Of a stretch of DNA of 64,000 bases, positions 1-64,000 are shown in pieces (positions within the stretch are counted from its first letter, which is position 1; each line of letters opens with the position of its first letter). Both the position numbers and the translations under genes were made by a program. Below the pieces are notes generated by a model, which ran no database searches, had not been told where the DNA came from, and worked only from the letters and a program-made list of their open reading frames with translations. This stretch comes from Lachnospiraceae bacterium (GTDB lineage: Bacteria; Bacillota; Clostridia; Lachnospirales; Lachnospiraceae). Location of the stretch: the NCBI GenBank assembly GCA_022652545.1, contig JALCRM010000008.1, positions 62,001 to 126,000 of the forward strand, written 5' to 3'.

Positions 1-790
1 GGTCAGCCAGGCTTCCACATATCTTGCAAGTACTGATGTCCAGACCGTCATGTACACATTCGGACAGGTGGGACACCTCTGGTACAACATGTCCGACGGA
101 CACGACGCGACCCAGAACCAGAAGGTCCGCGAAGCCATCGACAAGGCGCTGGACTACGATGCGATCGCGCAGGTAGGTACCGCAGGGACAGGCAAGGCAG
201 CGCTCGGTTATTTTGACACCGACAGCAAGTACTACAACCAGACATACACCGAGGACGAGAGAAAGGTGGACGTCGAGGGTGCCAAGGCACTTCTGAAGGA
301 AGCAGGCTATGAAAGCGGCCTTGAACTTACCGCGATCGGCCTTCAGGATGTCGTTCCGGTCTACACGGTCATGCAGGAGAACCTGCGTGCGGTAGGCATC
401 ACGCTCAATATCAAGACAACAGATACAGCGCAGTTCGTACAGGATGCTTTCGGCGGCAACTATGACATCATCGACGTAGGTGAACTTACGGATGCCAGAT
501 ATCCTACCCTGCTTCCGTTCCTGAGAAGCGCCAACATCGCTTCCGGCTATGTCATCGGCGGTCCCAAGGCCACGACGGACGCTATCGATTCCGCCATCGA
601 GACAGCCATTGAAGAGACCGATGAAGCAAAGGCCAAGGAAGAACTCGGCGCGATCGAGCAGACGATGAAGGAACAGACCATCGTGTCCAACCTTTATCCT
701 GAAATGCACGCTTCGGTCATTGCCAAGGATCTGAAGGGCTACACCACGATCGAAAGAGGTTTCATGGATCCCACGAATTTCTATAAATAA
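1..790 (+). CDS. ABC transporter substrate-binding protein, family 5 (3' part only)
   Basis: This is the C-terminal part of an extracytoplasmic solute-binding protein of the dipeptide/oligopeptide class. The reading frame is open from base 2, so the start and the signal/lipobox lie outside the window. About 262 residues are visible, ending in a TAA at 788-790. The segment has the look of the family C-lobe: an opening Trp-Tyr-Asn-Met stretch, then a helix rich in charged residues and a final region ending in Phe-Tyr-Lys. The four downstream genes are the matching permeases and ATPases (dppBCDF order), which is the strongest support. The ligand is unknown; family 5 proteins bind peptides, but some bind nickel or oligosaccharides, so a plant glycoside ligand cannot be excluded in this neighbourhood. 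Confidence 0.85.
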   Translation, partial: VSQASTYLASTDVQTVMYTFGQVGHLWYNMSDGHDATQNQKVREAIDKALDYDAIAQVGTAGTGKAALGYFDTDSKYYNQTYTEDERKVDVEGAKALLKEAGYESGLELTAIGLQDVVPVYTVMQENLRAVGITLNIKTTDTAQFVQDAFGGNYDIIDVGELTDARYPTLLPFLRSANIASGYVIGGPKATTDAIDSAIETAIEETDEAKAKEELGAIEQTMKEQTIVSNLYPEMHASVIAKDLKGYTTIERGFMDPTNFYK

Positions 791-921
791 AGCACAGTAA
801 AGAGCGGATTTAAGGCAGCGGGGGCGCCATGGAGAGTATTCTTCATGGCGCCACGCCGCAAACAGGCACAACAGAGACAGAAGACACAGCAGGAAACAGG
901 CAGCAAGACAGGAGATACCCC

Positions 922-1896
922 ATGGCAAAATACGTAATAAAGCGATTGCTTCTCCTTATTCCCATTCTGCTCGGCGTTTCGGCAATCATCTTTGTGCTGA
1001 AGACGCTGACGCCCGGTGACCCGGCACGGCAGATCCTCGGCAACGACGCGACGGAAGAGCAGATCTCAGCAAAACGCGAGGAACTGGGACTCAATGACCC
1101 GGTCATCGTCCAGTACGTCCGTTACGTAGGAAACATCGTGACGAGAGGCGATTTCGGAACGTCCTACCGGACGAATGAGCCTGTCCTCAGCGAGATCATA
1201 CCGAGACTGTGGACCAGCGCCAAGATCACTCTGGGTGCGGTGGCCATAGGAGCTATTCTGGGTATACTCCTCGGCATTCTTTCCGCCCTGCGCAAATATA
1301 CCTGGGTCGACTCCCTGGTGCTCGTTATTTCGATGTTTTTCCAGTCCGTCCCGGAATTTGTCGTCGGCCTCGTGCTGATCACCGTCTTTGCGGTCAAGCT
1401 CCACATTCTGCCGGCGGCAGGCATAGACACGCCGCTCGGCTATATCATGCCCATGCTCTGCATAGGGCTCTCCTCGGTCGCGAGCTATACGCGTATCACC
1501 CGATCCTCCATGCTGGAGGTGCTGAGTGAGGACTATATCCGCACGGCGAGGGCGAAGGGACAGACGGAAAAAAATATCACCTACCACCACGCACTGCGGA
1601 ACGCGATGATCCCGGTCGCGCAGAGCATCGGTACCAGCCTCGGCAACTCGATCGGCGGCGGCATGGTTCTCGAGACCGTGTTCAGTGTACCCGGCGTCGG
1701 CAAGTACATCGTGGATTCCATCAACCAGCGCAACTATCCGTCGGTACTCGGCGGTGCCCTGGTCATCGCGATCGTACTGACTGTCATCAATCTCCTTGTC
1801 GATCTGAGCTTTATCCTGATCGACCCGAGACTCAAGTCCACGATCATCTCCGGCGGTGCTTCAAAGCCGAAGAAGGCCAAAGTGGCGGAAGCATAG
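922..1896 (+). CDS. dppB: Peptide/oligosaccharide ABC transporter permease, DppB type
   Basis: Inner permease of a binding-protein-dependent importer. I chose the ATG at 922, preceded by AGGAGA at about 910, because it gives the standard N-terminus (MAKYVIKRLLLLIP); an in-frame ATG at 829 would add 31 polar residues with no family counterpart. The 324-residue length is normal. The first membrane segment is at about residues 9-29, followed by the typical TPGDPAR motif, an extracytoplasmic loop and five further hydrophobic segments. The cytoplasmic EAA-type loop around DYIRTARAKG (which contacts the ATPase) is intact. It lies 131 bases after the binding protein and 16 bases before dppC. Confidence 0.9.
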   Translation: MAKYVIKRLLLLIPILLGVSAIIFVLKTLTPGDPARQILGNDATEEQISAKREELGLNDPVIVQYVRYVGNIVTRGDFGTSYRTNEPVLSEIIPRLWTSAKITLGAVAIGAILGILLGILSALRKYTWVDSLVLVISMFFQSVPEFVVGLVLITVFAVKLHILPAAGIDTPLGYIMPMLCIGLSSVASYTRITRSSMLEVLSEDYIRTARAKGQTEKNITYHHALRNAMIPVAQSIGTSLGNSIGGGMVLETVFSVPGVGKYIVDSINQRNYPSVLGGALVIAIVLTVINLLVDLSFILIDPRLKSTIISGGASKPKKAKVAEA

Positions 1897-1912
1897 GGGA
1901 GGAAAACTGACT

Positions 1913-2821
1913 ATGTCCAAGATGCATACTCCCGCGATGGAGAAAATCGAAAAAAAGAACGCCAGAAGAAAGAAACCGCTTGTGGCCACACCGAGTTACG
2001 AGGCCTGGAAGCGCTTCAAGAGAAACCCGACGGCACTGGTAGGGCTGGTCGTCGTGGCAGTGCTGATCCTGATCGCAATCTTCGCGCCCCTGATCGCACC
2101 GTATGATTATCAGGTGCAGGACTATCTGTCGATGATGCAGAAGCCGAGTGCGGCCCACATCTTCGGTACGGACCAGTTCGGACGCGACATCTTCAGCCGG
2201 GTCATCTACGGCACGAGATATTCGCTGCTCATCGCCCTGTTCTGCACGATCGCCGCTTTCTTCAGCGGCGGCCTGCTCGGCATCATAGCCGGCTATTTCG
2301 GCGGCAGGACGGACACGATCATCATGAGGATCATGGATATTTTTCAGGCCATCCCGATGATCATGATGGCCATGTGTATCGTGGCAGTGCTGGGAAACGG
2401 CATTCCGCAGCTGGTAGCTGCCATCATGTTCGCTTCCATGCCCACGATGGCGAGGAACAACCGCGCCGCGATCCTGCGGGTGCGTGGCTGCGACTATATC
2501 GAATCCTCGGAGGCGATCGGTGTGAGCCAGGGCCAGATGATCATCAAACACATGATCCCCAACGCGGTCGGCGTAATGGTCATCTACTTTGTAGGCTTCC
2601 TTGCAGTATCCATCATGATGATGTCTTCCATGAGCTACATCGGCGTCGGCCTGTCGGCCCCCACACCGGAATGGGGACTGATCCTGAATGACGGCAAGGC
2701 ATATATGACAACGGCGCCTTACATGATGATGTTCCCCGCCATGATGATCATGATCACCTGTTTTGCATTCAATCTGATGGGTGACGGCCTGCGCGATGCA
2801 TTCGATCCCCGGCTGCAGTAA
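1913..2821 (+). CDS. dppC: Peptide/oligosaccharide ABC transporter permease, DppC type
   Basis: Second permease subunit, 302 residues. The start at 1913 follows a GGGGAGGAAA ribosome site; an upstream in-frame ATG at 1856 overlaps dppB and is not needed. The protein begins with a cytoplasmic lysine-rich stretch, then a membrane segment near residues 40-60, the family FGTDQFGRDIFSRVIYG motif after it, and five more hydrophobic segments. The EAA loop reads ESSEAIGVS followed by I-HMIPN. Partner of DppB; together they form the channel energised by the DppD/DppF ATPases encoded next. The C-terminal DAFDPRL is typical for the family. Confidence 0.9.
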   Translation: MSKMHTPAMEKIEKKNARRKKPLVATPSYEAWKRFKRNPTALVGLVVVAVLILIAIFAPLIAPYDYQVQDYLSMMQKPSAAHIFGTDQFGRDIFSRVIYGTRYSLLIALFCTIAAFFSGGLLGIIAGYFGGRTDTIIMRIMDIFQAIPMIMMAMCIVAVLGNGIPQLVAAIMFASMPTMARNNRAAILRVRGCDYIESSEAIGVSQGQMIIKHMIPNAVGVMVIYFVGFLAVSIMMMSSMSYIGVGLSAPTPEWGLILNDGKAYMTTAPYMMMFPAMMIMITCFAFNLMGDGLRDAFDPRLQ

Positions 2822-2831
2822 GGAGGATGAC

Positions 2832-3824
2832 ATGAGCGAAACGAAAGAAAGCATTCTGAAAATAAAGAACCTTGTCATCCACTATGAGACGGACGAAGAA
2901 GTCGTGGAGGCAGTCAACAACATTTCCCTGGATATAGGCAAAGGGGAAGTTCTGGGACTGGTCGGAGAAACGGGTGCAGGCAAAACAACGACCGCGCTCG
3001 GGATCATGGGCCTTCTCCCGGACAAGGTCGGGCACGTCGTGCAGGGCAATATTTTCCTCGAAGGGGAAGACCTGCTCCGGAAATCCAACCGCGAAATGCA
3101 GAAGATCAGGGGCAAGAAGATCTCCATGATCTTCCAGGACCCCATGACGGCACTGAACCCGGTGAAGACCGTGGGCGACCAGATCGCGGAGGTGGTGCTG
3201 CTGCACAACCACTGCTCGAAAGCGGAAGCTTTGACCAGGGCTCAGGAGATGCTGGCCATGGTCGGTATCGTGCCGGAACGCTACAGGGACTATCCGCACC
3301 AGTTCTCGGGCGGTATGAAGCAGCGAATCGTCATCGCCATAGCGCTGGCCTGCGAACCGGACCTTCTGATCGCGGACGAGCCCACCACGGCGCTCGATGT
3401 GACGATACAGGCCCAGATCCTGGACATGATGCGCAAGCTGCAGAGGGAGCACGGCACTTCGATGATCCTCATCACACACGACCTCGGCGTCGTAGCCGAG
3501 ATCTGCGATCACTGCGCCGTCATGTACGCGGGCGAGATCGTGGAATACGGTACGCTGGAGCAGGTTTTTGACCGGCCGAAGCATCCGTATACCCGTGCGC
3601 TGTACCAGTCCATCCCCTCTCTCGACAAGGATGTGGAGAGATTGCACGTCATTCCCGGCCTGGTGCCGGATCCGTCCAACCTTCCTCCGTACTGCAGTTT
3701 CTGCGAGCGCTGCGGGGAAAAGAAAGGTGTCTGTTCAAAATACGATACCAGCATTGTGGAAGTCGAACCCGGCCATCTGGCGAAATGTCTGATGTATTCG
3801 CCTTCCTGGAAGGAGGCAGAGTGA
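2832..3824 (+). CDS. dppD: Peptide/oligosaccharide ABC transporter ATPase, DppD type
   Basis: Cytoplasmic ATP-binding subunit of 330 residues. Start 2832 is preceded by AAGGAGGATGAC. Walker A is [10 protein letters not shown] near residue 45, the signature motif is FSGGMKQR, Walker B is [12 protein letters not shown], and the switch His is in LITHDLG. The C-terminal oligopeptide-transporter domain is present ([14 protein letters not shown]) with a cysteine-rich region (four Cys in [14 protein letters not shown]) that in relatives can hold an iron-sulfur cluster. Its TGA overlaps the dppF ATG by one base, indicating translational coupling. Confidence 0.9.
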
Positions 3825-4783
3825 TGTCAGACCTGATCGAAGTCAGGAATTTGAAAAAGTATTTTTCGACCCCGAGGGGCATGCTCCACGCGGTGGACAA
3901 CGTGACCTTCAGTATCGAGAAGGGAAAGACCATCGGCGTGGTCGGAGAATCCGGCTGCGGCAAGTCCACGCTGGGCAAGACGCTGATGCGCCTGCACGAT
4001 CCGACGAGCGGGGAAGTGCTGTACAACGGTGAAGACATCGCCAACATGCCGATCAGGGAGTTCAAGCAGAAATACCGTTCCCATATCCAGATGATCTTTC
4101 AGGATCCCTATGCATCGCTGGATCCGCGTATGGATGTTCTGCAGCTGGTTGAAGAGCCGATCCGGGTCAACAACAAAAAACTTTCCAAGGCGGAGGTGAC
4201 GGCGAAGGCCCGCGAGATGATGGAACTGGTCGGACTGGCCAAACGCCTCGAGATCTCTTATCCTCACGAGCTGGACGGCGGCAGGCGGCAGAGGATCGGC
4301 ATTGCCCGTGCGCTTTCCCTCAGCCCGGAGTTCATCGTCTGCGATGAACCTGTCTCCGCGCTGGATGTTTCGATACAGGCCCAGATCCTCAATCTGCTGC
4401 AGGACCTGCAGAAGGAGAGAGGACTTACCTACATGTTCATCACGCATGACATGTCGGTCGTCAAACACATTTCCGACGATATCGCGGTCATGTACCTCGG
4501 CCAGATGGTCGAGAAATGCCCTTCGGGGGAGATCTTCAGGAACACGATCCATCCGTATTCGCAGGCCCTGCTTTCCGCTATTCCGATCCCCAGCGTACAC
4601 GAGAAGAGCGAGCGCATGATCCTGAAGGGTGAGCTTACTTCCCCGATCGATCCCAAGCCCTGCTGCCGTTTTGCGGCGAGGTGCCCGTACGCTACGGACA
4701 GGTGCCGCGCAGAGGAACCGGTACTGCGGGAGATGAAACCCGGCCACCAGGTCGCCTGCCACTATGCCGAGAAATTCATGTAA
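3824..4783 (+). CDS. dppF: Peptide/oligosaccharide ABC transporter ATPase, DppF type
   Basis: Second cytoplasmic ATPase, 319 residues, starting at the ATG that overlaps the dppD stop (GTGATG) with AGGAGG just upstream. Walker A is GESGCGKSTL, Walker B is FIVCDEPVSALD, switch His in FITHDMS, and the C-terminal domain carries IHPYSQALLSAIP. The ABC signature is LDGGRRQR, with Asp where LSGGQ-type proteins have Ser; I believe this variant exists in some OppF/DppF relatives, so it need not mean loss of function. Last gene of the importer operon; the esterase follows after 122 bases that hold two hairpins. Confidence 0.88.
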   Translation: MSDLIEVRNLKKYFSTPRGMLHAVDNVTFSIEKGKTIGVVGESGCGKSTLGKTLMRLHDPTSGEVLYNGEDIANMPIREFKQKYRSHIQMIFQDPYASLDPRMDVLQLVEEPIRVNNKKLSKAEVTAKAREMMELVGLAKRLEISYPHELDGGRRQRIGIARALSLSPEFIVCDEPVSALDVSIQAQILNLLQDLQKERGLTYMFITHDMSVVKHISDDIAVMYLGQMVEKCPSGEIFRNTIHPYSQALLSAIPIPSVHEKSERMILKGELTSPIDPKPCCRFAARCPYATDRCRAEEPVLREMKPGHQVACHYAEKFM

Positions 4784-4797
4784 CACGGAGGCTCGTA

Positions 4798-4832
4798 ACA
4801 TGACGATGTGCGCTGATGCGCCATCGTCATGT
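4798..4832 (+). promoter_or_regulatory. Long inverted repeat after dppF
   Basis: An 11-base arm ACATGACGATG (4798-4808) is matched by CATCGTCATGT (4822-4832). Inside, GCGC can also pair with GCGC, leaving a very short loop. No T-run follows, so it is not a classical intrinsic terminator. It could stabilise the 3' end of the importer mRNA or act as a site between the importer and the esterase. Confidence 0.5.
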
Positions 4833-4873
4833 CGCAGCAACGGTGCCGAAGAGCGGCGCCGGCCGCCCATTTC

Positions 4874-4892
4874 GGAGAACCTGAGGTTCTCC
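4874..4892 (+). promoter_or_regulatory. Perfect 19-base palindrome upstream of the esterase
   Basis: GGAGAACCT and AGGTTCTCC flank a single central G. The palindrome ends five bases before the GGAGG ribosome site of the esterase. As DNA it resembles a repressor operator; as RNA it could influence ribosome access. Its right half continues into an 18-base leader element that recurs at 44439-44456. Confidence 0.45.
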
Positions 4893-4905
4893 TCATGGAG
4901 GTAGC

Positions 4906-6471
4906 ATGAAGAAAGTCATTCGCACGCCTGATTTTCCGATCGTCACCACAAAGCAGGGAAAGCTGCACGGTTTCCAGGAGGACGATGTATACCAGTTCCG
5001 GGGGATCCGGTACGGTACGGCGGAGAGGTTCGAACTTCCCCGTGCGGAGGAACCCTGGGAAGGTGTGCGGGATGCGAAGGCATACGGCTATGTCTGTCCC
5101 CTGATGCCGGAGGAGCCGCACGCGGAGGACGACCCCATGTCGCTGCCGCAGGCGTCCTTCGAAATGCCGCACGTATTCTGGCCGGAGAGCGAAAACTGCC
5201 TGTATCTCAATGTCTGGACAAAACATCTGGATCCCGCGGCGAAGCGGCCTGTGATGCTGTGGCTGCACGGCGGCGGGTACGCTGCGGGCTCTTCGATCGA
5301 GATCCCCGCTTACGACGGACACAATCTGGCGGATCACGGGGACGTGGTCATCGTCAGCCTGAACCACAGACTGAACTGCATCGGCTTTCTTGACCTCTCT
5401 TCCTTCGGGGAGGACTACCGTTACAGCGGGTGCCTCGGCATGGCGGATATCGTACTTGCGCTGCAGTGGATCCGCGACAATATTGCGTCCTTCGGCGGCG
5501 ATCCCGGGAATGTCACGGTCGCCGGGCAGTCGGGCGGAGGCGGAAAGGCAGCCGCGCTGCTCCAGATGCCGCCGGCAGACGGGCTTTATCACGGGATCAT
5601 CATACAGAGCGGGGCTTTCCGAAGCCGCAGCTCCATGACGGCGGAGTCGGAGAAACGCAGATGGCAGGCTCTCGGGGAAAAGACAGTGGAGATCCTCGAG
5701 CTGTCCGATGCCGATATCGATGAGATCCGGCATATTCCCTATGAAAGACTGGCGCGGGCCGCACAGCAGGCGGGAAAGGAACTCGGGTATCCTGCCGGGC
5801 TCATGCTGTTTGAACCTTCGCCGACGGAGAACTTTTATACCGGGCTTTCCAATGTGGTCGGCTTCCGCGAAGAGACCAGGCAGATCCCTGTCATTGCGGG
5901 CACCGTGCTCGGCGAGTTTTCCTTCAGCCACGATCTGGGAGACAAGAGCAGGTATTCGGAAGAAGAGAAGCGGAAGATCCTGGAGAAGACATTCGGGGAA
6001 GATACGGAACGCATCGTCGGCCTGTTTCACAAAGTGTATCCGGGTATGGATATTCTGTATGCCCTCAGCGTGGATACACTGTTCAGGCCGGGGACAGTGC
6101 GTTTCCTTTGTCAGCGCGCCGCCTTTACCTATGCGCCCTGCTATAATTACATGATGAGCTTCATTATGCCGTACATGGGAGGTACGGCTCCCTGGCACTG
6201 TTCCTGCATTCCCTATGTGTTCCGGAATGTGGAAATGGAACCGGCGCATTGTACGGGCCACGCCTATGCCGCGAGTCTGCAGGACTGCGTAAGCGACGCA
6301 TGGACAGCTTTTATGGAAAAGAAAGACCCCTCCACGCCCGGGCTTCCGTGGCAGAAATTCACGACGGAGGACCACGCAAGGATGATCTTTGCGGAGAACT
6401 GCGGCATATCGCACGTCGATGACAGCGAGCTGCTGGAACTTACAGGCAGGCACGCTTTCTTTCCGGGATGA
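4906..6471 (+). CDS. Type-B carboxylesterase
   Basis: Alpha/beta-hydrolase of the carboxylesterase type B (PnbA-like) family, 521 residues, which hydrolyses carboxylic esters. Start 4906 follows GGAGG with good spacing. Family landmarks: ENCLYLNVWT near residue 100, the oxyanion-hole HGGG (LHGGGYAAGSS), the nucleophile elbow GQSGGG with Ser near residue 208, an acidic residue candidate in VLGEFSF near 335 and the His in APWHCSC near 431. There is no signal peptide, so it is cytoplasmic. In this neighbourhood it may remove acyl groups (acetyl, malonyl, cinnamoyl) from imported plant glycosides; that is inference. It is convergent with the acetyltransferase and separated from it by a strong terminator. 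Confidence 0.85.
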   Translation: MKKVIRTPDFPIVTTKQGKLHGFQEDDVYQFRGIRYGTAERFELPRAEEPWEGVRDAKAYGYVCPLMPEEPHAEDDPMSLPQASFEMPHVFWPESENCLYLNVWTKHLDPAAKRPVMLWLHGGGYAAGSSIEIPAYDGHNLADHGDVVIVSLNHRLNCIGFLDLSSFGEDYRYSGCLGMADIVLALQWIRDNIASFGGDPGNVTVAGQSGGGGKAAALLQMPPADGLYHGIIIQSGAFRSRSSMTAESEKRRWQALGEKTVEILELSDADIDEIRHIPYERLARAAQQAGKELGYPAGLMLFEPSPTENFYTGLSNVVGFREETRQIPVIAGTVLGEFSFSHDLGDKSRYSEEEKRKILEKTFGEDTERIVGLFHKVYPGMDILYALSVDTLFRPGTVRFLCQRAAFTYAPCYNYMMSFIMPYMGGTAPWHCSCIPYVFRNVEMEPAHCTGHAYAASLQDCVSDAWTAFMEKKDPSTPGLPWQKFTTEDHARMIFAENCGISHVDDSELLELTGRHAFFPG

Positions 6472-6484
6472 TAAAAGGGTATGG

Positions 6485-6529
6485 AAAGGCCCGGGAAACC
6501 AGGGATCGTCTCTGGTTTCCCGGGCCTTT
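6485..6529. terminator. Bidirectional intrinsic terminator
   Basis: Perfect 18-base arms (6485-6502 and 6512-6529) with a 9-base loop form a GC-rich hairpin that starts with AAA and ends with TTT. It lies exactly between the esterase stop and the stop of the convergent acetyltransferase and can serve both strands. The T/A tails are short (three bases). Confidence 0.75.
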
Positions 6530-7167
6530 CAGCCGATCACCTGGCAGTCAGAGAGCACGCCGGGCATATTGTTCAGCGTATCCGCGGCTGTGATGGCGCG
6601 GATCACTTTGCAGGGAACGCCGGCAGCAAACGAATCGGCCGGGATGTCTCTCGTCACCACGCTGCCTGCTCCGATCACGGCGTTATCGCCGACAGTGACG
6701 CCGGGACAGACCACCACGTTTGCGCCGAACCAGCAGTTGCTGCCTATTTTGACGGGTTTTGCGTAGCACATGTGCGCTTCGGTCCCGTCTTCACGCAGCA
6801 CACGGCGCCGTTCATCCGGCAGCATCGGATGCACCGGCGTCACGATGGTCAGGTTGGGACCGAAATTGTTGTCGTCCCCGATGGTGACTTCGCCGTCATC
6901 CTGGATCGTCGTGTTATAGTTGAAAAAACACCGGGCACCGATCTTTGTATGCAGTCCGTAGTGAAAAAATACGGGCCCCTGCAGGAAGCTTCCTTCGCCG
7001 AGCGAACCCAGGATCTGTTTCAGGATCGCCATGCGTTCTTCAGCCTCGTCTTCGCGCAGCGCATTGAATTTCTGGCTGAGGTTGTGGCTGCGCAGCTTCA
7101 TGGCTTTCAGCCCGGCGTCGCCGGGGGCATAGAGCACCCCGGCGAAGATCCTCTCTTCTTCTGTCAT
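6529..7167 (-). CDS. Sugar O-acetyltransferase, left-handed beta-helix (Maa/LacA type)
   Basis: Acetyl-CoA dependent acetyltransferase of the maltose/galactoside O-acetyltransferase family, about 212 residues. The N-terminal mac domain (TEEERIFAGVLYAPGD) is followed by hexapeptide repeats; the catalytic His lies in VTPVHPM and the glycine-rich coil runs through IGSNCWFGANVVVCPGVTVG. Start: the ATG at 7167 (or the one at 7170) overlaps the stop of the upstream alpha subunit (ATGATGA), so it is translationally coupled to the deglycosidase pair. It could acetylate the released sugar or a surplus glycoside for detoxification; the substrate is not visible. Confidence 0.85.
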   Translation of the reverse strand: MTEEERIFAGVLYAPGDAGLKAMKLRSHNLSQKFNALREDEAEERMAILKQILGSLGEGSFLQGPVFFHYGLHTKIGARCFFNYNTTIQDDGEVTIGDDNNFGPNLTIVTPVHPMLPDERRRVLREDGTEAHMCYAKPVKIGSNCWFGANVVVCPGVTVGDNAVIGAGSVVTRDIPADSFAAGVPCKVIRAITAADTLNNMPGVLSDCQVIG

Positions 7168-8177
7168 CATTCGCCCCACAGCTTTTCCAGCATGCGGATG
7201 TGCCTGGCCACCTGCTCCTTTTCGGAGATGGACTCGTCGAAGCGGCCGCCTTCATACTCGGATGCGATATAGCCGCTGTAGCCTTCTTCCTTCATGATCT
7301 TTACGAAGCGCGGGTAGTCTATCCCCTTGCACTCCAGATTTTCATTGCAGTAGTAGAATTTTCCGTGCATGTATTTTGAATATTTGAGAAGACGGCGGAA
7401 GCCCTCGTAATCCGGGCTGGTGCGGTAGTAGATCGTTCCCATCTTGGCGGTCTTCGGAATGGAGAAGATGCGCTGTCTGCAGACATAGACGTCGACCTCG
7501 TCGCCGCCCTTCTGCAAAATCTTTTCCTCCAGTTCCTTTTCAGGAATTTCGGTGTTCGTATAGAGATCGTTGATCTCCAGCAGCAGGTCCTTGTGGCAGC
7601 AGCCGTCGGGGATGCAGTTGAGGCAGATCTCGGGCGCACCGGATGCAAACGCGGAGAAATCGGGCACGATACCGAGTGCGTCGGTATGGAGACGTTCAAA
7701 CAGTTCATAGTACTCCCGGAAGACCGGAGTGGAAGGAGACCAGGGACCGTGCAGCTCTATGGCCAGATGCAGGCCGAGTTCCTCGACGAACGGGAGCAGC
7801 TTTTCCATGGTCGAAGGAAGCAGCGCATCCTGGCTGCGTACATACCTGAAGCCCATCCGTTTTGCGACTTCCATCTCGTTGATGGTCTCCGCAAAACGTT
7901 CGTCCTCGTTGAGGAAGCGTCCCTTGTGTTTCCCCGAGTCGATGTATATGGAGTAGCAGACCGGATCCAGACCGTAGGCCGCAAGGCGTCCGCGGAACCA
8001 GTCTATCCATTCGTCCGACGGATTGGGGTGTCCGGGGACCATCTGCGGGGCCACGATCTCGATGCCGTCGCCGCCCATTTCCTTCGCCGTGCGCAGGACA
8101 TCTTCGAAGGAGCATTTCCCCTGCACGTATTTCATGCCGAATCCATAAAGTGTGATGCTGTGTTTTATATTTCCCAT
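7167..8177 (-). CDS. C-glycoside deglycosidase alpha subunit-like TIM barrel (type 1)
   Basis: Sugar phosphate isomerase/epimerase-like (xylose isomerase-like) TIM barrel, 336 residues. I chose ATG 8177, which has GGAGG 11 bases upstream; an upstream ATG at 8219 lacks one. The family metal ligands are visible in order: Glu in AIELHGP, Asp in IVPDFSAF, His in MHGKFYY and Glu in ASEYEGGRF. In characterised C-glycoside deglycosidases such a subunit binds a divalent metal and cleaves the C-C bond of a 3-oxo-glycoside together with a small beta subunit. Here the beta gene lies 44 bases upstream, and the acetyltransferase follows with overlap. Barrel start LYGFGMKYVQGKCSFED places it with the genes at 15711 and 40483. 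Confidence 0.78.
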   Translation of the reverse strand: MGNIKHSITLYGFGMKYVQGKCSFEDVLRTAKEMGGDGIEIVAPQMVPGHPNPSDEWIDWFRGRLAAYGLDPVCYSIYIDSGKHKGRFLNEDERFAETINEMEVAKRMGFRYVRSQDALLPSTMEKLLPFVEELGLHLAIELHGPWSPSTPVFREYYELFERLHTDALGIVPDFSAFASGAPEICLNCIPDGCCHKDLLLEINDLYTNTEIPEKELEEKILQKGGDEVDVYVCRQRIFSIPKTAKMGTIYYRTSPDYEGFRRLLKYSKYMHGKFYYCNENLECKGIDYPRFVKIMKEEGYSGYIASEYEGGRFDESISEKEQVARHIRMLEKLWGE

Positions 8178-8221
8178 GTTTTTCCAGACCTCCGTAAAGA
8201 GAATCGCAGACTTTCTCATGC

Positions 8222-8713
8222 TCAGATCGTGTAGACGCAGGAATCTTCGATGACCATCGGCGTCAGGAATTCAGACGCTTTCTCGTACCCCTGCGTACCT
8301 TCTCCGTAGGAGTGGCCGAAATCCGCGCGCTTCAGAATGCGGATGCGGAATTCATGGTCGCCTGCCGGAAGTCCTCCGACCCTGTATACCCGCAGAATGC
8401 CGGGATCCATGCAGCCCCAGAAATTCTCCGTGTGCGTCACCATGTCTGCGACGGAATAGCCGATGCCGTTGCAGAAAAACATCATGTGCGACTTCGGCAC
8501 CTCTGCGCCGTCCACGGTCAGCGTGATGTCCTCGATGGTGGAGATCCAGATGCCGCGGTAGCTGAGATTGTCGATCTGAAACTCGTATCCGGTGCAGCAG
8601 TCCCCGATCGTGCGGTTCCTGCAGGTGCCGGGTTTCAGGGGTTTCGTCATCAGCATGGATTCGCGGCAGCTTTCCTTTGCGGTTTTCATTCTTTCTTCCA
8701 GATCAGCTTTCAT
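8222..8713 (-). CDS. C-glycoside deglycosidase beta subunit-like (DUF6379 type)
   Basis: Small beta-rich protein of 163 residues, first gene of the minus-strand operon. Start 8713 is preceded by GGAGGT; in-frame ATGs further upstream run into the divergent regulatory region. It carries the two marks shared by all seven small proteins here: an S/Y-Y-R-G motif (LSYRGIW) about 75 residues in, and a GGL-x-x-G turn (VGGLPAGDHEF) about 55-60 residues later. The N-terminus has about 40 extra residues compared with the others, with several Cys (GTCRNRTIGDCCTG). In known CGDs the beta subunit packs against the TIM barrel and completes the active site. Partner: the alpha gene just downstream. Confidence 0.72.
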   Translation of the reverse strand: MKADLEERMKTAKESCRESMLMTKPLKPGTCRNRTIGDCCTGYEFQIDNLSYRGIWISTIEDITLTVDGAEVPKSHMMFFCNGIGYSVADMVTHTENFWGCMDPGILRVYRVGGLPAGDHEFRIRILKRADFGHSYGEGTQGYEKASEFLTPMVIEDSCVYTI

Positions 8714-8975
8714 ATGCAGATACCTCCAGATGCTTTTCATTATAGGCGGGCAGGGACAGCGGATATACCCGCGTTCCTGACAAAACATGGTCAAAACCTT
8801 ACCTTTTGCGGACATCCCTCCGCAGCAGGTCAGGAAAGAGCATATGTGTTTTTGTCATTGCCTGTCAGGCGGGCGGAAAAAGTCACCGGCAGCCTGCCGA
8901 AAAGACAGATAGCAAGGTGACGGGAGAGGCGGGCGGGTTTATGATCAAAACAGCAGATCATACACGGAGGTCGAC
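8714..8975. promoter_or_regulatory. Divergent intergenic region with inverted repeats
   Basis: This 262-base spacer separates the minus-strand beta-alpha-acetyltransferase operon from the plus-strand dehydrogenase operon and must hold both promoters. I could not find a convincing -35/-10 pair. Seen: a 13-base palindrome CGGCAGCCTGCCG at 8887-8899, framed by GTCACC (8882-8887) and GGTGAC (8916-8921), which could be an operator or an RNA hairpin. Two copies of CAAAACA (about 8782 and 8946) also lie here. Confidence 0.4.
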
Positions 8976-10145
8976 ATGGGACGGACAGAAATGGCGCCGG
9001 TGAGGTTTGCGGTGATCGGAACGAGCCGCATTACGGAAAGGATGCTGGGAGAATCGGTGTTTTGCCCCGGTTTCGAACTGGCAGGGGTATATTCGAGGTC
9101 GCGGGAAAAAGGGGCGGCCTTCGCCGGCAGATACAGCCGGAACGGGACGTGCAGAGTATACGGCAGCCTGCAGGAACTGGCGGACGACCCCGGGATCGAC
9201 GCGGTTTACGTGGCGAGCCCGAATGCCTGCCACGCCGGACAGGCCGTGCGTATGCTGGAAAGCGGGAAAAACGTGCTCTGCGAAAAGACGCTGGCTTCGA
9301 ACAGCCGCGAGGCGGAGACGATGTTCCGGGCAGCGGACGCGCACGGCGTCCTGCTGACGGAGGGTATGCGCTCCATTCACACGCCGGGATTCCGGGCGGT
9401 CGAAGAGAACCTTGTAAAGCTCGGGACCATACGGAAGGCGAGGTTTTCCTACTGTAAATATTCTTCCCGCTACGATGCCTTCAGACAGGGCATTCCGCAG
9501 AACATCTTCCGTACGTCATGTTCGGCCGGTGCGCTGACGGATCTGGGCATCTATTGCATCGAGCCCATGGTGGCGCTCTGGGGGAAGCCGGCGAGGATCC
9601 TTTCTTCGTCCGTGATGCTGCCCGGAATGGACGGGGAAGACGGTGCGGACGGTGCGGGCACCATCCTGGCGGAGTACCCGGGCATGACCGTCGAGCTGGA
9701 CTATTCGAAGATCTCCGACGGGTACCTGCCTTCCGAGATCGAAGGCGAGGAAGGCACGATGCTGATCCCGGCGATCGACGACGTGCGGGAGATCACGATC
9801 CGCAGGCGCAGCACAGGCACAGCGGCCCCCGCGGGCGCGGATAAGGAGCAGGAGACCCTCCGTTTCCAGGAAGGCGAGGCGGACAATCTGCGCTACGAGA
9901 TTGCGGACTTTATTTCCGCGGTGCGTGCCTCCGCTGCACGGAAGGGGCAGAAAGCCGGCGTTGACAGATACCGGCCGGTCACGCTGGAGGCGATCCGGAT
10001 CGCCGATGAAGTGCGCAGGCAGTGCGGCATCGTATTTCCGGCGGACCGCGACCGGGAGCAGGACAGCACGGGACATACGCAGACCCCGGCGGGACAGACC
10101 GCGCCGGAGGCGGAACAAGGAGCATGCACGAATGAAAAACATTGA
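8976..10145 (+). CDS. Gfo/Idh/MocA family oxidoreductase
   Basis: NAD(P)-dependent sugar or glycoside dehydrogenase, 389 residues, start 8976 after GGAGGTCGAC. The N-terminal Rossmann fold begins FAVIGTSRITERM; the catalytic Lys is in CEKTLAS (EKT where most relatives have EKP). The C-terminal domain carries DLGIYCIEP, with Tyr at the position of the frequent catalytic His, as in the dihydrodiol-dehydrogenase-like branch. The last ~35 residues are a low-complexity Gln/Thr/Glu tail. In gut C-glycoside pathways a dehydrogenase of this family oxidises C3 of the sugar; this one is the least canonical of the three here. Its end overlaps the next gene by 14 bases. Confidence 0.85.
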   Translation: MGRTEMAPVRFAVIGTSRITERMLGESVFCPGFELAGVYSRSREKGAAFAGRYSRNGTCRVYGSLQELADDPGIDAVYVASPNACHAGQAVRMLESGKNVLCEKTLASNSREAETMFRAADAHGVLLTEGMRSIHTPGFRAVEENLVKLGTIRKARFSYCKYSSRYDAFRQGIPQNIFRTSCSAGALTDLGIYCIEPMVALWGKPARILSSSVMLPGMDGEDGADGAGTILAEYPGMTVELDYSKISDGYLPSEIEGEEGTMLIPAIDDVREITIRRRSTGTAAPAGADKEQETLRFQEGEADNLRYEIADFISAVRASAARKGQKAGVDRYRPVTLEAIRIADEVRRQCGIVFPADRDREQDSTGHTQTPAGQTAPEAEQGACTNEKH

Positions 10146-10698
10146 TTTTACAGGCGATTCCGGCCGGGGCACGCAGAACGGCGAGAAGGAAGAGGATACT
10201 ATCCTGAAGCGCAGGCGGCGCATCCTCCGCGATAACTGCGAACCGCTCCTGAAACGGCTCTGCGGCGTGCTTTTCGCGGCGACCATAGGCATCACGGCTT
10301 TTAATACGCTGATCGAGGCGATCTCCCGTACGGAGCTGCAGAATACGGGCTCCCCGGCGGCACTGTATGTGCGGATCGTGAGATCGGACTTTGTGATCTG
10401 GTGTTTTGCAGGCCTCGCCACGGCAGTGCTCAGCGCCGTGCAGCTGTACCGGCTGCGGCGCTGCGGATACGTTGAAAAGGAATTCCTGTTCCGGGAGGAA
10501 GTGCAGACTTCCCGCCACACAGCGGAATTCGAACCGGACGAACAGTTCAATCCAGCGGGGGAGGACACGGACAAACGGCTGCAGATCTTCTCGCGCGATA
10601 TCAGCGCCGAAGCGGAACGCCGCTACGGACGGTACATGAAGATCACGCTGGCCGGCGCCGTCGTCCTGATCGTTCTCACGCTCCTGACATACCTGTAA
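10132..10698 (+). CDS. Hypothetical membrane protein, three predicted segments
   Basis: I do not recognise this 188-residue protein. Start 10132 (ATGAAAAACATTG) has GGAG upstream and overlaps the dehydrogenase end by 14 bases, suggesting coupling. A charged N-terminus (about 25 residues rich in Asp, Glu, Lys, Arg) precedes hydrophobic segments near residues 40-60 and 82-105 and a last one at about 167-187; the stretch between the second and third is polar and probably cytoplasmic. It sits between the dehydrogenase and the GH35-like gene, in the same direction with a 23-base gap to the latter. No function is suggested by motif. Confidence 0.7.
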   Translation: MKNIDFTGDSGRGTQNGEKEEDTILKRRRRILRDNCEPLLKRLCGVLFAATIGITAFNTLIEAISRTELQNTGSPAALYVRIVRSDFVIWCFAGLATAVLSAVQLYRLRRCGYVEKEFLFREEVQTSRHTAEFEPDEQFNPAGEDTDKRLQIFSRDISAEAERRYGRYMKITLAGAVVLIVLTLLTYL

Positions 10699-10721
10699 AA
10701 CACACAGAAAGCGAGGCAGAC

Positions 10722-12260
10722 ATGAATATACCTGAGATACGCGAACTGAACGGGATCCCTACCCTTTTCGTACAGGACCGTCCCTTTTTTGTCAGGGCGG
10801 GCGAGATCCACAACTCCTCCTCCAGCAGCGCTGCGTTTATGGACCGCGAGGTCTGGCCGAAGGTCAGGGACATGGGACTGAACACCCTGATCGTGCCCGT
10901 CAGCTGGGAACTGATCGAACCGGAGGAAGGCTGTTTTGTCTATGACAGCGTCGACACGCTGATCGTGCGCGCCCGCGAAGAGGGCATGCATCTGGTGCTG
11001 CTGTGGTTCGGCCTGTGGAAGAACGCGGCTTCGACATATGTGCCTGCCTGGATGAAGAAGGACGGCAAAACATATTTCATGTCGCGGAAAGCCGGCGGGG
11101 AGCGCATCGAGAGCATCTCACCGCTCTGCGGGGAGGCCGTTTCAAGAGACAGTGCCGCATTTTCGGCGCTGCTGGCGCACCTTCGTGAAACGGACGGGGA
11201 GACCGGCACGGTCGTCATGGTGCAGGTCGAGAATGAGATCGGCCTGCTCGGGTCGGACCGGGATTACGGCGAAGAAGCAGAGGAAAAGTTCCGGGCCGCT
11301 GTCCCCGCCGGGGTGGCGGAGGCCTGCGGCGTTTCGGGGACCTGGGCCGAAGCGTTCGGCGAAGAGGCGGGAGAAAACTTCATGGCATACTGTTTTGCCT
11401 GCGCAGTGCAGAAGATCGCGGCTGCGGGACAGAAGGAATACGCGCTGCCCCTCTACACGAACGTCTGGCTGAGGCAGTATCCCTGGTATCCGGGCTCCTA
11501 TCCTTCGGGCGGACCGGTGCCGGGCGTGTGGAAGATCTGGAAAAACACGGCGCCGGCGCTGTACACGATCGCGCCCGATATTTACGTGCCATACTGCGCG
11601 GATGTGATGGACGAATATGCGGTGGAAGGCAACCCGCTTTTCATCTGCGAGATCCGCAAGGACGCACTGGCAGCTTCCTGCGCGATGTATGCCTTTTTTG
11701 CCAAAAATGCGATCGGCTTTTCTCCCTTCGGCATCGAGGAACTGGCCCTCGATCCGGCGCAGATCGAAAAGCCGCCCATGGAAGTGATGCGCGCGCTGAA
11801 CATCGATCCGTCGGCTTTCGAGACCGAGGGGAGCAGAGAGTATCTGAAGGCCGTGTACTGTTTTGCCGGGGAATTCGAGCCGCTGTACCTGAAGTGGAGA
11901 CACACCGGGCAGATGCAGAGCTTCATGCGGCACGGTGCCGAGGACTATGGCTGCTATCTTCGTTTTGAGGATGTGGACGCCGCCGTGTCCTATGCGCCGC
12001 CCGAATCGTGCAGGCCCGCTGCGGCTGGCGTGATGATCAGGCTTGCACCCGGGAAGTTCTTCGTGGCCGGCATGCAGGCGACAGTGACGTTCCGGGCCAA
12101 ACAGGGCAGCGAAAAGAAGCCGGGTATTTTGAAAATGGAGGAAGGCGAGCTGCGCGACGGGGAGTGGCGGCCGGGCCGCCGTCTGAACGGCGATGAACAG
12201 ATGTCGCTGCGGCTTTCCGACACCCTCAGCTGCCGGATCGTCGAACTGTACATGTACTGA
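10722..12260 (+). CDS. GH35-like beta-galactosidase family protein with C-terminal extension (DUF5597-like)
   Basis: Glycoside hydrolase of clan A with a GH35-type barrel, 512 residues, probably acting on beta-galactosides or related sugars. Visible landmarks: FVRAGEIHNSSSS at the first strand, PVSWELIEPEEG, the acid/base Glu in QVENEIG near residue 172 and a nucleophile candidate Glu in FICEIRK near 310. A C-terminal beta domain (from about residue 400) fits the DUF5597 extension seen with this group. No signal peptide, so it acts in the cytoplasm on imported substrate. Third gene of the operon that starts with the dehydrogenase at 8976. Likely role, by context, is removal of a galactose-like decoration. 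Confidence 0.78.
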   Translation: MNIPEIRELNGIPTLFVQDRPFFVRAGEIHNSSSSSAAFMDREVWPKVRDMGLNTLIVPVSWELIEPEEGCFVYDSVDTLIVRAREEGMHLVLLWFGLWKNAASTYVPAWMKKDGKTYFMSRKAGGERIESISPLCGEAVSRDSAAFSALLAHLRETDGETGTVVMVQVENEIGLLGSDRDYGEEAEEKFRAAVPAGVAEACGVSGTWAEAFGEEAGENFMAYCFACAVQKIAAAGQKEYALPLYTNVWLRQYPWYPGSYPSGGPVPGVWKIWKNTAPALYTIAPDIYVPYCADVMDEYAVEGNPLFICEIRKDALAASCAMYAFFAKNAIGFSPFGIEELALDPAQIEKPPMEVMRALNIDPSAFETEGSREYLKAVYCFAGEFEPLYLKWRHTGQMQSFMRHGAEDYGCYLRFEDVDAAVSYAPPESCRPAAAGVMIRLAPGKFFVAGMQATVTFRAKQGSEKKPGILKMEEGELRDGEWRPGRRLNGDEQMSLRLSDTLSCRIVELYMY

Positions 12261-12398
12261 GAAGCCGGGCCCGGGGATGCCTGGCTGTGAACAAATCAGG
12301 CTTTTTGCTTTTTGAAGGGATTGGCGAGGCGCGGCGCAGCGCAGATCGTTTAGGGACAGAATGACTTCGCCGCGACAAATCAGTCTGTAGAGGTGCGA

Positions 12399-12441
12399 TT
12401 TTGATCGTTTGGACCCCAAATCAGGCCCCAAACGATCAAAA
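12399..12441. repeat. Inverted repeat with 14-base arms
   Basis: TTTTGATCGTTTGG (12399-12412) is matched perfectly by CCAAACGATCAAAA (12428-12441) around a 15-base centre. The arms begin with T and end with A, so on either strand the hairpin is followed by an A-run rather than a U-run of use for termination. It may be a protein-binding site or remnant of a mobile element end. Confidence 0.55.
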
Positions 12442-12589
12442 ATGGGCGTGAATAATTGGTCGTTCCAAAAGTGCGGATCTTTTATCTGCCGCACGAACAC
12501 ATCATTATTGTAAAAAACGACGGTACTACCACCTGATGAAATAGTCAAAGTCCTGAAAAAGAGGAGATTCAGAATTATTTCCGGAAAGG

Positions 12590-12618
12590 GGAGCCTTATC
12601 AGCGAGGGCTCCTTTTTT
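12590..12618 (+). terminator. Intrinsic terminator
   Basis: GGAGCC (12590-12595) pairs with GGCTCC (12607-12612), followed by six T. It reads on the plus strand and lies 330 bases after the GH35-like gene, so it isolates the next operon from upstream transcription. Confidence 0.65.
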
Positions 12619-12829
12619 AGCGGGCGATTTTGTCAGGCTCAGAACGTTGCATGTATTGAAAAACAGGTCCCGGAAAACGCGCAAAATGCGGGGGAGGTCA
12701 AAAAAGAGATGTGTTTTGTTACTGAAATTGGTCATGGCCGGGACAATCAGGACAAGAATAAGCAAAGCTAAGGACAAAACATGCATAGTGCTTTCGGCGG
12801 AAACAGGAGAAAATAGATCCAACAGCCGA

Positions 12830-12851
12830 TCATGAAAGAATCATGAAAGAA
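12830..12851. repeat. Exact 11-base tandem duplication
   Basis: TCATGAAAGAA occurs twice without a gap (12830-12840 and 12841-12851) in the leader of the dehydrogenase gene at 12971. Confidence 0.8.
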
Positions 12852-12926
12852 ACATGGCGGCAGAGGAACAGTCCGGACAGTGCAGTGTCGCGGTGTCCGG
12901 CAACATTCACTGAGAGCGTACAACGT

Positions 12927-12958
12927 CAGAGAACCACACAAGCAGAGAACCACACAAG
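12927..12958. repeat. Exact 16-base tandem duplication at the ribosome site
   Basis: CAGAGAACCACACAAG is present twice head to tail (12927-12942 and 12943-12958). The second copy runs directly into the AAGGAGG ribosome site of the gene at 12971, so the duplication lengthens that leader. Confidence 0.85.
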
Positions 12959-12970
12959 GAGGTTACGGCA

Positions 12971-14236
12971 ATGAAAGAGATCCGTGTAGGTATTATCGGC
13001 GGCGGTATGATTTCCCACCGGCATATGGTCGTTTATGAGGAAATCAGGAAACACGCGGCAGAGTTCGGCTTTACGGCCAAAGTAGTGGCCATGGCTGAGA
13101 TCGACGAGGCGAAGCGCAAAGCCTGGGGAGAAAAATACGGCTTCGAAGACAAGGATCTGTATGCTGATTTCAGAGAAATGCTCAAGCGCGACGATCTTGA
13201 TACCATCGATGTCTGCGTACACAACAACCTGCACGCATCGGTCAGCATCGCCGCAATGAAGGCAGGCTACGATGTCTACTGCGAGAAGCCGGAAGCTTCC
13301 ACGTATGCAGACGCAAAGATGATGATCGACTGCGCAAAGAAGCTCGGCCGCAAGTATCATGTGCAGATCAGCTCCCTGATGAACAACCAGACCAGGATGG
13401 CGAGAAAGATGATCGCCGACGGAGAACTCGGACACCTTTACTATTCCAACCTGACCATGGTTTCCCGCCGCCGCCGTCCCGGCTACGACCTTCCGATGTT
13501 CACGACCGACTTCTACACGAAGGAAGTCGCAGGACACGGCCCGCTGATCGACCTCGGCGTCTATCTGATCAGCCAGCTGCTTTTCGTCATGGGCATGCCG
13601 AAGCTGAAGAGCGTATCCGGTTTTGCGACCACCGGCCTGGAGATCGATCCTGCACTTGTCAGCGATCCGAAGGGCTTCGGTGTGGAAGACCTGGGCTGCG
13701 CACTTGCCAAGTTTGAAGACGGCCTTTCTCTTCAGATCCTCGGCACTTCTGCAGCAAATATCGACGATCATATGAAGACCTACATCCTCGGTTCCAAGGG
13801 CGGCCTGGAGATCAAGCAGGCAGACACCACCGGCGGTCCCTTCGCGGCATCCCTGCTGGGCGGCGCTGCGGCACTGGCAATGGGCGATCCTTCGCTTACC
13901 TTCTACGGAGACCTCGGCGCGAAGAAGAACATCACGGCGGATCTGGACTGCTGGGAGCAGGGCAAGATCGATGTCATCAAGAACCCGAAGCTGGCGCTGT
14001 ACGATGACAACCAGGTAATGTGGCTCGCATACAAGCTTGGCATTCTGGACGACACCACCCGCTACAACACGCCTGAGATCGCTATGAACATGCTGAAAGT
14101 AACCGACGGCCTGTTCCTCTCCAGCCAGCTCGGCCGTGAAGTCACCGCCGAAGAGATCGAAGCAATGTCCAAGTCCATGGCCATCACCGAACAGGAGACA
14201 CCGTTCGGCACCATCCACTATGACCTCAGCTTCTGA
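12971..14236 (+). CDS. Gfo/Idh/MocA family oxidoreductase
   Basis: NAD(P)-dependent dehydrogenase of 421 residues, longer than the usual ~350. Start 12971 follows AAGGAGGTTACGGCA. The nucleotide fold opens RVGIIGGGMISHRHM; the catalytic Lys is in YCEKPEAS. The substrate domain has GHGPLIDLGVYLISQ, with Tyr where the gene at 37266 has His. The next genes are a sugar isomerase/epimerase and a beta-alpha deglycosidase pair, the same set found with DgpA-type 3-oxidoreductases in gut C-glycoside degraders, so oxidation of a glycoside or of the released sugar at C3 is a reasonable role. Codons are biased to G/C and the gene appears strongly adapted. Confidence 0.87.
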   Translation: MKEIRVGIIGGGMISHRHMVVYEEIRKHAAEFGFTAKVVAMAEIDEAKRKAWGEKYGFEDKDLYADFREMLKRDDLDTIDVCVHNNLHASVSIAAMKAGYDVYCEKPEASTYADAKMMIDCAKKLGRKYHVQISSLMNNQTRMARKMIADGELGHLYYSNLTMVSRRRRPGYDLPMFTTDFYTKEVAGHGPLIDLGVYLISQLLFVMGMPKLKSVSGFATTGLEIDPALVSDPKGFGVEDLGCALAKFEDGLSLQILGTSAANIDDHMKTYILGSKGGLEIKQADTTGGPFAASLLGGAAALAMGDPSLTFYGDLGAKKNITADLDCWEQGKIDVIKNPKLALYDDNQVMWLAYKLGILDDTTRYNTPEIAMNMLKVTDGLFLSSQLGREVTAEEIEAMSKSMAITEQETPFGTIHYDLSF

Positions 14237-14271
14237 TCGGAAAACAAATGTCAGCAAAGGAGACTGCGACT

Positions 14272-15117
14272 ATGAAAGACTTAAAGATCGGTATTCAGGT
14301 ATATGGCCTGAGATTCCTGCTTGAAGATACGCCGGACCAGTTTGAAAACGTGATGCGCCGCATCAAGGCAATGGGCTATGACGGAGTGGAGCTCGCGGGG
14401 CTTTACGGGCTGAAGCCCGAATACATCCGCGACACGCTGAAGGAGATCGGTCTGGTCCCGATCAGCGCGCACGTTCCGCTGGCGGATATGATCGCGGATC
14501 TGGACAAGGTCGTGAATGACTATGCCACGATCGGGGTCCGGTACATGGCGATTCCATATCTGCCGGAAGAGAACCGCTATCCGGAAAAGGGCTACCAGGA
14601 GTTCATCGGCGAGGCGAAGAAGATCTCGGCGGCACTGAAGGCAAAGGACATCACGCTGCTGTATCACAACCACAATTTCGAATTCGAGAAAGTGGCGGAC
14701 GGAACCTTTGAACTCGACGATATCTACAGACAGCTCACTCCTGACGAACTGCAGACCGAACTGGATCTGTGCTGGGTCAAGGTGGCAGGCCAGGATCCCG
14801 CGGCGTATGTCCGCAAGTATTCCGACCGCTGCCCGGTCGTTCACTACAAGGACTTCATCAAGGAAGGCAATCCGAAGAACCTGTACAAGCTGATCGGCAT
14901 TGAGACCAAGGAAGAAGAGCACGACACCGGCGTATTCGAGTTCAGGCCTGTGGGCTTCGGACAGCAGATCTGGGATCCGATCCTCAAGGCAACGGAAGAA
15001 TCATGCGCGGGCTGGGTCATTGCCGAGCAGGACGAGCATTACAGTGAGCCGGTCATGGAATGCGCAAAACGTGCTGTTTCCTATATCAGACTCCTTATGG
15101 AAAAGACGACAGACTGA
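14272..15117 (+). CDS. Sugar phosphate isomerase/epimerase family protein
   Basis: Xylose-isomerase-like TIM barrel, 281 residues, shorter than and distinct from the seven alpha-like barrels. Start 14272 is preceded by AAAGGAG; an upstream in-frame ATG at 14248 has no ribosome site. Metal-ligand motifs: YHNHNFEFE, ELDLCWVK, VVHYKDF and IAEQDEHY. This branch includes inosose-dehydratase-like and 3-keto-sugar enzymes. In C-glycoside gene clusters a protein of this sort accompanies the deglycosidase and may process the released 3-oxo-sugar; that is inference. It lies 35 bases after the dehydrogenase and is followed by an intrinsic terminator before the beta gene. Confidence 0.85.
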   Translation: MKDLKIGIQVYGLRFLLEDTPDQFENVMRRIKAMGYDGVELAGLYGLKPEYIRDTLKEIGLVPISAHVPLADMIADLDKVVNDYATIGVRYMAIPYLPEENRYPEKGYQEFIGEAKKISAALKAKDITLLYHNHNFEFEKVADGTFELDDIYRQLTPDELQTELDLCWVKVAGQDPAAYVRKYSDRCPVVHYKDFIKEGNPKNLYKLIGIETKEEEHDTGVFEFRPVGFGQQIWDPILKATEESCAGWVIAEQDEHYSEPVMECAKRAVSYIRLLMEKTTD

Positions 15118-15143
15118 TCTACACGTGAATTGTCGCTTCGAAG

Positions 15144-15173
15144 GATGGCCGCCGGTTCGGCGGCCATCTTTTT
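15144..15173 (+). terminator. Intrinsic terminator inside the gene cluster
   Basis: GATGGCCGCCG (15144-15154) and CGGCGGCCATC (15158-15168) form an 11-base GC-rich stem with a GTT loop, followed by five T (15169-15173). The GGAGG of the beta gene starts only about ten bases later. It either ends the first transcription unit or works as a partial terminator that lowers expression of the beta-alpha-MATE genes. Confidence 0.75.
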
Positions 15174-15193
15174 AAAAGAGATGGAGGTATACC

Positions 15194-15634
15194 ATGGCAT
15201 TTATGATGCGTATCAATTTCGTGGATGTGATCTGCGATGATTCGCTGGTCAGCACCTACGCGGACGGCAAAAAAAACGGTTACAGCTTTGCCATAAGACT
15301 GAGTTATTACCGCGGACATTTCCTTTCGGACATCGACCGCTTCGAGGTCTATACCGACGGGGAGAAAGTGGCGGACAGGGATATCCAGTTCGGCCTGAAC
15401 GGCAAGCAGTTTACAGTGGGACAGCTCGGACAGTGCGTCAGCGAATTCTGGACGCTGCTGGAACCTGCCCATATTTTCGTGATCCGCCCCGGCGGACTGC
15501 CGGTCGGCGAGCACGACATCAAAGTAGTGCTGTATCTGCGCTGCCCGTATCTTCCGCTGCCCGGTTCCGCAGAGGGTGAGCATAAGTACCAGCCCATCGA
15601 CGGCTGCGGCGAAAAGAAACTGACGATCGCCTGA
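15194..15634 (+). CDS. C-glycoside deglycosidase beta subunit-like (DUF6379 type)
   Basis: Small beta-rich protein, 146 residues, start 15194 with ATGGAGGTATACC upstream. It has YYRG at residues 38-41 (LSYYRGHF), a DG turn (YTDGEKV) and the PGGLPVGEHDI motif near residue 102, followed by two hydrophobic strands. These positions match the other six small proteins. Partner should be the alpha gene at 15711, 76 bases downstream; the spacer holds a tandem duplication that includes this gene's stop codon. Known CGD beta subunits have no activity alone and pair with the metal-binding barrel. Confidence 0.73.
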   Translation: MAFMMRINFVDVICDDSLVSTYADGKKNGYSFAIRLSYYRGHFLSDIDRFEVYTDGEKVADRDIQFGLNGKQFTVGQLGQCVSEFWTLLEPAHIFVIRPGGLPVGEHDIKVVLYLRCPYLPLPGSAEGEHKYQPIDGCGEKKLTIA

Positions 15635-15689
15635 GAAGGATCGGCAGATCGGAAGAAAGCCTGAGAAGGCCAGACGATCGGGAGAAAGC
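15631..15689. repeat. Imperfect ~30-base tandem duplication at the end of the beta gene
   Basis: A 30-base unit beginning CTGAGAAGG (15631-15660) is followed directly by a 29-base near copy (15661-15689), both ending in AGAAAGC; a third partial copy begins CTGACC. The first copy contains the TGA stop of the beta gene. Confidence 0.7.
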
Positions 15690-15710
15690 CTGACCAATGA
15701 AACGGAGGAA

Positions 15711-16691
15711 ATGATGAGCAGAATAAAACTCGGAGCTACACTGTATTGCTATACATCTGAATATGCCACAGGTAAGTTCACTTTTGAGGACTGCGTGCGC
15801 ACCGCTGCGGAAGCAGGGGCGGAAGGCTATGAGATCGTCGCCACGCAGATGATCCCGTCCTACCCGTTCGTGAGCGATGAATTCCTGGGCCTTGTAAATG
15901 ACTGCAAGGCAAAATACGGCATAGCACCGGCCAGCTACGGCGCCAATAACGACCGTGGCATGCTGCCGGACAGGGATCTGACGGAAGAAGAAATGCTGCA
16001 GCGCGCGATCATTGACATACAGAGTGCCCACAAGCTGGGCTGCCATCTGCTGCGCGCTCAGTATCTGCTCTCCCCCGCAGCCCTGGAGAAACTGGCTCCC
16101 TATGCGGAAATGTACGATGTGAAATGCGGGATCGAGATCCACAATCCCGAGTATCCCACTTCGCCGGTCATGAAAGAGTACCTGGCTGCGATCAAACGTT
16201 CCGGATCGAAGTATATCGGCTTCGTGCCCGACTTCGGATGTTTTGCCACAAAGCCCAACAAGCCCCAGTGGGACCAGGCTCTGGCTGCAGGCGCGAGGGA
16301 AGAGATGCTGGAGCTTGCGAAACAGATGCGTACCGACAGCGTGCCGCTGCAGGAAGCACAGCAGAGGATGCTGGAAAAAGGCGCAAACGATGCCGAAATG
16401 ATGGCGTTTTCAGGTATGTACGGTTTTGTGCAGTTCTCTACGCACCCGGACCTGGAGGGCCTGAAGGAGATCCTGCCTTATTCCATCTACTGCCACGGGA
16501 AGTTCCACTATCTGTACGAAAACAACCGGGAGGCTTCGATCCCCTATGAGGAGATCCTTCCGATCCTGAAGGACGGCGGTTTTGACAGCTTCATCATGTC
16601 CGAGTTCGAAGGGCACGGCTATGCGGATGCTGTCCTGATGACGAAACGGCACCAGAAGATGATGCGTGAGCTCCTGCATCAGGAAGCATGA
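15711..16691 (+). CDS. C-glycoside deglycosidase alpha subunit-like TIM barrel (type 1)
   Basis: Xylose-isomerase-like barrel, 326 residues; start 15711 or the adjacent ATG at 15714, after CGGAGGA. Metal ligands: Glu in GIEIHNPE, Asp in FVPDFGCF, His in CHGKFHY, Glu in MSEFEGHG. The opening LYCYTSEYATGKFTFEDCVR groups it with the genes at 7167 and 40483 and separates it from the four type 2 barrels. With the preceding beta protein it should form a metal-dependent C-C lyase acting on a 3-oxo-C-glycoside. Its TGA overlaps the ATG of the MATE transporter gene. Confidence 0.78.
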   Translation: MMSRIKLGATLYCYTSEYATGKFTFEDCVRTAAEAGAEGYEIVATQMIPSYPFVSDEFLGLVNDCKAKYGIAPASYGANNDRGMLPDRDLTEEEMLQRAIIDIQSAHKLGCHLLRAQYLLSPAALEKLAPYAEMYDVKCGIEIHNPEYPTSPVMKEYLAAIKRSGSKYIGFVPDFGCFATKPNKPQWDQALAAGAREEMLELAKQMRTDSVPLQEAQQRMLEKGANDAEMMAFSGMYGFVQFSTHPDLEGLKEILPYSIYCHGKFHYLYENNREASIPYEEILPILKDGGFDSFIMSEFEGHGYADAVLMTKRHQKMMRELLHQEA

Positions 16692-18127
16692 GCGGGCAGA
16701 CGAAGGAAAAGACGGGCTGGGGCTTTCTGCAGACCGGCGGCTTGAAACTGACGGAAGGGGAACCCTTCCGTTTGATCATGCGGTTTGCGATACCGCTGTT
16801 CATCGGCAGCGTCTTCCAGCAGATCTACAATGTGGTGGATTCGGTTGTGGTCGGGCGTTTCGTAGGCGCCGGGGCACTGGCGGCCGTCGGCTGCTGCGGA
16901 CCGGCCTACAACCTGATCCTGGCGCTGGTCATGGGACTTTCCACGGCGGCTTCCGTCCTGATCGCACAGTCCTACGGCTCCGGAAACCGGGAACAGGTGC
17001 GCCGTTCCTATGCGACGGCGGCCGGTGTGATTCTGCTGTGCGGCGCCGTCCTTACGGTGGTCGGCCTCATTGCGTCGAGACCGCTGCTGCTGATCCTCGG
17101 CACGCCCGCGGACATTCTCGATATGGCTGCCTCCTACCTGCAGACGATCTGCGGGGGGATACTTGCGACCTGCCTTTACAACATCATGTCCAACAGCCTG
17201 CAGGCGCGCGGCAATTCCACAGTTCCTCTCCTTGTTCTGATCCTGGCGAGCCTTTTGAACGTGGTGCTGGACCTTGTTTTTGTCATCTGTTTCGGCATGG
17301 GCGTTCCGGGTGTTGCGCTGGCGACAGTGCTGTCCCAGATGTTTTCCGCGCTGCTTGCGCTGGTCTACTGTTCGTGCCGGATAGAGGATTACAGGCTGAA
17401 AGGCCTTCGGAAGGAACTGTCGCGGGAGGCGGCGGCCGAAGTATTCCGGATCGGGCTGCCGGCAGCCCTGTCTTCCTCGATCGTGATGATCTCCGCGATG
17501 TTCATGCAGCGGGTGGTCAATTCCTGGGGCTCTTCCGTCACGGCGGCTTACACGGTCGGCAACAGGACCGAGCAGATCTTCATGTGCCTCAGCTATTCCA
17601 TAGGGATGGCGGTCGGCACTTTTGCAGGGCAGAATGAAGGTGCCGAGCAGTACGGCCGCGTGAAAAAGGGCATGCACTGCGGCTATCTCATCAACCTGAT
17701 CTATACGGCGGTGATGGGGACTGCCATGTATGTTTTTGCTCCCCAGGTGCTCGGCATTTTTACAAATGACGCGCATGTGATCGCGATCGGCGTGCCGCTC
17801 GTACACATCACGGCGATCTTCAGCCCCGTTCTGGGGTTTGTTTTCATATTCCAGAATTTCCTGCGCAACTCCTCCGATATTGCGCCGACCATCTGGATGA
17901 GCGCCTCCGAGATCCTAGCGAGGAGCATTCTTTCCTTTGTCTTTTCAGCTCTGTTCGGCTTTACCGGCATCTGGTGGGCGACACCTGTCGGCTGGACGGG
18001 TTCCATGCTGATCGGGTGCCTGCGGTACCGCAGCGGCCGGTGGAAGCAGAAGAGCATCGCTTCAAGGCAGCGGCTCGCCGGTGCCGGGGATACCTGTCCC
18101 GCCGCTCCCTCTGATACGATAGTGTGA
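16688..18127 (+). CDS. MATE family efflux transporter
   Basis: Multidrug and toxic compound extrusion transporter, 479 residues with about twelve hydrophobic segments. The ATG lies inside the stop of the alpha gene (ATGA overlap), so the two are translationally coupled. Typical NorM/DinF-type marks: an N-terminal PLFIGSVFQQIYNVVDS segment and the repeat-half counterpart beginning FRIGLPAALSSS near residue 255. It couples export to Na+ or H+ gradients in known members. By position it probably expels the aglycone, or another phenolic product, set free by the lyase; the twin gene at 41453 has the same position. Confidence 0.88.
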   Translation: MSGQTKEKTGWGFLQTGGLKLTEGEPFRLIMRFAIPLFIGSVFQQIYNVVDSVVVGRFVGAGALAAVGCCGPAYNLILALVMGLSTAASVLIAQSYGSGNREQVRRSYATAAGVILLCGAVLTVVGLIASRPLLLILGTPADILDMAASYLQTICGGILATCLYNIMSNSLQARGNSTVPLLVLILASLLNVVLDLVFVICFGMGVPGVALATVLSQMFSALLALVYCSCRIEDYRLKGLRKELSREAAAEVFRIGLPAALSSSIVMISAMFMQRVVNSWGSSVTAAYTVGNRTEQIFMCLSYSIGMAVGTFAGQNEGAEQYGRVKKGMHCGYLINLIYTAVMGTAMYVFAPQVLGIFTNDAHVIAIGVPLVHITAIFSPVLGFVFIFQNFLRNSSDIAPTIWMSASEILARSILSFVFSALFGFTGIWWATPVGWTGSMLIGCLRYRSGRWKQKSIASRQRLAGAGDTCPAAPSDTIV

Positions 18128-18166
18128 TATGATGTTCATAACGGTTCGGAAATGCGGAGGTACTGC

Positions 18167-18838
18167 ATGCTCAGTCCCATGTTCTCCAAAATGAGTTTCC
18201 GGGAGAAGGCCGCTTACATCTGGGATTATTTTCACTGGTACATCCTGGGCGGTCTGGCGGCTCTCTGCTGTTTTGCCGTCATTGTGGCGCAGATGCTGTC
18301 CACGCCGAAGACGACAGTGTGCGCCCTCGTGATGGTGGACGCCGGCATCAGCACCGTAAACGACAGTGACTGGTTTGGTAAATGGCTCACAGGACGCGGC
18401 TATGATACCGAAGAAACGGACGTGACGACCGATTTCACCACGAGCGGACAGAGCGGCGTTTTAAGTGCGACTTCGCTGCAGCTTCTGGATTCCAAACTGT
18501 TGACTGATTCGGTTAATATCGTGTGCGCACCCTCCGCAGTCATGGATCAGTTTTCCGGGAACAACGCTTTTTCGGACCTTCGGGATGTACTGGATGCGGC
18601 GACGCTCGAAAAGTATGCCGGCGATCTTTATTACCTGCCGGACACGGATCAGAACGGCGACAGGGTCCCGGTCGGCGTACTCCTCGGACAGGATACGGCC
18701 TTCGGGCAGCAGCAGTTCTACACGGAAGCACCGGTCGCGGCACTGGTGGCTTCCACGGCGGACAATGCGGACGCTGTTTCGATGCTCCGGTATATGCTGG
18801 ACGGCACGGTGGAAAAAGCGACGGACGGTACGGAGTAG
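18167..18838 (+). CDS. Hypothetical single-pass membrane protein
   Basis: I do not recognise this 223-residue protein. Start 18167 follows GGAGG with a six-base spacing; ATG 18152 precedes the ribosome site. After about 22 cytoplasmic residues (MSFREKAAYIWDYFHWY) comes one membrane segment (about residues 27-48) and an extracytoplasmic part of roughly 170 residues with acidic, Thr/Ser-rich sequence. The latter resembles a periplasmic-binding-like or sensor domain only in composition. It is 39 bases after the MATE gene and same-strand, so possibly part of the operon. The stop codon is within a 40-base-period duplication. Confidence 0.65.
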   Translation: MLSPMFSKMSFREKAAYIWDYFHWYILGGLAALCCFAVIVAQMLSTPKTTVCALVMVDAGISTVNDSDWFGKWLTGRGYDTEETDVTTDFTTSGQSGVLSATSLQLLDSKLLTDSVNIVCAPSAVMDQFSGNNAFSDLRDVLDAATLEKYAGDLYYLPDTDQNGDRVPVGVLLGQDTAFGQQQFYTEAPVAALVASTADNADAVSMLRYMLDGTVEKATDGTE

Positions 18839-18892
18839 GGACGGGCGGCAGCGGACGGCAGCGGACGGCACGGAGTAGGCACGGGCGGCAGC
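18831..18892. repeat. Duplicated 22-base segment, period 40, plus GC-rich short repeats
   Basis: CGGAGTAGG-ACGGGCGGCAGC appears at 18831-18852 and again at 18871-18892 with one mismatch; the space between is filled by two copies of GGACGGCA-type units. The first copy includes the TAG stop of the preceding gene. The whole spacer to 18960 is a low-complexity GGC/ACGG-rich tract. Confidence 0.75.
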
Positions 18893-18960
18893 AGGCAGAC
18901 ACGGCAGGCACGGCGCGCGGCGGGCAGACAGCCCGGGGCGGCAGCCGGACGGGGCGGAAT

Positions 18961-21384
18961 ATGAAATTTCAGTTTTCGATCCAGCGCGATGAGAAGATGA
19001 ATGCGCAGATGGACTTCGAGCTGTTTTACCTGATCGAAGGCAAATGCACCTTCACCGTGGAAGACGAATCCTACAAACTTGGCAAGGACGATTTTCTGAT
19101 CGTCAATACGGACAAGCAGCACGGGTACACCTCGGAGGGGGAGCTGCTGTCGGCCTCGATCTATATTCCCTACAGCGAACTCATGCGTCTGCTGCGGCAG
19201 GAGCTGATCCTGTTCAACTGCAACTCCGCACAGGACGGCGGCAATGAACTGTATGACGAAGTGCGCCTCACACTGAAGCAGATCCTGAACGAGGAAGGGC
19301 ACGAACACGGCCCGGACGAGATCTACCTGCTCAGCCTCTACTACCGCATGCTGAACATGCTGACGCACAATTTCCTCATCTCGTCGGCGGATACGCATGT
19401 GATGGGGGAGAACGAGAAATACAGCGAGCGCTGCATGCAGATCCACGAGTACGTAAGGCAGAACTTCAACAAGCCGATGCGTCTGCATGAGCTGGCGCAG
19501 AAGCTTTTCCTTTCCGATTCCTATCTGTCCAAAAACATCAAAAAGATCCTGGGGATGAGTTTCCTCGACTATGTGAGCACGGTGCGCCTCAACTACATCG
19601 TGTCCGAACTGCTGTACACGGACCAGCCTATCGTACGGATCGCCATGGATTCGGGTTTTGCCTCACCGGCCACCATGAACAAGGCCTTCCGGGAAAAGTA
19701 CGGGATGACCCCGTCCTGCTACCGCGCGAAGCTGAAGAAGAGCCGCGTGGAAAAACAGCTGGCACCCGAGGAAGAAACGCAGGTGGAAAGCCAGGTCAGG
19801 AAGTATTTCCGGAATCTGTCGGATGCCCCGTCGGAAACGGAAGGGCGCAGCGTGCGGCAGGAGACCTTCGAAGCAGGGCACAAGGCAGGCGTACTGGACA
19901 GGAACTGGAACCGGATGATCAACGCCGGGACGGCGGGCGACCTCCTGAGTGCCACCATGCAGCGCCACATCCTGCGGCTGAAGAAGGAACTGCTGTTTAC
20001 CTACATCCGGTTCTGGGACATCTATTCCGGCGTCATGATGCTGGACATCCACCGGAAGTACGGCACCTATAATTTCGGACGGCTGGACAACGTGCTGGAT
20101 TTCCTGGTGGACAACGGCATGCGTCCCTTTATGGAGCTGGGCACCAAAAACAAGGTGCTGATCGGGAGCCGCGGCAAGTCGCCTCTTGAAGAGCAGGAAA
20201 GGGCTGCGTTCTCGAGCTGGGAAGAGATGCAGCAGTTTCACACGGCGCTGATCGACCACCTGGTGCGGCGCTATACCGCGCAGGAGGTCGGAAAGTGGTA
20301 CTTCGAGCTCTGGGAGCCGGAGCCCCCGGTGAAGCTGAAGGACGGACGCTATGAAGCGATCAGCCGGGAAGAAGCGGAGAAGAGGACGGAGGACTATCTG
20401 CACTATTTTACGCTGATCGCCTCGATCTACCGGGAAAGGCTGCCGGAAGTGCGGATCGGCGGCTGCGGGATTTCGAACCGTTTCGGGGACGAGCTGCCCA
20501 TGGCTCTGTTCCGCAAATGGGCAGTTGCGAAGGAACAGCCGGATTTCCTGTCTGTCTACGGATATCCTTACGGATCGGAAAGCAGCCGGCGCGACCGCAA
20601 CCAGTCCATCGACCAGGACTATCTCAAAAACTTTGTCCTGTCCGCGAGGAAGATGATGAAGGAAGCGGGCTTCAACCCGCCCAAGCTGTTCGTGACGGAG
20701 TGGAACTTCTCCATTTCCAACCGCAATGTGCTGAACGACAGCTGTATGAAAGGGGCCTATATCGTCCGCAACCTGATCACGGCCCTTTCTCTGGAAAACA
20801 TGATCGGCTACTGGGTGGGGTCCGACCTTTTCGCCGAGTATTCGGATGTGCACGGCGCGCTGTTCGGCGGCAACGGGCTGCTGACGAGGGACGGCATCGA
20901 AAAGCCCTCTTATTATGCCTTCCGTTTCCTGAACGAAATGGGAAAGTTTGTCCGCTCGAGCGACGAGAACTGTCTGATCACCGACAACGGGAGCGAGGAT
21001 TACCGGATCGTCTGCCACAACGGCAAAGCGCTCAGCTTCCAGTACAGCCTGAAGGACGAGGGCAATATCGACATTGCCGAGCAGGACAGTCTCATGGCGG
21101 ATGTAAAAAAGCTGCATCTGCATTTTGTGCTGCCGGCCAGGCAGGGCAGGACCTACGAGATCCTGAGCCGCTTTGTCAACGCTTCGCAGGGCAGTGTAAA
21201 GGATGAGTGGCTGACCCTGCAGCTTCCGGACGACATGAGCCGGGACGATACGGACTATCTGCGCAGGATCGCTGTGCCGGGCTATTCCCGCCGGAAGATC
21301 ACGGCCGACGAGGACAGTATCAGCTTTGACTTTGAGCTGCAGCCCAACGAGATCCGGCTGATCGAGGTCACGCCGGAGGTATAG
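18961..21384 (+). CDS. AraC-type regulator fused to a GH39-like domain
   Basis: One-component regulator of 807 residues. I start at 18961 because the cupin begins there (MKFQFSIQRDEK); the frame stays open upstream only across low-complexity repeat and the previous gene. Domains: cupin-like sensor about 10-75; two AraC helix-turn-helix motifs about 160-260, ending PATMNKAFREKYGMTPSCYR; then a GH39 barrel from about 310 and a C-terminal beta domain. The putative nucleophile is kept (VTEWNFS, near residue 578). At the acid/base site, canonical GH39 has WNEP; here ELWEPEP shows the Glu shifted by one. It may sense rather than cleave a glycoside. It follows the beta-alpha-MATE genes and precedes a terminator. 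Confidence 0.85.
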   Translation: MKFQFSIQRDEKMNAQMDFELFYLIEGKCTFTVEDESYKLGKDDFLIVNTDKQHGYTSEGELLSASIYIPYSELMRLLRQELILFNCNSAQDGGNELYDEVRLTLKQILNEEGHEHGPDEIYLLSLYYRMLNMLTHNFLISSADTHVMGENEKYSERCMQIHEYVRQNFNKPMRLHELAQKLFLSDSYLSKNIKKILGMSFLDYVSTVRLNYIVSELLYTDQPIVRIAMDSGFASPATMNKAFREKYGMTPSCYRAKLKKSRVEKQLAPEEETQVESQVRKYFRNLSDAPSETEGRSVRQETFEAGHKAGVLDRNWNRMINAGTAGDLLSATMQRHILRLKKELLFTYIRFWDIYSGVMMLDIHRKYGTYNFGRLDNVLDFLVDNGMRPFMELGTKNKVLIGSRGKSPLEEQERAAFSSWEEMQQFHTALIDHLVRRYTAQEVGKWYFELWEPEPPVKLKDGRYEAISREEAEKRTEDYLHYFTLIASIYRERLPEVRIGGCGISNRFGDELPMALFRKWAVAKEQPDFLSVYGYPYGSESSRRDRNQSIDQDYLKNFVLSARKMMKEAGFNPPKLFVTEWNFSISNRNVLNDSCMKGAYIVRNLITALSLENMIGYWVGSDLFAEYSDVHGALFGGNGLLTRDGIEKPSYYAFRFLNEMGKFVRSSDENCLITDNGSEDYRIVCHNGKALSFQYSLKDEGNIDIAEQDSLMADVKKLHLHFVLPARQGRTYEILSRFVNASQGSVKDEWLTLQLPDDMSRDDTDYLRRIAVPGYSRRKITADEDSISFDFELQPNEIRLIEVTPEV

Positions 21385-21462
21385 ACCAAAAAGCAACAGC
21401 GGAATTTTGTCATATTCCGGACTGTTCCGCAATTTCACATAGAATCCTTCACGGGATACATC

Positions 21463-21494
21463 AAAAAACAGCCTGCGTAAGCGGGCTGTTTTTT
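21463..21494. terminator. Intrinsic terminator
   Basis: AACAGCCTGC (21467-21476) pairs with GCGGGCTGTT (21481-21490) around GTAA, apart from one T-G wobble, and ends in six T. A run of six A precedes the left arm, so it could also work on the minus strand. It closes the regulator gene. Confidence 0.8.
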
Positions 21495-21586
21495 CTATGA
21501 TGGAAACAGTGAAGGCCGAATGCAGAGCACCGCACCGGATAACGGGAATATTCGGAACGGATATACGGAACAGGAGGAAAGGGCAC

Positions 21587-22606
21587 ATGAGCAGGATCAA
21601 ACGCAGTGTCAGTCTGTACAGTCTGCAGTATCAGTACATGACCGGAAAGATGAGTCTGGAGGATATTTTCAGGTATATGAAGGAACTGGGCGTGGAGGGC
21701 ATCGAGATCCTGCCGGATCAGATGCTGCACGGCACACCCGAGCCGGAAGAGGAGACATACAGGGAGTGGAACAGGCTCGTGGAAAAGTACGACCTGGCGC
21801 TGGCCTGCGACGATGTTTTTCTCAATACGAACCTGTACATGAACCGGACGCTGACAAAGCGCGAGTGTGTGGCACTCATCAGGAAAGAGATCGTCATGGC
21901 GCACCGGCTGGGCTTCAAGGTGATCCGCCTTGTGTCCATGGTGCCGGCCTGGATTCTGGAACCGTGCCTTGCGGAAGCCGAGAGGAACGATGTGACCCTG
22001 TGCATCGAGATTCACGGCGGCCTGGGCTTCGGCGTACCGAAGACGGAGGAATTCCTTGCGGAAATGCTGCGCCTGAACTCGCCCTACATCGGCATTGTGC
22101 CGGATACCAGCCTCTTCTGCCGCAGAGTGCCCCGCGTCGTGGACAATTACTGCCGCACGCTTTACGGGACCAACGACGAGATCATCGCCTATGCGGACAA
22201 AACATATGAAAACGGCTCGGACATGTTTGCGCTCGGCGAGGGAAGGGGCCTCGATATGGATCCGACCCTGAAGTCGCTCATCAGGGATCCGAAGAAGGAT
22301 TTCTTCTATGCGCACAACCTGTCCGGATACGAAAACCGGCCGCTGTCCTGCATGGACCCGTATGTGAAATACATCCGTCACTTCCACTTCAAGCTCTACG
22401 AGATGACGGAAGAGGGCACCGAGAACAGCATGGACTACGGCGAAGTGCTCCGCTATCTGCACGAGCACGGCTATGACGGCTATGTTTCGACCGAGTACGA
22501 AGGAAACCGCTGGGTGCTTCCCGACCGTCCCATCCCCGAGAGGGAACAGGTGGAAAAACACCAGGCACTGCTGAAGAGGGAACTTCTGAAGATCCAGGGA
22601 CAGTAA
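21587..22606 (+). CDS. C-glycoside deglycosidase alpha subunit-like TIM barrel (type 2)
   Basis: Xylose-isomerase-like barrel, 339 residues. ATG 21587 has AGGAGG upstream; the frame is open back to an ATG at 21497 without a ribosome site. It opens RSVSLYSLQYQYMTG, the SVSLYSYQ-type start shared with 23490, 38968 and 43363. Ligands: Glu in CIEIHGG, Asp in IVPDTSLF, Glu in STEYEGN. The third ligand region reads RHFHFKLYEM, where most barrels here have HGKF, so His-x-Lys is kept but the Gly is Phe. It is the only alpha gene that precedes its nearest beta gene. First gene after the terminator, probably with its own promoter in 21495-21586. Confidence 0.75.
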   Translation: MSRIKRSVSLYSLQYQYMTGKMSLEDIFRYMKELGVEGIEILPDQMLHGTPEPEEETYREWNRLVEKYDLALACDDVFLNTNLYMNRTLTKRECVALIRKEIVMAHRLGFKVIRLVSMVPAWILEPCLAEAERNDVTLCIEIHGGLGFGVPKTEEFLAEMLRLNSPYIGIVPDTSLFCRRVPRVVDNYCRTLYGTNDEIIAYADKTYENGSDMFALGEGRGLDMDPTLKSLIRDPKKDFFYAHNLSGYENRPLSCMDPYVKYIRHFHFKLYEMTEEGTENSMDYGEVLRYLHEHGYDGYVSTEYEGNRWVLPDRPIPEREQVEKHQALLKRELLKIQGQ

Positions 22607-22622
22607 GGCGAGGAGGCGCGCT

Positions 22623-23015
22623 ATGTTTGACAATAACGTATTTATCGAAGGGACCTGCCGGAACGTGGAAGAGGGCGGGAAGATCATCGGCTACGAGATG
22701 CAGACGCATATCACCTATTACCGCGCGATCCCCCTTTCCATGATCAATTTCATCGCAGTGGAAACGGACGGGGAAAAGGTGCCGGCGGAGGATATCCGTT
22801 TTACGCCGGACCGCATAGACTGGTTCACACTGGCGGAAATGACCACCGTGACCGGGATCAAATGGGAATATGACCAGGCGGCAACCGTACGCGTGCTGAA
22901 GGAAGGCGGTCTGTCTTCCGGCACGCACACCGTGCACCTGACAGTCTGCACGCGCACCGCGTACATACCTGTGCCGCTCGAGGGCAACATGACAAGGACC
23001 GTGGAGATCCGCTGA
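22623..23015 (+). CDS. C-glycoside deglycosidase beta subunit-like (DUF6379 type)
   Basis: Small beta-rich protein of 130 residues, start 22623 after GAGGAGGCGCG, 16 bases after the alpha gene. It contains TYYRAIP near residue 32, where the others have YYRG, so the Gly is Ala here, and the EGGLSSGTHTV motif near residue 98. N-terminal phrase FIEGTCRNVEEGGK matches the RNVxxxG pattern of the type 2 beta proteins. It is followed by a second beta gene, so its partner could be the alpha gene upstream (21587), and the second beta gene that of 23490. Confidence 0.7.
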   Translation: MFDNNVFIEGTCRNVEEGGKIIGYEMQTHITYYRAIPLSMINFIAVETDGEKVPAEDIRFTPDRIDWFTLAEMTTVTGIKWEYDQAATVRVLKEGGLSSGTHTVHLTVCTRTAYIPVPLEGNMTRTVEIR

Positions 23016-23033
23016 GCGGGAAAGGAGTTAAAA

Positions 23034-23435
23034 ATGCCGGAATTCGGGAACAGTGTTTTATGTGAGCAGGGATTCAGGAATGTGTCGGAAGAGGGCAGAA
23101 CGACCGGCTTCCAGCTGCGCGTGCGCATCAGCTATTACCGCGGCATCGCCCTTTCCATCCTGGACGGCTACGACATCGTCGTGGACGGCAGGAAGTTTGC
23201 ACCGGAGGACGTGTCCTTTTCCCTGGACGGGAAGACATTCATCGATACGGCCGATTTCGGAAAACATCCTGAGATCCGCTGGGAATACGGTGACAAAGCA
23301 TATCTGCATGTGAAATGTCCGGGCGGCCTTGAACGGGGCATACACGATGTGAAGGTGACACAGCGCATCGCCGTGCCTTACCTGCCGTTCAGCACGGCGT
23401 TCTACCAGGAGAAAAGGCTGACCATAGTGCAGTAG
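23034..23435 (+). CDS. C-glycoside deglycosidase beta subunit-like (DUF6379 type)
   Basis: Small beta-rich protein, 133 residues, start 23034 after AAAGGAG, 18 bases behind the other beta gene. It has FRNVSEEG near residue 16, ISYYRGIA near 40 and the PGGLERGIHDV motif near 102. It is clearly paralogous to the protein at 22623 by motif order but not a recent copy, since most residues between motifs differ. The alpha gene at 23490 starts 54 bases later and is the probable partner. Confidence 0.73.
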   Translation: MPEFGNSVLCEQGFRNVSEEGRTTGFQLRVRISYYRGIALSILDGYDIVVDGRKFAPEDVSFSLDGKTFIDTADFGKHPEIRWEYGDKAYLHVKCPGGLERGIHDVKVTQRIAVPYLPFSTAFYQEKRLTIVQ

Positions 23436-23489
23436 GCGGGCGGCGCGCAAAGCGGCGGCGTACCGCAGTTCGGTTTTACGGAGGAGACC

Positions 23490-24482
23490 ATGAAGGACGA
23501 GAGAATAAAGCTGGGCGTTTCCCTGTACAGCTATCAGGATGAGTTTTTCAGAAGGGACATGACACTGAAGGACTGCATTGAGGCAGTCTCCGATATGGGT
23601 GCTTCCGGCATCGAGATCCTGCCGGAGGAAATGATACGGGACTGTTTTCATCTTACGGACGCGTTCGTGGACGACTGGTTTTCCTGGATGGAGGAGTACC
23701 ATACGGTGCCGGTGGCGGTGGACGGCTTTTGCGATGAGAAGGGCCTCTGGAAGAAGGCGGGTCATGTGCCTTCCCTGGAGGAGGCCGTGGCTGTGCAGAA
23801 GCGCTACGTGGACGTGGCGGCGAGGCTCGGCTGCAAATATGTGCGCACCCAGATCCGCGACATGGACCTTCTGCGTGCAATGATCCCTTACGCGGAGGAC
23901 AAAAACGTCATTCTGGCCCTGGAGATCCACGCGCCGGGACACGTCAGGGATCAGATCAACATGGACTGGCTGAACGTCAGGGAGCAGACCGGTACACGCT
24001 ACCTGGGCTTTATCCCGGACTTCGGGATCTACGAGCACAAGGCCACGCCGATCATCATGCGCCAGTGCATACGCGACGGCGCCACCGCGGAGATCTGGGA
24101 AGAAGCGGAAGAAAAGAAGGCAATGGGCTGGGGCTGGGATGAGATGAAAGCCTATTTTGAACCCAGGTGCAGGACTTCCGGAGACATGGACGCCGTCTGG
24201 AGAGTGTACAACGTACAGCCGGACGATCCGAAGGATCTTCTGGAGATCATGCCGTATGTCGTGGGCTTTCACGGGAAGTTCTGGAACATGCTGGAAGACC
24301 TGACCGAGGAGAGCGTGGACTATGCGCCTGTCCTGAAGGTGATCCATGACGCGGGGTTCCGCGGCTACATCAACTCCGAATACGAAGGCGGCCGGCACAT
24401 GCAGGACACCGGGGAAGTGCGCGGCGTGGAGCAGGTCCGCCGGCACCATGCGATGATGCGCAATATTCTGGAAAAACTGTAA
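23490..24482 (+). CDS. C-glycoside deglycosidase alpha subunit-like TIM barrel (type 2)
   Basis: Xylose-isomerase-like barrel, 330 residues, start 23490 after CGGAGGAGACC. The sequence opens GVSLYSYQDEFF. The probable metal site is complete: Glu145 in ALEIHAPG, Asp177 in FIPDFGIYE, His261 in FHGKFWNM and Glu297 in NSEYEGGRH; His147 and Lys263 are also conserved among the seven. By family knowledge such a protein with a beta partner cleaves the C-C bond of 3-oxo-C-glycosides without a redox step. It ends the alpha-beta-beta-alpha block; the GH140-like gene follows after 50 bases with a GC hairpin. Confidence 0.78.
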   Translation: MKDERIKLGVSLYSYQDEFFRRDMTLKDCIEAVSDMGASGIEILPEEMIRDCFHLTDAFVDDWFSWMEEYHTVPVAVDGFCDEKGLWKKAGHVPSLEEAVAVQKRYVDVAARLGCKYVRTQIRDMDLLRAMIPYAEDKNVILALEIHAPGHVRDQINMDWLNVREQTGTRYLGFIPDFGIYEHKATPIIMRQCIRDGATAEIWEEAEEKKAMGWGWDEMKAYFEPRCRTSGDMDAVWRVYNVQPDDPKDLLEIMPYVVGFHGKFWNMLEDLTEESVDYAPVLKVIHDAGFRGYINSEYEGGRHMQDTGEVRGVEQVRRHHAMMRNILEKL

Positions 24483-24497
24483 ACTGTCGGGGCAGCG

Positions 24498-24519
24498 CCG
24501 GGGCGGCCATCCGCCCCGG
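24498..24519 (+). promoter_or_regulatory. GC-rich hairpin before the GH140-like gene
   Basis: CCGGGGCGG (24498-24506) and CCGCCCCGG (24511-24519) form a perfect 9-base stem with a CCAT loop. There is no T-run, so termination by this element alone is unlikely; it may affect RNA stability or translation of the gene starting 14 bases later. Confidence 0.5.
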
Positions 24520-24532
24520 GACGGGAGCGGGC

Positions 24533-25984
24533 ATGAATAAACTGCAGATATCGGAGAACGGGCGCTACTTTATCAATCCGGACGGTTCGCCGTTCAGCTT
24601 TCTCGCGGATACGGACTGGACGATGCCGCAGCGGATCGCGTGGCACGATGCCGTCTATTTCATGCAGAAGCGTAAAAGCCAGGGCTTTACTGTCCTGCAG
24701 ATCGTCGCGCTGGATCCGGAGGCTGACCCGGAGATCTGCTCGCCGGCCGGGGAGAAGGCCCTTATCGGGGGCGACCTGGACCATCCGAACGAGAGATATT
24801 TTGCCTATCTCGACAAGCTTCTGACCCTCGCCGAAGAGTACGGCTTCTATGTGCTGCTCCTGCCTGTCTGGGGACAGCTGGTCGTGGGCGAGGACTGGTC
24901 GGGCCATACATACGAAAAGACGGTGACGGTCGACAACGCCTACCGGTACGGCGCTTATATCGGTCATCGGTACAGGGACCGGAAAAACATACTCTGGTGC
25001 CTGGGAGGCGACCGCATGCCCATCCACAAGGGCAGGGATTACCGCCCGGTGTGGAGACAGCTGGCGGAAGGCATCGCGAAGGGCGTGACGGGAAGAGAAC
25101 TGCGCTACAACGTGCCCGACAGGGCCTGGCAGGATGTTTTGATGACCTACCACGCCTGCCACGAGGCGAAGACCGGACTTTGCTCGACGATGTCCTACTG
25201 GACGGAAGAAGACGTCTGGATCCGCTTCATCATGCTGCAGTCCGGGCACGGAACGGAGCCGAGGAACTATGAGCTCGTCGCGGCGGACTATGCACGCACG
25301 CCGGTGCGGCCGGTCTGGGACGGAGAGCCTGCCTATGAGAGAATGCCCACCGCCTGGCCGGACTGCAGGGAGTTCCACGACACGTGGATGGTGCGGCGCA
25401 GAGCGTACTGGTCGCTGCTTTCCGGCGCGTTCGGCTTCACCTACGGGCACGCTTCGGTATGGTGCTCCGTTTCCGAGAAGGAGCGGGATTCGCTGCGGCA
25501 GCTTACCTGGTACGAAGCCCTGCAGAGCGAGGGCTCCTGCCAGATGAAGATCCTGCGCGATTTTATGGAGGACATTGGTATAGCGGCGTTCCGACCGTGC
25601 AGGGAGATCCTCCCCGTAAAGAACGCGGACGCGGATCTGACAAAACACATCGAAGCGGCAGTCAGTGCGGACGGGAAGACCCTGTGCGTCTATTTTCCCG
25701 GCGGCGGAAAAACGAGGCTGAAAGCGGCAGGAGAGATCAGACCTTCCGCTTTTCCGTACCTCTGGTGGTTCTCGCCGCGCGACGGAAAATTTTATGACGC
25801 GGAGGGCAGAGAGACCGCAGAGGCAAAAACGGCGGTCCTGTCACTGGAAGCACCGACCGAAGGCCGGGCGCAGGACTGGGTCGCCATTCTGAAGGCGGAA
25901 AAGAGCGGGCCTCCGGTCAGCAGCCATACCTACGGAGAAGCGCCTGCCGCTGCGGAGGCCGGTAAGGTCTTCAACTGGGGCTGA
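24533..25984 (+). CDS. DUF4038 / GH140-like glycoside hydrolase
   Basis: Clan-A type barrel of the DUF4038 family with a C-terminal collagen-binding-like beta domain, 483 residues. The family includes GH140, whose characterised member releases apiose from pectin side chains. Start 24533 has GGGAGCGGGC upstream. Landmarks: PFSFLADTDWTM at the first strand, an acid/base candidate Asp in CLGGDRM near residue 159 and the nucleophile candidate Glu in WDGEPAYE near 265; a tryptophan-rich terminal domain starts about 370. No signal peptide, so cytoplasmic. Apiose decorates several plant C-glycosides, which fits the cluster, but substrate is inferred. Its end overlaps the convergent GH43 gene by 14 bases. 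Confidence 0.75.
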   Translation: MNKLQISENGRYFINPDGSPFSFLADTDWTMPQRIAWHDAVYFMQKRKSQGFTVLQIVALDPEADPEICSPAGEKALIGGDLDHPNERYFAYLDKLLTLAEEYGFYVLLLPVWGQLVVGEDWSGHTYEKTVTVDNAYRYGAYIGHRYRDRKNILWCLGGDRMPIHKGRDYRPVWRQLAEGIAKGVTGRELRYNVPDRAWQDVLMTYHACHEAKTGLCSTMSYWTEEDVWIRFIMLQSGHGTEPRNYELVAADYARTPVRPVWDGEPAYERMPTAWPDCREFHDTWMVRRRAYWSLLSGAFGFTYGHASVWCSVSEKERDSLRQLTWYEALQSEGSCQMKILRDFMEDIGIAAFRPCREILPVKNADADLTKHIEAAVSADGKTLCVYFPGGGKTRLKAAGEIRPSAFPYLWWFSPRDGKFYDAEGRETAEAKTAVLSLEAPTEGRAQDWVAILKAEKSGPPVSSHTYGEAPAAAEAGKVFNWG

Positions 25985-27602
25985 CCATTTCAAACCAGTC
26001 AAAATCGGCGCGGTTCGTGCTTTCTTCACCGTTCGCCGTGGCAAACATACCGACGATCGTGCCGGACATGCAGCCTACTTTTTCGGGGTTGATGAGCCTG
26101 CCGTCCGCGACGGCGAGGGTGCTAAGGTGCGCTTCGTCCGTACCGCAGCGGAACGTGAAGGCCTCCTCCTGCATTTCGATCTGCAGGACGGCGGTCTCAC
26201 GCGTCCAGGGAAGAAAGGCAATGACCTCCTGTTTTGTCAGGCTTCTGAAACCGGGCATAAACGGAGGACAGTTGAAATCGCAGGTGACGAGCAGCACCCG
26301 TATGCCGGGCACGCCGTTTTCACGGGCAAGCTCCAGGTGAAACTGATGATTCATGGACTGGATCACAGCGAGCCCGGAGCTTTCTTTGTTTTCCGGCACA
26401 AAGCGCACCCGGCATCCGACGCGCACGTGTGTGCCGCACTGGCGTTTGCCGAGGAATGACAGCGTGCGTCCGGTGTCGGGCACGCCGTTCATAGCCATGG
26501 GACGCAGGTCCTCGACGGGCGATTCCCTGAGGCATCTGAGAGAGAGGAAGGAGTCCGCAACCGTATAGTACTCCTGATACGGCGTACCCCAGCTGATCCA
26601 GGAAAGGTCCTCGGGCGGCGTATCGAAGTCATCGCGCGAAGGCGCGGTGGGAAAGACACATTCTTCAAGGGACGCCGGGCCGTCGTACTGCCATTCCACC
26701 TTTCCGGTCTCCGGGCTGAACAGCGGCCAGTCGCGCTCCCAGACGACCGGGCACAGGAACGTTTCCCGGCCGAGGTTCTTGCAGCTGCCGCCCAGCAGGC
26801 GGGAAGCGAGCATCACGGCGTACCGGCTCCCGTCTTCCAGTTCCACGAGGTCGGCGTGTCCGACGTTGAGGATGGGACAGCCAAAACCCATGTGCCGGTG
26901 CGTCAGCACCGGATTCGCGGGATCTCCTTCGTAGAAGCCGAATAATTCGCGGCTGCGCGCACACATGACGGCGTGGTAATGCTCTGTGCCGCCCTCCGCG
27001 ATCAGCAGATAGTACCAGTCGCCGATATGGTAGAGGTGCGGCGCCTCCGGACTGCTCCCGACGCGCAGTGCACTGTTGAAGATCGTGACAGGACTGCCTT
27101 TCATTCTGAAATGTTCAATGTCATACGCGGCGAGCCAGATGCCGCGTTCTTTTTTGCCGGCGCCGTTGTCCCATACATCGCCGGTCCCCATGATACAGGC
27201 GGAGCCGTCGCGGTCAAAGAAAAGCGAGGCGTCGATCCCGGGCACGTCGTCCAGCCAGTGCGGAGCGGACCAGGGGCCGGCAGGGTCGGCGGCTGTGACG
27301 ATGCAGTTGCCGCGGTCGCTGAAATTTGCGACGATCAGATAAAACACGCCGTTCCGGTATCGCAGCGTAGGAGCCATCACACCGCCCACCATGGAGTTTT
27401 TCTCCACCTGGAAGCCGTTTTCCGCGGTCAGGGCGTTTGAGATCTGCTCCCAGTGCGCGAGGTCCCTGCTGTGGAAGACCGGGATACCGGGGCAGAGCTC
27501 GAAACTGGAGCAGGCCAGATAAAAATCCTGCCCCACTCTGCAGATGGTGGGGTCCGGATAGAAACCGGGAATGACAGGGTTGCGGATCGTAAATGCAGAC
27601 AT
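25971..27602 (-). CDS. GH43 glycoside hydrolase (beta-xylosidase/arabinofuranosidase type)
   Basis: Five-bladed beta-propeller hydrolase with a C-terminal beta-sandwich, 543 residues, matching the usual length of two-domain GH43 xylosidases. Start 27602 follows AAAAAGGAGGCAGAAC. Catalytic set: general base Asp17 in GFYPDPT, the pKa-modulating Asp in GIDASLFF and the general acid Glu in SSPEAPH. No signal peptide. It would remove xylose or arabinose from imported glycosides in the cytoplasm. It is the third gene of a minus-strand run behind two AraC-GH39 regulators, which probably control it. Confidence 0.88.
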   Translation of the reverse strand: MSAFTIRNPVIPGFYPDPTICRVGQDFYLACSSFELCPGIPVFHSRDLAHWEQISNALTAENGFQVEKNSMVGGVMAPTLRYRNGVFYLIVANFSDRGNCIVTAADPAGPWSAPHWLDDVPGIDASLFFDRDGSACIMGTGDVWDNGAGKKERGIWLAAYDIEHFRMKGSPVTIFNSALRVGSSPEAPHLYHIGDWYYLLIAEGGTEHYHAVMCARSRELFGFYEGDPANPVLTHRHMGFGCPILNVGHADLVELEDGSRYAVMLASRLLGGSCKNLGRETFLCPVVWERDWPLFSPETGKVEWQYDGPASLEECVFPTAPSRDDFDTPPEDLSWISWGTPYQEYYTVADSFLSLRCLRESPVEDLRPMAMNGVPDTGRTLSFLGKRQCGTHVRVGCRVRFVPENKESSGLAVIQSMNHQFHLELARENGVPGIRVLLVTCDFNCPPFMPGFRSLTKQEVIAFLPWTRETAVLQIEMQEEAFTFRCGTDEAHLSTLAVADGRLINPEKVGCMSGTIVGMFATANGEESTNRADFDWFEMVSPS

Positions 27603-27643
27603 GTTCTGCCTCCTTTTTGTGCCGCTCCCGCAGGGGGCGGAAA

Positions 27644-30196
27644 TTATCTGCTGCGGCCGCTCTGCGGCAGCAGGTGCTGTATTTCGAAAAGACAGAGGTC
27701 GAAGGGCTCCAGTTCCACGTTCAGTGTGAGCGTGCCCTCTGTTTTGACAACGGCCAGCCGGTGCTGCGGTTCGACGAGCTTCCGGCTCATATCCTCGTCT
27801 TCGCGCGTCATGAAGTTCAGGCAGTCCAGCAGGTCCTCTTCATCCGCCCTGCCGCTCTGCAGGATATCGAGGTAGTGATCCAGCAGCGACCCTTTGTGTC
27901 TGCCTAGCCGGTGGGAAAGGATCCTGCAGCGCCCCGGAGGCAGGCCGGTCAGTTCGACCGAAAGCCTCGTCGGCGCATCCTGCCGGAACGCTTCATACGT
28001 CTGCGGCATGGGAAGGTAGTGGATATGCGACAGGCGGTAGGCGGAAGTAAAGTGCACATACTGCCAGGCCAGGAGCTGCCATTTGTTCTCATCCGTGGAA
28101 GTCACCATGTAATTCGGGCCGCAGGCGATGATGCGGCCGCCCATGCGGGACAGAAAGACCGCGGCCAGGAAGGAGATCTTCTGGATGCCCCTTACATCGA
28201 ACATGCCGCAGCCGAGATAAAAGCCCCGGTAGTCGTTCAGGACCCCCGCGTAGCTGTCAAACAGCAGGAAGAAAGCAAGGCAGGCGCAGCCGGAGCCGAT
28301 GAAGTCAGAGACGCTGACGGCGAGGAAAGGTCCCATGTAGGGAGAAAAAGGAATAAAGGAATTCGCGGAGAGCAGCGAGTTGAACTCCGTTACGAAGAGC
28401 GGGGTCTCGCGGTAGGAGGTGGCGTCCTTCAGGGCGCTCAGGCGGCGGTAGCTGCGCTGCAGATAATGGCCGTCTGCGGGGAGCGTCGGATAGGGGACGG
28501 AGTGCCCGGAGAACTGCGCACTGATCGCACCGCTCTCGTACCCGTAAATATAGACGGAGAGAAAGTCGAACGGCGCATTGCTTTTTTCCGCGGCCCGCAG
28601 AAATTCGGCAAAGAGCTCCGCATTGCGCACGGCGTTGAAGCCGGGGCCTCCCACGAGGCAGCCGGGGAGCTCTTTCCTGATCAGTGAACGGAAGGAGAGG
28701 TAGCGGCTGAAATAGGCAGCCGTCGATTCCCGGGGCTGTACCAGCCCGTCGTCGTATTTCATCCAGACTTCAAACCGCCAGGCGGAGAGGTAGCTGCGGC
28801 CGCAGCGGTGCAGTTCATGGCGGAGCAAGGCGGAGAGGGCGCGCAGGCAGTAGTCGTCCGAAGGCTCCTCATTGACCCGGGAATCCGGACGCCCGGCCCG
28901 GAGGAAGCCGCGTATCCCGGTCTTTTCCGGCTTGGGTGTGAGTTCGATGAAAGGCGTAAGCCCCATGGAGAGGAAAAGGTCCAGGATGCGGTCCAGGCTG
29001 CTGAAATCAAAATTTCCGCTTTCCTCGATGTATTCCATGATCTCCGCCGAGAACAGGTTCTGGAACCTGACGTAGCGGAAATGCAGACGGGCCTGCGCTT
29101 CCCGGAGAGTATCCAGATTGGAAGGCGCGAAGATACTGCTCAGTTCGCCGATGTTGATGGTATCGAAGAGAGCGGAACGGGTTTCGACGGCAAAGGTCTC
29201 CCTTACGTCCGCCCGGAGCGGGACGGCGGGGACAGGGCTTTCGTCCTGTATTCCCGGCGGGGAAGCAGTCGTGGTCTCAGCGGCAGGAGGAGCAGGCGCG
29301 GCAGACAGGACCGGTGCGGAAGCAGAAACAGGGCCGCCGGCACTGTCCTGTGCGGCGGCAGAAGGCGCAGTCCCGGCTGCAGGCTCCGGTGCAGACTTCC
29401 GCTCCTGAAGGAGGGCTAGGCGGAATTTGGCGGGCGCCATCCGGTACCTGCTTTCAAAGGCGCGTCCGAATGCGCTGAGACTCGGGAAACCGCTGTCGAT
29501 GGCGATCTGGCTGACGGGGGCGTCGGAGGCCGTCAGTTCATCGACGGCGTGCGACAGGCGCACCTGCCGGAGCAGTTTTGTGAAGGTACTGTGGTCTTCC
29601 CGCCGGATCAGGTCTGCCAGCGACGACTTTGACTGTGAAAGGTCCTCCGACAGCTGCTGCAGCGTGTAGCCCTCCGTATAGTTTTCCTCGAGCAGGCGGT
29701 GGATCTGTGCGATCTGTTCCGCGGCGCTGCCTTCGGAGCCGGCGGTTTCCTGCCGGGACGTCAGGTAGTTCGCCTGCAGGCATGTCTGCAGAGCAAACAA
29801 TGCGCTGTACAGTGCGGGGGAGGTGCTGCCTTCGTTATAGGCGATAGAGATCTCCTGAAGCCGTGCCGCCAGTTCCGCATCGTGGCCGCCGGGATGCTCC
29901 ACGGAGTCGCAGACGACCGCGGAACCGGGACGTGCTGCACTCTGCATGAATACATCGTCCAGGACGATGTCGAGACATTCGTTTTCGCTGATTCTGTTCA
30001 GCGTTCTCTGGGTGCCGGGCGGAAACAGCACGATATCGCCCTGCCCGCAGCGGTCTTCCCGTCCTCTGCGGCGCAGGGACACTTCTCCCCTCAGCACGAG
30101 AAGAAAATGCCAGTAGCTGTCTTTTTCCTCCGAGGTGAAGGTCACTGCCAGATACCGGACATCCAGGTAGCCGGACAGATGCGTGTGGTAATACAT
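27644..30196 (-). CDS. AraC-type regulator fused to a GH39-like domain
   Basis: One-component regulator of 850 residues. Cupin-like sensor in the first ~120 residues, AraC helix-turn-helix pair about 165-265 (ending LSAFGRAFESRYRMAPAKFR), a Pro/Ala/Ser-rich linker of about 70 residues, then a GH39-like barrel and a C-terminal beta domain. At the GH39 acid/base position the sequence is FEVWMKYDD, so the WNEP motif is lost; the nucleophile position keeps Glu in VTEFNSL. It probably binds a glycoside without hydrolysing it and controls nearby genes. The start at 30196 has only a weak ribosome site (AAAGGCG). It lies between the other regulator and GH43. Confidence 0.82.
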   Translation of the reverse strand: MYYHTHLSGYLDVRYLAVTFTSEEKDSYWHFLLVLRGEVSLRRRGREDRCGQGDIVLFPPGTQRTLNRISENECLDIVLDDVFMQSAARPGSAVVCDSVEHPGGHDAELAARLQEISIAYNEGSTSPALYSALFALQTCLQANYLTSRQETAGSEGSAAEQIAQIHRLLEENYTEGYTLQQLSEDLSQSKSSLADLIRREDHSTFTKLLRQVRLSHAVDELTASDAPVSQIAIDSGFPSLSAFGRAFESRYRMAPAKFRLALLQERKSAPEPAAGTAPSAAAQDSAGGPVSASAPVLSAAPAPPAAETTTASPPGIQDESPVPAVPLRADVRETFAVETRSALFDTINIGELSSIFAPSNLDTLREAQARLHFRYVRFQNLFSAEIMEYIEESGNFDFSSLDRILDLFLSMGLTPFIELTPKPEKTGIRGFLRAGRPDSRVNEEPSDDYCLRALSALLRHELHRCGRSYLSAWRFEVWMKYDDGLVQPRESTAAYFSRYLSFRSLIRKELPGCLVGGPGFNAVRNAELFAEFLRAAEKSNAPFDFLSVYIYGYESGAISAQFSGHSVPYPTLPADGHYLQRSYRRLSALKDATSYRETPLFVTEFNSLLSANSFIPFSPYMGPFLAVSVSDFIGSGCACLAFFLLFDSYAGVLNDYRGFYLGCGMFDVRGIQKISFLAAVFLSRMGGRIIACGPNYMVTSTDENKWQLLAWQYVHFTSAYRLSHIHYLPMPQTYEAFRQDAPTRLSVELTGLPPGRCRILSHRLGRHKGSLLDHYLDILQSGRADEEDLLDCLNFMTREDEDMSRKLVEPQHRLAVVKTEGTLTLNVELEPFDLCLFEIQHLLPQSGRSR

Positions 30197-30254
30197 GCGG
30201 GCGCCTTTCTTCTTTATTTGTTCGTCCCGAATATGCCTTTCGGGTGAGTTTCCT

Positions 30255-32663
30255 TCAGCTGCGGTATTCCGCTTCGATCAGGATGCTTTCGTTCGTCTCC
30301 AGCGTGGCGTGAAATTCCAGCGTGCCGGCGGACTTGACGGATTCGATCTGCAGGGACGGCCTGCTCTGTGAATCCAGATAGTCGATCTCGTCGGGACGCA
30401 GCGAGGGCGGGTAGCCGATCTCCTGCCAGCGCTGCAGCAGGTCGCCGTGTCCGCCGCCGATGCAGCGCCTTCGTATCGTCCATTCCCCCTCCGCGACCTC
30501 AGTCAGCGCGACGCGGATGGACAGCGGCGGCGCCTGCACAAAGGCCGAACGGGGAGAGTGGAGGAACGTGAACTTGTCGGCGTGATGGCGGAAGTCGTGT
30601 GAAAAGTGCGAATAATAATGAAACAAAACATGATACCTGCCGTTCCTGTCCGAGGTCACGATGTAGTGTTCGCCGGAAGCGATGATGTTTTCATCCAGGC
30701 TCTGCAGGAAGCGCATGGCATAGTAGCCGGGCTTCTTGAGCCCGTCGCGGCTGAGCAGTCCGTTCCCGCCGAACAGGATGGAGGCGGAGCCCCGGTACTG
30801 CAGCGAAAGGTCGGACGTCAGCCAGTAGCCGAAGCCTGAAACGGCCCCCGTGCTGCCCAGCACCTGCTTCAGGATATAGGAAGCCTGGAAGACGGAGTCG
30901 TTGATATAGTGCTTATAAGTGACGTAGGCGCTGAATTCCGATACATAAAGAGGCAGTGCCTCCAGGCCGTACTTCCGCATGCAGGCGCGCACAGCCATGA
31001 CGCGCGCATGGAAGAAATCCGGGTCCTTCGTGATCTCGGACGCGGAAGAATGCTCGTGGGGATAGATGATGATCGATACAAAGTCCGGCAGTTCCGGGCA
31101 CTCCTTCATTTCCCGAAGGTAGGAGTCCAGCTTTTCCATGGGCAGCGTCGTATGAAAGCACGGAGCCCCCACCCTGGCCTTCGGCACGACGGTATGGATG
31201 GCCTTCTGCAGTGCCCGGAAACGGGACATGTACTGCCGGACGTTTTCCGAACGGTTAAGATCTTCACTGAACAGGATGGGAATTTCAAAACACCACTCCG
31301 AAACAGCTTCGGGGCCGTACCTGTCGACCGACCGGGAGAGGAAGGCAGGCAGGATCCCCAGCTGCCTGTCGGCCCACGCCAGGTCTTCCTCTGTCAGGAC
31401 ATATTCTTCTTTCCCGCCATAAGTCACGTTTTCTACAGGCGCCTGCGAAGCTTCAAAGGGCTTGTTGCTGAAACTCAGGAAGGGGCGCAGGCCGAGATCC
31501 TGCAGGAAATCCAGGATGGAGAAGACTGTCTGGAAGACATATTCGCTGCCGCTTTCGCCGCTGAACATCTGCGTGAGCTGCAGGATATCCTGCAGCCGGC
31601 CGTATTCGAAATGCAGGGTGTTCTGCATAGCGCGCAGCTGTTCGCGGAAGGCGTAGTTCCGGAAGTCGGAACCGCTGCCCAGGTTGATCAGGCGGTTCCA
31701 GGAAATGCGGCGGCGCCGCGTCTGCTGCGCCGAAAAGGCGTACTTTTCTTCCACGTTTTCTTCCACGGAGATCTGGAACGGAGAGAAGTCAGGCAGATAT
31801 TCCCGTATGGCGTCGCTCGCCAGCGCATGGCTGCCGATCACCTCGCAGCCTTCCGAAAGAAAGACGGTCCTGCCGGGGCGGTGCGCGGTGCGGTATTCCT
31901 CAGGCGTGCTGCCTTCTGCCTGGAAGAGCGCGGAGGCGAAGGCTTCATAATTCGGGAAGCCGCTGAGACCTGCCACCTTTTTTGGAGAGACCTCCGAATA
32001 GGCAAGCCGCAGGCAGGCGTTTTTGAGGCGTATGTCCGTCAGCAGGGACGAAAAGGTCGTGCCGCACTGCTTCTTCAGGAAGCCGGAGAGGTACTGCGGC
32101 GTCCAGCCGGCCAGTTCCGCTGCGTCGTTCAGTGTGACTGTTTCATCGGCATGGTCCGACAGATACCGCAGTATTTTCTGAATCCTGGGGCGGGATTTTT
32201 CGGGGCAGCCGGGGACGGGGTCGGGCAAAGGTCTGTTCTGCAGCATTTTGCCGTACATCCAGTCGAGCAGGTCAAAACAGGCAGAGGACAGGTAGAACTT
32301 TTTCTGTGTCTGGTCGTCGAGACAGGCCGTGGTGACACGGCACAGACGGGAGAGCAGGGATCTTGTGGAAAGGGAAGAGACCGGGAAAACGGACCAGGAG
32401 AGGTCAAAAGCCTCCGTCCCGAGCCGTTCCAGCAGAAACTCAGAGTTCCAGTTCAGGATGAGAAGGATGGCGCCGCCGGACGTCTGCAGATCGAAGACGT
32501 CACCGCCGGCAAAGTAAACAGCTTCGTGCTCCTGCAGGACGATGTTCCCGTGTCCGGACTGCAGGGTCACACTGCCGCGCAGCATACACAGAAAGCCATA
32601 GTGTACGGAACCGATATGCATACTGCCGTTCAGGCGGAACAGGGAGATCTCGCAGGGGGTCAT
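30255..32663 (-). CDS. AraC-type regulator fused to a GH39-like domain
   Basis: One-component regulator, 802 residues; cupin-like sensor about 1-100, AraC DNA-binding domain about 165-265 (ending NYEAFASALFQAEGSTPEEYR), GH39-like barrel and terminal beta domain after that. The acid/base region reads CFEIPILFSED, with no Glu equivalent to WNEP; the nucleophile region is YVSEFSAY, keeping Glu. The second helix-turn-helix is more divergent (FPNYEAFASALFQ) than in the others. Start 32663 has AGAGAGG upstream. It diverges from the sugar importer at 33052, so it is the best candidate for its regulator. A TATAAT box with TTGTGC lies upstream. Confidence 0.83.
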   Translation of the reverse strand: MTPCEISLFRLNGSMHIGSVHYGFLCMLRGSVTLQSGHGNIVLQEHEAVYFAGGDVFDLQTSGGAILLILNWNSEFLLERLGTEAFDLSWSVFPVSSLSTRSLLSRLCRVTTACLDDQTQKKFYLSSACFDLLDWMYGKMLQNRPLPDPVPGCPEKSRPRIQKILRYLSDHADETVTLNDAAELAGWTPQYLSGFLKKQCGTTFSSLLTDIRLKNACLRLAYSEVSPKKVAGLSGFPNYEAFASALFQAEGSTPEEYRTAHRPGRTVFLSEGCEVIGSHALASDAIREYLPDFSPFQISVEENVEEKYAFSAQQTRRRRISWNRLINLGSGSDFRNYAFREQLRAMQNTLHFEYGRLQDILQLTQMFSGESGSEYVFQTVFSILDFLQDLGLRPFLSFSNKPFEASQAPVENVTYGGKEEYVLTEEDLAWADRQLGILPAFLSRSVDRYGPEAVSEWCFEIPILFSEDLNRSENVRQYMSRFRALQKAIHTVVPKARVGAPCFHTTLPMEKLDSYLREMKECPELPDFVSIIIYPHEHSSASEITKDPDFFHARVMAVRACMRKYGLEALPLYVSEFSAYVTYKHYINDSVFQASYILKQVLGSTGAVSGFGYWLTSDLSLQYRGSASILFGGNGLLSRDGLKKPGYYAMRFLQSLDENIIASGEHYIVTSDRNGRYHVLFHYYSHFSHDFRHHADKFTFLHSPRSAFVQAPPLSIRVALTEVAEGEWTIRRRCIGGGHGDLLQRWQEIGYPPSLRPDEIDYLDSQSRPSLQIESVKSAGTLEFHATLETNESILIEAEYRS

Positions 32664-33051
32664 GTGACATTTGCCTCTCTGTCAGGTTTCAAATTTGCGT
32701 TTTTGATGCCGCAGAGCAGGAAACAAGGCTATTATAGCCCTATAAATATTAAATGCACAAATAAAATTTTAATATTTTCGGGTTTTCGAAGGACCCCGGA
32801 GAGGGAGGATCCACGTAAAGGATTTCACAAAAAAATATTAAGAAAACGATGACAAAATTAAGAAATCGCGGATCGGGCCGTCCGCAAAAATGAAAACAGG
32901 GAAAAATAGTGAGACAAAATGACGAAGAACACAACTTTATGCAGTGTCAGGTTGGTCAACATTTCGGCTATACTCCAATTATCAAGGCAAGCGACACTGC
33001 AACTGTTCATTCATCATTTTTCATTCATCATTGACCAGGGAGGGCTAACGA
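32664..33051. promoter_or_regulatory. Divergent AT-rich regulatory region
   Basis: This 388-base spacer separates the AraC-GH39 regulator (minus) from the importer operon (plus) and has no coding potential I can support. It is much more AT-rich than its surroundings. On the plus strand, TATACT at 32969-32974 is a -10 candidate for the importer, about 80 bases before the ATG, without a good -35. AraC-family operators are likely here, but I could not define direct repeats by eye. Confidence 0.5.
32731..32760 (-). promoter_or_regulatory. Promoter candidate for the AraC-GH39 gene at 30255-32663
   Basis: On the minus strand, TTGTGC (32760-32755) and TATAAT (32736-32731) are separated by 18 bases. 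The -10 is perfect and the -35 matches TTGACA at four of six positions. Start of transcription would be near 32724, giving a leader of about 60 bases. Confidence 0.5.
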
Positions 33052-34692
33052 ATGAAAGGAAAACAAGTACTCAGTATCCTGCTGGCAGGCGTTCTGACGG
33101 CGGGCACCATGCTGACCGGGTGCGGCAGCGAAGAATCCACTTCCACGGCACCGGCAGCTTCTTCTGAAGCTACATCGGCTGCCGCAGCAGCGGCTTCGTC
33201 CGAGGCTTCCGAGGATACGACGAGCGCGGCGGCGGACGCTGCGGAGTCCGAGGATATGAGCGACGGCGACATCACGGACATCGAAGTATACGGCATGTGT
33301 CTCTCCGATATGAGCGGCGTCCAGGCTGTAGAGGATGCGATCAACAAGATCACGGAAAGCAAGATCGGCGTCCATGTACATCTCAACTGGATCGCGATGG
33401 GCGGTTACTCCGAACAGATCTCCCTCAAGATGTCCGGCAATGAGCAGATGGATGTCATGATGGTCACCCCGATCCAGGCTTCCGCGTTTTCATCGCTGAC
33501 TTCGCAGAACCAGCTGAAGCCCCTGGATGATCTGCTTACACAGTACGGCACCGGCATCACGAGCACGGTCGGCGACTACATCAAAGGCTGCCAGCTGAAC
33601 GGCGTGACCTATGCAATCCCGACGTATCGTACGCTGAATTCCGACGGCTACATCGTCATGCGCAAGGATATTCTGGACCAGCTCGGCCTTACCGAGAAGG
33701 CGCAGAACCTGGACAACTGGACCGACTTTGAAGACATCATGAAGCAGGCTGTGAAGGCGGATTCCACCCTCAATGGGATCGTGAACGCAGACAGCGACGC
33801 CACGGTCATCACGGAGCAGTGCTTCCTTAACGGCCCCGACAAATTTGCGGATGACACGACCTACGATCCGCTCGGAGACACCTACAAGATCATCGCTTCC
33901 GACAGCTCCACTAACAAGGTCTACGACTATTTTGAATCCGACGCTTACTACCAGATGCTCAAGAGAGTCAAATCCTGGTATGACGAAGGGCTTGTCTACA
34001 AGGATGCAGCTACCTCTGAAGTGGGCGGCGACGAACTGATGAAGACCAAGGTCGGCTTCAGTTATGTCTGCCAGTCCGAGATCGGCGTCGAAACCTCCAA
34101 GAAGGCAGCTACCGGCTATGATGTCGTCTGCCCGAAGTTCTGCAGCATCCCCGTTTCCACCACAAGCTGCACGAAGTTCTGCTGGGGCATTCCTGTGACC
34201 TCGAAAGAACCTGAAGCAGCCATGAAGTTCCTGAACCTGATGTACACCGATGCCGATATCTGCAACCTGCTGGCATGGGGCGTGGAAGGCACGGACTACG
34301 TCGTAAAGGACGGCCAGGCTTGCTATCCGGACGGCGTGGATGCCACTTCCGTAGCATATCATTCCGCTGACTTCATGTATGGCAACCAGTTCCTTTGCCT
34401 GCCTTGGGACGGCCAGGGCGCAGATTTCCGCGACACAGCCAAGAAATCCCTCGAAGATGCCGGCACTTCCCCTTACCTCGGCTTCTCCTGCGATACGACA
34501 TCCATCTCCAACGAACTGACCGCGGTCTACAACGTGATTCAGCAGTACAAGGGCGGCCTCGAAACCGGCAGCGTGGAAGATCTCGATTCCAACTACGCGG
34601 AATTTAAAACAGCCCTGCAGAATGCGGGCGTCGACAAGGTCATTGCCGAATACCAGAAGCAGCTGGACGCATGGCTTGCAGCCAAGAACTGA
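33052..34692 (+). CDS. Extracellular solute-binding lipoprotein (LplA-like, DUF3502-type C-terminus)
   Basis: Lipid-anchored sugar-binding protein, 546 residues. Start 33052 follows GGGAGGGCTAACGA. The signal peptide ends in a lipobox (LTGCGSEES, Cys22), followed by a Ser/Ala/Glu-rich tether to about residue 85. The mature part resembles LplA-type binding proteins of the CUT1 family, with the C-terminal helix EYQKQLDAWLAAKN typical of the DUF3502 end. It should capture an oligosaccharide or glycoside for the two permeases that follow. No ATPase gene is adjacent, as usual for this group, which shares an MsmX-type ATPase. A strong hairpin separates it from the permeases. Confidence 0.87.
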   Translation: MKGKQVLSILLAGVLTAGTMLTGCGSEESTSTAPAASSEATSAAAAAASSEASEDTTSAAADAAESEDMSDGDITDIEVYGMCLSDMSGVQAVEDAINKITESKIGVHVHLNWIAMGGYSEQISLKMSGNEQMDVMMVTPIQASAFSSLTSQNQLKPLDDLLTQYGTGITSTVGDYIKGCQLNGVTYAIPTYRTLNSDGYIVMRKDILDQLGLTEKAQNLDNWTDFEDIMKQAVKADSTLNGIVNADSDATVITEQCFLNGPDKFADDTTYDPLGDTYKIIASDSSTNKVYDYFESDAYYQMLKRVKSWYDEGLVYKDAATSEVGGDELMKTKVGFSYVCQSEIGVETSKKAATGYDVVCPKFCSIPVSTTSCTKFCWGIPVTSKEPEAAMKFLNLMYTDADICNLLAWGVEGTDYVVKDGQACYPDGVDATSVAYHSADFMYGNQFLCLPWDGQGADFRDTAKKSLEDAGTSPYLGFSCDTTSISNELTAVYNVIQQYKGGLETGSVEDLDSNYAEFKTALQNAGVDKVIAEYQKQLDAWLAAKN

Positions 34693-34773
34693 GAAACAGA
34701 TGAGGAGTTCCGCCAAAGCCTGCATGAGGCTGGAGCGGTGAGATTCGCAGAGGCCGACAGCTGACGCGTAGAG

Positions 34774-34807
34774 TGACGGCACATCGGCGAAGATGTGCCG
34801 TCATTTA
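34774..34807 (+). terminator. Hairpin between binding protein and permeases (attenuator-like)
   Basis: TGACGGCACATC (34774-34785) and GATGTGCCGTCA (34792-34803) form a perfect 12-base stem with a six-base loop, followed by TTTAT. The weak T-run suggests partial termination or 3'-end protection, which would let the binding protein be made in excess over the permeases. Confidence 0.65.
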
Positions 34808-34822
34808 TAAGAGGAGGTATCA

Positions 34823-36169
34823 ATGAAGAAGGAAAAGTTCCACCTTCCGGGGAACGGGCAGCGGCTGTACGATGTCATGTTCCTGGCTCTGCTGGGCATC
34901 CTGTCAGCCTTTCTTCCTTTCGCGCACTACACCTACAGAAAGGTATACTACACGATCTCCGGGTTCAGCTTCATCGCGGGCCGGAGCATCATGAAAGGCA
35001 AAACAGTCATCGCCCCCAACACCGACCTGCTGCTCATGATCGTTGTTTTTGCGGCAGCTCTGGTCATTGCGGCTCTTTACCCGCTCTTTAAAAGCCGGAA
35101 GAGCGGCTGGCTGCTCGTGGCACCGGGAATGGCGGCGCTCGTGACCGTTGTCGTTTTCCAGATGTCCTATTCAGGTCTTATGGGCAAGGCCAAGAAGACA
35201 GGCCTGGGTGCGGGCCCCATCGTCGCGGCGGTCCTGGCCGTGCTGATCATGGCACGCGGCCTGCAGCTCCTGCAGACGAACAAAGTACTTCTGACGCTGG
35301 ACTTTATGATCCTGCCCGGCCTCATCTACATGATCATCAACAACTACATGCCCATGCCCGGCATTGCGCTGGCATTCAAGAAGATCGACTTTTCGGTCGG
35401 CATTCTTGACAGCAAGTGGGTGGGCTTCACGAACTTCAAGTACCTGTTTTCCACTTCGGATGCCTGGATCATTACGCGGAACACCCTGGCATACAATCTG
35501 ACCTTTATCATCCTCGGCAACATCCTCGGCCTGGTCGTGGGCATAGCGCTGGCGGAACTCATCAGCAAGCGCCTGCAGAAATTCTACCAGACCTCCATCC
35601 TGCTGCCGCAGCTGATCTCCATGATCATCGTCGCCTACATCGTGTACGGCTTCCTCAGCAGCGAGACGGGCTTCATCAACAAGGCTATCCTGGGAGATAA
35701 GAATGCGATCTCCTTTTACTCCACGACGAAATACTGGCCGTTCATCCTGACCTTCGTCAGTATCTGGAAAAACATAGGCTACAACGGCGTCATCTATCTC
35801 AGCTCCGTGGTCGGCATCGACCGCTCTCTGTATGAAGCTTCCTGCGTGGACGGCGCGAGCCGCTGGAAACAGATCAGCAGCATTACGCTGCCGCTCCTCA
35901 AACCGACGGTGATCACGCTCACGATCCTGCAGATCGGACGTATCTTCTATTCGGACTTCGGCCTGTTTTATCAGGTGCCCATGGATTCCGGCGCACTGTA
36001 TACAGTCACAAACACGATCGACACCTACGTGTACCGCAGCCTGATGAAACTGAACAACATTTCGATGGCTGCAGCGGCGTCCGCGTTCCAGTCCGTTGTC
36101 GGATTTATCGTTGTCGTAGCAACCAATGCGCTGATCCGCAAGGTCGACAAAGACAACGCACTGTTCTAA
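34823..36169 (+). CDS. Sugar ABC transporter permease, LplB-like, with extra N-terminal membrane domain
   Basis: Permease of the CUT1 class, 448 residues, start 34823 after GAGGAGGTATCA. The core (from about residue 155) has the family opening LPGLIYMIINNYMPMPG, an ASCVDGASRWKQISSITLPLL EAA-type loop and six hydrophobic segments. Before it come about 150 residues with three or four additional hydrophobic segments, which ordinary LplB proteins (about 300 residues) lack. The extension begins KKEKFHLPGNGQRLYD and shows no catalytic motif. Function with the lipoprotein and the next permease is import of a carbohydrate. Confidence 0.85.
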   Translation: MKKEKFHLPGNGQRLYDVMFLALLGILSAFLPFAHYTYRKVYYTISGFSFIAGRSIMKGKTVIAPNTDLLLMIVVFAAALVIAALYPLFKSRKSGWLLVAPGMAALVTVVVFQMSYSGLMGKAKKTGLGAGPIVAAVLAVLIMARGLQLLQTNKVLLTLDFMILPGLIYMIINNYMPMPGIALAFKKIDFSVGILDSKWVGFTNFKYLFSTSDAWIITRNTLAYNLTFIILGNILGLVVGIALAELISKRLQKFYQTSILLPQLISMIIVAYIVYGFLSSETGFINKAILGDKNAISFYSTTKYWPFILTFVSIWKNIGYNGVIYLSSVVGIDRSLYEASCVDGASRWKQISSITLPLLKPTVITLTILQIGRIFYSDFGLFYQVPMDSGALYTVTNTIDTYVYRSLMKLNNISMAAAASAFQSVVGFIVVVATNALIRKVDKDNALF

Positions 36170-36184
36170 AGGAGGAGGCCCAAT

Positions 36185-37087
36185 ATGGAAACAGCAGTAC
36201 ATGGCAGACAGGAAAGAATCTTTCAGCTGGTGATCAACCTGATCCTGATCTTCTTTGCCTTCTGCGCGATCGTACCGTTCATCATGCTGGTGTCCAGCTC
36301 CTTTACGGAGGAGTCGACACTGATGACCAGCGGCTACAATTTCTGGCCCAAGAAGTTTTCGGCGTTTTCCTACACCTGGATGTTCGCGACCAACGGCGCA
36401 AGGATATTCCGTGCATACGGCGTCACGTTCTTCATCACCATATTCGGCACCGTCTGCTCCCTGCTGGTCGGCCCGATGCTGGCCTGGCCGCTTTCCCGCG
36501 GCGACTATCCGCGTGCGAAGTTCTTCACCTTCATTGTGTTTTTCACGATGATCTTCAACGGCGGCGTGGTGCCTTCCTACATCATGTGGACACAGATCTT
36601 CCACATCAAGAACACGATCTGGTCCCTGATTTTCCCGAACCTGCTGTTTAACGGCTTCTACATCATCCTGATGAAAAACAACTTCAAATCCAACATCCAT
36701 CCGGCCCTGATCGAAGCGGCGAAGCTGGACGGCGCAGGAGAGTGGTACATCTACTTCAAGATCGTCATGCCGCTTTCGCTTCCCATCCTTGCCACGATCG
36801 GCCTGATGGTTGGCCTGGGCTACTGGAACGACTGGACGAACGGCCTGTACTACATTACGGATACCAACCTGTACAGCCTGCAGATCTACCTGAAGTCCAT
36901 CATGGACAACATCAATTCGCTTTCGTCCATGTCGAGTTCGATCAGCGGTGTCAGCGCGGCCAACATGCCGGGCACCTCGATCCGTATGGCCATTGCGGTC
37001 ATCGGCGTCATTCCGGTCATGGCCCTGTATCCGTTCTTCCAGAAATCCTTCGTGGCCGGCATTGCACTGGGCGGTGTCAAGGAGTAA
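36185..37087 (+). CDS. Sugar ABC transporter permease, LplC/YtcP-like
   Basis: Second CUT1 permease, 300 residues of normal length, start 36185 after AAAGGAGGAGG and 15 bases behind the first. Six hydrophobic segments; the cytoplasmic loop reads IEAAKLDGAGEWYIYFKIVMPLS, the EAA motif. The end VAGIALGGVKE is typical. With the upstream genes it makes a three-gene importer lacking an ATPase. The dehydrogenase follows after 178 bases without visible terminator, so the importer and the catabolic genes may share transcripts. Confidence 0.9.
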   Translation: METAVHGRQERIFQLVINLILIFFAFCAIVPFIMLVSSSFTEESTLMTSGYNFWPKKFSAFSYTWMFATNGARIFRAYGVTFFITIFGTVCSLLVGPMLAWPLSRGDYPRAKFFTFIVFFTMIFNGGVVPSYIMWTQIFHIKNTIWSLIFPNLLFNGFYIILMKNNFKSNIHPALIEAAKLDGAGEWYIYFKIVMPLSLPILATIGLMVGLGYWNDWTNGLYYITDTNLYSLQIYLKSIMDNINSLSSMSSSISGVSAANMPGTSIRMAIAVIGVIPVMALYPFFQKSFVAGIALGGVKE

Positions 37088-37265
37088 TGACAAAAATCAT
37101 ACATAAAGTTTTGGACATTGCTTTGGAAGAAAAACGCACAGGCACTGAAAACACCGGGAAAAGGACATAATCCTTATGGTGGCATCCGCCGGTTCCGAAT
37201 AAAATGCAATACAGAAAGCAATTCAGAGATCCGGCGGAAAGACGGAAAAGGAGGACAGAATCACT

Positions 37266-38333
37266 ATGGCAGATATCAGAATGGGCATCATCGGGTTTGG
37301 TTTCATGGGACACGAGCATGCCAATATGCTGAAGGAACAGGGAATCGAAGGGATCACGCTGACGGCGGTCTGCGACACGAACCCCGCACAGCTGAAGGAC
37401 GCACCCGCGGGTGTGAAAACATATCCCGACATGGACACGCTGCTGGCAGATCCGGAGATCACGACGGTCATCATCGCAATCCCGAACCGTTTCCACGCGG
37501 AGGCTGTCCGCAAGGCCTGCGAACACGGCAAGGACATCATCTGCGAGAAACCCTGCGCGATGTCGGTTCCCGAGTTCGACGAGATGATGAAGGAAGTGAA
37601 GGCGGCGGGCGTGCGTTTCACCGTACACCAGCAGCGCCGTTTCGACCCGGATTTCCGCACCATGAAGAACGTCTATGACGGCGGCATGGTGGGCAAGGTC
37701 TACACCGTACAGAGCATGCTGTACGGCATCAACGGCAATATGCACGACTGGCATGTGTTCGTCAGCGAAGGCGGCGGTATGCTTTACGACTGGGGCGTGC
37801 ATCTTCTGGACCAGCTGCTGTACATGATCAAGTCGCCCGTCAAAACCGTTTATGCGGACGTGCGCAATGTCATCAACAAAGAGGTCGACGACTATTTCAA
37901 GATCGAACTTTATTTTGAAAACGGCGTCGTTGCCGAAGTGGAACTGGGCACGTATTTCCTGGAGGACCGCCCGAAGTGGTTCGAACGCCACTGGATCGTA
38001 GGCGGCGACAGCGGTACGGCTTATTCGGACGGCTTCGATCCGGAAGGAAAGATCGCGCATACGACCAGGCTCCTTACCAATGTGCCGGGCAAGATCACGA
38101 TGTCTGCTTCGGGCCCTACCCGTTCCTTCGGGCCGCCGGCACCGGGCGTCCTCACGACCGAGGACCTGCCCAAGGCGGATACGAAGCACCGCATGTATTT
38201 TGAGAACTACGTGCGCGCGACGGACGGTCTCGAAGAGTTCCTTGTAAAGCCGGAAGAAGTACGCCGCGTGCTTTGTCTGATGGACGCGGTACGCGAGTCC
38301 GGAAGGACACACAGGACCGTGGATTTCGAGTGA
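37266..38333 (+). CDS. Gfo/Idh/MocA family oxidoreductase (DgpA-like candidate)
   Basis: NAD(P)-dependent dehydrogenase, 355 residues, start 37266 after AAAAGGAGGACAGAATCACT. Nucleotide fold GIIGFGFMGHEHA, catalytic Lys in CEKPCAM, and a complete DWGVHLLDQ in the substrate domain with both Asp and His, unlike the other two dehydrogenases here. Among the three it is the best candidate for the C3-oxidation of the glycoside that must precede C-C cleavage, because three beta-alpha pairs follow within 6 kb and the importer precedes. Cofactor and substrate are not visible. A terminator follows its stop. Confidence 0.87.
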   Translation: MADIRMGIIGFGFMGHEHANMLKEQGIEGITLTAVCDTNPAQLKDAPAGVKTYPDMDTLLADPEITTVIIAIPNRFHAEAVRKACEHGKDIICEKPCAMSVPEFDEMMKEVKAAGVRFTVHQQRRFDPDFRTMKNVYDGGMVGKVYTVQSMLYGINGNMHDWHVFVSEGGGMLYDWGVHLLDQLLYMIKSPVKTVYADVRNVINKEVDDYFKIELYFENGVVAEVELGTYFLEDRPKWFERHWIVGGDSGTAYSDGFDPEGKIAHTTRLLTNVPGKITMSASGPTRSFGPPAPGVLTTEDLPKADTKHRMYFENYVRATDGLEEFLVKPEEVRRVLCLMDAVRESGRTHRTVDFE

Positions 38334-38394
38334 TGCCGGAGACGGGATTACGGGCTGCGTCCGTTTCGGACAGGCCATGACAGGGTTTTACCTG

Positions 38395-38430
38395 CGGGCG
38401 GGACAGACAGCTGCCCCGCCCGTATTTTTT
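38395..38430 (+). terminator. Intrinsic terminator after the dehydrogenase
   Basis: CGGGCGGG (38395-38402) and CCCGCCCG (38415-38422) form a GC stem with a 12-base loop, followed by TATTTTTT. It separates the dehydrogenase from the first beta gene of the following block. Confidence 0.75.
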
Positions 38431-38504
38431 ACAGGCGGCGGTGCCGGGAAACGGCGCCGGACGCCGGATCGGGGGACAGGCGGCCCCTGCACGGAGGTGG
38501 AAAG

Positions 38505-38966
38505 ATGTTTGATCAGTACATGGTCAGGAAGGATTCGCTGGAAAACGTGACGGAAGGCGGCAGGACGACGGGGTTCCGCATGGGCGTCCGGATCGCCGAT
38601 TACCGCGGGTGCTTCCTGCCCCTGCATAACGGGTACTACCTGGAAGTGGACGGTGTGTTTTATCCGCGGGAGCAGCAGAAGTTCGCGATCAACGGAAAAG
38701 CGCCCCGCAGTTTTGCGGAGATCTCGAAGGCAGTCTGGGAACACTGGGATTTCGACGCGGAAGGTATGCTTTACGTCGAGAAGGAAGGCGGCCTCGCGCC
38801 GGGGGAGCACGTCGTGCGTATACAGCAGTCCGTGCTGGCCAGCTACGGCTACATGCCGATGCAGGAGGAGTGGGTGAAGAACCCTCCCGTACCGGGCGGC
38901 GGTGCCGGTTCCGGCAAGACGCACGTGGTCTGCGAATATCATCTCATGCTGAAGGAGGAAAACTGA
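38505..38966 (+). CDS. C-glycoside deglycosidase beta subunit-like (DUF6379 type)
   Basis: Small beta-rich protein, 153 residues, start 38505 after ACGGAGGTGGAAAG. It has LENVTEGGRTTGF near residue 12, DYRGCF near 33 and the EGGLAPGEHVV motif near 97. The segment after the last motif is longer than in the others and contains a Gly-rich turn (PGGGAGSG). One base separates its stop from the alpha ATG, so the two are tightly coupled and almost certainly a functional pair. Confidence 0.74.
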   Translation: MFDQYMVRKDSLENVTEGGRTTGFRMGVRIADYRGCFLPLHNGYYLEVDGVFYPREQQKFAINGKAPRSFAEISKAVWEHWDFDAEGMLYVEKEGGLAPGEHVVRIQQSVLASYGYMPMQEEWVKNPPVPGGGAGSGKTHVVCEYHLMLKEEN

Positions 38967-38967
38967 T

Positions 38968-40026
38968 ATGGCCATCAAAAGAGGCGTATCTCTGTACAGT
39001 TACCAGCAGGAGCAGTTCTTCGGCAGGATGACCTGGAAGGACATGTTCCGCGAAGTGAAGGAAGATCTGCACTGCGACGGGATCGAGATCATTGACGAGG
39101 CGACGATCCACGGCTATCCGTTCCTTTCGGAGCAGTTCGTCTTCGACTGGCACAATGAACTGGCGCGCTACGGCCTGAAGGCGGTCACCATGGACGTCTA
39201 CCTCGATCCGATGCAGTTCCGCGACCACGTCATGAACCACGACGAAGCGGCGGAGCGCCTGAAGAACGATATCGTGATCGCATCGCGCCTCGGCTTCTCC
39301 AATGTGCGCTGTCTCTGCCTGGTTCCGATCGACGTCATCGAAAAAGCGCTCCCGACAGCCGAGAAATACAATGTCCGCATCGGCAAGGAGATCCACATGC
39401 CGTTCCCCATCAACGCGGGCCACAGGCGTACGAGCTATGACGGACCGGGCTCCATTCCGGTCAATGTGAACATGTGCACGGAGATCATGGAGCTGGCGGA
39501 CCGGACAGGTTCAAAACACGTCGGCCTCGTGCCGGATATGGGCATTTTCCAGGACCGCCCTTCGCAGGTACGCATCGATTACGAGCTGCGCCACGCGAAG
39601 AACCCGGAGTCCATTTACTTTATTATCGACAACCGCACGAAGATGGATCCCAACGAACTGTATGCAAAATACAGGGAGAGATACGCTCCTGACATCCTCG
39701 ATCCGATGACGCTGAACAGCCTGGCGATGACCGATTCCTGCGCGGATCCCGAAGAGCTGCGCGAGGTGGTGCCCTATATCGTCAGCATCCACGGCAAGTT
39801 CTACAACATGACCGAAATAGAAGGCGAACCCGGACACTACGAGGACAAGGCGATCGACTACCGGCGTCCCTTCGAAGTGCTGAAGGAGGAAGGGTACGAA
39901 GGCTACATCGATTCGGAGTTCGAAGGGCAGCGCGACCAGCAGGACCGCGGCGAGGAATATCTGGTGGACGAAGTGGAACAGGTAAGGCGGCACCATGAAA
40001 TGATGACGCGCCTGATCGGAAAGTGA
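38968..40026 (+). CDS. C-glycoside deglycosidase alpha subunit-like TIM barrel (type 2)
   Basis: Xylose-isomerase-like barrel, 352 residues, start 38968 after AGGAGGAAAACTGAT. Opening GVSLYSYQQEQFF; metal ligands Glu in GKEIHMP, Asp in LVPDMGIF, His in IHGKFYNM and Glu in DSEFEGQR. An insertion of about 15 residues follows the first ligand (HRRTSYDGPGSIPVNV). Partner is the beta protein directly upstream. The next beta gene starts 13 bases downstream, so at least two pairs share one transcript. Confidence 0.78.
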   Translation: MAIKRGVSLYSYQQEQFFGRMTWKDMFREVKEDLHCDGIEIIDEATIHGYPFLSEQFVFDWHNELARYGLKAVTMDVYLDPMQFRDHVMNHDEAAERLKNDIVIASRLGFSNVRCLCLVPIDVIEKALPTAEKYNVRIGKEIHMPFPINAGHRRTSYDGPGSIPVNVNMCTEIMELADRTGSKHVGLVPDMGIFQDRPSQVRIDYELRHAKNPESIYFIIDNRTKMDPNELYAKYRERYAPDILDPMTLNSLAMTDSCADPEELREVVPYIVSIHGKFYNMTEIEGEPGHYEDKAIDYRRPFEVLKEEGYEGYIDSEFEGQRDQQDRGEEYLVDEVEQVRRHHEMMTRLIGK

Positions 40027-40039
40027 GAGGAGGCTACGC

Positions 40040-40486
40040 ATGGCACAGTTTCAGTCTTATAACAAACTGCTGATCTCCGCGGAGGAAGGCATTGAGAACT
40101 ACGGCCTGAACGGAAAGATACTGGGCTGGCAGTTCAGATGCCAGTATCCGTCCTACCGCGGTACATATCTGAGCTGCATCCACAGCATGGAAGTGTACCT
40201 GGACGGGGAGAGAGTCCCCGACGGCGATATCCTGTTTTACCTGAACGGGAAGGAATTTCTGCTCTCGGAGTTTCCCGACCTGTACAAGGAATACTGGTTC
40301 ATCCTGGACAAGGCCGTGGTGCGCGTACAGAAGGACGGCGGCCTGCCGGCAGGCAGTTCTCACCGTCTGCTCGTGAAGATGAAGCACCTGATCCCCTATA
40401 CCGGATATTTCGGAAATTATCTGGTGCTGGACGGCTCGAACGAGAAGATGCTGACTGTGGCGGAGAAGGAGGAGGCTGTACTATGA
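40040..40486 (+). CDS. C-glycoside deglycosidase beta subunit-like (DUF6379 type)
   Basis: Small beta-rich protein, 148 residues, start 40040 after GAGAGGAGGCTACGC. It contains PSYRGTY near residue 37, a DG turn (YLDGERV) and DGGLPAGSSHRL near 100. In sequence between motifs it is nearer to the small protein at 15194 than to the type 2 set (for example the YLDG/YTDG turn and the longer C-terminus). Its TGA overlaps the ATG of the alpha gene (ATGA), so production is coupled. Confidence 0.73.
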   Translation: MAQFQSYNKLLISAEEGIENYGLNGKILGWQFRCQYPSYRGTYLSCIHSMEVYLDGERVPDGDILFYLNGKEFLLSEFPDLYKEYWFILDKAVVRVQKDGGLPAGSSHRLLVKMKHLIPYTGYFGNYLVLDGSNEKMLTVAEKEEAVL

Positions 40487-41451
40487 GCGATATCAGACTG
40501 AGTCTGACTTTATATGCGCTTTCCGCGGAGTATACGACCGGGCGCTTTACCCTGGAGGACTGCCTGCGCAAAGCCGCGCAGATGGGCTATACCGGCATCG
40601 AGATGGTGGCGAGCCAGATGGTGCCCGAATATCCCTATCCGTCGCGCGCGTGGATGGACCATTTCAAAGAACTGCTGGCAAAATATGATCTTCATCCGGT
40701 ATGCTACAGTGCCTACATCGATATGGGGACCCACGCGGACCGCGACCTGAGCGAAGCGGAGATTGTGGAGTCCACCAGGGCCGATCTGGAATACGCTTCC
40801 TACATGGGTTTTGACATCGTGCGTACGCAGCATGCGATCTCGCCGAAGATCTACCGGCAGATGCTCCCGTACGCGGCGAAGGTGGGCGTGCCGCTGACGA
40901 TCGAAATGCACCATCCGCACAATCCGACGGTGCCGGTGTGGCAGGAATACCTGCGCATCATGAAGGAAGAGCCGGAATACTCGGGCGTGGTCCCGGATTT
41001 CAGCATCTTTGCGGAGCATCCGCACAAGCTTGAGAAGATCCAGGCAGTGGAGGACTTCGGCTGCCGTCCCGAGATGGTGGAGGAGATCACGGCCAGGCAC
41101 ACGGCCGGCGACAGCGAGGAAGAAATGCTGCAGGGCGACTACACGGTCCCGGAGAAGAATTATGTGAAGGAGCTGTTCGAGACCTACGGCGACGGACATG
41201 CGCACCTGGAATGGCTGAATGAAGTGCTGCCGTATACCAGGTATATCCACGGGAAATTCTGGTATCTGGACGAGGATGAGATCGACCGGACCATCCCCTG
41301 CGACAAGCTGCTGCCCCTCATCAAAAAGGCCGGCTACAGCGGCTACATGGCCAGCGAATACGAAGGACACCACTTCAGCGAAACGCTGAATTCCTGCGAA
41401 CAGCTGCAGCGCTGGGTGAATATGTCCAGACGCATTCTGGCATCCTGCTGA
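40483..41451 (+). CDS. C-glycoside deglycosidase alpha subunit-like TIM barrel (type 1)
   Basis: Xylose-isomerase-like barrel, 322 residues. ATG 40483 overlaps the beta stop and has GGAGG upstream. Opening LYALSAEYTTGRFTLEDCLR; metal ligands Glu in TIEMHHPH, Asp in VVPDFSIF, His in IHGKFWYL and Glu in ASEYEGHH. Compared with the type 1 proteins at 7167 and 15711 the barrel start and the ligand spacing are alike. Followed after one base by a MATE exporter gene, repeating the layout at 15194-18127. Confidence 0.78.
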   Translation: MSDIRLSLTLYALSAEYTTGRFTLEDCLRKAAQMGYTGIEMVASQMVPEYPYPSRAWMDHFKELLAKYDLHPVCYSAYIDMGTHADRDLSEAEIVESTRADLEYASYMGFDIVRTQHAISPKIYRQMLPYAAKVGVPLTIEMHHPHNPTVPVWQEYLRIMKEEPEYSGVVPDFSIFAEHPHKLEKIQAVEDFGCRPEMVEEITARHTAGDSEEEMLQGDYTVPEKNYVKELFETYGDGHAHLEWLNEVLPYTRYIHGKFWYLDEDEIDRTIPCDKLLPLIKKAGYSGYMASEYEGHHFSETLNSCEQLQRWVNMSRRILASC

Positions 41452-41452
41452 G

Positions 41453-42901
41453 ATGAACAGGCAGACGCCGTTCTTCGTACATGACAGGCGCTTCTACGCG
41501 CGTTTTTTTACCCTGCTGGGAGCGCTTGCCGTACAGAACCTGCTCGACTACGGCGTCAATCTGGCTGACAACATCATGCTGGGCAGCTACAGCCAGACGG
41601 CGCTGTCCGGTGCGGCGGCGGTGAACCAGATCCAGTTCTTCGTGCAGGCGGTGGCGATCGGCATAGCCGAGAGCCTCGCGACAGTGGGCGCGCAGTACTG
41701 GGGGCAGAAACGCACGAAGCCCGTCGTCATCACGACCGGCGCGGCGCTCGTCACGGCCTGGATCTTTGCGGCGGTGCTGTTAACCGCTGTTTCGTTGTTT
41801 CCCGTCAGGGTCCTCGGCCTTTTCACGAACGATGCCGCCATCATAGCCGCAGGGACGGAATATCTTTCGGTGATCCGCTTCACCTATCCGATCTTTATGA
41901 CGACGACCGTCCTGCTGGCGATGCTTCGCTGCGTGGAAACAGTGAAGATCGCCATGCTGCTGTCCGGGCTTTCGCTCGTAATCAACGTTTGTATGAATTA
42001 CACGCTCATTTTCGGGCACTTCGGCGCACCGGAACTGGGAATCACAGGCGCCGCGGCCGGTACGGTCGTGTCGCGGGCGGCAGCACTCTGCGTGCTGCTC
42101 TTTTATATCTCGCGGAAGGACCGGAAACTGCACGCGAATCTGCGCGACATGTTCCGCAGCGACAGGAACGGTGCATACAGGCGGGCGTACGCAAAAGCAG
42201 CAGTCCCGCTTATCGTCACCCAGGGACTGTGGGGTATTTCGAACCCGATCCAGATGGCTGTGGTCGGACATCTGAGCGCAGACGCCATCGCGGCGTACAG
42301 CGCTTCCACGACCCTGTACTCGACGCTGAAGGTGCTGGCGACTTCCGCGGCCGCAGCTGCCGGCGTGCTGATCGGCACCGCGGTGGGAAGTCCGTTGCCC
42401 GTGGAAAGTCAGGCTCCCGCTGCGCCGGGAAAGCCGGTGCAGGACCGGGGCGAAGCGAAGATGCGGCTCATCCGCAGCTGTTCGAGGACCCTGCAGGTCC
42501 TGTTTCTCGGCATCGGGCTCAGTATCTTTGTGCTGCTGCAGCTCCTGCGCGGACCGGTACTGTCCCTGTACCGTCTGACGCCGCAGGCTATGGGACTCTC
42601 CTACAGCTTTATGGGCATCCTGAGCGTGATCGGGATCGGCATGGCGTACCAGATGCCGACGATCGGAGGCATCATCCGCGGCGGGGGAGATACGAAGTTC
42701 GTGCTGGTCAACGACCTGGTCAGCATCTGGGGGATCGTGATCCCGCTGTCGCTGCTCGCGGCTTTCGTGTGGAAACTGCCGGTGACCGCGGTCGTGATCC
42801 TGCTCAACAGCGACCAGATCTTCAAGTGCGGCGCGGCCTTCGTGAAATGCAACAGGTACCGCTGGATACGTAAACTGACAGTGGATGAACAGCCCGGCTG
42901 A
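41453..42901 (+). CDS. MATE family efflux transporter
   Basis: Second MATE transporter, 482 residues with about twelve hydrophobic segments. The ATG at 41453 is one base after the alpha stop. The sequence starts with a cytoplasmic NRQTPFFVHDRRFYARF and the first segment NLLDYGVNLADNIMLG; the second half begins near VPLIVTQGLWGISNP. A hydrophilic insertion (PVESQAPAAPGKPVQDRG) lies between segments eight and nine. Likely expels the aglycone or another toxic phenolic. It resembles the first MATE gene in class but is not a recent duplicate. Confidence 0.88.
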   Translation: MNRQTPFFVHDRRFYARFFTLLGALAVQNLLDYGVNLADNIMLGSYSQTALSGAAAVNQIQFFVQAVAIGIAESLATVGAQYWGQKRTKPVVITTGAALVTAWIFAAVLLTAVSLFPVRVLGLFTNDAAIIAAGTEYLSVIRFTYPIFMTTTVLLAMLRCVETVKIAMLLSGLSLVINVCMNYTLIFGHFGAPELGITGAAAGTVVSRAAALCVLLFYISRKDRKLHANLRDMFRSDRNGAYRRAYAKAAVPLIVTQGLWGISNPIQMAVVGHLSADAIAAYSASTTLYSTLKVLATSAAAAAGVLIGTAVGSPLPVESQAPAAPGKPVQDRGEAKMRLIRSCSRTLQVLFLGIGLSIFVLLQLLRGPVLSLYRLTPQAMGLSYSFMGILSVIGIGMAYQMPTIGGIIRGGGDTKFVLVNDLVSIWGIVIPLSLLAAFVWKLPVTAVVILLNSDQIFKCGAAFVKCNRYRWIRKLTVDEQPG

Positions 42902-42924
42902 AACGGGCGGAAAGAGGAGAAGAG

Positions 42925-43320
42925 ATGGCAGGAAGACAGATCTACGACCCGGAAGGGTTCAGAAACGTGGAGAAGGACGGGAAGACAGAAGGCTTTTCGT
43001 TCCGCTTCAAGCTGCAGTATTACCGCGGGATCACGCTGTCTATCATCCGCGATATCAAAGTCACGGTGGACGGCAAAACATACCCGAGGGAAGACGTGCG
43101 CCTTTCGGTGAACGGCGAGACCTTTACGCTGGAAGAGACACGCACTGTGATCAGCCCGCTGTACCGCTGGGAATTCGGGGATTTCGCGACGGTCACTGTT
43201 TTGACGGAAGGCGGTCTGTCCGCAGGAAAGCACCATATCAGCACGGTGCAGGTGGTGGCGCCGTCCTATATGCCGTTCCAGCTGGAACCGGTATGCGAGG
43301 CGGACTTTGAGATCAACTGA
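42925..43320 (+). CDS. C-glycoside deglycosidase beta subunit-like (DUF6379 type)
   Basis: Small beta-rich protein, 131 residues, start 42925 after AGAGGAGAAGAG, 23 bases behind the MATE gene. It has FRNVEKDGKTEGF near residue 13, QYYRGIT near 33 and TEGGLSAGKHHI near 95, the same order as in the proteins at 22623 and 23034, to which it is closest by eye. Probable partner is the type 2 alpha protein at 43363, 42 bases downstream. Confidence 0.73.
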   Translation: MAGRQIYDPEGFRNVEKDGKTEGFSFRFKLQYYRGITLSIIRDIKVTVDGKTYPREDVRLSVNGETFTLEETRTVISPLYRWEFGDFATVTVLTEGGLSAGKHHISTVQVVAPSYMPFQLEPVCEADFEIN

Positions 43321-43362
43321 ACGGTGCGGATGTTTTGAAACGGACCGACACGGAGGAATGAA

Positions 43363-44424
43363 ATGAGTGCACAGATAAAGAGAAGTGTGTCCCTGTACAG
43401 CTATCAGGACGAATACTACAGCGGAAAGCTGGACCTCGAGGGGTGCCTCGCGGAGACCGCGAAGGCCGGCGCGACCGGTGTGGAGCTGCTCGCAGAGGAG
43501 ATGATCAGACAGTTCCCGAACCCGATCCTGACGGAAGAATTCCAGGAGCAGTGGAAGGGATGGATGGCAAAATACGGACTCACACCCACCTGCTACGACG
43601 CTTTCCTGGAGAACAGGATCTTTGACAACCGCACGCTGAGCCTCGGCGAGCAGGTGGAAATGATGGAACGCGACCTGAAACTGGCCTCGCTCCTGGGCTT
43701 TCAGTCGCTGCGCACGCTGGTCTCGACGCCGATGGACGTCATCGAGGGCAGCCTTGCGTACGCGGAGAAGGTCGGCGTGAAGATCGGCCTCGAGGTGCAT
43801 GCACCGTTCTCGCTGAATTCGACATGGGCCGACGGCTACATGGAACTGATCCGCAGAAGCGGGAGCCGGTATTTCGGCTTCATCCCCGACATGGGGATCT
43901 TCTGCCGCCGTGTGCCGGATGTCGTCACCGACAAGTGGAGAAGGATGGGCGCGCGGGAAGACTGCATCGCCGTGGTGGACGACGCATACTGCGGGCGCGT
44001 AGAAAAGGGTTTTGTGAAGATCAGATACGATCTGAACCTCGGAAAAGCCAACATGGAATACCGCAATGCCAACGGACTTGCGGTACTGACCGAGCAGCTG
44101 CAGAAGATGAACGCCGGCCCTGCCGACTTCGGCTACCTGAACAGCAGCTACACGTATTCATGGAGCGATCCGCAGGATATAATTGACAATATAGACCACA
44201 TTGTCCACTGCCATGCAAAATGCTACAACACGACGGCGGATTACAGGGAAACGGCCGTGGCCATCCCGGAAGTCGTTGCGGCGTACAGAAAGGCGGGCTA
44301 CGACGGCTACCTTTCCACCGAGTACGAAGGCGGCGAATCCCTGCGCGACGCGCTGCCCGTGGACGGGATCGAACAGGTCAGGCGCCATCAGGAAGCTCTG
44401 CGCCGCGCCATAGAAGTGCAGTGA
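43363..44424 (+). CDS. C-glycoside deglycosidase alpha subunit-like TIM barrel (type 2)
   Basis: Xylose-isomerase-like barrel, 353 residues, start 43363 after CGGAGGAATGAA. Opening RSVSLYSYQDEYY; ligands Glu in GLEVHAPF, Asp in FIPDMGIF and Glu in STEYEGGE. The third-ligand region is VHCHAKCYNT, so the usual HGKF is HAKC: His and Lys are kept, Gly and Phe are not. Together with the 21587 protein it shows that His-x-Lys is the conserved core. Last deglycosidase gene of this block; the AraC-GH39 regulator follows after 39 bases. Confidence 0.76.
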   Translation: MSAQIKRSVSLYSYQDEYYSGKLDLEGCLAETAKAGATGVELLAEEMIRQFPNPILTEEFQEQWKGWMAKYGLTPTCYDAFLENRIFDNRTLSLGEQVEMMERDLKLASLLGFQSLRTLVSTPMDVIEGSLAYAEKVGVKIGLEVHAPFSLNSTWADGYMELIRRSGSRYFGFIPDMGIFCRRVPDVVTDKWRRMGAREDCIAVVDDAYCGRVEKGFVKIRYDLNLGKANMEYRNANGLAVLTEQLQKMNAGPADFGYLNSSYTYSWSDPQDIIDNIDHIVHCHAKCYNTTADYRETAVAIPEVVAAYRKAGYDGYLSTEYEGGESLRDALPVDGIEQVRRHQEALRRAIEVQ

Positions 44425-44438
44425 TCAGCAGGATTTTT

Positions 44439-44456
44439 AGGTTTTCCTCATGGAGG
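44439..44456 (+). promoter_or_regulatory. Leader element shared with the esterase gene
   Basis: AGGTTTTCCTCATGGAGG here matches AGGTTCTCCTCATGGAGG at 4884-4901 in 17 of 18 positions. Both copies include the ribosome site and lie right before the start codons of unrelated genes. The repeat is short and half of it is ribosome-site sequence, so its meaning is open. Confidence 0.4.
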
Positions 44457-44463
44457 GACCGGC

Positions 44464-46878
44464 ATGAGCCGTGAGATACCGGACAGAGAAAACTTTGTGG
44501 TGGAGATACGCGATACGGCGGACGGCACAGAACGGCTGCAGGAGAACATATCTCTCATCTATGTGCTCGACGGCAGCCTCGAGGTGCGGGTGGAGTCCAA
44601 GCGCACGAGCCTCGGGAAGGAAGGCGTGCTGGTCATCAACGAGGGCCGGCAGTATTCCTTCCAGGCCGGCGGCCGCGTGCTGTACCTGAATTTTGCCATC
44701 AACGCGCAGATGATGCGGGACGTCTGCAAGCAGGAGGATTTCCTCTTCTGGTGCAATTCCGCCGCGATGGAGAACTCCCAGTACGACCGTCTGCGCAGGA
44801 CGCTCAGGAAACTTTTGAATGAATATCTCAAAACAGGGGGAGGGGCCGGCGATTTCGGCTTCCTGTCCCTGTGCTGCGATGTCGTGAACCAGCTGATCGT
44901 CAATTTCATGATCCGCCCGACGGATCAGCAGGAACAGGGCGAAGACGAGCACTTCGACGAGCGGCTTCGCAAGATCAACCAGTATATCTATGCCTATTAC
45001 GACCAGCCGATCAGCATGAAGGAGCTTTCCGAGAAGCTGTATCTGTCCAACGGCTACCTTTCCCGCTTCTTCAAAAAACACTACGGCACCAGTTTTGCGG
45101 ACTACCTGACCGGCGTCCGCCTTTCGCACACAGTGGATGAACTGCTGAACACCGACGCACCTGTGACGCGGATCGCCTATCAGTGCGGGTTCGCGTCCGC
45201 GGCCGTCTTCAACCATGCCTTCAGGAAGGTTTACGGCCAGACGCCGACGGACTACCGTAGGGAGCACGCCGGGAAACAGGATGCGGGCACGCTGGAGAGC
45301 AGGCAGAAGGTCGTGGCCCAGAAAGCCATGAAGGTGCTGTCCGAGCAGGGCGGTACGGATGACAATGAGGAAGAGCTGCTGTTCGATACGCAGGAGTTTT
45401 CAGTCGCCGATCCGAAGCCGCTGCAGCGGAACTGGGGCAGCCTCATCAACCTCGGCGCCGCCTCGACCGCGCTCCTGCAGTCGGAGACGCATACGCACCT
45501 CCTCATGCTGCGGCACGCGCTGCACTTCCACTACGCACGTTTCTGGAGCCTCTTTTCCGAAGATTTCCTGATCGATCCGGATATCCCGGCGAACGAAAAC
45601 TACAACTTCAACCGCATCGACACGGCGCTCGATTCCATTCTGGAGCAGGAGATGATCCCCTTCATCGACCTCGGGATGAAACCGCTGACCATTCACTTCG
45701 GCATCGGCATGACCAGGATGGAGCCCAGCGGGAAGCCCTTTACGAACGAGAGCTGGTTCAGGCTGATCCGCGCCTTCATGGAGCACCTGAGCTTCCGCTA
45801 CGGGCAGGAGGAGCTGTCGCAGTGGCGGATGGAACTGTGGTTCGACGAGGAGTGGAGAACGAGGGAGGACGGTCCGGACCGCTATCTTGAGATATTCCGC
45901 GGGACCAAAGAGATCATCCGGGAATTCAATGACAAGATCCTTTTCGGCGGCTACGGCATCCGCATGGACGGCAAGCATGATCGCCGCCTGCAGTTTTACA
46001 AAAAGTGGAGCGCCTCCGGCTGCCGCCCGGATTTCCTCGCTGTCATGGCCTACGCCTACGAGCGCGGGGAAGGTGAGGAAGACAGGTTTGCAATGCGGGT
46101 CTCCGACGACGATTTTCTGCTCCACTATCTGACGAGGGAGCGGGAGCTCTTTGCCGAAGCCGGGCTGGGAGATCTTCCGGTCATCCTCGAGGAATGGAAC
46201 CTCACGCCCTGTGTGCGGAATTACATCAACGATTCGGCCTACAAGGGAGCCTACATCGTTAAAAACATCCTGGATGTCTACGGTATGGTCGACGAGATCG
46301 GCTACGCCGTGGGATCCGACCATAACAGCGTCTACTACGATACCTCCGGTCTGCTGTTCGGCGGCACAGGCCTTCTTACGAAGGACGGCGTGCTGAAACC
46401 TGCCGGGTATGCGTTCGACTTTCTGCACCGCCTGTACGGGAACCTCGCGTTCATCGACCGCAAGTGCATGGTGACGACGGACGGACACGACGGCTATGCA
46501 ATCATCTGCCACAATGAGCAGATGCTGAACGACAACTATTACCGGACGCAAGAGGATCACATCGACAAGGAACAGCTGTGGAAGTACAGCGAACCCTGGC
46601 GTTCGATGAAGCTTTCCCTGACCATGCGGGATGTCCAGCCCGGGACCTACCAGGTCAAAATACGGCGCGTGAACGAAATGTACGGCAACATCCTGAAACT
46701 CTGGGGAGACCTCGGGTACGAGCAGGATCTCTCCCGCGAGGACATCGAATATTTCCGGCGTGTCTGCGAGCCCAACCTGACGATCAGAAACCTCGAGGCG
46801 GCCGACGGTGCGCTGCTGCTCGAGGAAGAACTGCAGCCCAATGAGATCGCTCTGATCCAGATACGAAAACTGCACTGA
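44464..46878 (+). CDS. AraC-type regulator fused to a GH39-like domain
   Basis: One-component regulator, 804 residues, start 44464 after ATGGAGGGACCGGC. Cupin-like sensor about 20-80, AraC DNA-binding domain about 170-265 (ending AAVFNHAFRKVYGQTPTDYR), GH39-like barrel from about 315, C-terminal beta domain to the end (LQPNEIALIQI). The acid/base region reads MELWFDEEW near residue 456, with Asp at the position of the WNEP Glu; the nucleophile site has ILEEWNLT near 574. It is closest in layout and in the VGSD, GLLFGG, GLLTKDG region to the regulator at 18961, and both close a block of deglycosidase genes. Confidence 0.86.
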   Translation: MSREIPDRENFVVEIRDTADGTERLQENISLIYVLDGSLEVRVESKRTSLGKEGVLVINEGRQYSFQAGGRVLYLNFAINAQMMRDVCKQEDFLFWCNSAAMENSQYDRLRRTLRKLLNEYLKTGGGAGDFGFLSLCCDVVNQLIVNFMIRPTDQQEQGEDEHFDERLRKINQYIYAYYDQPISMKELSEKLYLSNGYLSRFFKKHYGTSFADYLTGVRLSHTVDELLNTDAPVTRIAYQCGFASAAVFNHAFRKVYGQTPTDYRREHAGKQDAGTLESRQKVVAQKAMKVLSEQGGTDDNEEELLFDTQEFSVADPKPLQRNWGSLINLGAASTALLQSETHTHLLMLRHALHFHYARFWSLFSEDFLIDPDIPANENYNFNRIDTALDSILEQEMIPFIDLGMKPLTIHFGIGMTRMEPSGKPFTNESWFRLIRAFMEHLSFRYGQEELSQWRMELWFDEEWRTREDGPDRYLEIFRGTKEIIREFNDKILFGGYGIRMDGKHDRRLQFYKKWSASGCRPDFLAVMAYAYERGEGEEDRFAMRVSDDDFLLHYLTRERELFAEAGLGDLPVILEEWNLTPCVRNYINDSAYKGAYIVKNILDVYGMVDEIGYAVGSDHNSVYYDTSGLLFGGTGLLTKDGVLKPAGYAFDFLHRLYGNLAFIDRKCMVTTDGHDGYAIICHNEQMLNDNYYRTQEDHIDKEQLWKYSEPWRSMKLSLTMRDVQPGTYQVKIRRVNEMYGNILKLWGDLGYEQDLSREDIEYFRRVCEPNLTIRNLEAADGALLLEEELQPNEIALIQIRKLH

Positions 46879-46891
46879 CGGAGGTACCGGC

Positions 46892-49558
46892 ATGAAAGAT
46901 GACCATATCCTGCCTTTCCTGTGGATGCGCGGGGAACCGGAGGCGACGATACGGCGTGAGATAGCGAAGATCAATGACTGCGGCATTTCCGCGCTGTGCC
47001 TGGAAGCGCGCCCGCACAAGGACTTCTGCGGCCCCGGCTGGTGGCACGATGTCGACATCGTCCTCGACGAGGCGCGCAGGCGCGATATGCGCGTCTGGAT
47101 CCTGGATGATCGGCACTTTCCGACCGGCTACGCGAACGGCCTGATCGAGACAAAATATCCCGAACGGAGAAAACAGTATCTGAATTATACCAGCGCCGAG
47201 ATCTACGGCAGCGCAAAGCCTCTGGAACTCGACATCTCGGGCATGCTGAAGCCCCCGACGCCCTACTGGGAGCTCGGGAAGCCGGCCGATCCGGAGCGGG
47301 AGAACAACACGCTGTTCTCCGTGACGGCGCTGCGCTTTGCGGACAGAGGAGAGGCTGCCGGGGGGCCGGATGCCTATGCGACGGAAACGGTCGACCTGAC
47401 GGCGGACGTACGCGGCGGCAGGCTGCATTTCCGGCTGCCGGAAGGCGCCTGGCGCGTAGTTGTGGTCTACCGCACGCGCACCGACGGCGGCGACCCCGCC
47501 TACATCAACCTGATCGACAAAACATCCGCGCACACCCAGATCGAAGGCGTATACGAAACGCATTACAGCCACTATGCGTCCGAATTCGGCCGCACCATCG
47601 CGGGCTTCTTTTCGGATGAGCCGCAGTTCGGCAATATGCCGGGACTCGGCTTCGGCGCTGTCGTCGGCAGATGTGAGATGCCGATGCCCTGGAGCGATGA
47701 ACTGGAAGAGCGTCTGCGGGAAAAGTACGGGTCGTCTCTGGAGAGCCTCCTGCCTTTCCTGTGGCTGGATGCGGAAGAGGGCAGCGTCAGCGCCGCCTTC
47801 CGTTTTGCCTATATGGACAACGTGTCGAAGCTCTATGAACAGAATTTCAGCCGCGCGATCGGCGACTGGTGCCGCGCGCACGGCGTCTCGTACATCGGGC
47901 ATGTCGTGGAGGACAGCGGCAGCCACAGCCGCCTCGGCATCGGCGCAGCCCACTATTTCCGCGCCATGGCCGGACAGGACATGGCCGGCATCGACTGTAT
48001 CGGAGACCAGGTGGTCTGCGGCGCGCCCTTTGAGGAACGGCGCGGCATGGTCCGCATCGACGGTGAGTTCTTCCACTATACGCTGGGCGTGCTCGGCGCT
48101 TCGGCAGGGCACCTGGACCCCGCGAAGAAGGGCCGCACGATGTGTGAGCTTTTCGGGGCTTACGGCTGGCGGTTCGGCGTGCGCGACATGAAGTATGTCC
48201 TCGACCACCTGCTTTCCCGCGGCGTCAACTACCTGGTGCCGCATGCTTTCTCCATGGCGGAATATCCGGACCCGGACTGCCCGCCCCATTTCTACGCGGG
48301 CGGCAACAACCCCGAGTATCCGTATTTTCAGTACCTGATGCGCTATGCCGACAGGATGTGCAGGCTGCTGTCCGGCGGTGTCCACGTCCCCGTCGCCGCG
48401 GTGCTGTACGATGCGGAAGCGGAGTGGGCAGGGGACAGGATGCCGATGCAGAAGGTGATCCGCGAGCTGCACACGCACCAGATCGACCTCGATATCGTCA
48501 GCCTCGATATGCTGGGGCGCCTGAAGGAACACTACGGAACACATACGGAAAGCGGCGCGGAAGAGGGGCGGCGCGACCGCCTCGTGATAGGCGGCGTTTC
48601 CTTCCGCGTCCTCATCGTACCGCGGATGCAGCGCATGACCTCCGCGCTGGCGGAGTTCATTGCACAGGAACCGGATTTCCCGGTCCTTTTCACGGATGCC
48701 CTGCCGGAGGGAGTAGCGGATGCGCAGAATGCCAAGGCATTGCCCGCGGCAGTGACAAGCTGTCCCGTCGTGCCGCTCACAGACCTATCCGCCTGGATCA
48801 GGAAGAACGGCTTTGCGGATGTTGCGGCGGAAACCGCAGAGGAGGCAGCAGCGCCGGAAAGCGCGGGAGAGTACGCGGACGCGCAGGATCCCGCAGACCT
48901 CACGGTCTATCATTACCGGAAAGACAGGGATCTGTACCTGCTTCTCAACGAATCGCCGTCGCGCAGATTCAGCGGCAGGCTTACGGTATCCGCTGCCGGC
49001 CGGAGATCGGCCGAGATCTCTCTCGAGCCGCTGGAGTGCGTTGTTTTCCAAGACAGTGAAAACGGCGGACTGGAAAAAACAGATACGGGGATCACGTTGG
49101 CGGAGATGCCGGAAAGTACGCAAAACAGGATCCGGCTCAGCGGAAACTGGAAAGTTTCGCGCGTGCGAGCCATAGCCTATCCGGACTTTCCGGAGGAGCG
49201 GGAGATCGCGGACCTTGCGCCGGTCTCTGAAGAGGCACCGGATTTTTCCGGCGTCATCCGCTACAGGAAAGAATTTGAAATGCCGGCAAAGCCGGCCGAA
49301 GCCGTCCTTGTCTGTGAGAATGTCTTTGAAGTCATGAAGGTCAGGGTGAACGGGCAGGAGGCCGGCATGATCCTGCAGCCGCCATACCGGATCCGCGTGG
49401 ATGCTTTCCTTACGGCGGGCAGGAATACGCTGGAGATCGAGGTGGCGACAACGCCCGACCGCGACCAGCAGAATTACCCGGCACCGCCGTTCGTTCCGGA
49501 ATATACGGCGCAGGAGCCGACAGGTCTCTGGGGAGACGTGGAACTCGTGTGGAGATAG
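46892..49558 (+). CDS. Large glycoside hydrolase, GH106-like (putative alpha-L-rhamnosidase)
   Basis: Multi-domain hydrolase of 888 residues, start 46892 after GACGGAGGTACCGGC. The N-terminal barrel opens LPFLWMRGEPEATIRREI and has ILDDRHFPTGYANG, a phrase style I associate with GH106-like enzymes; AGFFSDEPQFGN may hold a catalytic acid. A C-terminal region from about residue 740 resembles a GH2-type sugar-binding jelly roll (VRVNGQEAGMILQPPYRIRVD). GH106 members release L-rhamnose; rhamnosyl C-glycosides such as substituted vitexins would suit this neighbourhood. The family assignment is by resemblance and could instead be a related uncharacterised GH. No signal peptide. It follows the AraC-GH39 gene by 13 bases and is probably in its operon. 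Confidence 0.6.
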   Translation: MKDDHILPFLWMRGEPEATIRREIAKINDCGISALCLEARPHKDFCGPGWWHDVDIVLDEARRRDMRVWILDDRHFPTGYANGLIETKYPERRKQYLNYTSAEIYGSAKPLELDISGMLKPPTPYWELGKPADPERENNTLFSVTALRFADRGEAAGGPDAYATETVDLTADVRGGRLHFRLPEGAWRVVVVYRTRTDGGDPAYINLIDKTSAHTQIEGVYETHYSHYASEFGRTIAGFFSDEPQFGNMPGLGFGAVVGRCEMPMPWSDELEERLREKYGSSLESLLPFLWLDAEEGSVSAAFRFAYMDNVSKLYEQNFSRAIGDWCRAHGVSYIGHVVEDSGSHSRLGIGAAHYFRAMAGQDMAGIDCIGDQVVCGAPFEERRGMVRIDGEFFHYTLGVLGASAGHLDPAKKGRTMCELFGAYGWRFGVRDMKYVLDHLLSRGVNYLVPHAFSMAEYPDPDCPPHFYAGGNNPEYPYFQYLMRYADRMCRLLSGGVHVPVAAVLYDAEAEWAGDRMPMQKVIRELHTHQIDLDIVSLDMLGRLKEHYGTHTESGAEEGRRDRLVIGGVSFRVLIVPRMQRMTSALAEFIAQEPDFPVLFTDALPEGVADAQNAKALPAAVTSCPVVPLTDLSAWIRKNGFADVAAETAEEAAAPESAGEYADAQDPADLTVYHYRKDRDLYLLLNESPSRRFSGRLTVSAAGRRSAEISLEPLECVVFQDSENGGLEKTDTGITLAEMPESTQNRIRLSGNWKVSRVRAIAYPDFPEEREIADLAPVSEEAPDFSGVIRYRKEFEMPAKPAEAVLVCENVFEVMKVRVNGQEAGMILQPPYRIRVDAFLTAGRNTLEIEVATTPDRDQQNYPAPPFVPEYTAQEPTGLWGDVELVWR

Positions 49559-49564
49559 GCAGTT

Positions 49565-50632
49565 TTACTGCACGGAAGTTTCTCCGGCAAGCACCTTTTT
49601 ATAATCTTCGTAATTCTTCTTCAGAAGCGCCGGCGTGTCCAGCTCGTACGGGCACTTTTTGGTGCAGGCACGGCAGTTCAGGCAGTTTTCGATCTTCTTC
49701 ATCTTTTCCTGCCACTGCGGCGTGAGCCAGCTCTTCGAGGGCGCGCGCCGCAGCATCAGAGACATGCGTGCGCACTGGTTGATCTCGATGCCCGCCGGAC
49801 ACGGCATGCAGTATCCGCAGCCGCGGCAGAAATCGCCGGCCAGTTCCTTCCTGTCCTTTTCGATGAGGGCAGCAAGTTCCGGCGTCATGGACGGTGTTTT
49901 GTCCAGGAAGGACAGCCATTCGTCCAGTTCGCTCTCTTTCTGTATTCCCCAGATCGGCAGTACATTTTCAAACTGAGACATATAGGCCATGGCGATATCT
50001 GACCTGTTGATGAGTCCGCCGGCGAGGCCTTTCATGGCGATGAAGCCCGTATCCGTCCTGCCGCAGAGCGCGACAAGCTCCAGCTCTTTGTCGGAGGCCA
50101 GATAACTGAAGGGGAACTGCATCGTTTCGTAAAGTCCGGAGGATACGCATTCCAGGGCGACGGCAAGCTTGTGCGTGGTCACGCCGATGTGGCGGATCTT
50201 TCCCTGCTCGCGCGCTTCCAGCATGCACTCATACATCCCCGAGCCGTCGCCGGGGCGCCAGCACTGATCGACGCAGTGGAACTGGTAGACGTCGATGTGG
50301 TCCGTCTGCAGGAGGGAGAGCGAGGTCTCCAGATCCCTGCGGAAAGCTTCGGGCGTGCGGGCCTGTGTCTTGGAAGCGAGGAACACATTGTCGCGGATCG
50401 TGCCCGAGGCGCCTGCCGGTCCGTAATCGCCGGCGGGAGCCGAAAAGGCTTCTCCCAGTTTCTCCTCACTGTCGCTGTATGCGCGGGCGGTATCAAAATA
50501 CCTCATGCCGCCGGCGTAGGCTTTGCGCAGAATTCTGACTGCGTCTTCCTTTTCCGTACGCTGGATCGGCAGCGCGCCGAAAGCGTCCTGCGGAACGGTG
50601 ATCCCGGTTTTGCCAAGCGTAAGCTGTCTCAT
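49565..50632 (-). CDS. Aldo/keto reductase with C-terminal 4Fe-4S ferredoxin domain
   Basis: Oxidoreductase of 355 residues. ATG 50632 is preceded by ATGGAGGAAAAGGA; an in-frame ATG at 50650 precedes that site. The AKR tetrad is visible: Asp and Tyr in YFDTARAYSD, Lys in FLASKTQ and His in YQFHCVD. The C-terminal part carries CRGCGYCMPC and CLNCRACTKKCPY, two clusters of cysteines as in ferredoxin-like AKRs of anaerobes. Substrate unknown. It is last in a five-gene minus-strand run and converges with the GH106-like gene, with six bases between the stops. Confidence 0.88.
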   Translation of the reverse strand: MRQLTLGKTGITVPQDAFGALPIQRTEKEDAVRILRKAYAGGMRYFDTARAYSDSEEKLGEAFSAPAGDYGPAGASGTIRDNVFLASKTQARTPEAFRRDLETSLSLLQTDHIDVYQFHCVDQCWRPGDGSGMYECMLEAREQGKIRHIGVTTHKLAVALECVSSGLYETMQFPFSYLASDKELELVALCGRTDTGFIAMKGLAGGLINRSDIAMAYMSQFENVLPIWGIQKESELDEWLSFLDKTPSMTPELAALIEKDRKELAGDFCRGCGYCMPCPAGIEINQCARMSLMLRRAPSKSWLTPQWQEKMKKIENCLNCRACTKKCPYELDTPALLKKNYEDYKKVLAGETSVQ

Positions 50633-50650
50633 TCCTTTTCCTCCATTCAA

Positions 50651-51883
50651 TCATTCTATCTCCTGCTGCAGTTTTATGGCGCGTTCCACGGTGACGTCGG
50701 AATTGAAGTGCCTGTGTTCGCCCCAGCGGCCGAGTCCGTACACGCCGTGCCTGCGGGCAAAAGCAAGCAACTGTTCCATGATCGCCGGCTTGTCGATCGT
50801 ATTGAGCGGATAGGCGTACCGGTTCATATAGCGGAAATTTCCGTTGCCTTCCGTGCGCTCCGCGTTGGTCTCCGTCCAGCAGCCGCGGCTGCCGGGCAGG
50901 AAATTGCGCCGTTCCAGTACGCGGTGATAGGAGAGGGCCGGATCGGGGCAGTAGATCCACTGCGCGTCGCTGTCCGGATACGGGTCGTCTTCCCGGTATT
51001 CGATCTGCAGGGCGCTCGTGCGGAGCCGCGCCGTGCTGCGCCGCAGTTCCTCCGGCATGCCGTCCAGTCTGTCAAAACATGTCCAGGGGATCGTATTGAC
51101 GACGATCCCCGCGGTGACGGAAAACGTATCTGCGTTCCCGCGGGCGGTGACCGTGCGCGTATCGAAATCGAGGCCGGTCACCGTGCAGCCGGTCTTCAGG
51201 TGTGTGCCGAGGCGTTCTCCCATGCGCAGCCAGACTTCGCCGTAGCCGTATTTTTTCGGATAGTAGAATTGCGCGTGGCCTGGCTGTTTTGCGTAAGCCC
51301 TGTGTTCGCGGCAGCTGCGCAGCGTGTCCCCGTAGGAGACGTCCGGCAGCTTGGAGAGCCAGTACGTGCCGAGCTGGTCGAGATCGTGTGAAAACATCTT
51401 GCGGTTGTAGGGGAGCATGTAGTCTTCCGCGATCCGCCTGCCCAGTTTCCAGACGATCCAGTCCGTGAATTTTTCCGGTGCGGGGAGGCCGAGGCAGCAG
51501 CCCGCTTTGGCGATCGAATGCAGGTACGCCTCCCGGTCGGCTTCCGGAAACTGCCAGATATTTGCTTCAAAGGGGTGGTCGATCAGCTGCCCGCGCACAT
51601 CGATTTTGCTGCAGCGCGTATAAAGGTCCCATTCGCTGCGGGGCATGAAGCGGAAGAGATAATCGTCGATCCACGGGCTGCGAACGTCGAGAAAATGTCC
51701 GCCGCCGATATCGAGCGGCGCACCCGCAGCCTCTTCGCTGCGGCAGAGGCCGCCGGCCGTCTCTTCCTTTTCGAGGACGAGAAACGAGTCCACGCCCGCG
51801 TCCAGCAGGCGGTTCGCAAAGGTCAGGCCTGCCGGACCGGCGCCCAGGATCACATATTTATAATCCTCCGCGCTGCCGTTCAT
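50651..51883 (-). CDS. FAD-dependent amine-oxidase/UDP-galactopyranose-mutase-like oxidoreductase
   Basis: Flavoprotein of 410 residues. The dinucleotide-binding start VILGAGPAGLTFANRL and the acidic end of the second strand (VLEKEETAGGLCRS) define the family; GGGHFLDV and the C-terminal GLGRWGEHRHFNSDVTVE complete the FAD site. This group includes protoporphyrinogen-oxidase-like and UDP-galactopyranose-mutase-like proteins often found next to GT2 genes for cell-envelope glycans. Its ATG overlaps the stop of the GT2 gene (ATGA). Probably modifies a lipid-linked or nucleotide sugar, but no substrate can be read. Confidence 0.78.
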   Translation of the reverse strand: MNGSAEDYKYVILGAGPAGLTFANRLLDAGVDSFLVLEKEETAGGLCRSEEAAGAPLDIGGGHFLDVRSPWIDDYLFRFMPRSEWDLYTRCSKIDVRGQLIDHPFEANIWQFPEADREAYLHSIAKAGCCLGLPAPEKFTDWIVWKLGRRIAEDYMLPYNRKMFSHDLDQLGTYWLSKLPDVSYGDTLRSCREHRAYAKQPGHAQFYYPKKYGYGEVWLRMGERLGTHLKTGCTVTGLDFDTRTVTARGNADTFSVTAGIVVNTIPWTCFDRLDGMPEELRRSTARLRTSALQIEYREDDPYPDSDAQWIYCPDPALSYHRVLERRNFLPGSRGCWTETNAERTEGNGNFRYMNRYAYPLNTIDKPAIMEQLLAFARRHGVYGLGRWGEHRHFNSDVTVERAIKLQQEIE

Positions 51884-52689
51884 GGTCTGCCGTCTCCTTT
51901 GCAGGATGCCCGATCTGAGGACACTGCAGCAGCGGCATCCACAGCGGCGGTACCCGGTGCTTCCTGCGGCGCCGCGGGCAGACGCACTGCGCTTTCATGC
52001 TTTTTCAGACAGAACAGGATGTGCAGGGCTTCGGTCACGGACTTTGCCTTCAGGCTCGAAGAGCCGCCCGTGTAATTGATCGGGACTTCCACGGTCTTCA
52101 GACCGCGGCAGTAGAAACGCATCTCGGTCTGGTACATGTGGCCGCGGGAAAGGAAGGCATCGAGATCGAGCTGTTCGAGCACCTTCCTCTGGAAGCCCTC
52201 AAAACCGCTTGTCATGTCGTGCAGGTGTGTGCCGAGCACCAGGTTGGCGAGCCAGGTCCCGCCCTTGCTGAGGACGCGCCTGTACCAGGGATGGTGTTCG
52301 ATGCCGCCGCCGCGGATGAAGCGGGAGCCCCAGACGCAGTCGTAGCCGGCATCCAGTTTTTCAATGAATTCACTGATCTCGGAAGGCTTGTGGCTCATGC
52401 CGCCGTCCATTTCGATGATGTGCTGCGCACCGTCCGCCAGCGCGCATTTGAAGCCATAAAGATAGCAGGATACGACACCCCGCGATTCTTTGTAGAAGAG
52501 CTTATGCACACGCCCGTCCGTTTCACGTTCCAGGGTGTCGATGATCTTCGGCGTGTCATCGTGCGAAAAGGCATCGACGACGGGGTAGACATACAGGTTG
52601 TCATAGGGGAGCGCAAGGATCTCCCTGAGCTCTTCTTCCAGCGTGCCGGCTTCGTTGGCCACCGGCATGACGACGATTGTTTTGACCAA
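51880..52689 (-). CDS. Glycosyltransferase family 2
   Basis: GT-A fold transferase, 269 residues. It opens IVVMPVANEAGTLEEEL, the usual GT2 first strand; the nucleotide-binding segment is EMDGGMSHKPSEI, with DGG in place of the common DADxQH motif, and YTGGSSSLK lies near the C-terminus. It probably adds a sugar to a polyprenyl phosphate or lipid (DPM1-like). The C-terminal ~30 residues are Ala/Pro-rich. Neighbours, a multi-spanning membrane protein upstream and an FAD enzyme downstream, suggest an envelope glycan route. Confidence 0.82.
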   Translation of the reverse strand: MVKTIVVMPVANEAGTLEEELREILALPYDNLYVYPVVDAFSHDDTPKIIDTLERETDGRVHKLFYKESRGVVSCYLYGFKCALADGAQHIIEMDGGMSHKPSEISEFIEKLDAGYDCVWGSRFIRGGGIEHHPWYRRVLSKGGTWLANLVLGTHLHDMTSGFEGFQRKVLEQLDLDAFLSRGHMYQTEMRFYCRGLKTVEVPINYTGGSSSLKAKSVTEALHILFCLKKHESAVRLPAAPQEAPGTAAVDAAAAVSSDRASCKGDGRP

Positions 52690-52718
52690 TTTTGTTCTCC
52701 GATCCAGCTTATATTTTG

Positions 52719-54470
52719 TCAGTGTATGAATAATTTAAAATAATTGAGCGCATCCTCCGTCAGCGGCAGCCACGTCAGATCGTGGAACTTCCCGAGCGTG
52801 GCGGTGTAGACGAGCACGCCGGCCGTGAGCCAGGGGTGTGCGGCAATGTACTGCGAGGGACGCACCAGAATGCTCCGCGCGCCCGCGAGGTCGCAGGCGA
52901 GCACGATGAACAGGCAGGCGAACCATGTGATGCCGGCGGCCAGGAACCAGCGTCCCCAGTCCACATTCAGCGCAAATTCCGGCAGAATGAACAGAAAACC
53001 GAGGAAGATCCAGGTGACGGGGTTGCGCAGCAAAAGAGACAGCTTTCGCTTCCCGGCGCCGGGCAGGACGGCACTGCGTCCGCGTTTCCAGATGTTTTTC
53101 CAGAGCCAGAGCAGGATGACGATGGCGGGCATCGTGAAGACGATGGTGAGCGCGGTATGGATGAGCGGCAGATTGTAGCCGTATTCGTTTTTGATAAGGC
53201 CGTACATCGTGCTGCGGTAGGTCGTGCCCATGTCGGAAAAATATTCATAGCGCAGGGCGTCCGCAGAGGTATCGATGTTAATGTCCGTCCCCTTTGTGAT
53301 CGCTTTGGAAAGCGCCTTTACGCTGCCGTAGAGCTTCGAACCGCGGAACACCTTCGTGCCGTAAAACTGCATGCATGCGAAAGCCGCGGCGGTGATGAGA
53401 AAATTGGCGCCCAGCGCAAGCAGGCCGCGCAGGTCCCAGCCCGGCACTTTCGGCAGCCCCGCCGCGTCTTTTCCGCGGAAGGCCCTCGTGAGCAGCATGC
53501 ACAGTACGATCGGGTAAAACGTGAAGAAATTGCCCTGGTGCGTCAGCACCATACAGACGGAGAAGAAGGTGATGCAGAGATTGCCGGCCAAAGGACGGCG
53601 GGGCAGTACGGTCACGCCGAACCAGACGCTGAGCAGCGCAAACAGAATACCGAACGTGTCAAAGCGCGTGTACTGGATCGCGACGGCTTCCGGGGAACAG
53701 GGGCCCACGAGAAAAAGAAGGAGGAGGAAAATGACGGCTGTCCGGATACTTTTATCACTGCGGCGGACCAGTCTGCCGAAAAGAAACGCGAGCAGAACGG
53801 ACATCGCAAGCATGACCACACAGAGAAAACCGGTCACAAAACTTTCAGTCAGATACCCCGGATGGATCAGCTTCAGGAACGAGCCGATGAGCATGCGGGA
53901 ACCGAAGCCCATCGAGTAGTCCATGGCGTACCAGGCGGACTGCCAGGTGCCGCCTACCCCGCCGATCCCAACGGTGTTGCGGTACATTTCAAACAGGCAG
54001 ATGAAGAAAAAGACAAGCTCCCAGCGGCACCGGGAGAGCAGCGCACACAGTGCCGCTGCTGCCCGTACAGGCCATGCGGCCCGAACCGGACAGGCTTCCT
54101 GGGAGGCTGCGGCTGCGGACAGCCGGGCAGCTTTGTCAAACAGGATCGCCGCCAGGTCGACGACGGCGCAGGCGACGGCACAGACAAGCAGTATGCCCGC
54201 ACATTCGCGCAGGCACAGCTCTATGACGTACCTTCCGGAAGAGTATACCGAGAGATCCGCGACGGTATGGCTGTTGCGGAACATGATATAACCCGAAAGC
54301 ATCAGTACGGCCACAGCCGATACGATGCGCGCAATGCGGGTCTGCATCGCCGACAGATGTTTTGACTTAAGAAACCGGCACTGAACGAGGAACAGGATCA
54401 GGACGGTCAGATAATAAAACGTGAAGCGGTGATAGATATAAAAGTTGTCTATGAGCTGGCGAGAAGTCAT
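52719..54470 (-). CDS. Polytopic membrane protein, unknown (possibly GT-C type)
   Basis: I do not recognise this 583-residue protein with certainty. It has about twelve hydrophobic segments and large polar loops. Polyprenyl-sugar-dependent GT-C transferases have this architecture, and the gene is followed by a GT2, but a clear catalytic Asp motif in the first loop is not visible. One loop contains the conserved-looking phrase YTRFDTFGI, another FRNSHTVADLSVYSSGRYV. Start 54470 is 14 bases after the GDSL stop, with GGGTAAGGT as a weak ribosome site. Membrane-embedded sugar transfer for cell-surface glycans is only one possibility. Confidence 0.6.
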   Translation of the reverse strand: MTSRQLIDNFYIYHRFTFYYLTVLILFLVQCRFLKSKHLSAMQTRIARIVSAVAVLMLSGYIMFRNSHTVADLSVYSSGRYVIELCLRECAGILLVCAVACAVVDLAAILFDKAARLSAAAASQEACPVRAAWPVRAAAALCALLSRCRWELVFFFICLFEMYRNTVGIGGVGGTWQSAWYAMDYSMGFGSRMLIGSFLKLIHPGYLTESFVTGFLCVVMLAMSVLLAFLFGRLVRRSDKSIRTAVIFLLLLFLVGPCSPEAVAIQYTRFDTFGILFALLSVWFGVTVLPRRPLAGNLCITFFSVCMVLTHQGNFFTFYPIVLCMLLTRAFRGKDAAGLPKVPGWDLRGLLALGANFLITAAAFACMQFYGTKVFRGSKLYGSVKALSKAITKGTDINIDTSADALRYEYFSDMGTTYRSTMYGLIKNEYGYNLPLIHTALTIVFTMPAIVILLWLWKNIWKRGRSAVLPGAGKRKLSLLLRNPVTWIFLGFLFILPEFALNVDWGRWFLAAGITWFACLFIVLACDLAGARSILVRPSQYIAAHPWLTAGVLVYTATLGKFHDLTWLPLTEDALNYFKLFIH

Positions 54471-54484
54471 ACCTTACCCGTTGA

Positions 54485-55684
54485 TCATTTGCTTCTTGTC
54501 GCGGCGACGGACTTCCAGTCAACAGTGTCGAGGTCCGTATCCGCATCTATCGTGTAGCCCTGCGTCCTGAGCACGATACGGGAGAGCATCTGTGCATAGA
54601 CCTTGCGTCCGTTCTCGTTCAGGTGCAGGCCGTCCTGCAGGTAATCGTCCGCGTTGGAACTTGTCATGTGCAGCCAGTCGTAGGCATTCATGTAGCTGAT
54701 GCCCATGGTCTGCGCGACGTTGCAGGCGGCGCAGCAGTAGTCATACAGCGTGCCGATGCCGTTGCTGGTCATGTTGCTGTCGCCGAGGTATTTGTGTCCG
54801 GTTCCGAAAAACTGCGCATAAGTCGGTGCGCAGAGGATGACTTTGGCGTTCGGGTACGCTTTCTGCAGCTGCGTGATGCCGCTGTAAAGAGCGCCCACAT
54901 AGGTGTCCTGCCTGTAGAGGTCGCTCAGCTCGGACTTCTGGAAGTAGTCATTGGCACCGTATTCCACGATGAAGACATCTGTTTTGGAAAGGTCGCAGGA
55001 TTCGTAGACGTCGTAGGAATGATAGCTTTTGAAGAACGAAGGGTCGACTTTGCCGGTCGCGCACATGACCATGCCCATGAAGGAACGGGAGGTCCAGTTG
55101 GAAGCAGTCATATAGCGCTCCTCGTTCGGCAGCGTGGCCGCAGCCGTACCGCCCATGGCGCAGTTGTAGATCTTGGCCTGGCAGTACTTGGAAACGAGAT
55201 AAGCGATACCGGTGCCGTCGCGGGCATTGTCGAACTGGCTGTCGCCGAAGACCACGATCTGCATCTGCCTGCCCTTTGTATTGGTGATGTACTGCGTTTC
55301 GGCCTGGACTTCTTCGTCCTTGGACTGTGCGGTGGCGGAAGAGTCCGTGTTGCTGATCTCTTTTGTGTCAACCTTTGTCGAACCGGAGTCGGAGACTTCC
55401 CTGTAACTTACGGCGACCGAAGCGGAAGTGACTTCCGACGAACTTTCGGCGGAATCCGCGACCACACTGTCTGCGGCTGCCGATTCGGAACCGGCGGAAG
55501 TCGCGGCATCCGCGGCAGAAGCAGCGGATGAGGCAGAAGACACTGCCGCGGCGCTGTCTGCCCGGCCGGCTGCCGTGGAAGAAGTATCTGCGGAAGCAGT
55601 ACCGGCACTGCCGCATGCGGAAAGAAGCATGGTACAGGCGGTCACTGCAGCAGTCAAAACATATTTTGTCCTTTTAAAAAGCAT
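54485..55684 (-). CDS. SGNH/GDSL-type hydrolase lipoprotein
   Basis: Surface-anchored esterase-like protein, 399 residues. ATG 55684 follows GGAGGATCATA; a longer frame to 55756 lacks a ribosome site. The signal peptide MLFKRTKYVLTAAVTACTM is followed by the lipobox LLSACGSAG, then about 100 residues of Ser/Ala/Asp tether. Catalytic motifs: VVFGDSQFDN (Ser), YGANDYF (block III Asn) and DGLHLNENG (Asp-His). It likely removes acyl groups from cell-wall polysaccharide or environmental glycans. First gene of the minus-strand operon; an extended -10 promoter lies upstream. Confidence 0.85.
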   Translation of the reverse strand: MLFKRTKYVLTAAVTACTMLLSACGSAGTASADTSSTAAGRADSAAAVSSASSAASAADAATSAGSESAAADSVVADSAESSSEVTSASVAVSYREVSDSGSTKVDTKEISNTDSSATAQSKDEEVQAETQYITNTKGRQMQIVVFGDSQFDNARDGTGIAYLVSKYCQAKIYNCAMGGTAAATLPNEERYMTASNWTSRSFMGMVMCATGKVDPSFFKSYHSYDVYESCDLSKTDVFIVEYGANDYFQKSELSDLYRQDTYVGALYSGITQLQKAYPNAKVILCAPTYAQFFGTGHKYLGDSNMTSNGIGTLYDYCCAACNVAQTMGISYMNAYDWLHMTSSNADDYLQDGLHLNENGRKVYAQMLSRIVLRTQGYTIDADTDLDTVDWKSVAATRSK

Positions 55685-55785
55685 TATGATCCTCCGTTTT
55701 ATTCGCGCATGCAGAACCGCTGTGCGGCAGGCCGGAACCGGCCAGGAAGCCGGCATGCGGAGGCTCCCGTCAGTAAAGCTACGTT

Positions 55786-55794
55786 ATTATAACA
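55786..55794 (-). promoter_or_regulatory. Extended -10 promoter element for the GDSL gene
   Basis: On the minus strand, TGTTATAAT (55794-55786) is a perfect TATAAT with the TGn extension. No clear -35 is visible, which is usual for extended -10 promoters. Transcription would start near 55779, giving a leader of about 95 bases. Confidence 0.5.
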
Positions 55795-55906
55795 CATTCA
55801 CGCTCCATTCGTGCGTTTGCCTTTACTTTTCGGGCAGATACGGTCTATTATTATTCTGCATAGTTATCTTATTTTAAATTCAGTTTCGTATAACGGAGAA
55901 TCCAAA

Positions 55907-56821
55907 ATGCAGGAAAATGCAGGCGGCGAAAGCCATCAGGAACAGGATAAGAGCGAAAAGAAGCAGCGCAGGGGCTTTCTGTTCTTTCTCATTCCCGCGG
56001 CGCTGATCACGGCAATGGCAGTATTCGGAGGACTGGCACTTCACGACTATCTCGAATACCAGGCGGCGAAGAACGAGTACAGTTCCCTGGATGAATATAT
56101 TTCGGAGGCTGCGGCAACAGCTTCTTCTGCCGAGACCGGCACTACGGAAGAAGCCGCAGAGGCAATGACCGAAGCGGACAGCAGCACACTGGAAGGCGAG
56201 GAAGTGACACCGATCACCTACCCCGACCTGAAGATTGACTATGACAGTCTTATGAAGACAAATGCCGCATTTGCGGGCGTTCTGTATGTACCGGCCGTCA
56301 AGATCAGATACCCTTTTGTACAGGGCAAGGACGACAGCGAATATCTGCACAAGACCTTCCGCGGCACCTACAATTTTGCCGGCTGCGTTTTTATGGAGAG
56401 CCAGGCCAGCAAAGACCTCACTGACAGCAACACGATCATCTACGGACATAATATGAAGGACGGCACCATGTTCGGACGGCTCAAGCAGTTCGTATACCAG
56501 AGCGGCCTGTGTGCCACGGATCCGTATATCTATGTTTACACGAAGGAAAAAGTACTGAAATATGAGATCTTTTCCTATTATATATCGGATGTTTACAGCG
56601 ATGCCTACATTGCTTTCGACAACGCTGACAAGGATGCCTACGATGCCTATGTCGCGGCGGCACTGAAGCGTTCCCAGTATCCGGAATATAATAAGGAAGA
56701 CATTGATTTTTCGAAGTATCCGCATCTGCTGACGCTGTCCACGTGTTCGGGAACGAACCATATCGACCGGTTCCTCGTACACGCGGCATTGATCGGCGAA
56801 GCCGCAGAAGCCACAGACTGA
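55907..56821 (+). CDS. Class B sortase
   Basis: Membrane-anchored transpeptidase, 304 residues, that attaches surface proteins to the cell wall. ATG 55907 is preceded by CGGAGAATCC; the frame is open further upstream without ribosome site. A basic N-terminus and one membrane segment (GFLFFLIPAALITAMAVF, about 22-42) are followed by an acidic, Thr/Glu-rich tether and the catalytic domain. His is in YGHNMKDGTMFG, the catalytic Cys in LSTCSGTN and the Arg in DRFLVHA, all complete. The giant surface protein at 59249 is a plausible client. Confidence 0.9.
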   Translation: MQENAGGESHQEQDKSEKKQRRGFLFFLIPAALITAMAVFGGLALHDYLEYQAAKNEYSSLDEYISEAAATASSAETGTTEEAAEAMTEADSSTLEGEEVTPITYPDLKIDYDSLMKTNAAFAGVLYVPAVKIRYPFVQGKDDSEYLHKTFRGTYNFAGCVFMESQASKDLTDSNTIIYGHNMKDGTMFGRLKQFVYQSGLCATDPYIYVYTKEKVLKYEIFSYYISDVYSDAYIAFDNADKDAYDAYVAAALKRSQYPEYNKEDIDFSKYPHLLTLSTCSGTNHIDRFLVHAALIGEAAEATD

Positions 56822-56851
56822 CGGCGTTCAGGACTAAGAGGGGGCAGGGAC

Positions 56852-57598
56852 TTGTTCACTATCCTCGTCTGTGACAATGACAGTGAAGATCTTCAGCAGA
56901 TCCGTGTGTGCCTGAACCGTTATGCGGAGGAAAACACGGAACGGGAGTGTGCGGTCTTTTATCAGCAGAACGCCATCGACGTACGCGACCGGATCGGCAG
57001 GGGCGAGCGGTACGACATCTATCTGCTGGATATTGTGATGCCTGCGCTGAGCGGGATCGACCTTGCGAAGGAGATCAGGTTGGTACAGCCTGACGCCTCC
57101 ATCATTTTCATCACCATGTCCAGGGAGTTTGCGCTCGACGCCTATGGCCTGCAGGCCATGTCCTATCTGCTGAAGCCCGTCGCTTACAGCGAGCTGAAGC
57201 GTGCGCTGGAAGCAGCCTTTATACTCTGTGAACATGCGCGGCGCAGCGTGGTCTCCATCAAGGGCAAGGACGGAAATATCCGTTCCGTGACTGCTGCGGA
57301 CATCATGTATGTGGAGAACGACCGCAGGAGCCCGGTCTACCATCTGGTGACGGGGGAAAAGATCACCGGTCCCCTTGTGCGCGGTACCTTCGAAGAGGCA
57401 GTCGGCGCAGTGCTGAATGAGTCGGCTTTCGTACAGCCGCATAAATCCTTCATTATCAATATGAAGTACATCCATTCGCTGTCGGCAGACATGATCACGC
57501 TGGATGACGGCACGGAAGTCCCGGTCAGCCAGAAAAACTCCGCTTCGACAAGAAAAAGCTACCTCGATTACCTGTCAAAACTGGGCGGAAAGGACTGA
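56852..57598 (+). CDS. LytTR-family response regulator (AgrA/LytR-like)
   Basis: DNA-binding response regulator, 248 residues, with a TTG start at 56852 after AGAGGGGGCAGGG. Receiver domain about 1-120 with the phosphorylated Asp in YLLDIVMP; LytTR DNA-binding domain about 140-240 (VVSIKGKDGNI and YVENDRRS, with the end SFIINMKYI). The kinase gene begins four bases after its stop, so the two form a two-component pair, a layout typical of peptide or surface-signal sensing in Firmicutes. Candidate targets are the sortase and the surface protein nearby. Confidence 0.88.
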   Translation: MFTILVCDNDSEDLQQIRVCLNRYAEENTERECAVFYQQNAIDVRDRIGRGERYDIYLLDIVMPALSGIDLAKEIRLVQPDASIIFITMSREFALDAYGLQAMSYLLKPVAYSELKRALEAAFILCEHARRSVVSIKGKDGNIRSVTAADIMYVENDRRSPVYHLVTGEKITGPLVRGTFEEAVGAVLNESAFVQPHKSFIINMKYIHSLSADMITLDDGTEVPVSQKNSASTRKSYLDYLSKLGGKD

Positions 57599-57601
57599 GA
57601 T

Positions 57602-58903
57602 TTGGAGCTTCCCCTGTTTCTGTATACGGACTACCGCATTTCCCTGGCATATCTGCTGCTCTTTCTGTATCTCTTTACGCCGCAGCGCTATAAGAAGCTG
57701 CCGGCGCTGCTCATCATTGCCGCCTGTTTTGGCGGCGTTTCGGCACTGGATTACTTTATGGTCTTCCGACACGCCCAGGGCGCCAGCGTGCCGATCACGC
57801 TGCTCGAATGCCTGATCGTGCAGGCTACGGCCTTTCTGCTGGCAAAATACCGGGATTTCCGCGCACTGTGCAGCGGACTTTTCAGTGCCGTGTATGTTTT
57901 GCCCGGAAATGTCATCGCGTCTGCGATCTATGTAACAGCGGGAAGAGCCGGCGCTGCTCTGGCCACGCAGGCCGCGGTGCATACGGTCATTCTGTTTCTC
58001 GCGGTGCATTATTTCCGCAGGGCGTATCTCCTGTCGCAGGAAGAGATGCCCGACATCCACTGGGGAAACATGTGCCTGCAGCCTGCTTTTTACTATATGG
58101 CAACCTACGCCCTTACGGTCTGGCCGATCAATATCTACCGCATCCACGATATTGCCATTCCGGTTCTCATCGTCATGATCCCGCTGTCTCTTTCCCTGAT
58201 CACCAATATGCATATCCTCACGAGGGAACGGAAGGAAATGAGGCTGGAGCAGCAGAACACCGTGCTTTGCACCTATCGTGACGGTATGAAGAAGGGAATG
58301 GAGATCCTGGAGGAGACAGAAGAGAAAACGGCGATCCTGCGGCATGATCTGCGGCACAAAGCCGTGATGGCGAATGCCTATATAGAGGAGGGTGAATACG
58401 AAAAACTGCGTGAACTTCTCCGGGAGACCGGACAGACGTTGGACCGTACGGTTACGGAGCGCTTCTGCAACAACGTGGCGGTGAACGGCGTGCTGGCGAT
58501 CCACGCGGAGCACGCGAGAAAGGCAGGGATCCGGTTCGACTGCATGTCCTGTCCCATCGGGAAGCTGGGCGTGCCCGAAGAGGATTTCGCAACTGCAGTT
58601 TCCAATCTTGTGGAAAACGCGGTCCATGCAGCGGAGAAAACAGAAGACAGCGGGCAGCGTACCGTAAAGGTGCGGATCATTCAGGTAAAAGGCCAGCTGC
58701 TAACCACGGTGGTCAATCCGTATGCCGGCAGACTGAAGATCTCATCCGCAACGGGACTGCCGTCTTCAGAGGACGGCAGCGGGCACGGCTTCGGCCTGAT
58801 CAGTGTACAGAAATTTGCGGAAGACAGTCATGCAGTCTTCGATTACAGCGCTGAAAACGGCATTTTTACGGCACGTCTCCTCGTTCCCTGCGGGACTGAC
58901 TGA
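57602..58903 (+). CDS. Sensor histidine kinase, GHKL type (AgrC-like)
   Basis: Membrane sensor kinase, 433 residues, TTG start at 57602 with AAAGGA upstream. The first ~210 residues contain about six hydrophobic segments (AgrC-like sensor), followed by a coiled region and the phospho-acceptor His in ILRHDLRHK near residue 247. The ATP domain shows the N-box NLVENAVHAAE and a glycine-rich GSGHGFGLI. It pairs with the LytTR regulator upstream. No processing protease or peptide precursor gene was seen next to it, so the signal is unknown. Confidence 0.88.
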   Translation: MELPLFLYTDYRISLAYLLLFLYLFTPQRYKKLPALLIIAACFGGVSALDYFMVFRHAQGASVPITLLECLIVQATAFLLAKYRDFRALCSGLFSAVYVLPGNVIASAIYVTAGRAGAALATQAAVHTVILFLAVHYFRRAYLLSQEEMPDIHWGNMCLQPAFYYMATYALTVWPINIYRIHDIAIPVLIVMIPLSLSLITNMHILTRERKEMRLEQQNTVLCTYRDGMKKGMEILEETEEKTAILRHDLRHKAVMANAYIEEGEYEKLRELLRETGQTLDRTVTERFCNNVAVNGVLAIHAEHARKAGIRFDCMSCPIGKLGVPEEDFATAVSNLVENAVHAAEKTEDSGQRTVKVRIIQVKGQLLTTVVNPYAGRLKISSATGLPSSEDGSGHGFGLISVQKFAEDSHAVFDYSAENGIFTARLLVPCGTD

Positions 58904-59248
58904 CAGGATCAATACGCCAATTCGAATTGCCAATTCAAATTTTTCACCGCAGAGAATTCAATTTCCGGCAACATTACATTTTGTAAGCCTGTTTGCCATT
59001 TTGCAGTTTTCAACGACACTGCGAAAACACGAAAACGTTATCTGAGAAGAAAAAATGAAATAATGTGAAAAAAAGATCAATTACTTAAACGTTATTTGCC
59101 ATAAAATTATTATGCTGTAGTGAGCAGATTATGCTTACATGTTTGTCCGGAAATCATGTTATTATTTTTCAAGCGGACAGCCCGCAGCGTCATAATAAGT
59201 AAAAAGAAAGCTCTGAAACTGTTGTCGCTTTATAAAGGAAGGAAAGCC
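58904..59248. promoter_or_regulatory. AT-rich 345-base spacer before the surface-protein gene
   Basis: No gene is visible. It falls to roughly 25 percent GC in one 60-base line. Seen: a palindrome CAATTCGAATTG at 58918-58929; the direct repeat GCCAATTC at 58916 and 58929; and AAACGTTAT twice, at 59033-59041 and 59087-59095, 54 bases apart. The latter partly resembles LytTR-type half sites, but the spacing is not standard. A promoter for the surface protein is expected here; I could not place its boxes. Confidence 0.45.
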
Positions 59249-62200
59249 ATGAGAAAACTGTTCTGGAAACGTGTTGTTGCTTCTATTGCACTGGTAGCAC
59301 TGCTTTCATCCAATGCAGCGGATCTGATGCCGGCTGTCTATGCAGCGGAATCGGACAACACAGAAACTTCCAATGAAGAAAGTGTCACGGATGAGCAGAC
59401 ACCGGAGAGTACAGGCAGCGGCGCCGAGGTACAGGAAACCGCCCCCGAAGAAGCGGTGACTGCGGCGGAGGATGAAAAGCCTGCCGATACCGAGCAGCCG
59501 GCCGACCCGGAAAAACCCGCCGATACCGAGCAGCTTGCCGACGCGGCGACATCCGTTGAGGCAACCGACACGGCAGCTTCCGTTTTGACAGCCGAGACAG
59601 CGGAATCCGTCGACACGGCCGAGACTGCAGACTCTGTGGATACAGCCAAACCGGCAGCGCCGACACAGACAGTTGAGGCCAAACTCAAGGATGTGGAATT
59701 CGTATGCCAGGACGCGGACGGTAAAGAGATTGCCAGGGCTGATAAGTTCGACCTGGCTTCTGACAGCGTGAACGTGGATGACAGGAAGAAAGACATCCAG
59801 GATTACGCCTACCAGAATGCGACGATCAAAATTGACCTGAATGGTCAGGAATCCACCTCGGATCTGAAGAGGATCAAGGCAGTCCTCGATTCGGACGGGA
59901 CCACTTCTCTGCTGGCATACAGTTCGGATACAGACGGCGACAATTTTACGACAGTCAGCAAAGACAGTTCCTATACCCTGATCTTCAATTATAAGTCCAC
60001 CGCTTCCGCGGATACGGAAGCTTCAAAACCCGAGCCTACCGTCAAGGAAGACAGGATCTCCCTTTCGGCGGCTTTTGAAGATGAGAGCGGCACAGCGATC
60101 ACGGCACCGGAAGGCTTTGCACTTCCTTCCTTCAGCGATACGGTCGATACCCTGACCTTTGCGGACGTTGCTCCTTCGATCAGCGGCTACACCTTCAGGG
60201 AAGCAAAGGTCAACGGCAGTACAGCAGCTTCCATTAAGAAGAGTTCCAAAACAGACGAGACCACAAATGTCACGACGATTTCTTACAGCGCTGTAAACGG
60301 AAAGGATGCTTCCTCCGTCAGCGGCGATGTTACGGTGACCTTTATCTATACCGCGGACGAAAAACCGCAGGAGCCTGAAGTCAAAGAGATCACGCTTTCC
60401 GCAAAGTGCGTGGACGAAGACGGGAAGAAGCTTTCCGGCGCGGCTCTTGATTTCAGCAGCGACTCCGTCGATCTGACGGCTGCTCCGCAGGATATCGACG
60501 GCTACACCTTTACGGAAGCGCAGATCAACGGCAGCAAAGCGACTTCCCTTACCCGGAAGGGCACGACCTCCAAGGCTTCGGACGGCAGCGAAAAGACCGT
60601 CTACACCTATTCCTATACGAACGGCAGCGGCGAGACCATCGAGCTCACCGGTGACACAACGGTAGAGTACGTTTACAAAGCAGACAAAAAGGAAGAGAAG
60701 GAAGTAAAAGAGTACAAGCTGACTGCTTCCTATGTAAGTGTCGATGCAGACGGCAAGGAGTCCTCCATTGACGGACAGGGCAGTTCCCTGCCTTCCTTCG
60801 ACGGCGACACACTGGATGTCAGCGGCAGCAAGCTGACCGTGATCAGCGGGTACTACTACGACAAGGCCACGATAGGCGGCAGAACGATCGATTCCATCAG
60901 CAGGGCGACGAAGTCTGTCGATACCACCGATGAGGACGGCAACAAGACCACGAAGGACATCACCGTCTATTCCTACACGGCAGACGGCAAAACAACGGAA
61001 CTCACGGAAGACACGACCGTAAAGTTCCTCTACAAACCCGTGAAGGAAGTCAAGGAGATCTCCGTCACGGCATCCTGCTTGGATGAAGACGGCAACGCGC
61101 TCGACGGTTATGAGAAGATCGACCTTCCCGCATTCGACAGTGACGGCAGCCTTGTACTGAACGACAAGGACAGCGCTCCGGCCGAAGTCAAAGGCTATAC
61201 TTACGCAAAGGCCCGCATCGGCAAGACGGTCATCGATTCCCTCAGCAAAGAGACGAAGAGCGTAGAGACGACCGATGAGAACGGCGAGACCTCGAAGAAG
61301 GATGTCACCGTTTACAGTTATACGGCGGACGGCAAAACAACAGAACTTACGGACGATACCGTTGTGAAGTTTGTTTTCACTTCGGATGAAGAAGAGAAGT
61401 ACGACGATGTGAAGGTCACGCTCGCCTGTGTTGATCAGAGAGACGATGCGATCAGGGATTACGAGAAGATCGACCTTCCCGCGTTTGACGACAAGCTCGT
61501 TCTCGGAGACACGGCCAAAACACCGGTCGCGATCGAGGGTTACGATTATGTGGAAGCAAAGATCGGCGACACGGTCCTGACCTCCGTAAGCTATGTCACG
61601 AAGACCGTCAAGGTCACCGATGAAGACGGCAACGAGACGACCAAGGATGTAAAGGTCTACTCCTACACGTCCGACGGCGTCAAGAAGAAGATCACCGAAG
61701 ACACGACTATCACACTGACCTATCAGGAACAGCTGCAGGATGTGAAGCTCACCGCGGCCTGCGTCGATGAGAACGGCGCATCGATCGAGGACTACGCTTC
61801 CGTGGACTTCCCTGCTTTTGACGGCAGGATCGCACTCGATGACACCGATAAGGCGCCGATCGAGATCAAGGAGTATTTCTACAAGGATGCGAAGATCGAC
61901 GGCAGCGTCGTAACGGCCATCACATCGAAGACCGAGAAGTATAACGACAAAGACTATACCGTCTACTATTATACCGACAAGAACGGCGACAGCACCGAAC
62001 TCAAGGCTGACACGACAGTAACGCTGGATTACGAAGCGGCTGACAAGATCGTCAAGGTTGATGCCACCTGCGTCGATGAATTCGGCGACCCCATTGCCAA
62101 GGACAAGACGGACACCACCTACCAGAACATGCAGCTGCCGGCCTTCGACGCCGACGGCTACCTTGCGCTGGACGACACAGAGAATCCGCCTGTTGCCAAG

Positions 62201-64000
62201 GTCCAGATCCAGACCGGCCTCTTCAAGGTCACGAAGTACACCTATGTCCAGGCTACGATCGACAACAAGATCATCAAGGGCCTGAAGAAGGAAGAAGCAA
62301 AGCTTTATTCCGACAGTTCGACCGGTTCAAATGAGTCTTCCTCGACGGCCAAGTCCTCCGGCAGCCTTCTTACCGCTGCTGCCGAAGCAGTGGTCGGTGC
62401 GCTGACGGGCAAGACCGAGAGCGCGGATGTCACTTCCGACAGCGGAAACTATGTCTATTCCTACACGACCGACGGCTCCACCTGGACGAAGATCACGGCT
62501 GACACGACCGTGAAGTTCGAGTACACCGACGGCAAGAAGACCGTATTCACCTATGAAGACGACAATGTCCTCGTCACCGCCACCCTGCAGCACGCAGGTG
62601 CAGTGCCGGACGACGCGGAACTGAAGGTGACACCGGTCACTTCCACAACCGACGGCTACAATTACGATGCCTACATGCAGGCACTGAACGACAATGCAGA
62701 CACGATCGCTGCAGCTTCGGGAGATACGGCTGATGAAACTGCGGATGCTGCGGCAACAGACAGCACAGGTGATACGAGCGATACAAGCAAGAAATACAAT
62801 GACAAGAATACCCTGCTTTACGATATTGCATTCATGGCTGACAAGACCGATGCCGACGGCAACGTGATCGATGGCGAGAAGCAGGAATACGAACCTACCG
62901 AAGGCATGGTCAGCATCTCCATGACCTTCAAGCAGAAACAGCTGACGGATGATATTAAGGCGACAAGTGCAGATGACATCACTGTTGTCCATATGCCGCT
63001 GACGGATGACGCAAAAGAAAATGTTGATTCGACGGCTGATGCGACAGATATCAGTGCAAGCGATGTGAAGATTGAGACACTGAGCGACAGCGCAATAGTT
63101 GGCGACAATGAGCAGGTGGATTTTGCAACAGAGGGCCTTTCACTGGTTGCGTTAACAGTTACAAACAATAATCCCCCGCTTGATAAAGACTGGCTATTCT
63201 TTGGAGAAAATAATTATTATGAGTTTACAAATACATATACCGATGCAGATTTAGCTGCAATAGGAAAAACAGCTAGTGATATAAAGTTGGAATATCATTA
63301 TGTCAACGATGATTCCGAAACATTTGCACAGTCAAAGTTTTATAATCCCAACCTGGCTTTGGGAGTGGCTGGCAATTTTCACATAGTTGCATTCGGTACT
63401 GCCAAGCTCGAAGCTCACACAAACGGCAATATCCTTTGCAATAATCTTGAAGCCGGCTCTAATTTTGGAACTAATAGTTATGATGAAATAAGTGCATATA
63501 TTGCCGGAACATATTCTCAGGTTAACGGATCAAGCGGATTAAAAACAAGTAATCCGCTTTGCTTGGGGACTTCTAATGGGATAACCTTTCAGGACAATGG
63601 AAATTCCTTTGCAATAGGTACTGCTAGCAGCAGTACAAAACTTGACAGACCTCATATTGTGTATCGTGATGGAACTAAAAATTTCATAGATATTGCACAG
63701 GTTAAGAGAGACATCACCAGCACTTCAACTACTCTTTCTGAGATGAGTTCAACTGTAGGGTCAAATATCTCATATGTGACAGATGGGCCTACAGGCACTT
63801 ATACATTGTCTGATCCTGATGGAGTAGGAGTTATTTCATTATCGGCGGCTGAGGTTAATGCTTTATCAAGTAAAGATTTGCATTTTAAGGGATTTGAGAG
63901 CGGTCATAACGGTAGCATAATCGTAAATGTTGACTGCAGCAATGGAAATGTCACTTTACCGACGCGTGCTTACGTTTATATTGACGGAGTTCAGCAGGGA
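59249..64000 (+). CDS. Giant repetitive cell-surface protein (3' end outside the window)
   Basis: Secreted surface protein; 1584 residues are visible and the frame is open to the last base. ATG 59249 follows AAGGAAGGAAAGCC. Signal peptide about 1-30 (FWKRVVASIALVALLSS), then a Glu/Ala/Thr/Asp-rich stretch to about 140. From about residue 145 to 1030 come about eight diverged units of 105-119 residues, each with a pattern such as ACVDEDG, then DGYxYxxAxI, then VYSYTxDG and TExTTVxxxY. A Ser-rich linker follows (SDSSTGSNESSST). From about 1290 the sequence and codon use change and a choice-of-anchor-A-like segment begins (LGVAGNFHIVAFGTAKLEAH). An LPXTG-like end should lie beyond the window; sortase B is 2.4 kb upstream. 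Confidence 0.85.
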   Translation, partial: MRKLFWKRVVASIALVALLSSNAADLMPAVYAAESDNTETSNEESVTDEQTPESTGSGAEVQETAPEEAVTAAEDEKPADTEQPADPEKPADTEQLADAATSVEATDTAASVLTAETAESVDTAETADSVDTAKPAAPTQTVEAKLKDVEFVCQDADGKEIARADKFDLASDSVNVDDRKKDIQDYAYQNATIKIDLNGQESTSDLKRIKAVLDSDGTTSLLAYSSDTDGDNFTTVSKDSSYTLIFNYKSTASADTEASKPEPTVKEDRISLSAAFEDESGTAITAPEGFALPSFSDTVDTLTFADVAPSISGYTFREAKVNGSTAASIKKSSKTDETTNVTTISYSAVNGKDASSVSGDVTVTFIYTADEKPQEPEVKEITLSAKCVDEDGKKLSGAALDFSSDSVDLTAAPQDIDGYTFTEAQINGSKATSLTRKGTTSKASDGSEKTVYTYSYTNGSGETIELTGDTTVEYVYKADKKEEKEVKEYKLTASYVSVDADGKESSIDGQGSSLPSFDGDTLDVSGSKLTVISGYYYDKATIGGRTIDSISRATKSVDTTDEDGNKTTKDITVYSYTADGKTTELTEDTTVKFLYKPVKEVKEISVTASCLDEDGNALDGYEKIDLPAFDSDGSLVLNDKDSAPAEVKGYTYAKARIGKTVIDSLSKETKSVETTDENGETSKKDVTVYSYTADGKTTELTDDTVVKFVFTSDEEEKYDDVKVTLACVDQRDDAIRDYEKIDLPAFDDKLVLGDTAKTPVAIEGYDYVEAKIGDTVLTSVSYVTKTVKVTDEDGNETTKDVKVYSYTSDGVKKKITEDTTITLTYQEQLQDVKLTAACVDENGASIEDYASVDFPAFDGRIALDDTDKAPIEIKEYFYKDAKIDGSVVTAITSKTEKYNDKDYTVYYYTDKNGDSTELKADTTVTLDYEAADKIVKVDATCVDEFGDPIAKDKTDTTYQNMQLPAFDADGYLALDDTENPPVAKVQIQTGLFKVTKYTYVQATIDNKIIKGLKKEEAKLYSDSSTGSNESSSTAKSSGSLLTAAAEAVVGALTGKTESADVTSDSGNYVYSYTTDGSTWTKITADTTVKFEYTDGKKTVFTYEDDNVLVTATLQHAGAVPDDAELKVTPVTSTTDGYNYDAYMQALNDNADTIAAASGDTADETADAAATDSTGDTSDTSKKYNDKNTLLYDIAFMADKTDADGNVIDGEKQEYEPTEGMVSISMTFKQKQLTDDIKATSADDITVVHMPLTDDAKENVDSTADATDISASDVKIETLSDSAIVGDNEQVDFATEGLSLVALTVTNNNPPLDKDWLFFGENNYYEFTNTYTDADLAAIGKTASDIKLEYHYVNDDSETFAQSKFYNPNLALGVAGNFHIVAFGTAKLEAHTNGNILCNNLEAGSNFGTNSYDEISAYIAGTYSQVNGSSGLKTSNPLCLGTSNGITFQDNGNSFAIGTASSSTKLDRPHIVYRDGTKNFIDIAQVKRDITSTSTTLSEMSSTVGSNISYVTDGPTGTYTLSDPDGVGVISLSAAEVNALSSKDLHFKGFESGHNGSIIVNVDCSNGNVTLPTRAYVYIDGVQQG

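Follow-up and report, generated by a model that had tools for sequence, protein, structure and literature searches.

The analyzed locus is probably a C-glycoside degradation island in which, judging from its gene content, DgpA-type oxidation would be followed by cleavage through many pairs of C-glycoside deglycosidase (CGD) alpha and beta subunits. The window, i.e., the whole stretch of 64,000 nucleotides that was analyzed, belongs to the draft genome (81% completeness) of an uncultured bacterium whose relatives inhabit animal guts. An earlier note on this DNA had described seven pairs in one locus, composed of seven barrel and seven small-protein genes. All seven pairs are real and lie at the coordinates given there, but the set is larger: a profile search of the genome detected seven pairs in the window, eight in the locus, and nine in the genome. 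The eighth pair (P0) is found at C8:59436-60871 (contig coordinates), 1.1 kb upstream of the window, and the ninth (PC1) is on a separate contig, C1. Eight pairs lie within 46 kb. Neither tRNA genes nor known RNA families were found in the window. The pairs in the window are:

7167..8219, minus strand: P1 CGD alpha-like barrel (start 8219 or 8177; PF01261; full metal/catalytic set; clade with Catenibacillus scindens)
8222..8713, minus strand: P1 CGD beta (start approximate; PF19906, E 4e-24)
15194..15634, plus strand: P2 CGD beta (PF19906)
15711..16691, plus strand: P2 CGD alpha, PuCGD/DgpC type (9m3a, E 2e-138, 62% identity; PuCGD 7bvr, E 1e-112, 50%)
21497..22606, plus strand: P3 CGD alpha, DgpC1 type (50% to 9m3b; clade with C. 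scindens)
22623..23015, plus strand: P3 CGD beta (PF19906)
23034..23435, plus strand: P4 CGD beta (PF19906)
23490..24482, plus strand: P4 CGD alpha (PF01261; conserved residues)
38505..38966, plus strand: P5 CGD beta (PF19906)
38968..40026, plus strand: P5 CGD alpha (8qvc, E 9e-50; conserved residues)
40040..40486, plus strand: P6 CGD beta (PF19906)
40483..41451, plus strand: P6 CGD alpha (PF01261; ATG at 40483, preceded by AGGAGG and corrected from 40138 in the ORF list)
42925..43320, plus strand: P7 CGD beta (PF19906, E 1e-38; PDB CGD betas)
43363..44424, plus strand: P7 CGD alpha (8qvc, E 4e-71; relatives 62-83% identical in 80 loci)

The identification of the small proteins as DUF6379/CGD beta, which had been made from recall, was borne out by the profile search, as all seven matched PF19906 (CGDB) with E-values from 4e-24 to 1e-38, above the curated cut-off; DUF6379 is still used as the name of some CGD beta chains in PDB entries. 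The seven barrels in the window all matched PF01261, which is a generic fold family, and in all seven the residues for metal binding and catalysis known from solved CGDs are conserved, in agreement with the full ligand set described before. In the alignment, Glu147, His149, Asp179, His269, Lys271, Glu305, and Glu307 (AgCGD2 numbering; PMC8563793) are kept in all nine alphas of the genome. The residues important according to PMC8563793 are kept in all 141 alignable alphas (E307 in 140), and beta Tyr39, mapped to the Tyr of the YRG motif by counting along the 7bvr chain, is kept in all nine own betas and in 137 of 137 alignable betas overall, whereby the 80 named loci in the alignment were all fetched as P7 relatives and these counts are therefore not independent. 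GGLxxG and YRG motifs had been reported for every small protein in the window; GGLxxG is indeed present in all seven, whereas YRG is found in six, the beta at 22623 having YRA with invariant Tyr and Arg. The PDB matches of the P7 alpha were eight sequences, all of CGD type, with the type of 8qvc, 8qrz, and 9m3a being taken from names and CGDB partner chains. NCBIfam yielded no names for the seven alphas and the three of seven betas that were searched.

Alpha and beta genes are adjacent, as had been noted for nearly all of them, with each beta within 80 nt of its own alpha as measured by domain edges. The beta at 15194 lies 77 nt behind a further barrel gene (14248-15117, see below) and was assigned to the P2 alpha at 15711. 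Natural beta-alpha fusions occur among the relatives of P0, P2, P4, and P7, which supports a predicted alpha/beta complex; a single-sequence structure prediction of one of them (P0001, an Anaerobium acetethylicum relative of P0) had a mean pLDDT of 38. Trees of the alphas and of the betas are concordant (r 0.80, 105 pairs, 0/999 permutations), but less so for the own nine pairs taken alone (r 0.43, 4/999).

The pairs are strongly divergent. Identity among the nine own alphas has a median of 28% and a maximum of 50%, and the pairs are distributed over eight distinct clades; relatives are found in other bacteria, among them C. scindens. A single local origin of the pairs by tandem duplication was rejected (p-AU 4e-9, 33 rows); the copies form no single clade. 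This divergence fits the previous suggestion that the pairs are specialized. CGDs have been described as broad in substrate (PMC8563793), which would be compatible with redundant gene copies (dosage or drift) of a common substrate range, but we regard such redundancy as highly improbable: the same paper describes sharply different preferences of PuCGD and EuCGD (C8 versus C6), low identities and separate clades argue against it, and none of the nine own alphas has lost a catalytic residue.

Oxidation of the sugar is required by the proposed route, and the following genes are relevant in this respect:

8976..10145, plus strand: Gfo/Idh/MocA oxidoreductase (PF01408; best PDB match 4iq0, E 7e-29; DgpA, E 7e-10)
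12971..14236, plus strand: DgpA-like C3-oxidoreductase (best PDB match 7xr9 DgpA, E 1e-30)
14248..15117, plus strand: AtOGE-like O-glycoside beta-eliminase candidate (best PDB match 8bvk, E 2e-20)
37266..38333, plus strand: DgpA2-like C3-oxidoreductase (9m37, 'P581a DgpA2 and isoorientin complex structure', E 1e-138)

DgpA is the closest solved relative of two of the three window dehydrogenases (37266-38333 and 12971-14236), whereas a DgpA assignment of the third (8976-10145) was not supported, 4iq0 being closer. Only two DgpA-like oxidases were found, compared to nine pairs, which counts against the favored reading; most likely a few C3-oxidases would feed many specialized cleaving enzymes. 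In 31 of the 80 loci that contain a P7 relative, a DgpA2-like oxidase is encoded at a distance of up to 6 kb; only 39 of the 80 have that much flanking sequence on either side.

The barrel encoded at 14248-15117 was rejected as a further CGD alpha, having His-x-His in place of Glu-x-His and AtOGE as its best solved relative. The AtOGE alignment spans residues 11-239 of 289, and AtOGE His132, His134, His189, and Asp (163 by count) are aligned and kept; the His-x-His, Asp, His pattern is thereby shared with AtOGE (8bvk, PMC10628242). In NCBIfam, only IolE was matched, with 49.6 bits versus a cut-off of 290. This gene adjoins the DgpA-like gene, and hydrolases for O-linked sugars are nearby, which would agree with pairs that are mainly 3-oxo-O-glycoside beta-eliminases for plant glucosides and disaccharides, with C-cleavage as a minor activity in only one or two of them; PuCGE is also described to cleave 3-keto-O-glucosides, such as 3-keto-phlorizin (PMC10628242). 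We consider this quite unlikely, however. According to PMC10628242, beta Tyr39 is essential for C-cleavage and nearly dispensable for O-cleavage, and its strict conservation in the 137 betas, albeit possibly for another reason, argues for C-cleavage. Moreover, a separate OGE would leave eight further O-eliminases redundant, and the DgpA2-like oxidase matches the isoorientin complex.

In comparison to DgpABC of the human gut Dorea strain PUE (PuCGD; 7bvr, 7exz, 7xr9), to which the P2 alpha is 50% identical, residues and subunits are the same and DgpA-type oxidases are present in both. In PUE, puerarin is handled by a compact dgpABC operon (PMC11170127), whereas here eight diverse pairs are accompanied by two DgpA-like genes, an AtOGE-like gene, hydrolases, and fused regulators. 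With strain 'P581a' (9m3b DgpC1/B1 and the 9m3a pair), the P2 alpha shares 62% identity to 9m3a, and P3 and PC1 share 50% and 51% to 9m3b, respectively; its DgpA2 (9m37/9m39) is the match of the oxidase at 37266. A literature search found no paper for the P581a PDB entries, and this likeness refers to the protein level. The alpha/beta architecture and active-site residues are also the same in DfgAB(CDE) of Eubacterium cellulosolvens (EuCGD; 7bvs, 7exb), but the DfgA clade, which includes two congener alphas (L151, L154), contains no alpha from the nine own pairs.

Contrary to the previous statement, known gut systems are not limited to one or a few pairs. C. decagia and C. scindens likewise have many CGD pairs, with six dgpBC sets, DfgAB, and 11 DgpA homologues being described for the former (PMC11170127), and 14 CGDB matches found in C. 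scindens DSM 106146, which also has relatives of P1-P7. The island interpretation itself is supported by the CGD-like pairs and the oxidase close to isoorientin-bound DgpA2. What differs is the density: the C. scindens genes are scattered, with at most two CGDB genes per 50 kb versus the eight pairs of the locus, and at most four per 50 kb were seen elsewhere in the surveyed tables. The number of pairs does not equal substrate breadth, as puerarin and aloin are not cleaved by C. decagia in spite of its six dgpBC sets (PMC11170127). For C. scindens, the same paper describes cleavage of puerarin as well as of 6-C and 8-C flavone glucosides.

The alphas of P0, P1, P4, P5, P6, and P7 are each less than 40% identical to all six solved alphas compared, and little therefore ties these pairs to flavonoids. 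As mangiferin, a xanthone, is cleaved by C. decagia (PMC11170127), the island could target non-flavonoid C-glycosides (xanthones, anthrones, bacterial aryl-C-glucosides), alone or in addition. We deem this rather unlikely, with the best-matched oxidase, P2, and P3 resembling enzymes of flavonoid degraders.

The CGD pairs and oxidases are surrounded by accessory and regulatory genes:

4906..6471, plus strand: carboxylesterase that may remove acyl groups (PF00135)
10722..12260, plus strand: GH35-like beta-galactosidase, accessory (PF01301, DUF5597; NCBIfam GH35 468.8 bits, below the cut-off of 500)
16688..18127, plus strand: MATE exporter (PF01554)
18961..21384, plus strand: AraC regulator fused to an altered GH39 domain (PF12833 and PF01229; ATG 18961 chosen by hand)
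24533..25984, plus strand: apiosidase-like hydrolase (PF13204, E 3e-90)
25971..27602, minus strand: GH43 hydrolase (PF04616 and GH43_C2)
27644..30196, minus strand: AraC-GH39 fusion regulator (PF12833 and PF01229)
30255..32663, minus strand: AraC-GH39 fusion regulator (PF12833 and PF01229)
33052..37087, plus strand: ABC importer, binding protein and two permeases (SBP_bac_1 and DUF3502; permeases named from sequence reading alone)
41453..42901, plus strand: MATE exporter (PF01554)
44464..46878, plus strand: AraC-GH39 fusion regulator (family search; best PDB matches of the GH39 part are beta-xylosidases)
46892..49558, plus strand: putative glycoside hydrolase with a rhamnosidase-like C-terminal part (AlphaRhamBT4145, E 1e-14 over 126 aa; 53 bits versus a cut-off of 1300)

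The Glu of the NEP motif is the catalytic acid/base of GH39. In the five AraC fusions aligned, the acid/base column contains Pro, Lys, a gap, Asp, and Asp, but no Glu, whereas the nucleophile Glu is kept in all five. A literature search for AraC-GH39 fusions brought up a xylosidase paper and nothing else. They could act as sensors of glycosides, in which case they would indicate the inducing substrates.

For substrates, division of labor, import, export, and sensing, we infer the following scheme, with the reaction steps taken from characterized CGDs (PMC8563793, PMC10628242). Plant C-glycosides would be imported and oxidized at the C3-OH of the sugar by the two DgpA-type dehydrogenases, and the eight CGDs (nine in the genome) would cleave the 3-oxo-C-glycoside by metal-assisted beta-elimination, yielding the aglycone and 2-hydroxy-3-keto-glucal. 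The alpha barrel is expected to hold the metal via E147, D179, H269, K271, and E305, with His149 as the base, and the beta subunit would contribute the Tyr needed for C-C cleavage and aid aglycone binding. The pairs probably differ from one another in the aglycone, the sugar, or the attachment site (6-C or 8-C) that they serve. Neighboring esterases and hydrolases (apiosidase, GH43, GH35) could strip decorations, MATE pumps could expel aglycones, and the AraC proteins with their altered GH39 domain could sense substrates. More tentatively, and with somewhat less than even confidence, the locus may be a modular PUL-like system, in which few shared C3-oxidases serve swappable, mutually incompatible eliminases, each laterally acquired, and AraC pseudo-glycosidase regulators (GH39 without acid/base) read out the glycoside; within the same genus, one lineage would have extended such a system to 33 enzymes.

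Within a sample of 397 genomes from the same family, 35, including the source genome, have a CGDB match (34 above the cut-off), whereas the control search of 14 well-known genomes yielded none. The 2.6 Mb genome of a congener contains 33 CGDB genes. According to record titles, many named P7 relatives are from ruminants or other animal guts, with RUG in these titles presumably standing for rumen genome. New in the present analysis are the pair density, the congener with its 33 CGDB genes, and the linked AraC regulators with an altered GH39 domain.

C-glycosides, such as those of plant pigments, contain a very stable C-C bond to the sugar and withstand ordinary glycosidases, and to our knowledge few C-glycoside-cleaving enzymes have been characterized. 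The eight divergent and apparently intact enzymes, together with the CGDB genes of the congener, would be a panel for studying 6-C, 8-C, aglycone, and sugar specificity. The eight different pairs of this rare two-part enzyme side by side suggest a specialist that would feed on plant C-glycosides. Vitexin vanishes in rumen fluid (PMC8388715), and the locus hints that C-glycoside degradation may be a real niche in herbivore guts.

The profile search bore out the earlier note's count of seven pairs resembling C-glycoside deglycosidases (CGDs) at 7167-44424: all seven window betas exceeded the Pfam cut-off for CGDB (PF19906), and each is adjoined by an alpha barrel gene (xylose-isomerase-like, PF01261). 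The search also extended the count, as the draft genome (2.67 Mb, 81% complete) holds nine CGDB genes, namely the seven of the window (pairs P1 to P7), which spans 62001-126000 of contig C8 (126.8 kb), one at position 59463 of the same contig just upstream of the window (P0), and one on contig C1 (PC1). Beta precedes alpha in P0, P1, P2, P4, P5, P6, and P7, and alpha precedes beta in P3 and PC1, with P3 and P4 arranged as alpha-beta-beta-alpha. A nearest-gap rule, which had joined the P5 alpha to the P6 beta, was replaced by one-to-one assignment, which gives beta5-alpha5-beta6-alpha6 in agreement with gene order.

Structural and mutational work reported that the metal of CGD alpha is held by Glu147, Asp179, His269, Lys271, and Glu305 (AgCGD2 numbering), and that His149 and Glu307 are involved in catalysis (PMC8563793). 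In the alignment, all seven residues are present in the nine alphas of this genome. Among 142 alpha ORFs from this genome and fetched loci, one row was gapped, six residues were found in 141/141 and Glu307 in 140/141, counts that, like the beta count below, overstate independence because 80 of the loci were fetched as P7 relatives; the same conservation was found when our nine and the 34 alphas of G412, a congener, were taken alone. Beta Tyr39 is described as required for 3-keto-C-glucoside cleavage, with 3-keto-phlorizin cleavage dropping only 2.4-fold in its absence (PMC10628242). This residue, mapped by counting along the beta chain of 7bvr to the Tyr of the YRG motif, is Tyr in 137/137 betas, one of the 138 aligned rows being gapped there. 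Judged from sequence, the identity of the pairs as CGD alpha and beta is well supported.

Identities were taken against six solved alphas, three of them incomplete and AgCGD2 left out. The P2 alpha shares 62% with 9m3a and 50% with PuCGD. The closest of the six was 9m3b (P581a DgpC1) for P3 (50%) and PC1 (51%), 8qvc for P4 (39%), P7 (37%), and P5 (36%), 9m3a for P0 (36%), and PuCGD for P1 and P6 (both 34%). Mutual identity among our nine alphas was 22-50% (median 28%). In a 64-row tree made with a quick method, they fell into eight clades, each also with members from other genomes, and only P3 and PC1 shared one. A single clade of the eight island alphas was rejected (p-AU 4e-9, 33 rows). Alpha and beta distances correlated across 105 pairs (r 0.80), 46 thinned pairs (r 0.74), and 32 G412 pairs (r 0.83), each with 0/999 permutations, and more weakly across our nine pairs (r 0.43; 4/999). 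The subunits of PuCGD and EuCGD reportedly cannot be swapped (PMC8563793). We view the island as an assembly of separate old enzymes, probably acquired by transfer as alpha-beta units.

CGDB genes were found in 35/397 genomes of the family, 16/392 of the order, and 7/62 of the genus, in overlapping sets that each include our genome, the genus set containing a 51-genome subset. All 40 genomes reached via P7 relatives carry 1 to 14 copies, these genomes representing 40 of the 80 loci picked for holding a P7 relative. Going by title, the named P7 relatives are mostly Lachnospiraceae or genera of that family; more distant ones include Streptococcus and Treponema. Our nine copies were exceeded by Catenibacillus scindens DSM 106146 (14; another entry, G067, has 11 at identical coordinates) and by G412 (33; 96% complete, 2.6 Mb; loci L123-L146), the largest CGD set met among the genomes surveyed. 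There, one-to-one assignment gives 32 of the 33 betas an alpha partner, and in four cases the two are fused; the unpaired beta (L136:5893-6372) adjoins a fused gene, and another beta, next to a P1-like alpha at L135, spans two frames and may be broken or misread.

With eight CGDB genes in 45.8 kb, the island stands out by density in the surveyed genome tables, followed by four per 50 kb in G412 and G493 and three in G433, G461, G472, G481, and G494. Clusters elsewhere could be hidden by fragmented drafts; G474 has eight CGDB genes, one on each contig.

Single-chain beta-alpha relatives exist for P0 (62%), P2 (54-56%), P4 (45%), and P7 (70%), and these natural fusions can be used in assays without co-expression:

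Natural beta-alpha fusion CGDs related to P0, P7, P4, and P2
L116:7932-9467
L109:9431-11038
L136:6427-7848
L176:6341-7828
L188:412-1863

Candidate partner enzymes of the pairs lie at the following window positions:

Oxidoreductases and AtOGE-like barrel
37266-38333, DgpA2-like oxidase, matching 9m37 ('P581a DgpA2 and isoorientin complex structure', E 1e-138)
12971-14236, DgpA-like oxidase, top PDB match 7xr9 (DgpA), E 1e-30
8976-10145, oxidoreductase closer to non-DgpA oxidoreductases by PDB comparison
14248-15117, AtOGE-like barrel, top PDB match 8bvk (AtOGE, an O-glycoside beta-eliminase), metal and base residues aligned

Family matching identified one more Gfo/Idh/MocA protein ahead of the window, bringing the number to four. 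As searches of the draft genome with the two DgpA-like proteins gave no third place at E<=1e-10, the nine putative cleaving enzymes would be supplied by few oxidases. The locus also encodes a carboxylesterase as well as hydrolases of GH35-like, apiosidase-like, and GH43 type. Its transport genes specify two MATE exporters and an importer made up of a binding protein and two permeases (the permeases assigned by reading the sequences); a second, peptide-type importer was recognized by eye at 50-4783. These accessory proteins may import glycosides, remove decorations, and export aglycones. The elimination product is reported to be hydrated and reduced to glucose (PMC12101588).

Before the island, an Old Yellow-type flavoenzyme (C8:44211-46214; L009:2211-4214) is nearest to BaiCD and bilirubin reductase, below the cut-offs of both models, and could act on aglycones. 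Downstream of it, still before the island, are genes for a phosphate acetyl/butyryltransferase and a kinase, the latter recognized by eye. The gene at 18152-18838 (+), between MATE and AraC-GH39 genes, encodes 228 aa; inspection by eye points to a likely membrane anchor, and neither Pfam nor NCBIfam gave a match. A large, repeat-rich putative surface protein of >1,600 aa occupies 59120-64000 (+) and continues past the window end.

A GH39 domain forms the C-terminal part of five AraC proteins, of which four are encoded in the window and the fifth next to PC1:

AraC-GH39 fusions
18961-21384
27644-30196
30255-32663
44464-46878
L012:4698-7169

They are exactly the GH39 matches of the genome, and all lie <=7 kb from a CGDB gene, four of the five not being independent as the binomial test of this linkage assumes. 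In G412, 5/6 GH39 places (split rows merged) lie <=4 kb from a CGDB gene. Linkage within 10 kb was weaker in the three further genomes searched, G433 (1/2), C. scindens (6/24), and G493 (4/6); here, as in G412, counts are domain matches only partly confirmed as AraC fusions. Among the 80 P7-relative loci, 34 have such a fusion <=6 kb away, a 6-kb flank on both sides being available in only 39. Aligned with two solved xylosidases, all five fusions retain the nucleophile Glu, and the acid/base column holds Pro, Lys, a gap, Asp, and Asp. Asp is a mild change from Glu, and the protein at 18961 has Glu residues on either side of the column, whose placement depends on the alignment. Because the acid/base Glu is missing from this alignment, the GH39 part is probably, though not certainly, a ligand sensor.

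Genomes with multiple pairs are already known, as C. decagia has six dgpBC sets, DfgAB, and 11 DgpA homologues, and C. scindens has four DgpBC (PMC11170127). The latter number differs from our 14 CGDB matches in DSM 106146, possibly owing to the identity threshold of that paper (33% in its Table 2 legend, 31% in its Methods). A literature search covering few subscription papers found no comparable single island and no 33-pair genome. C. decagia is reported to cleave vitexin, isovitexin, orientin, homoorientin, and mangiferin and to leave puerarin and aloin uncleaved (PMC11170127), so substrate breadth is not a simple function of pair number.

Grasses commonly contain C-glycosyl flavones. Vitexin in rumen fluid was reported as unchanged at 12 h and reduced from 173 to 66 ug by 72 h (PMC8388715). 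CGD pairs themselves being known, what the window adds is a dense island of such pairs of multiple origins, for which the wide substrate range proposed earlier is plausible.
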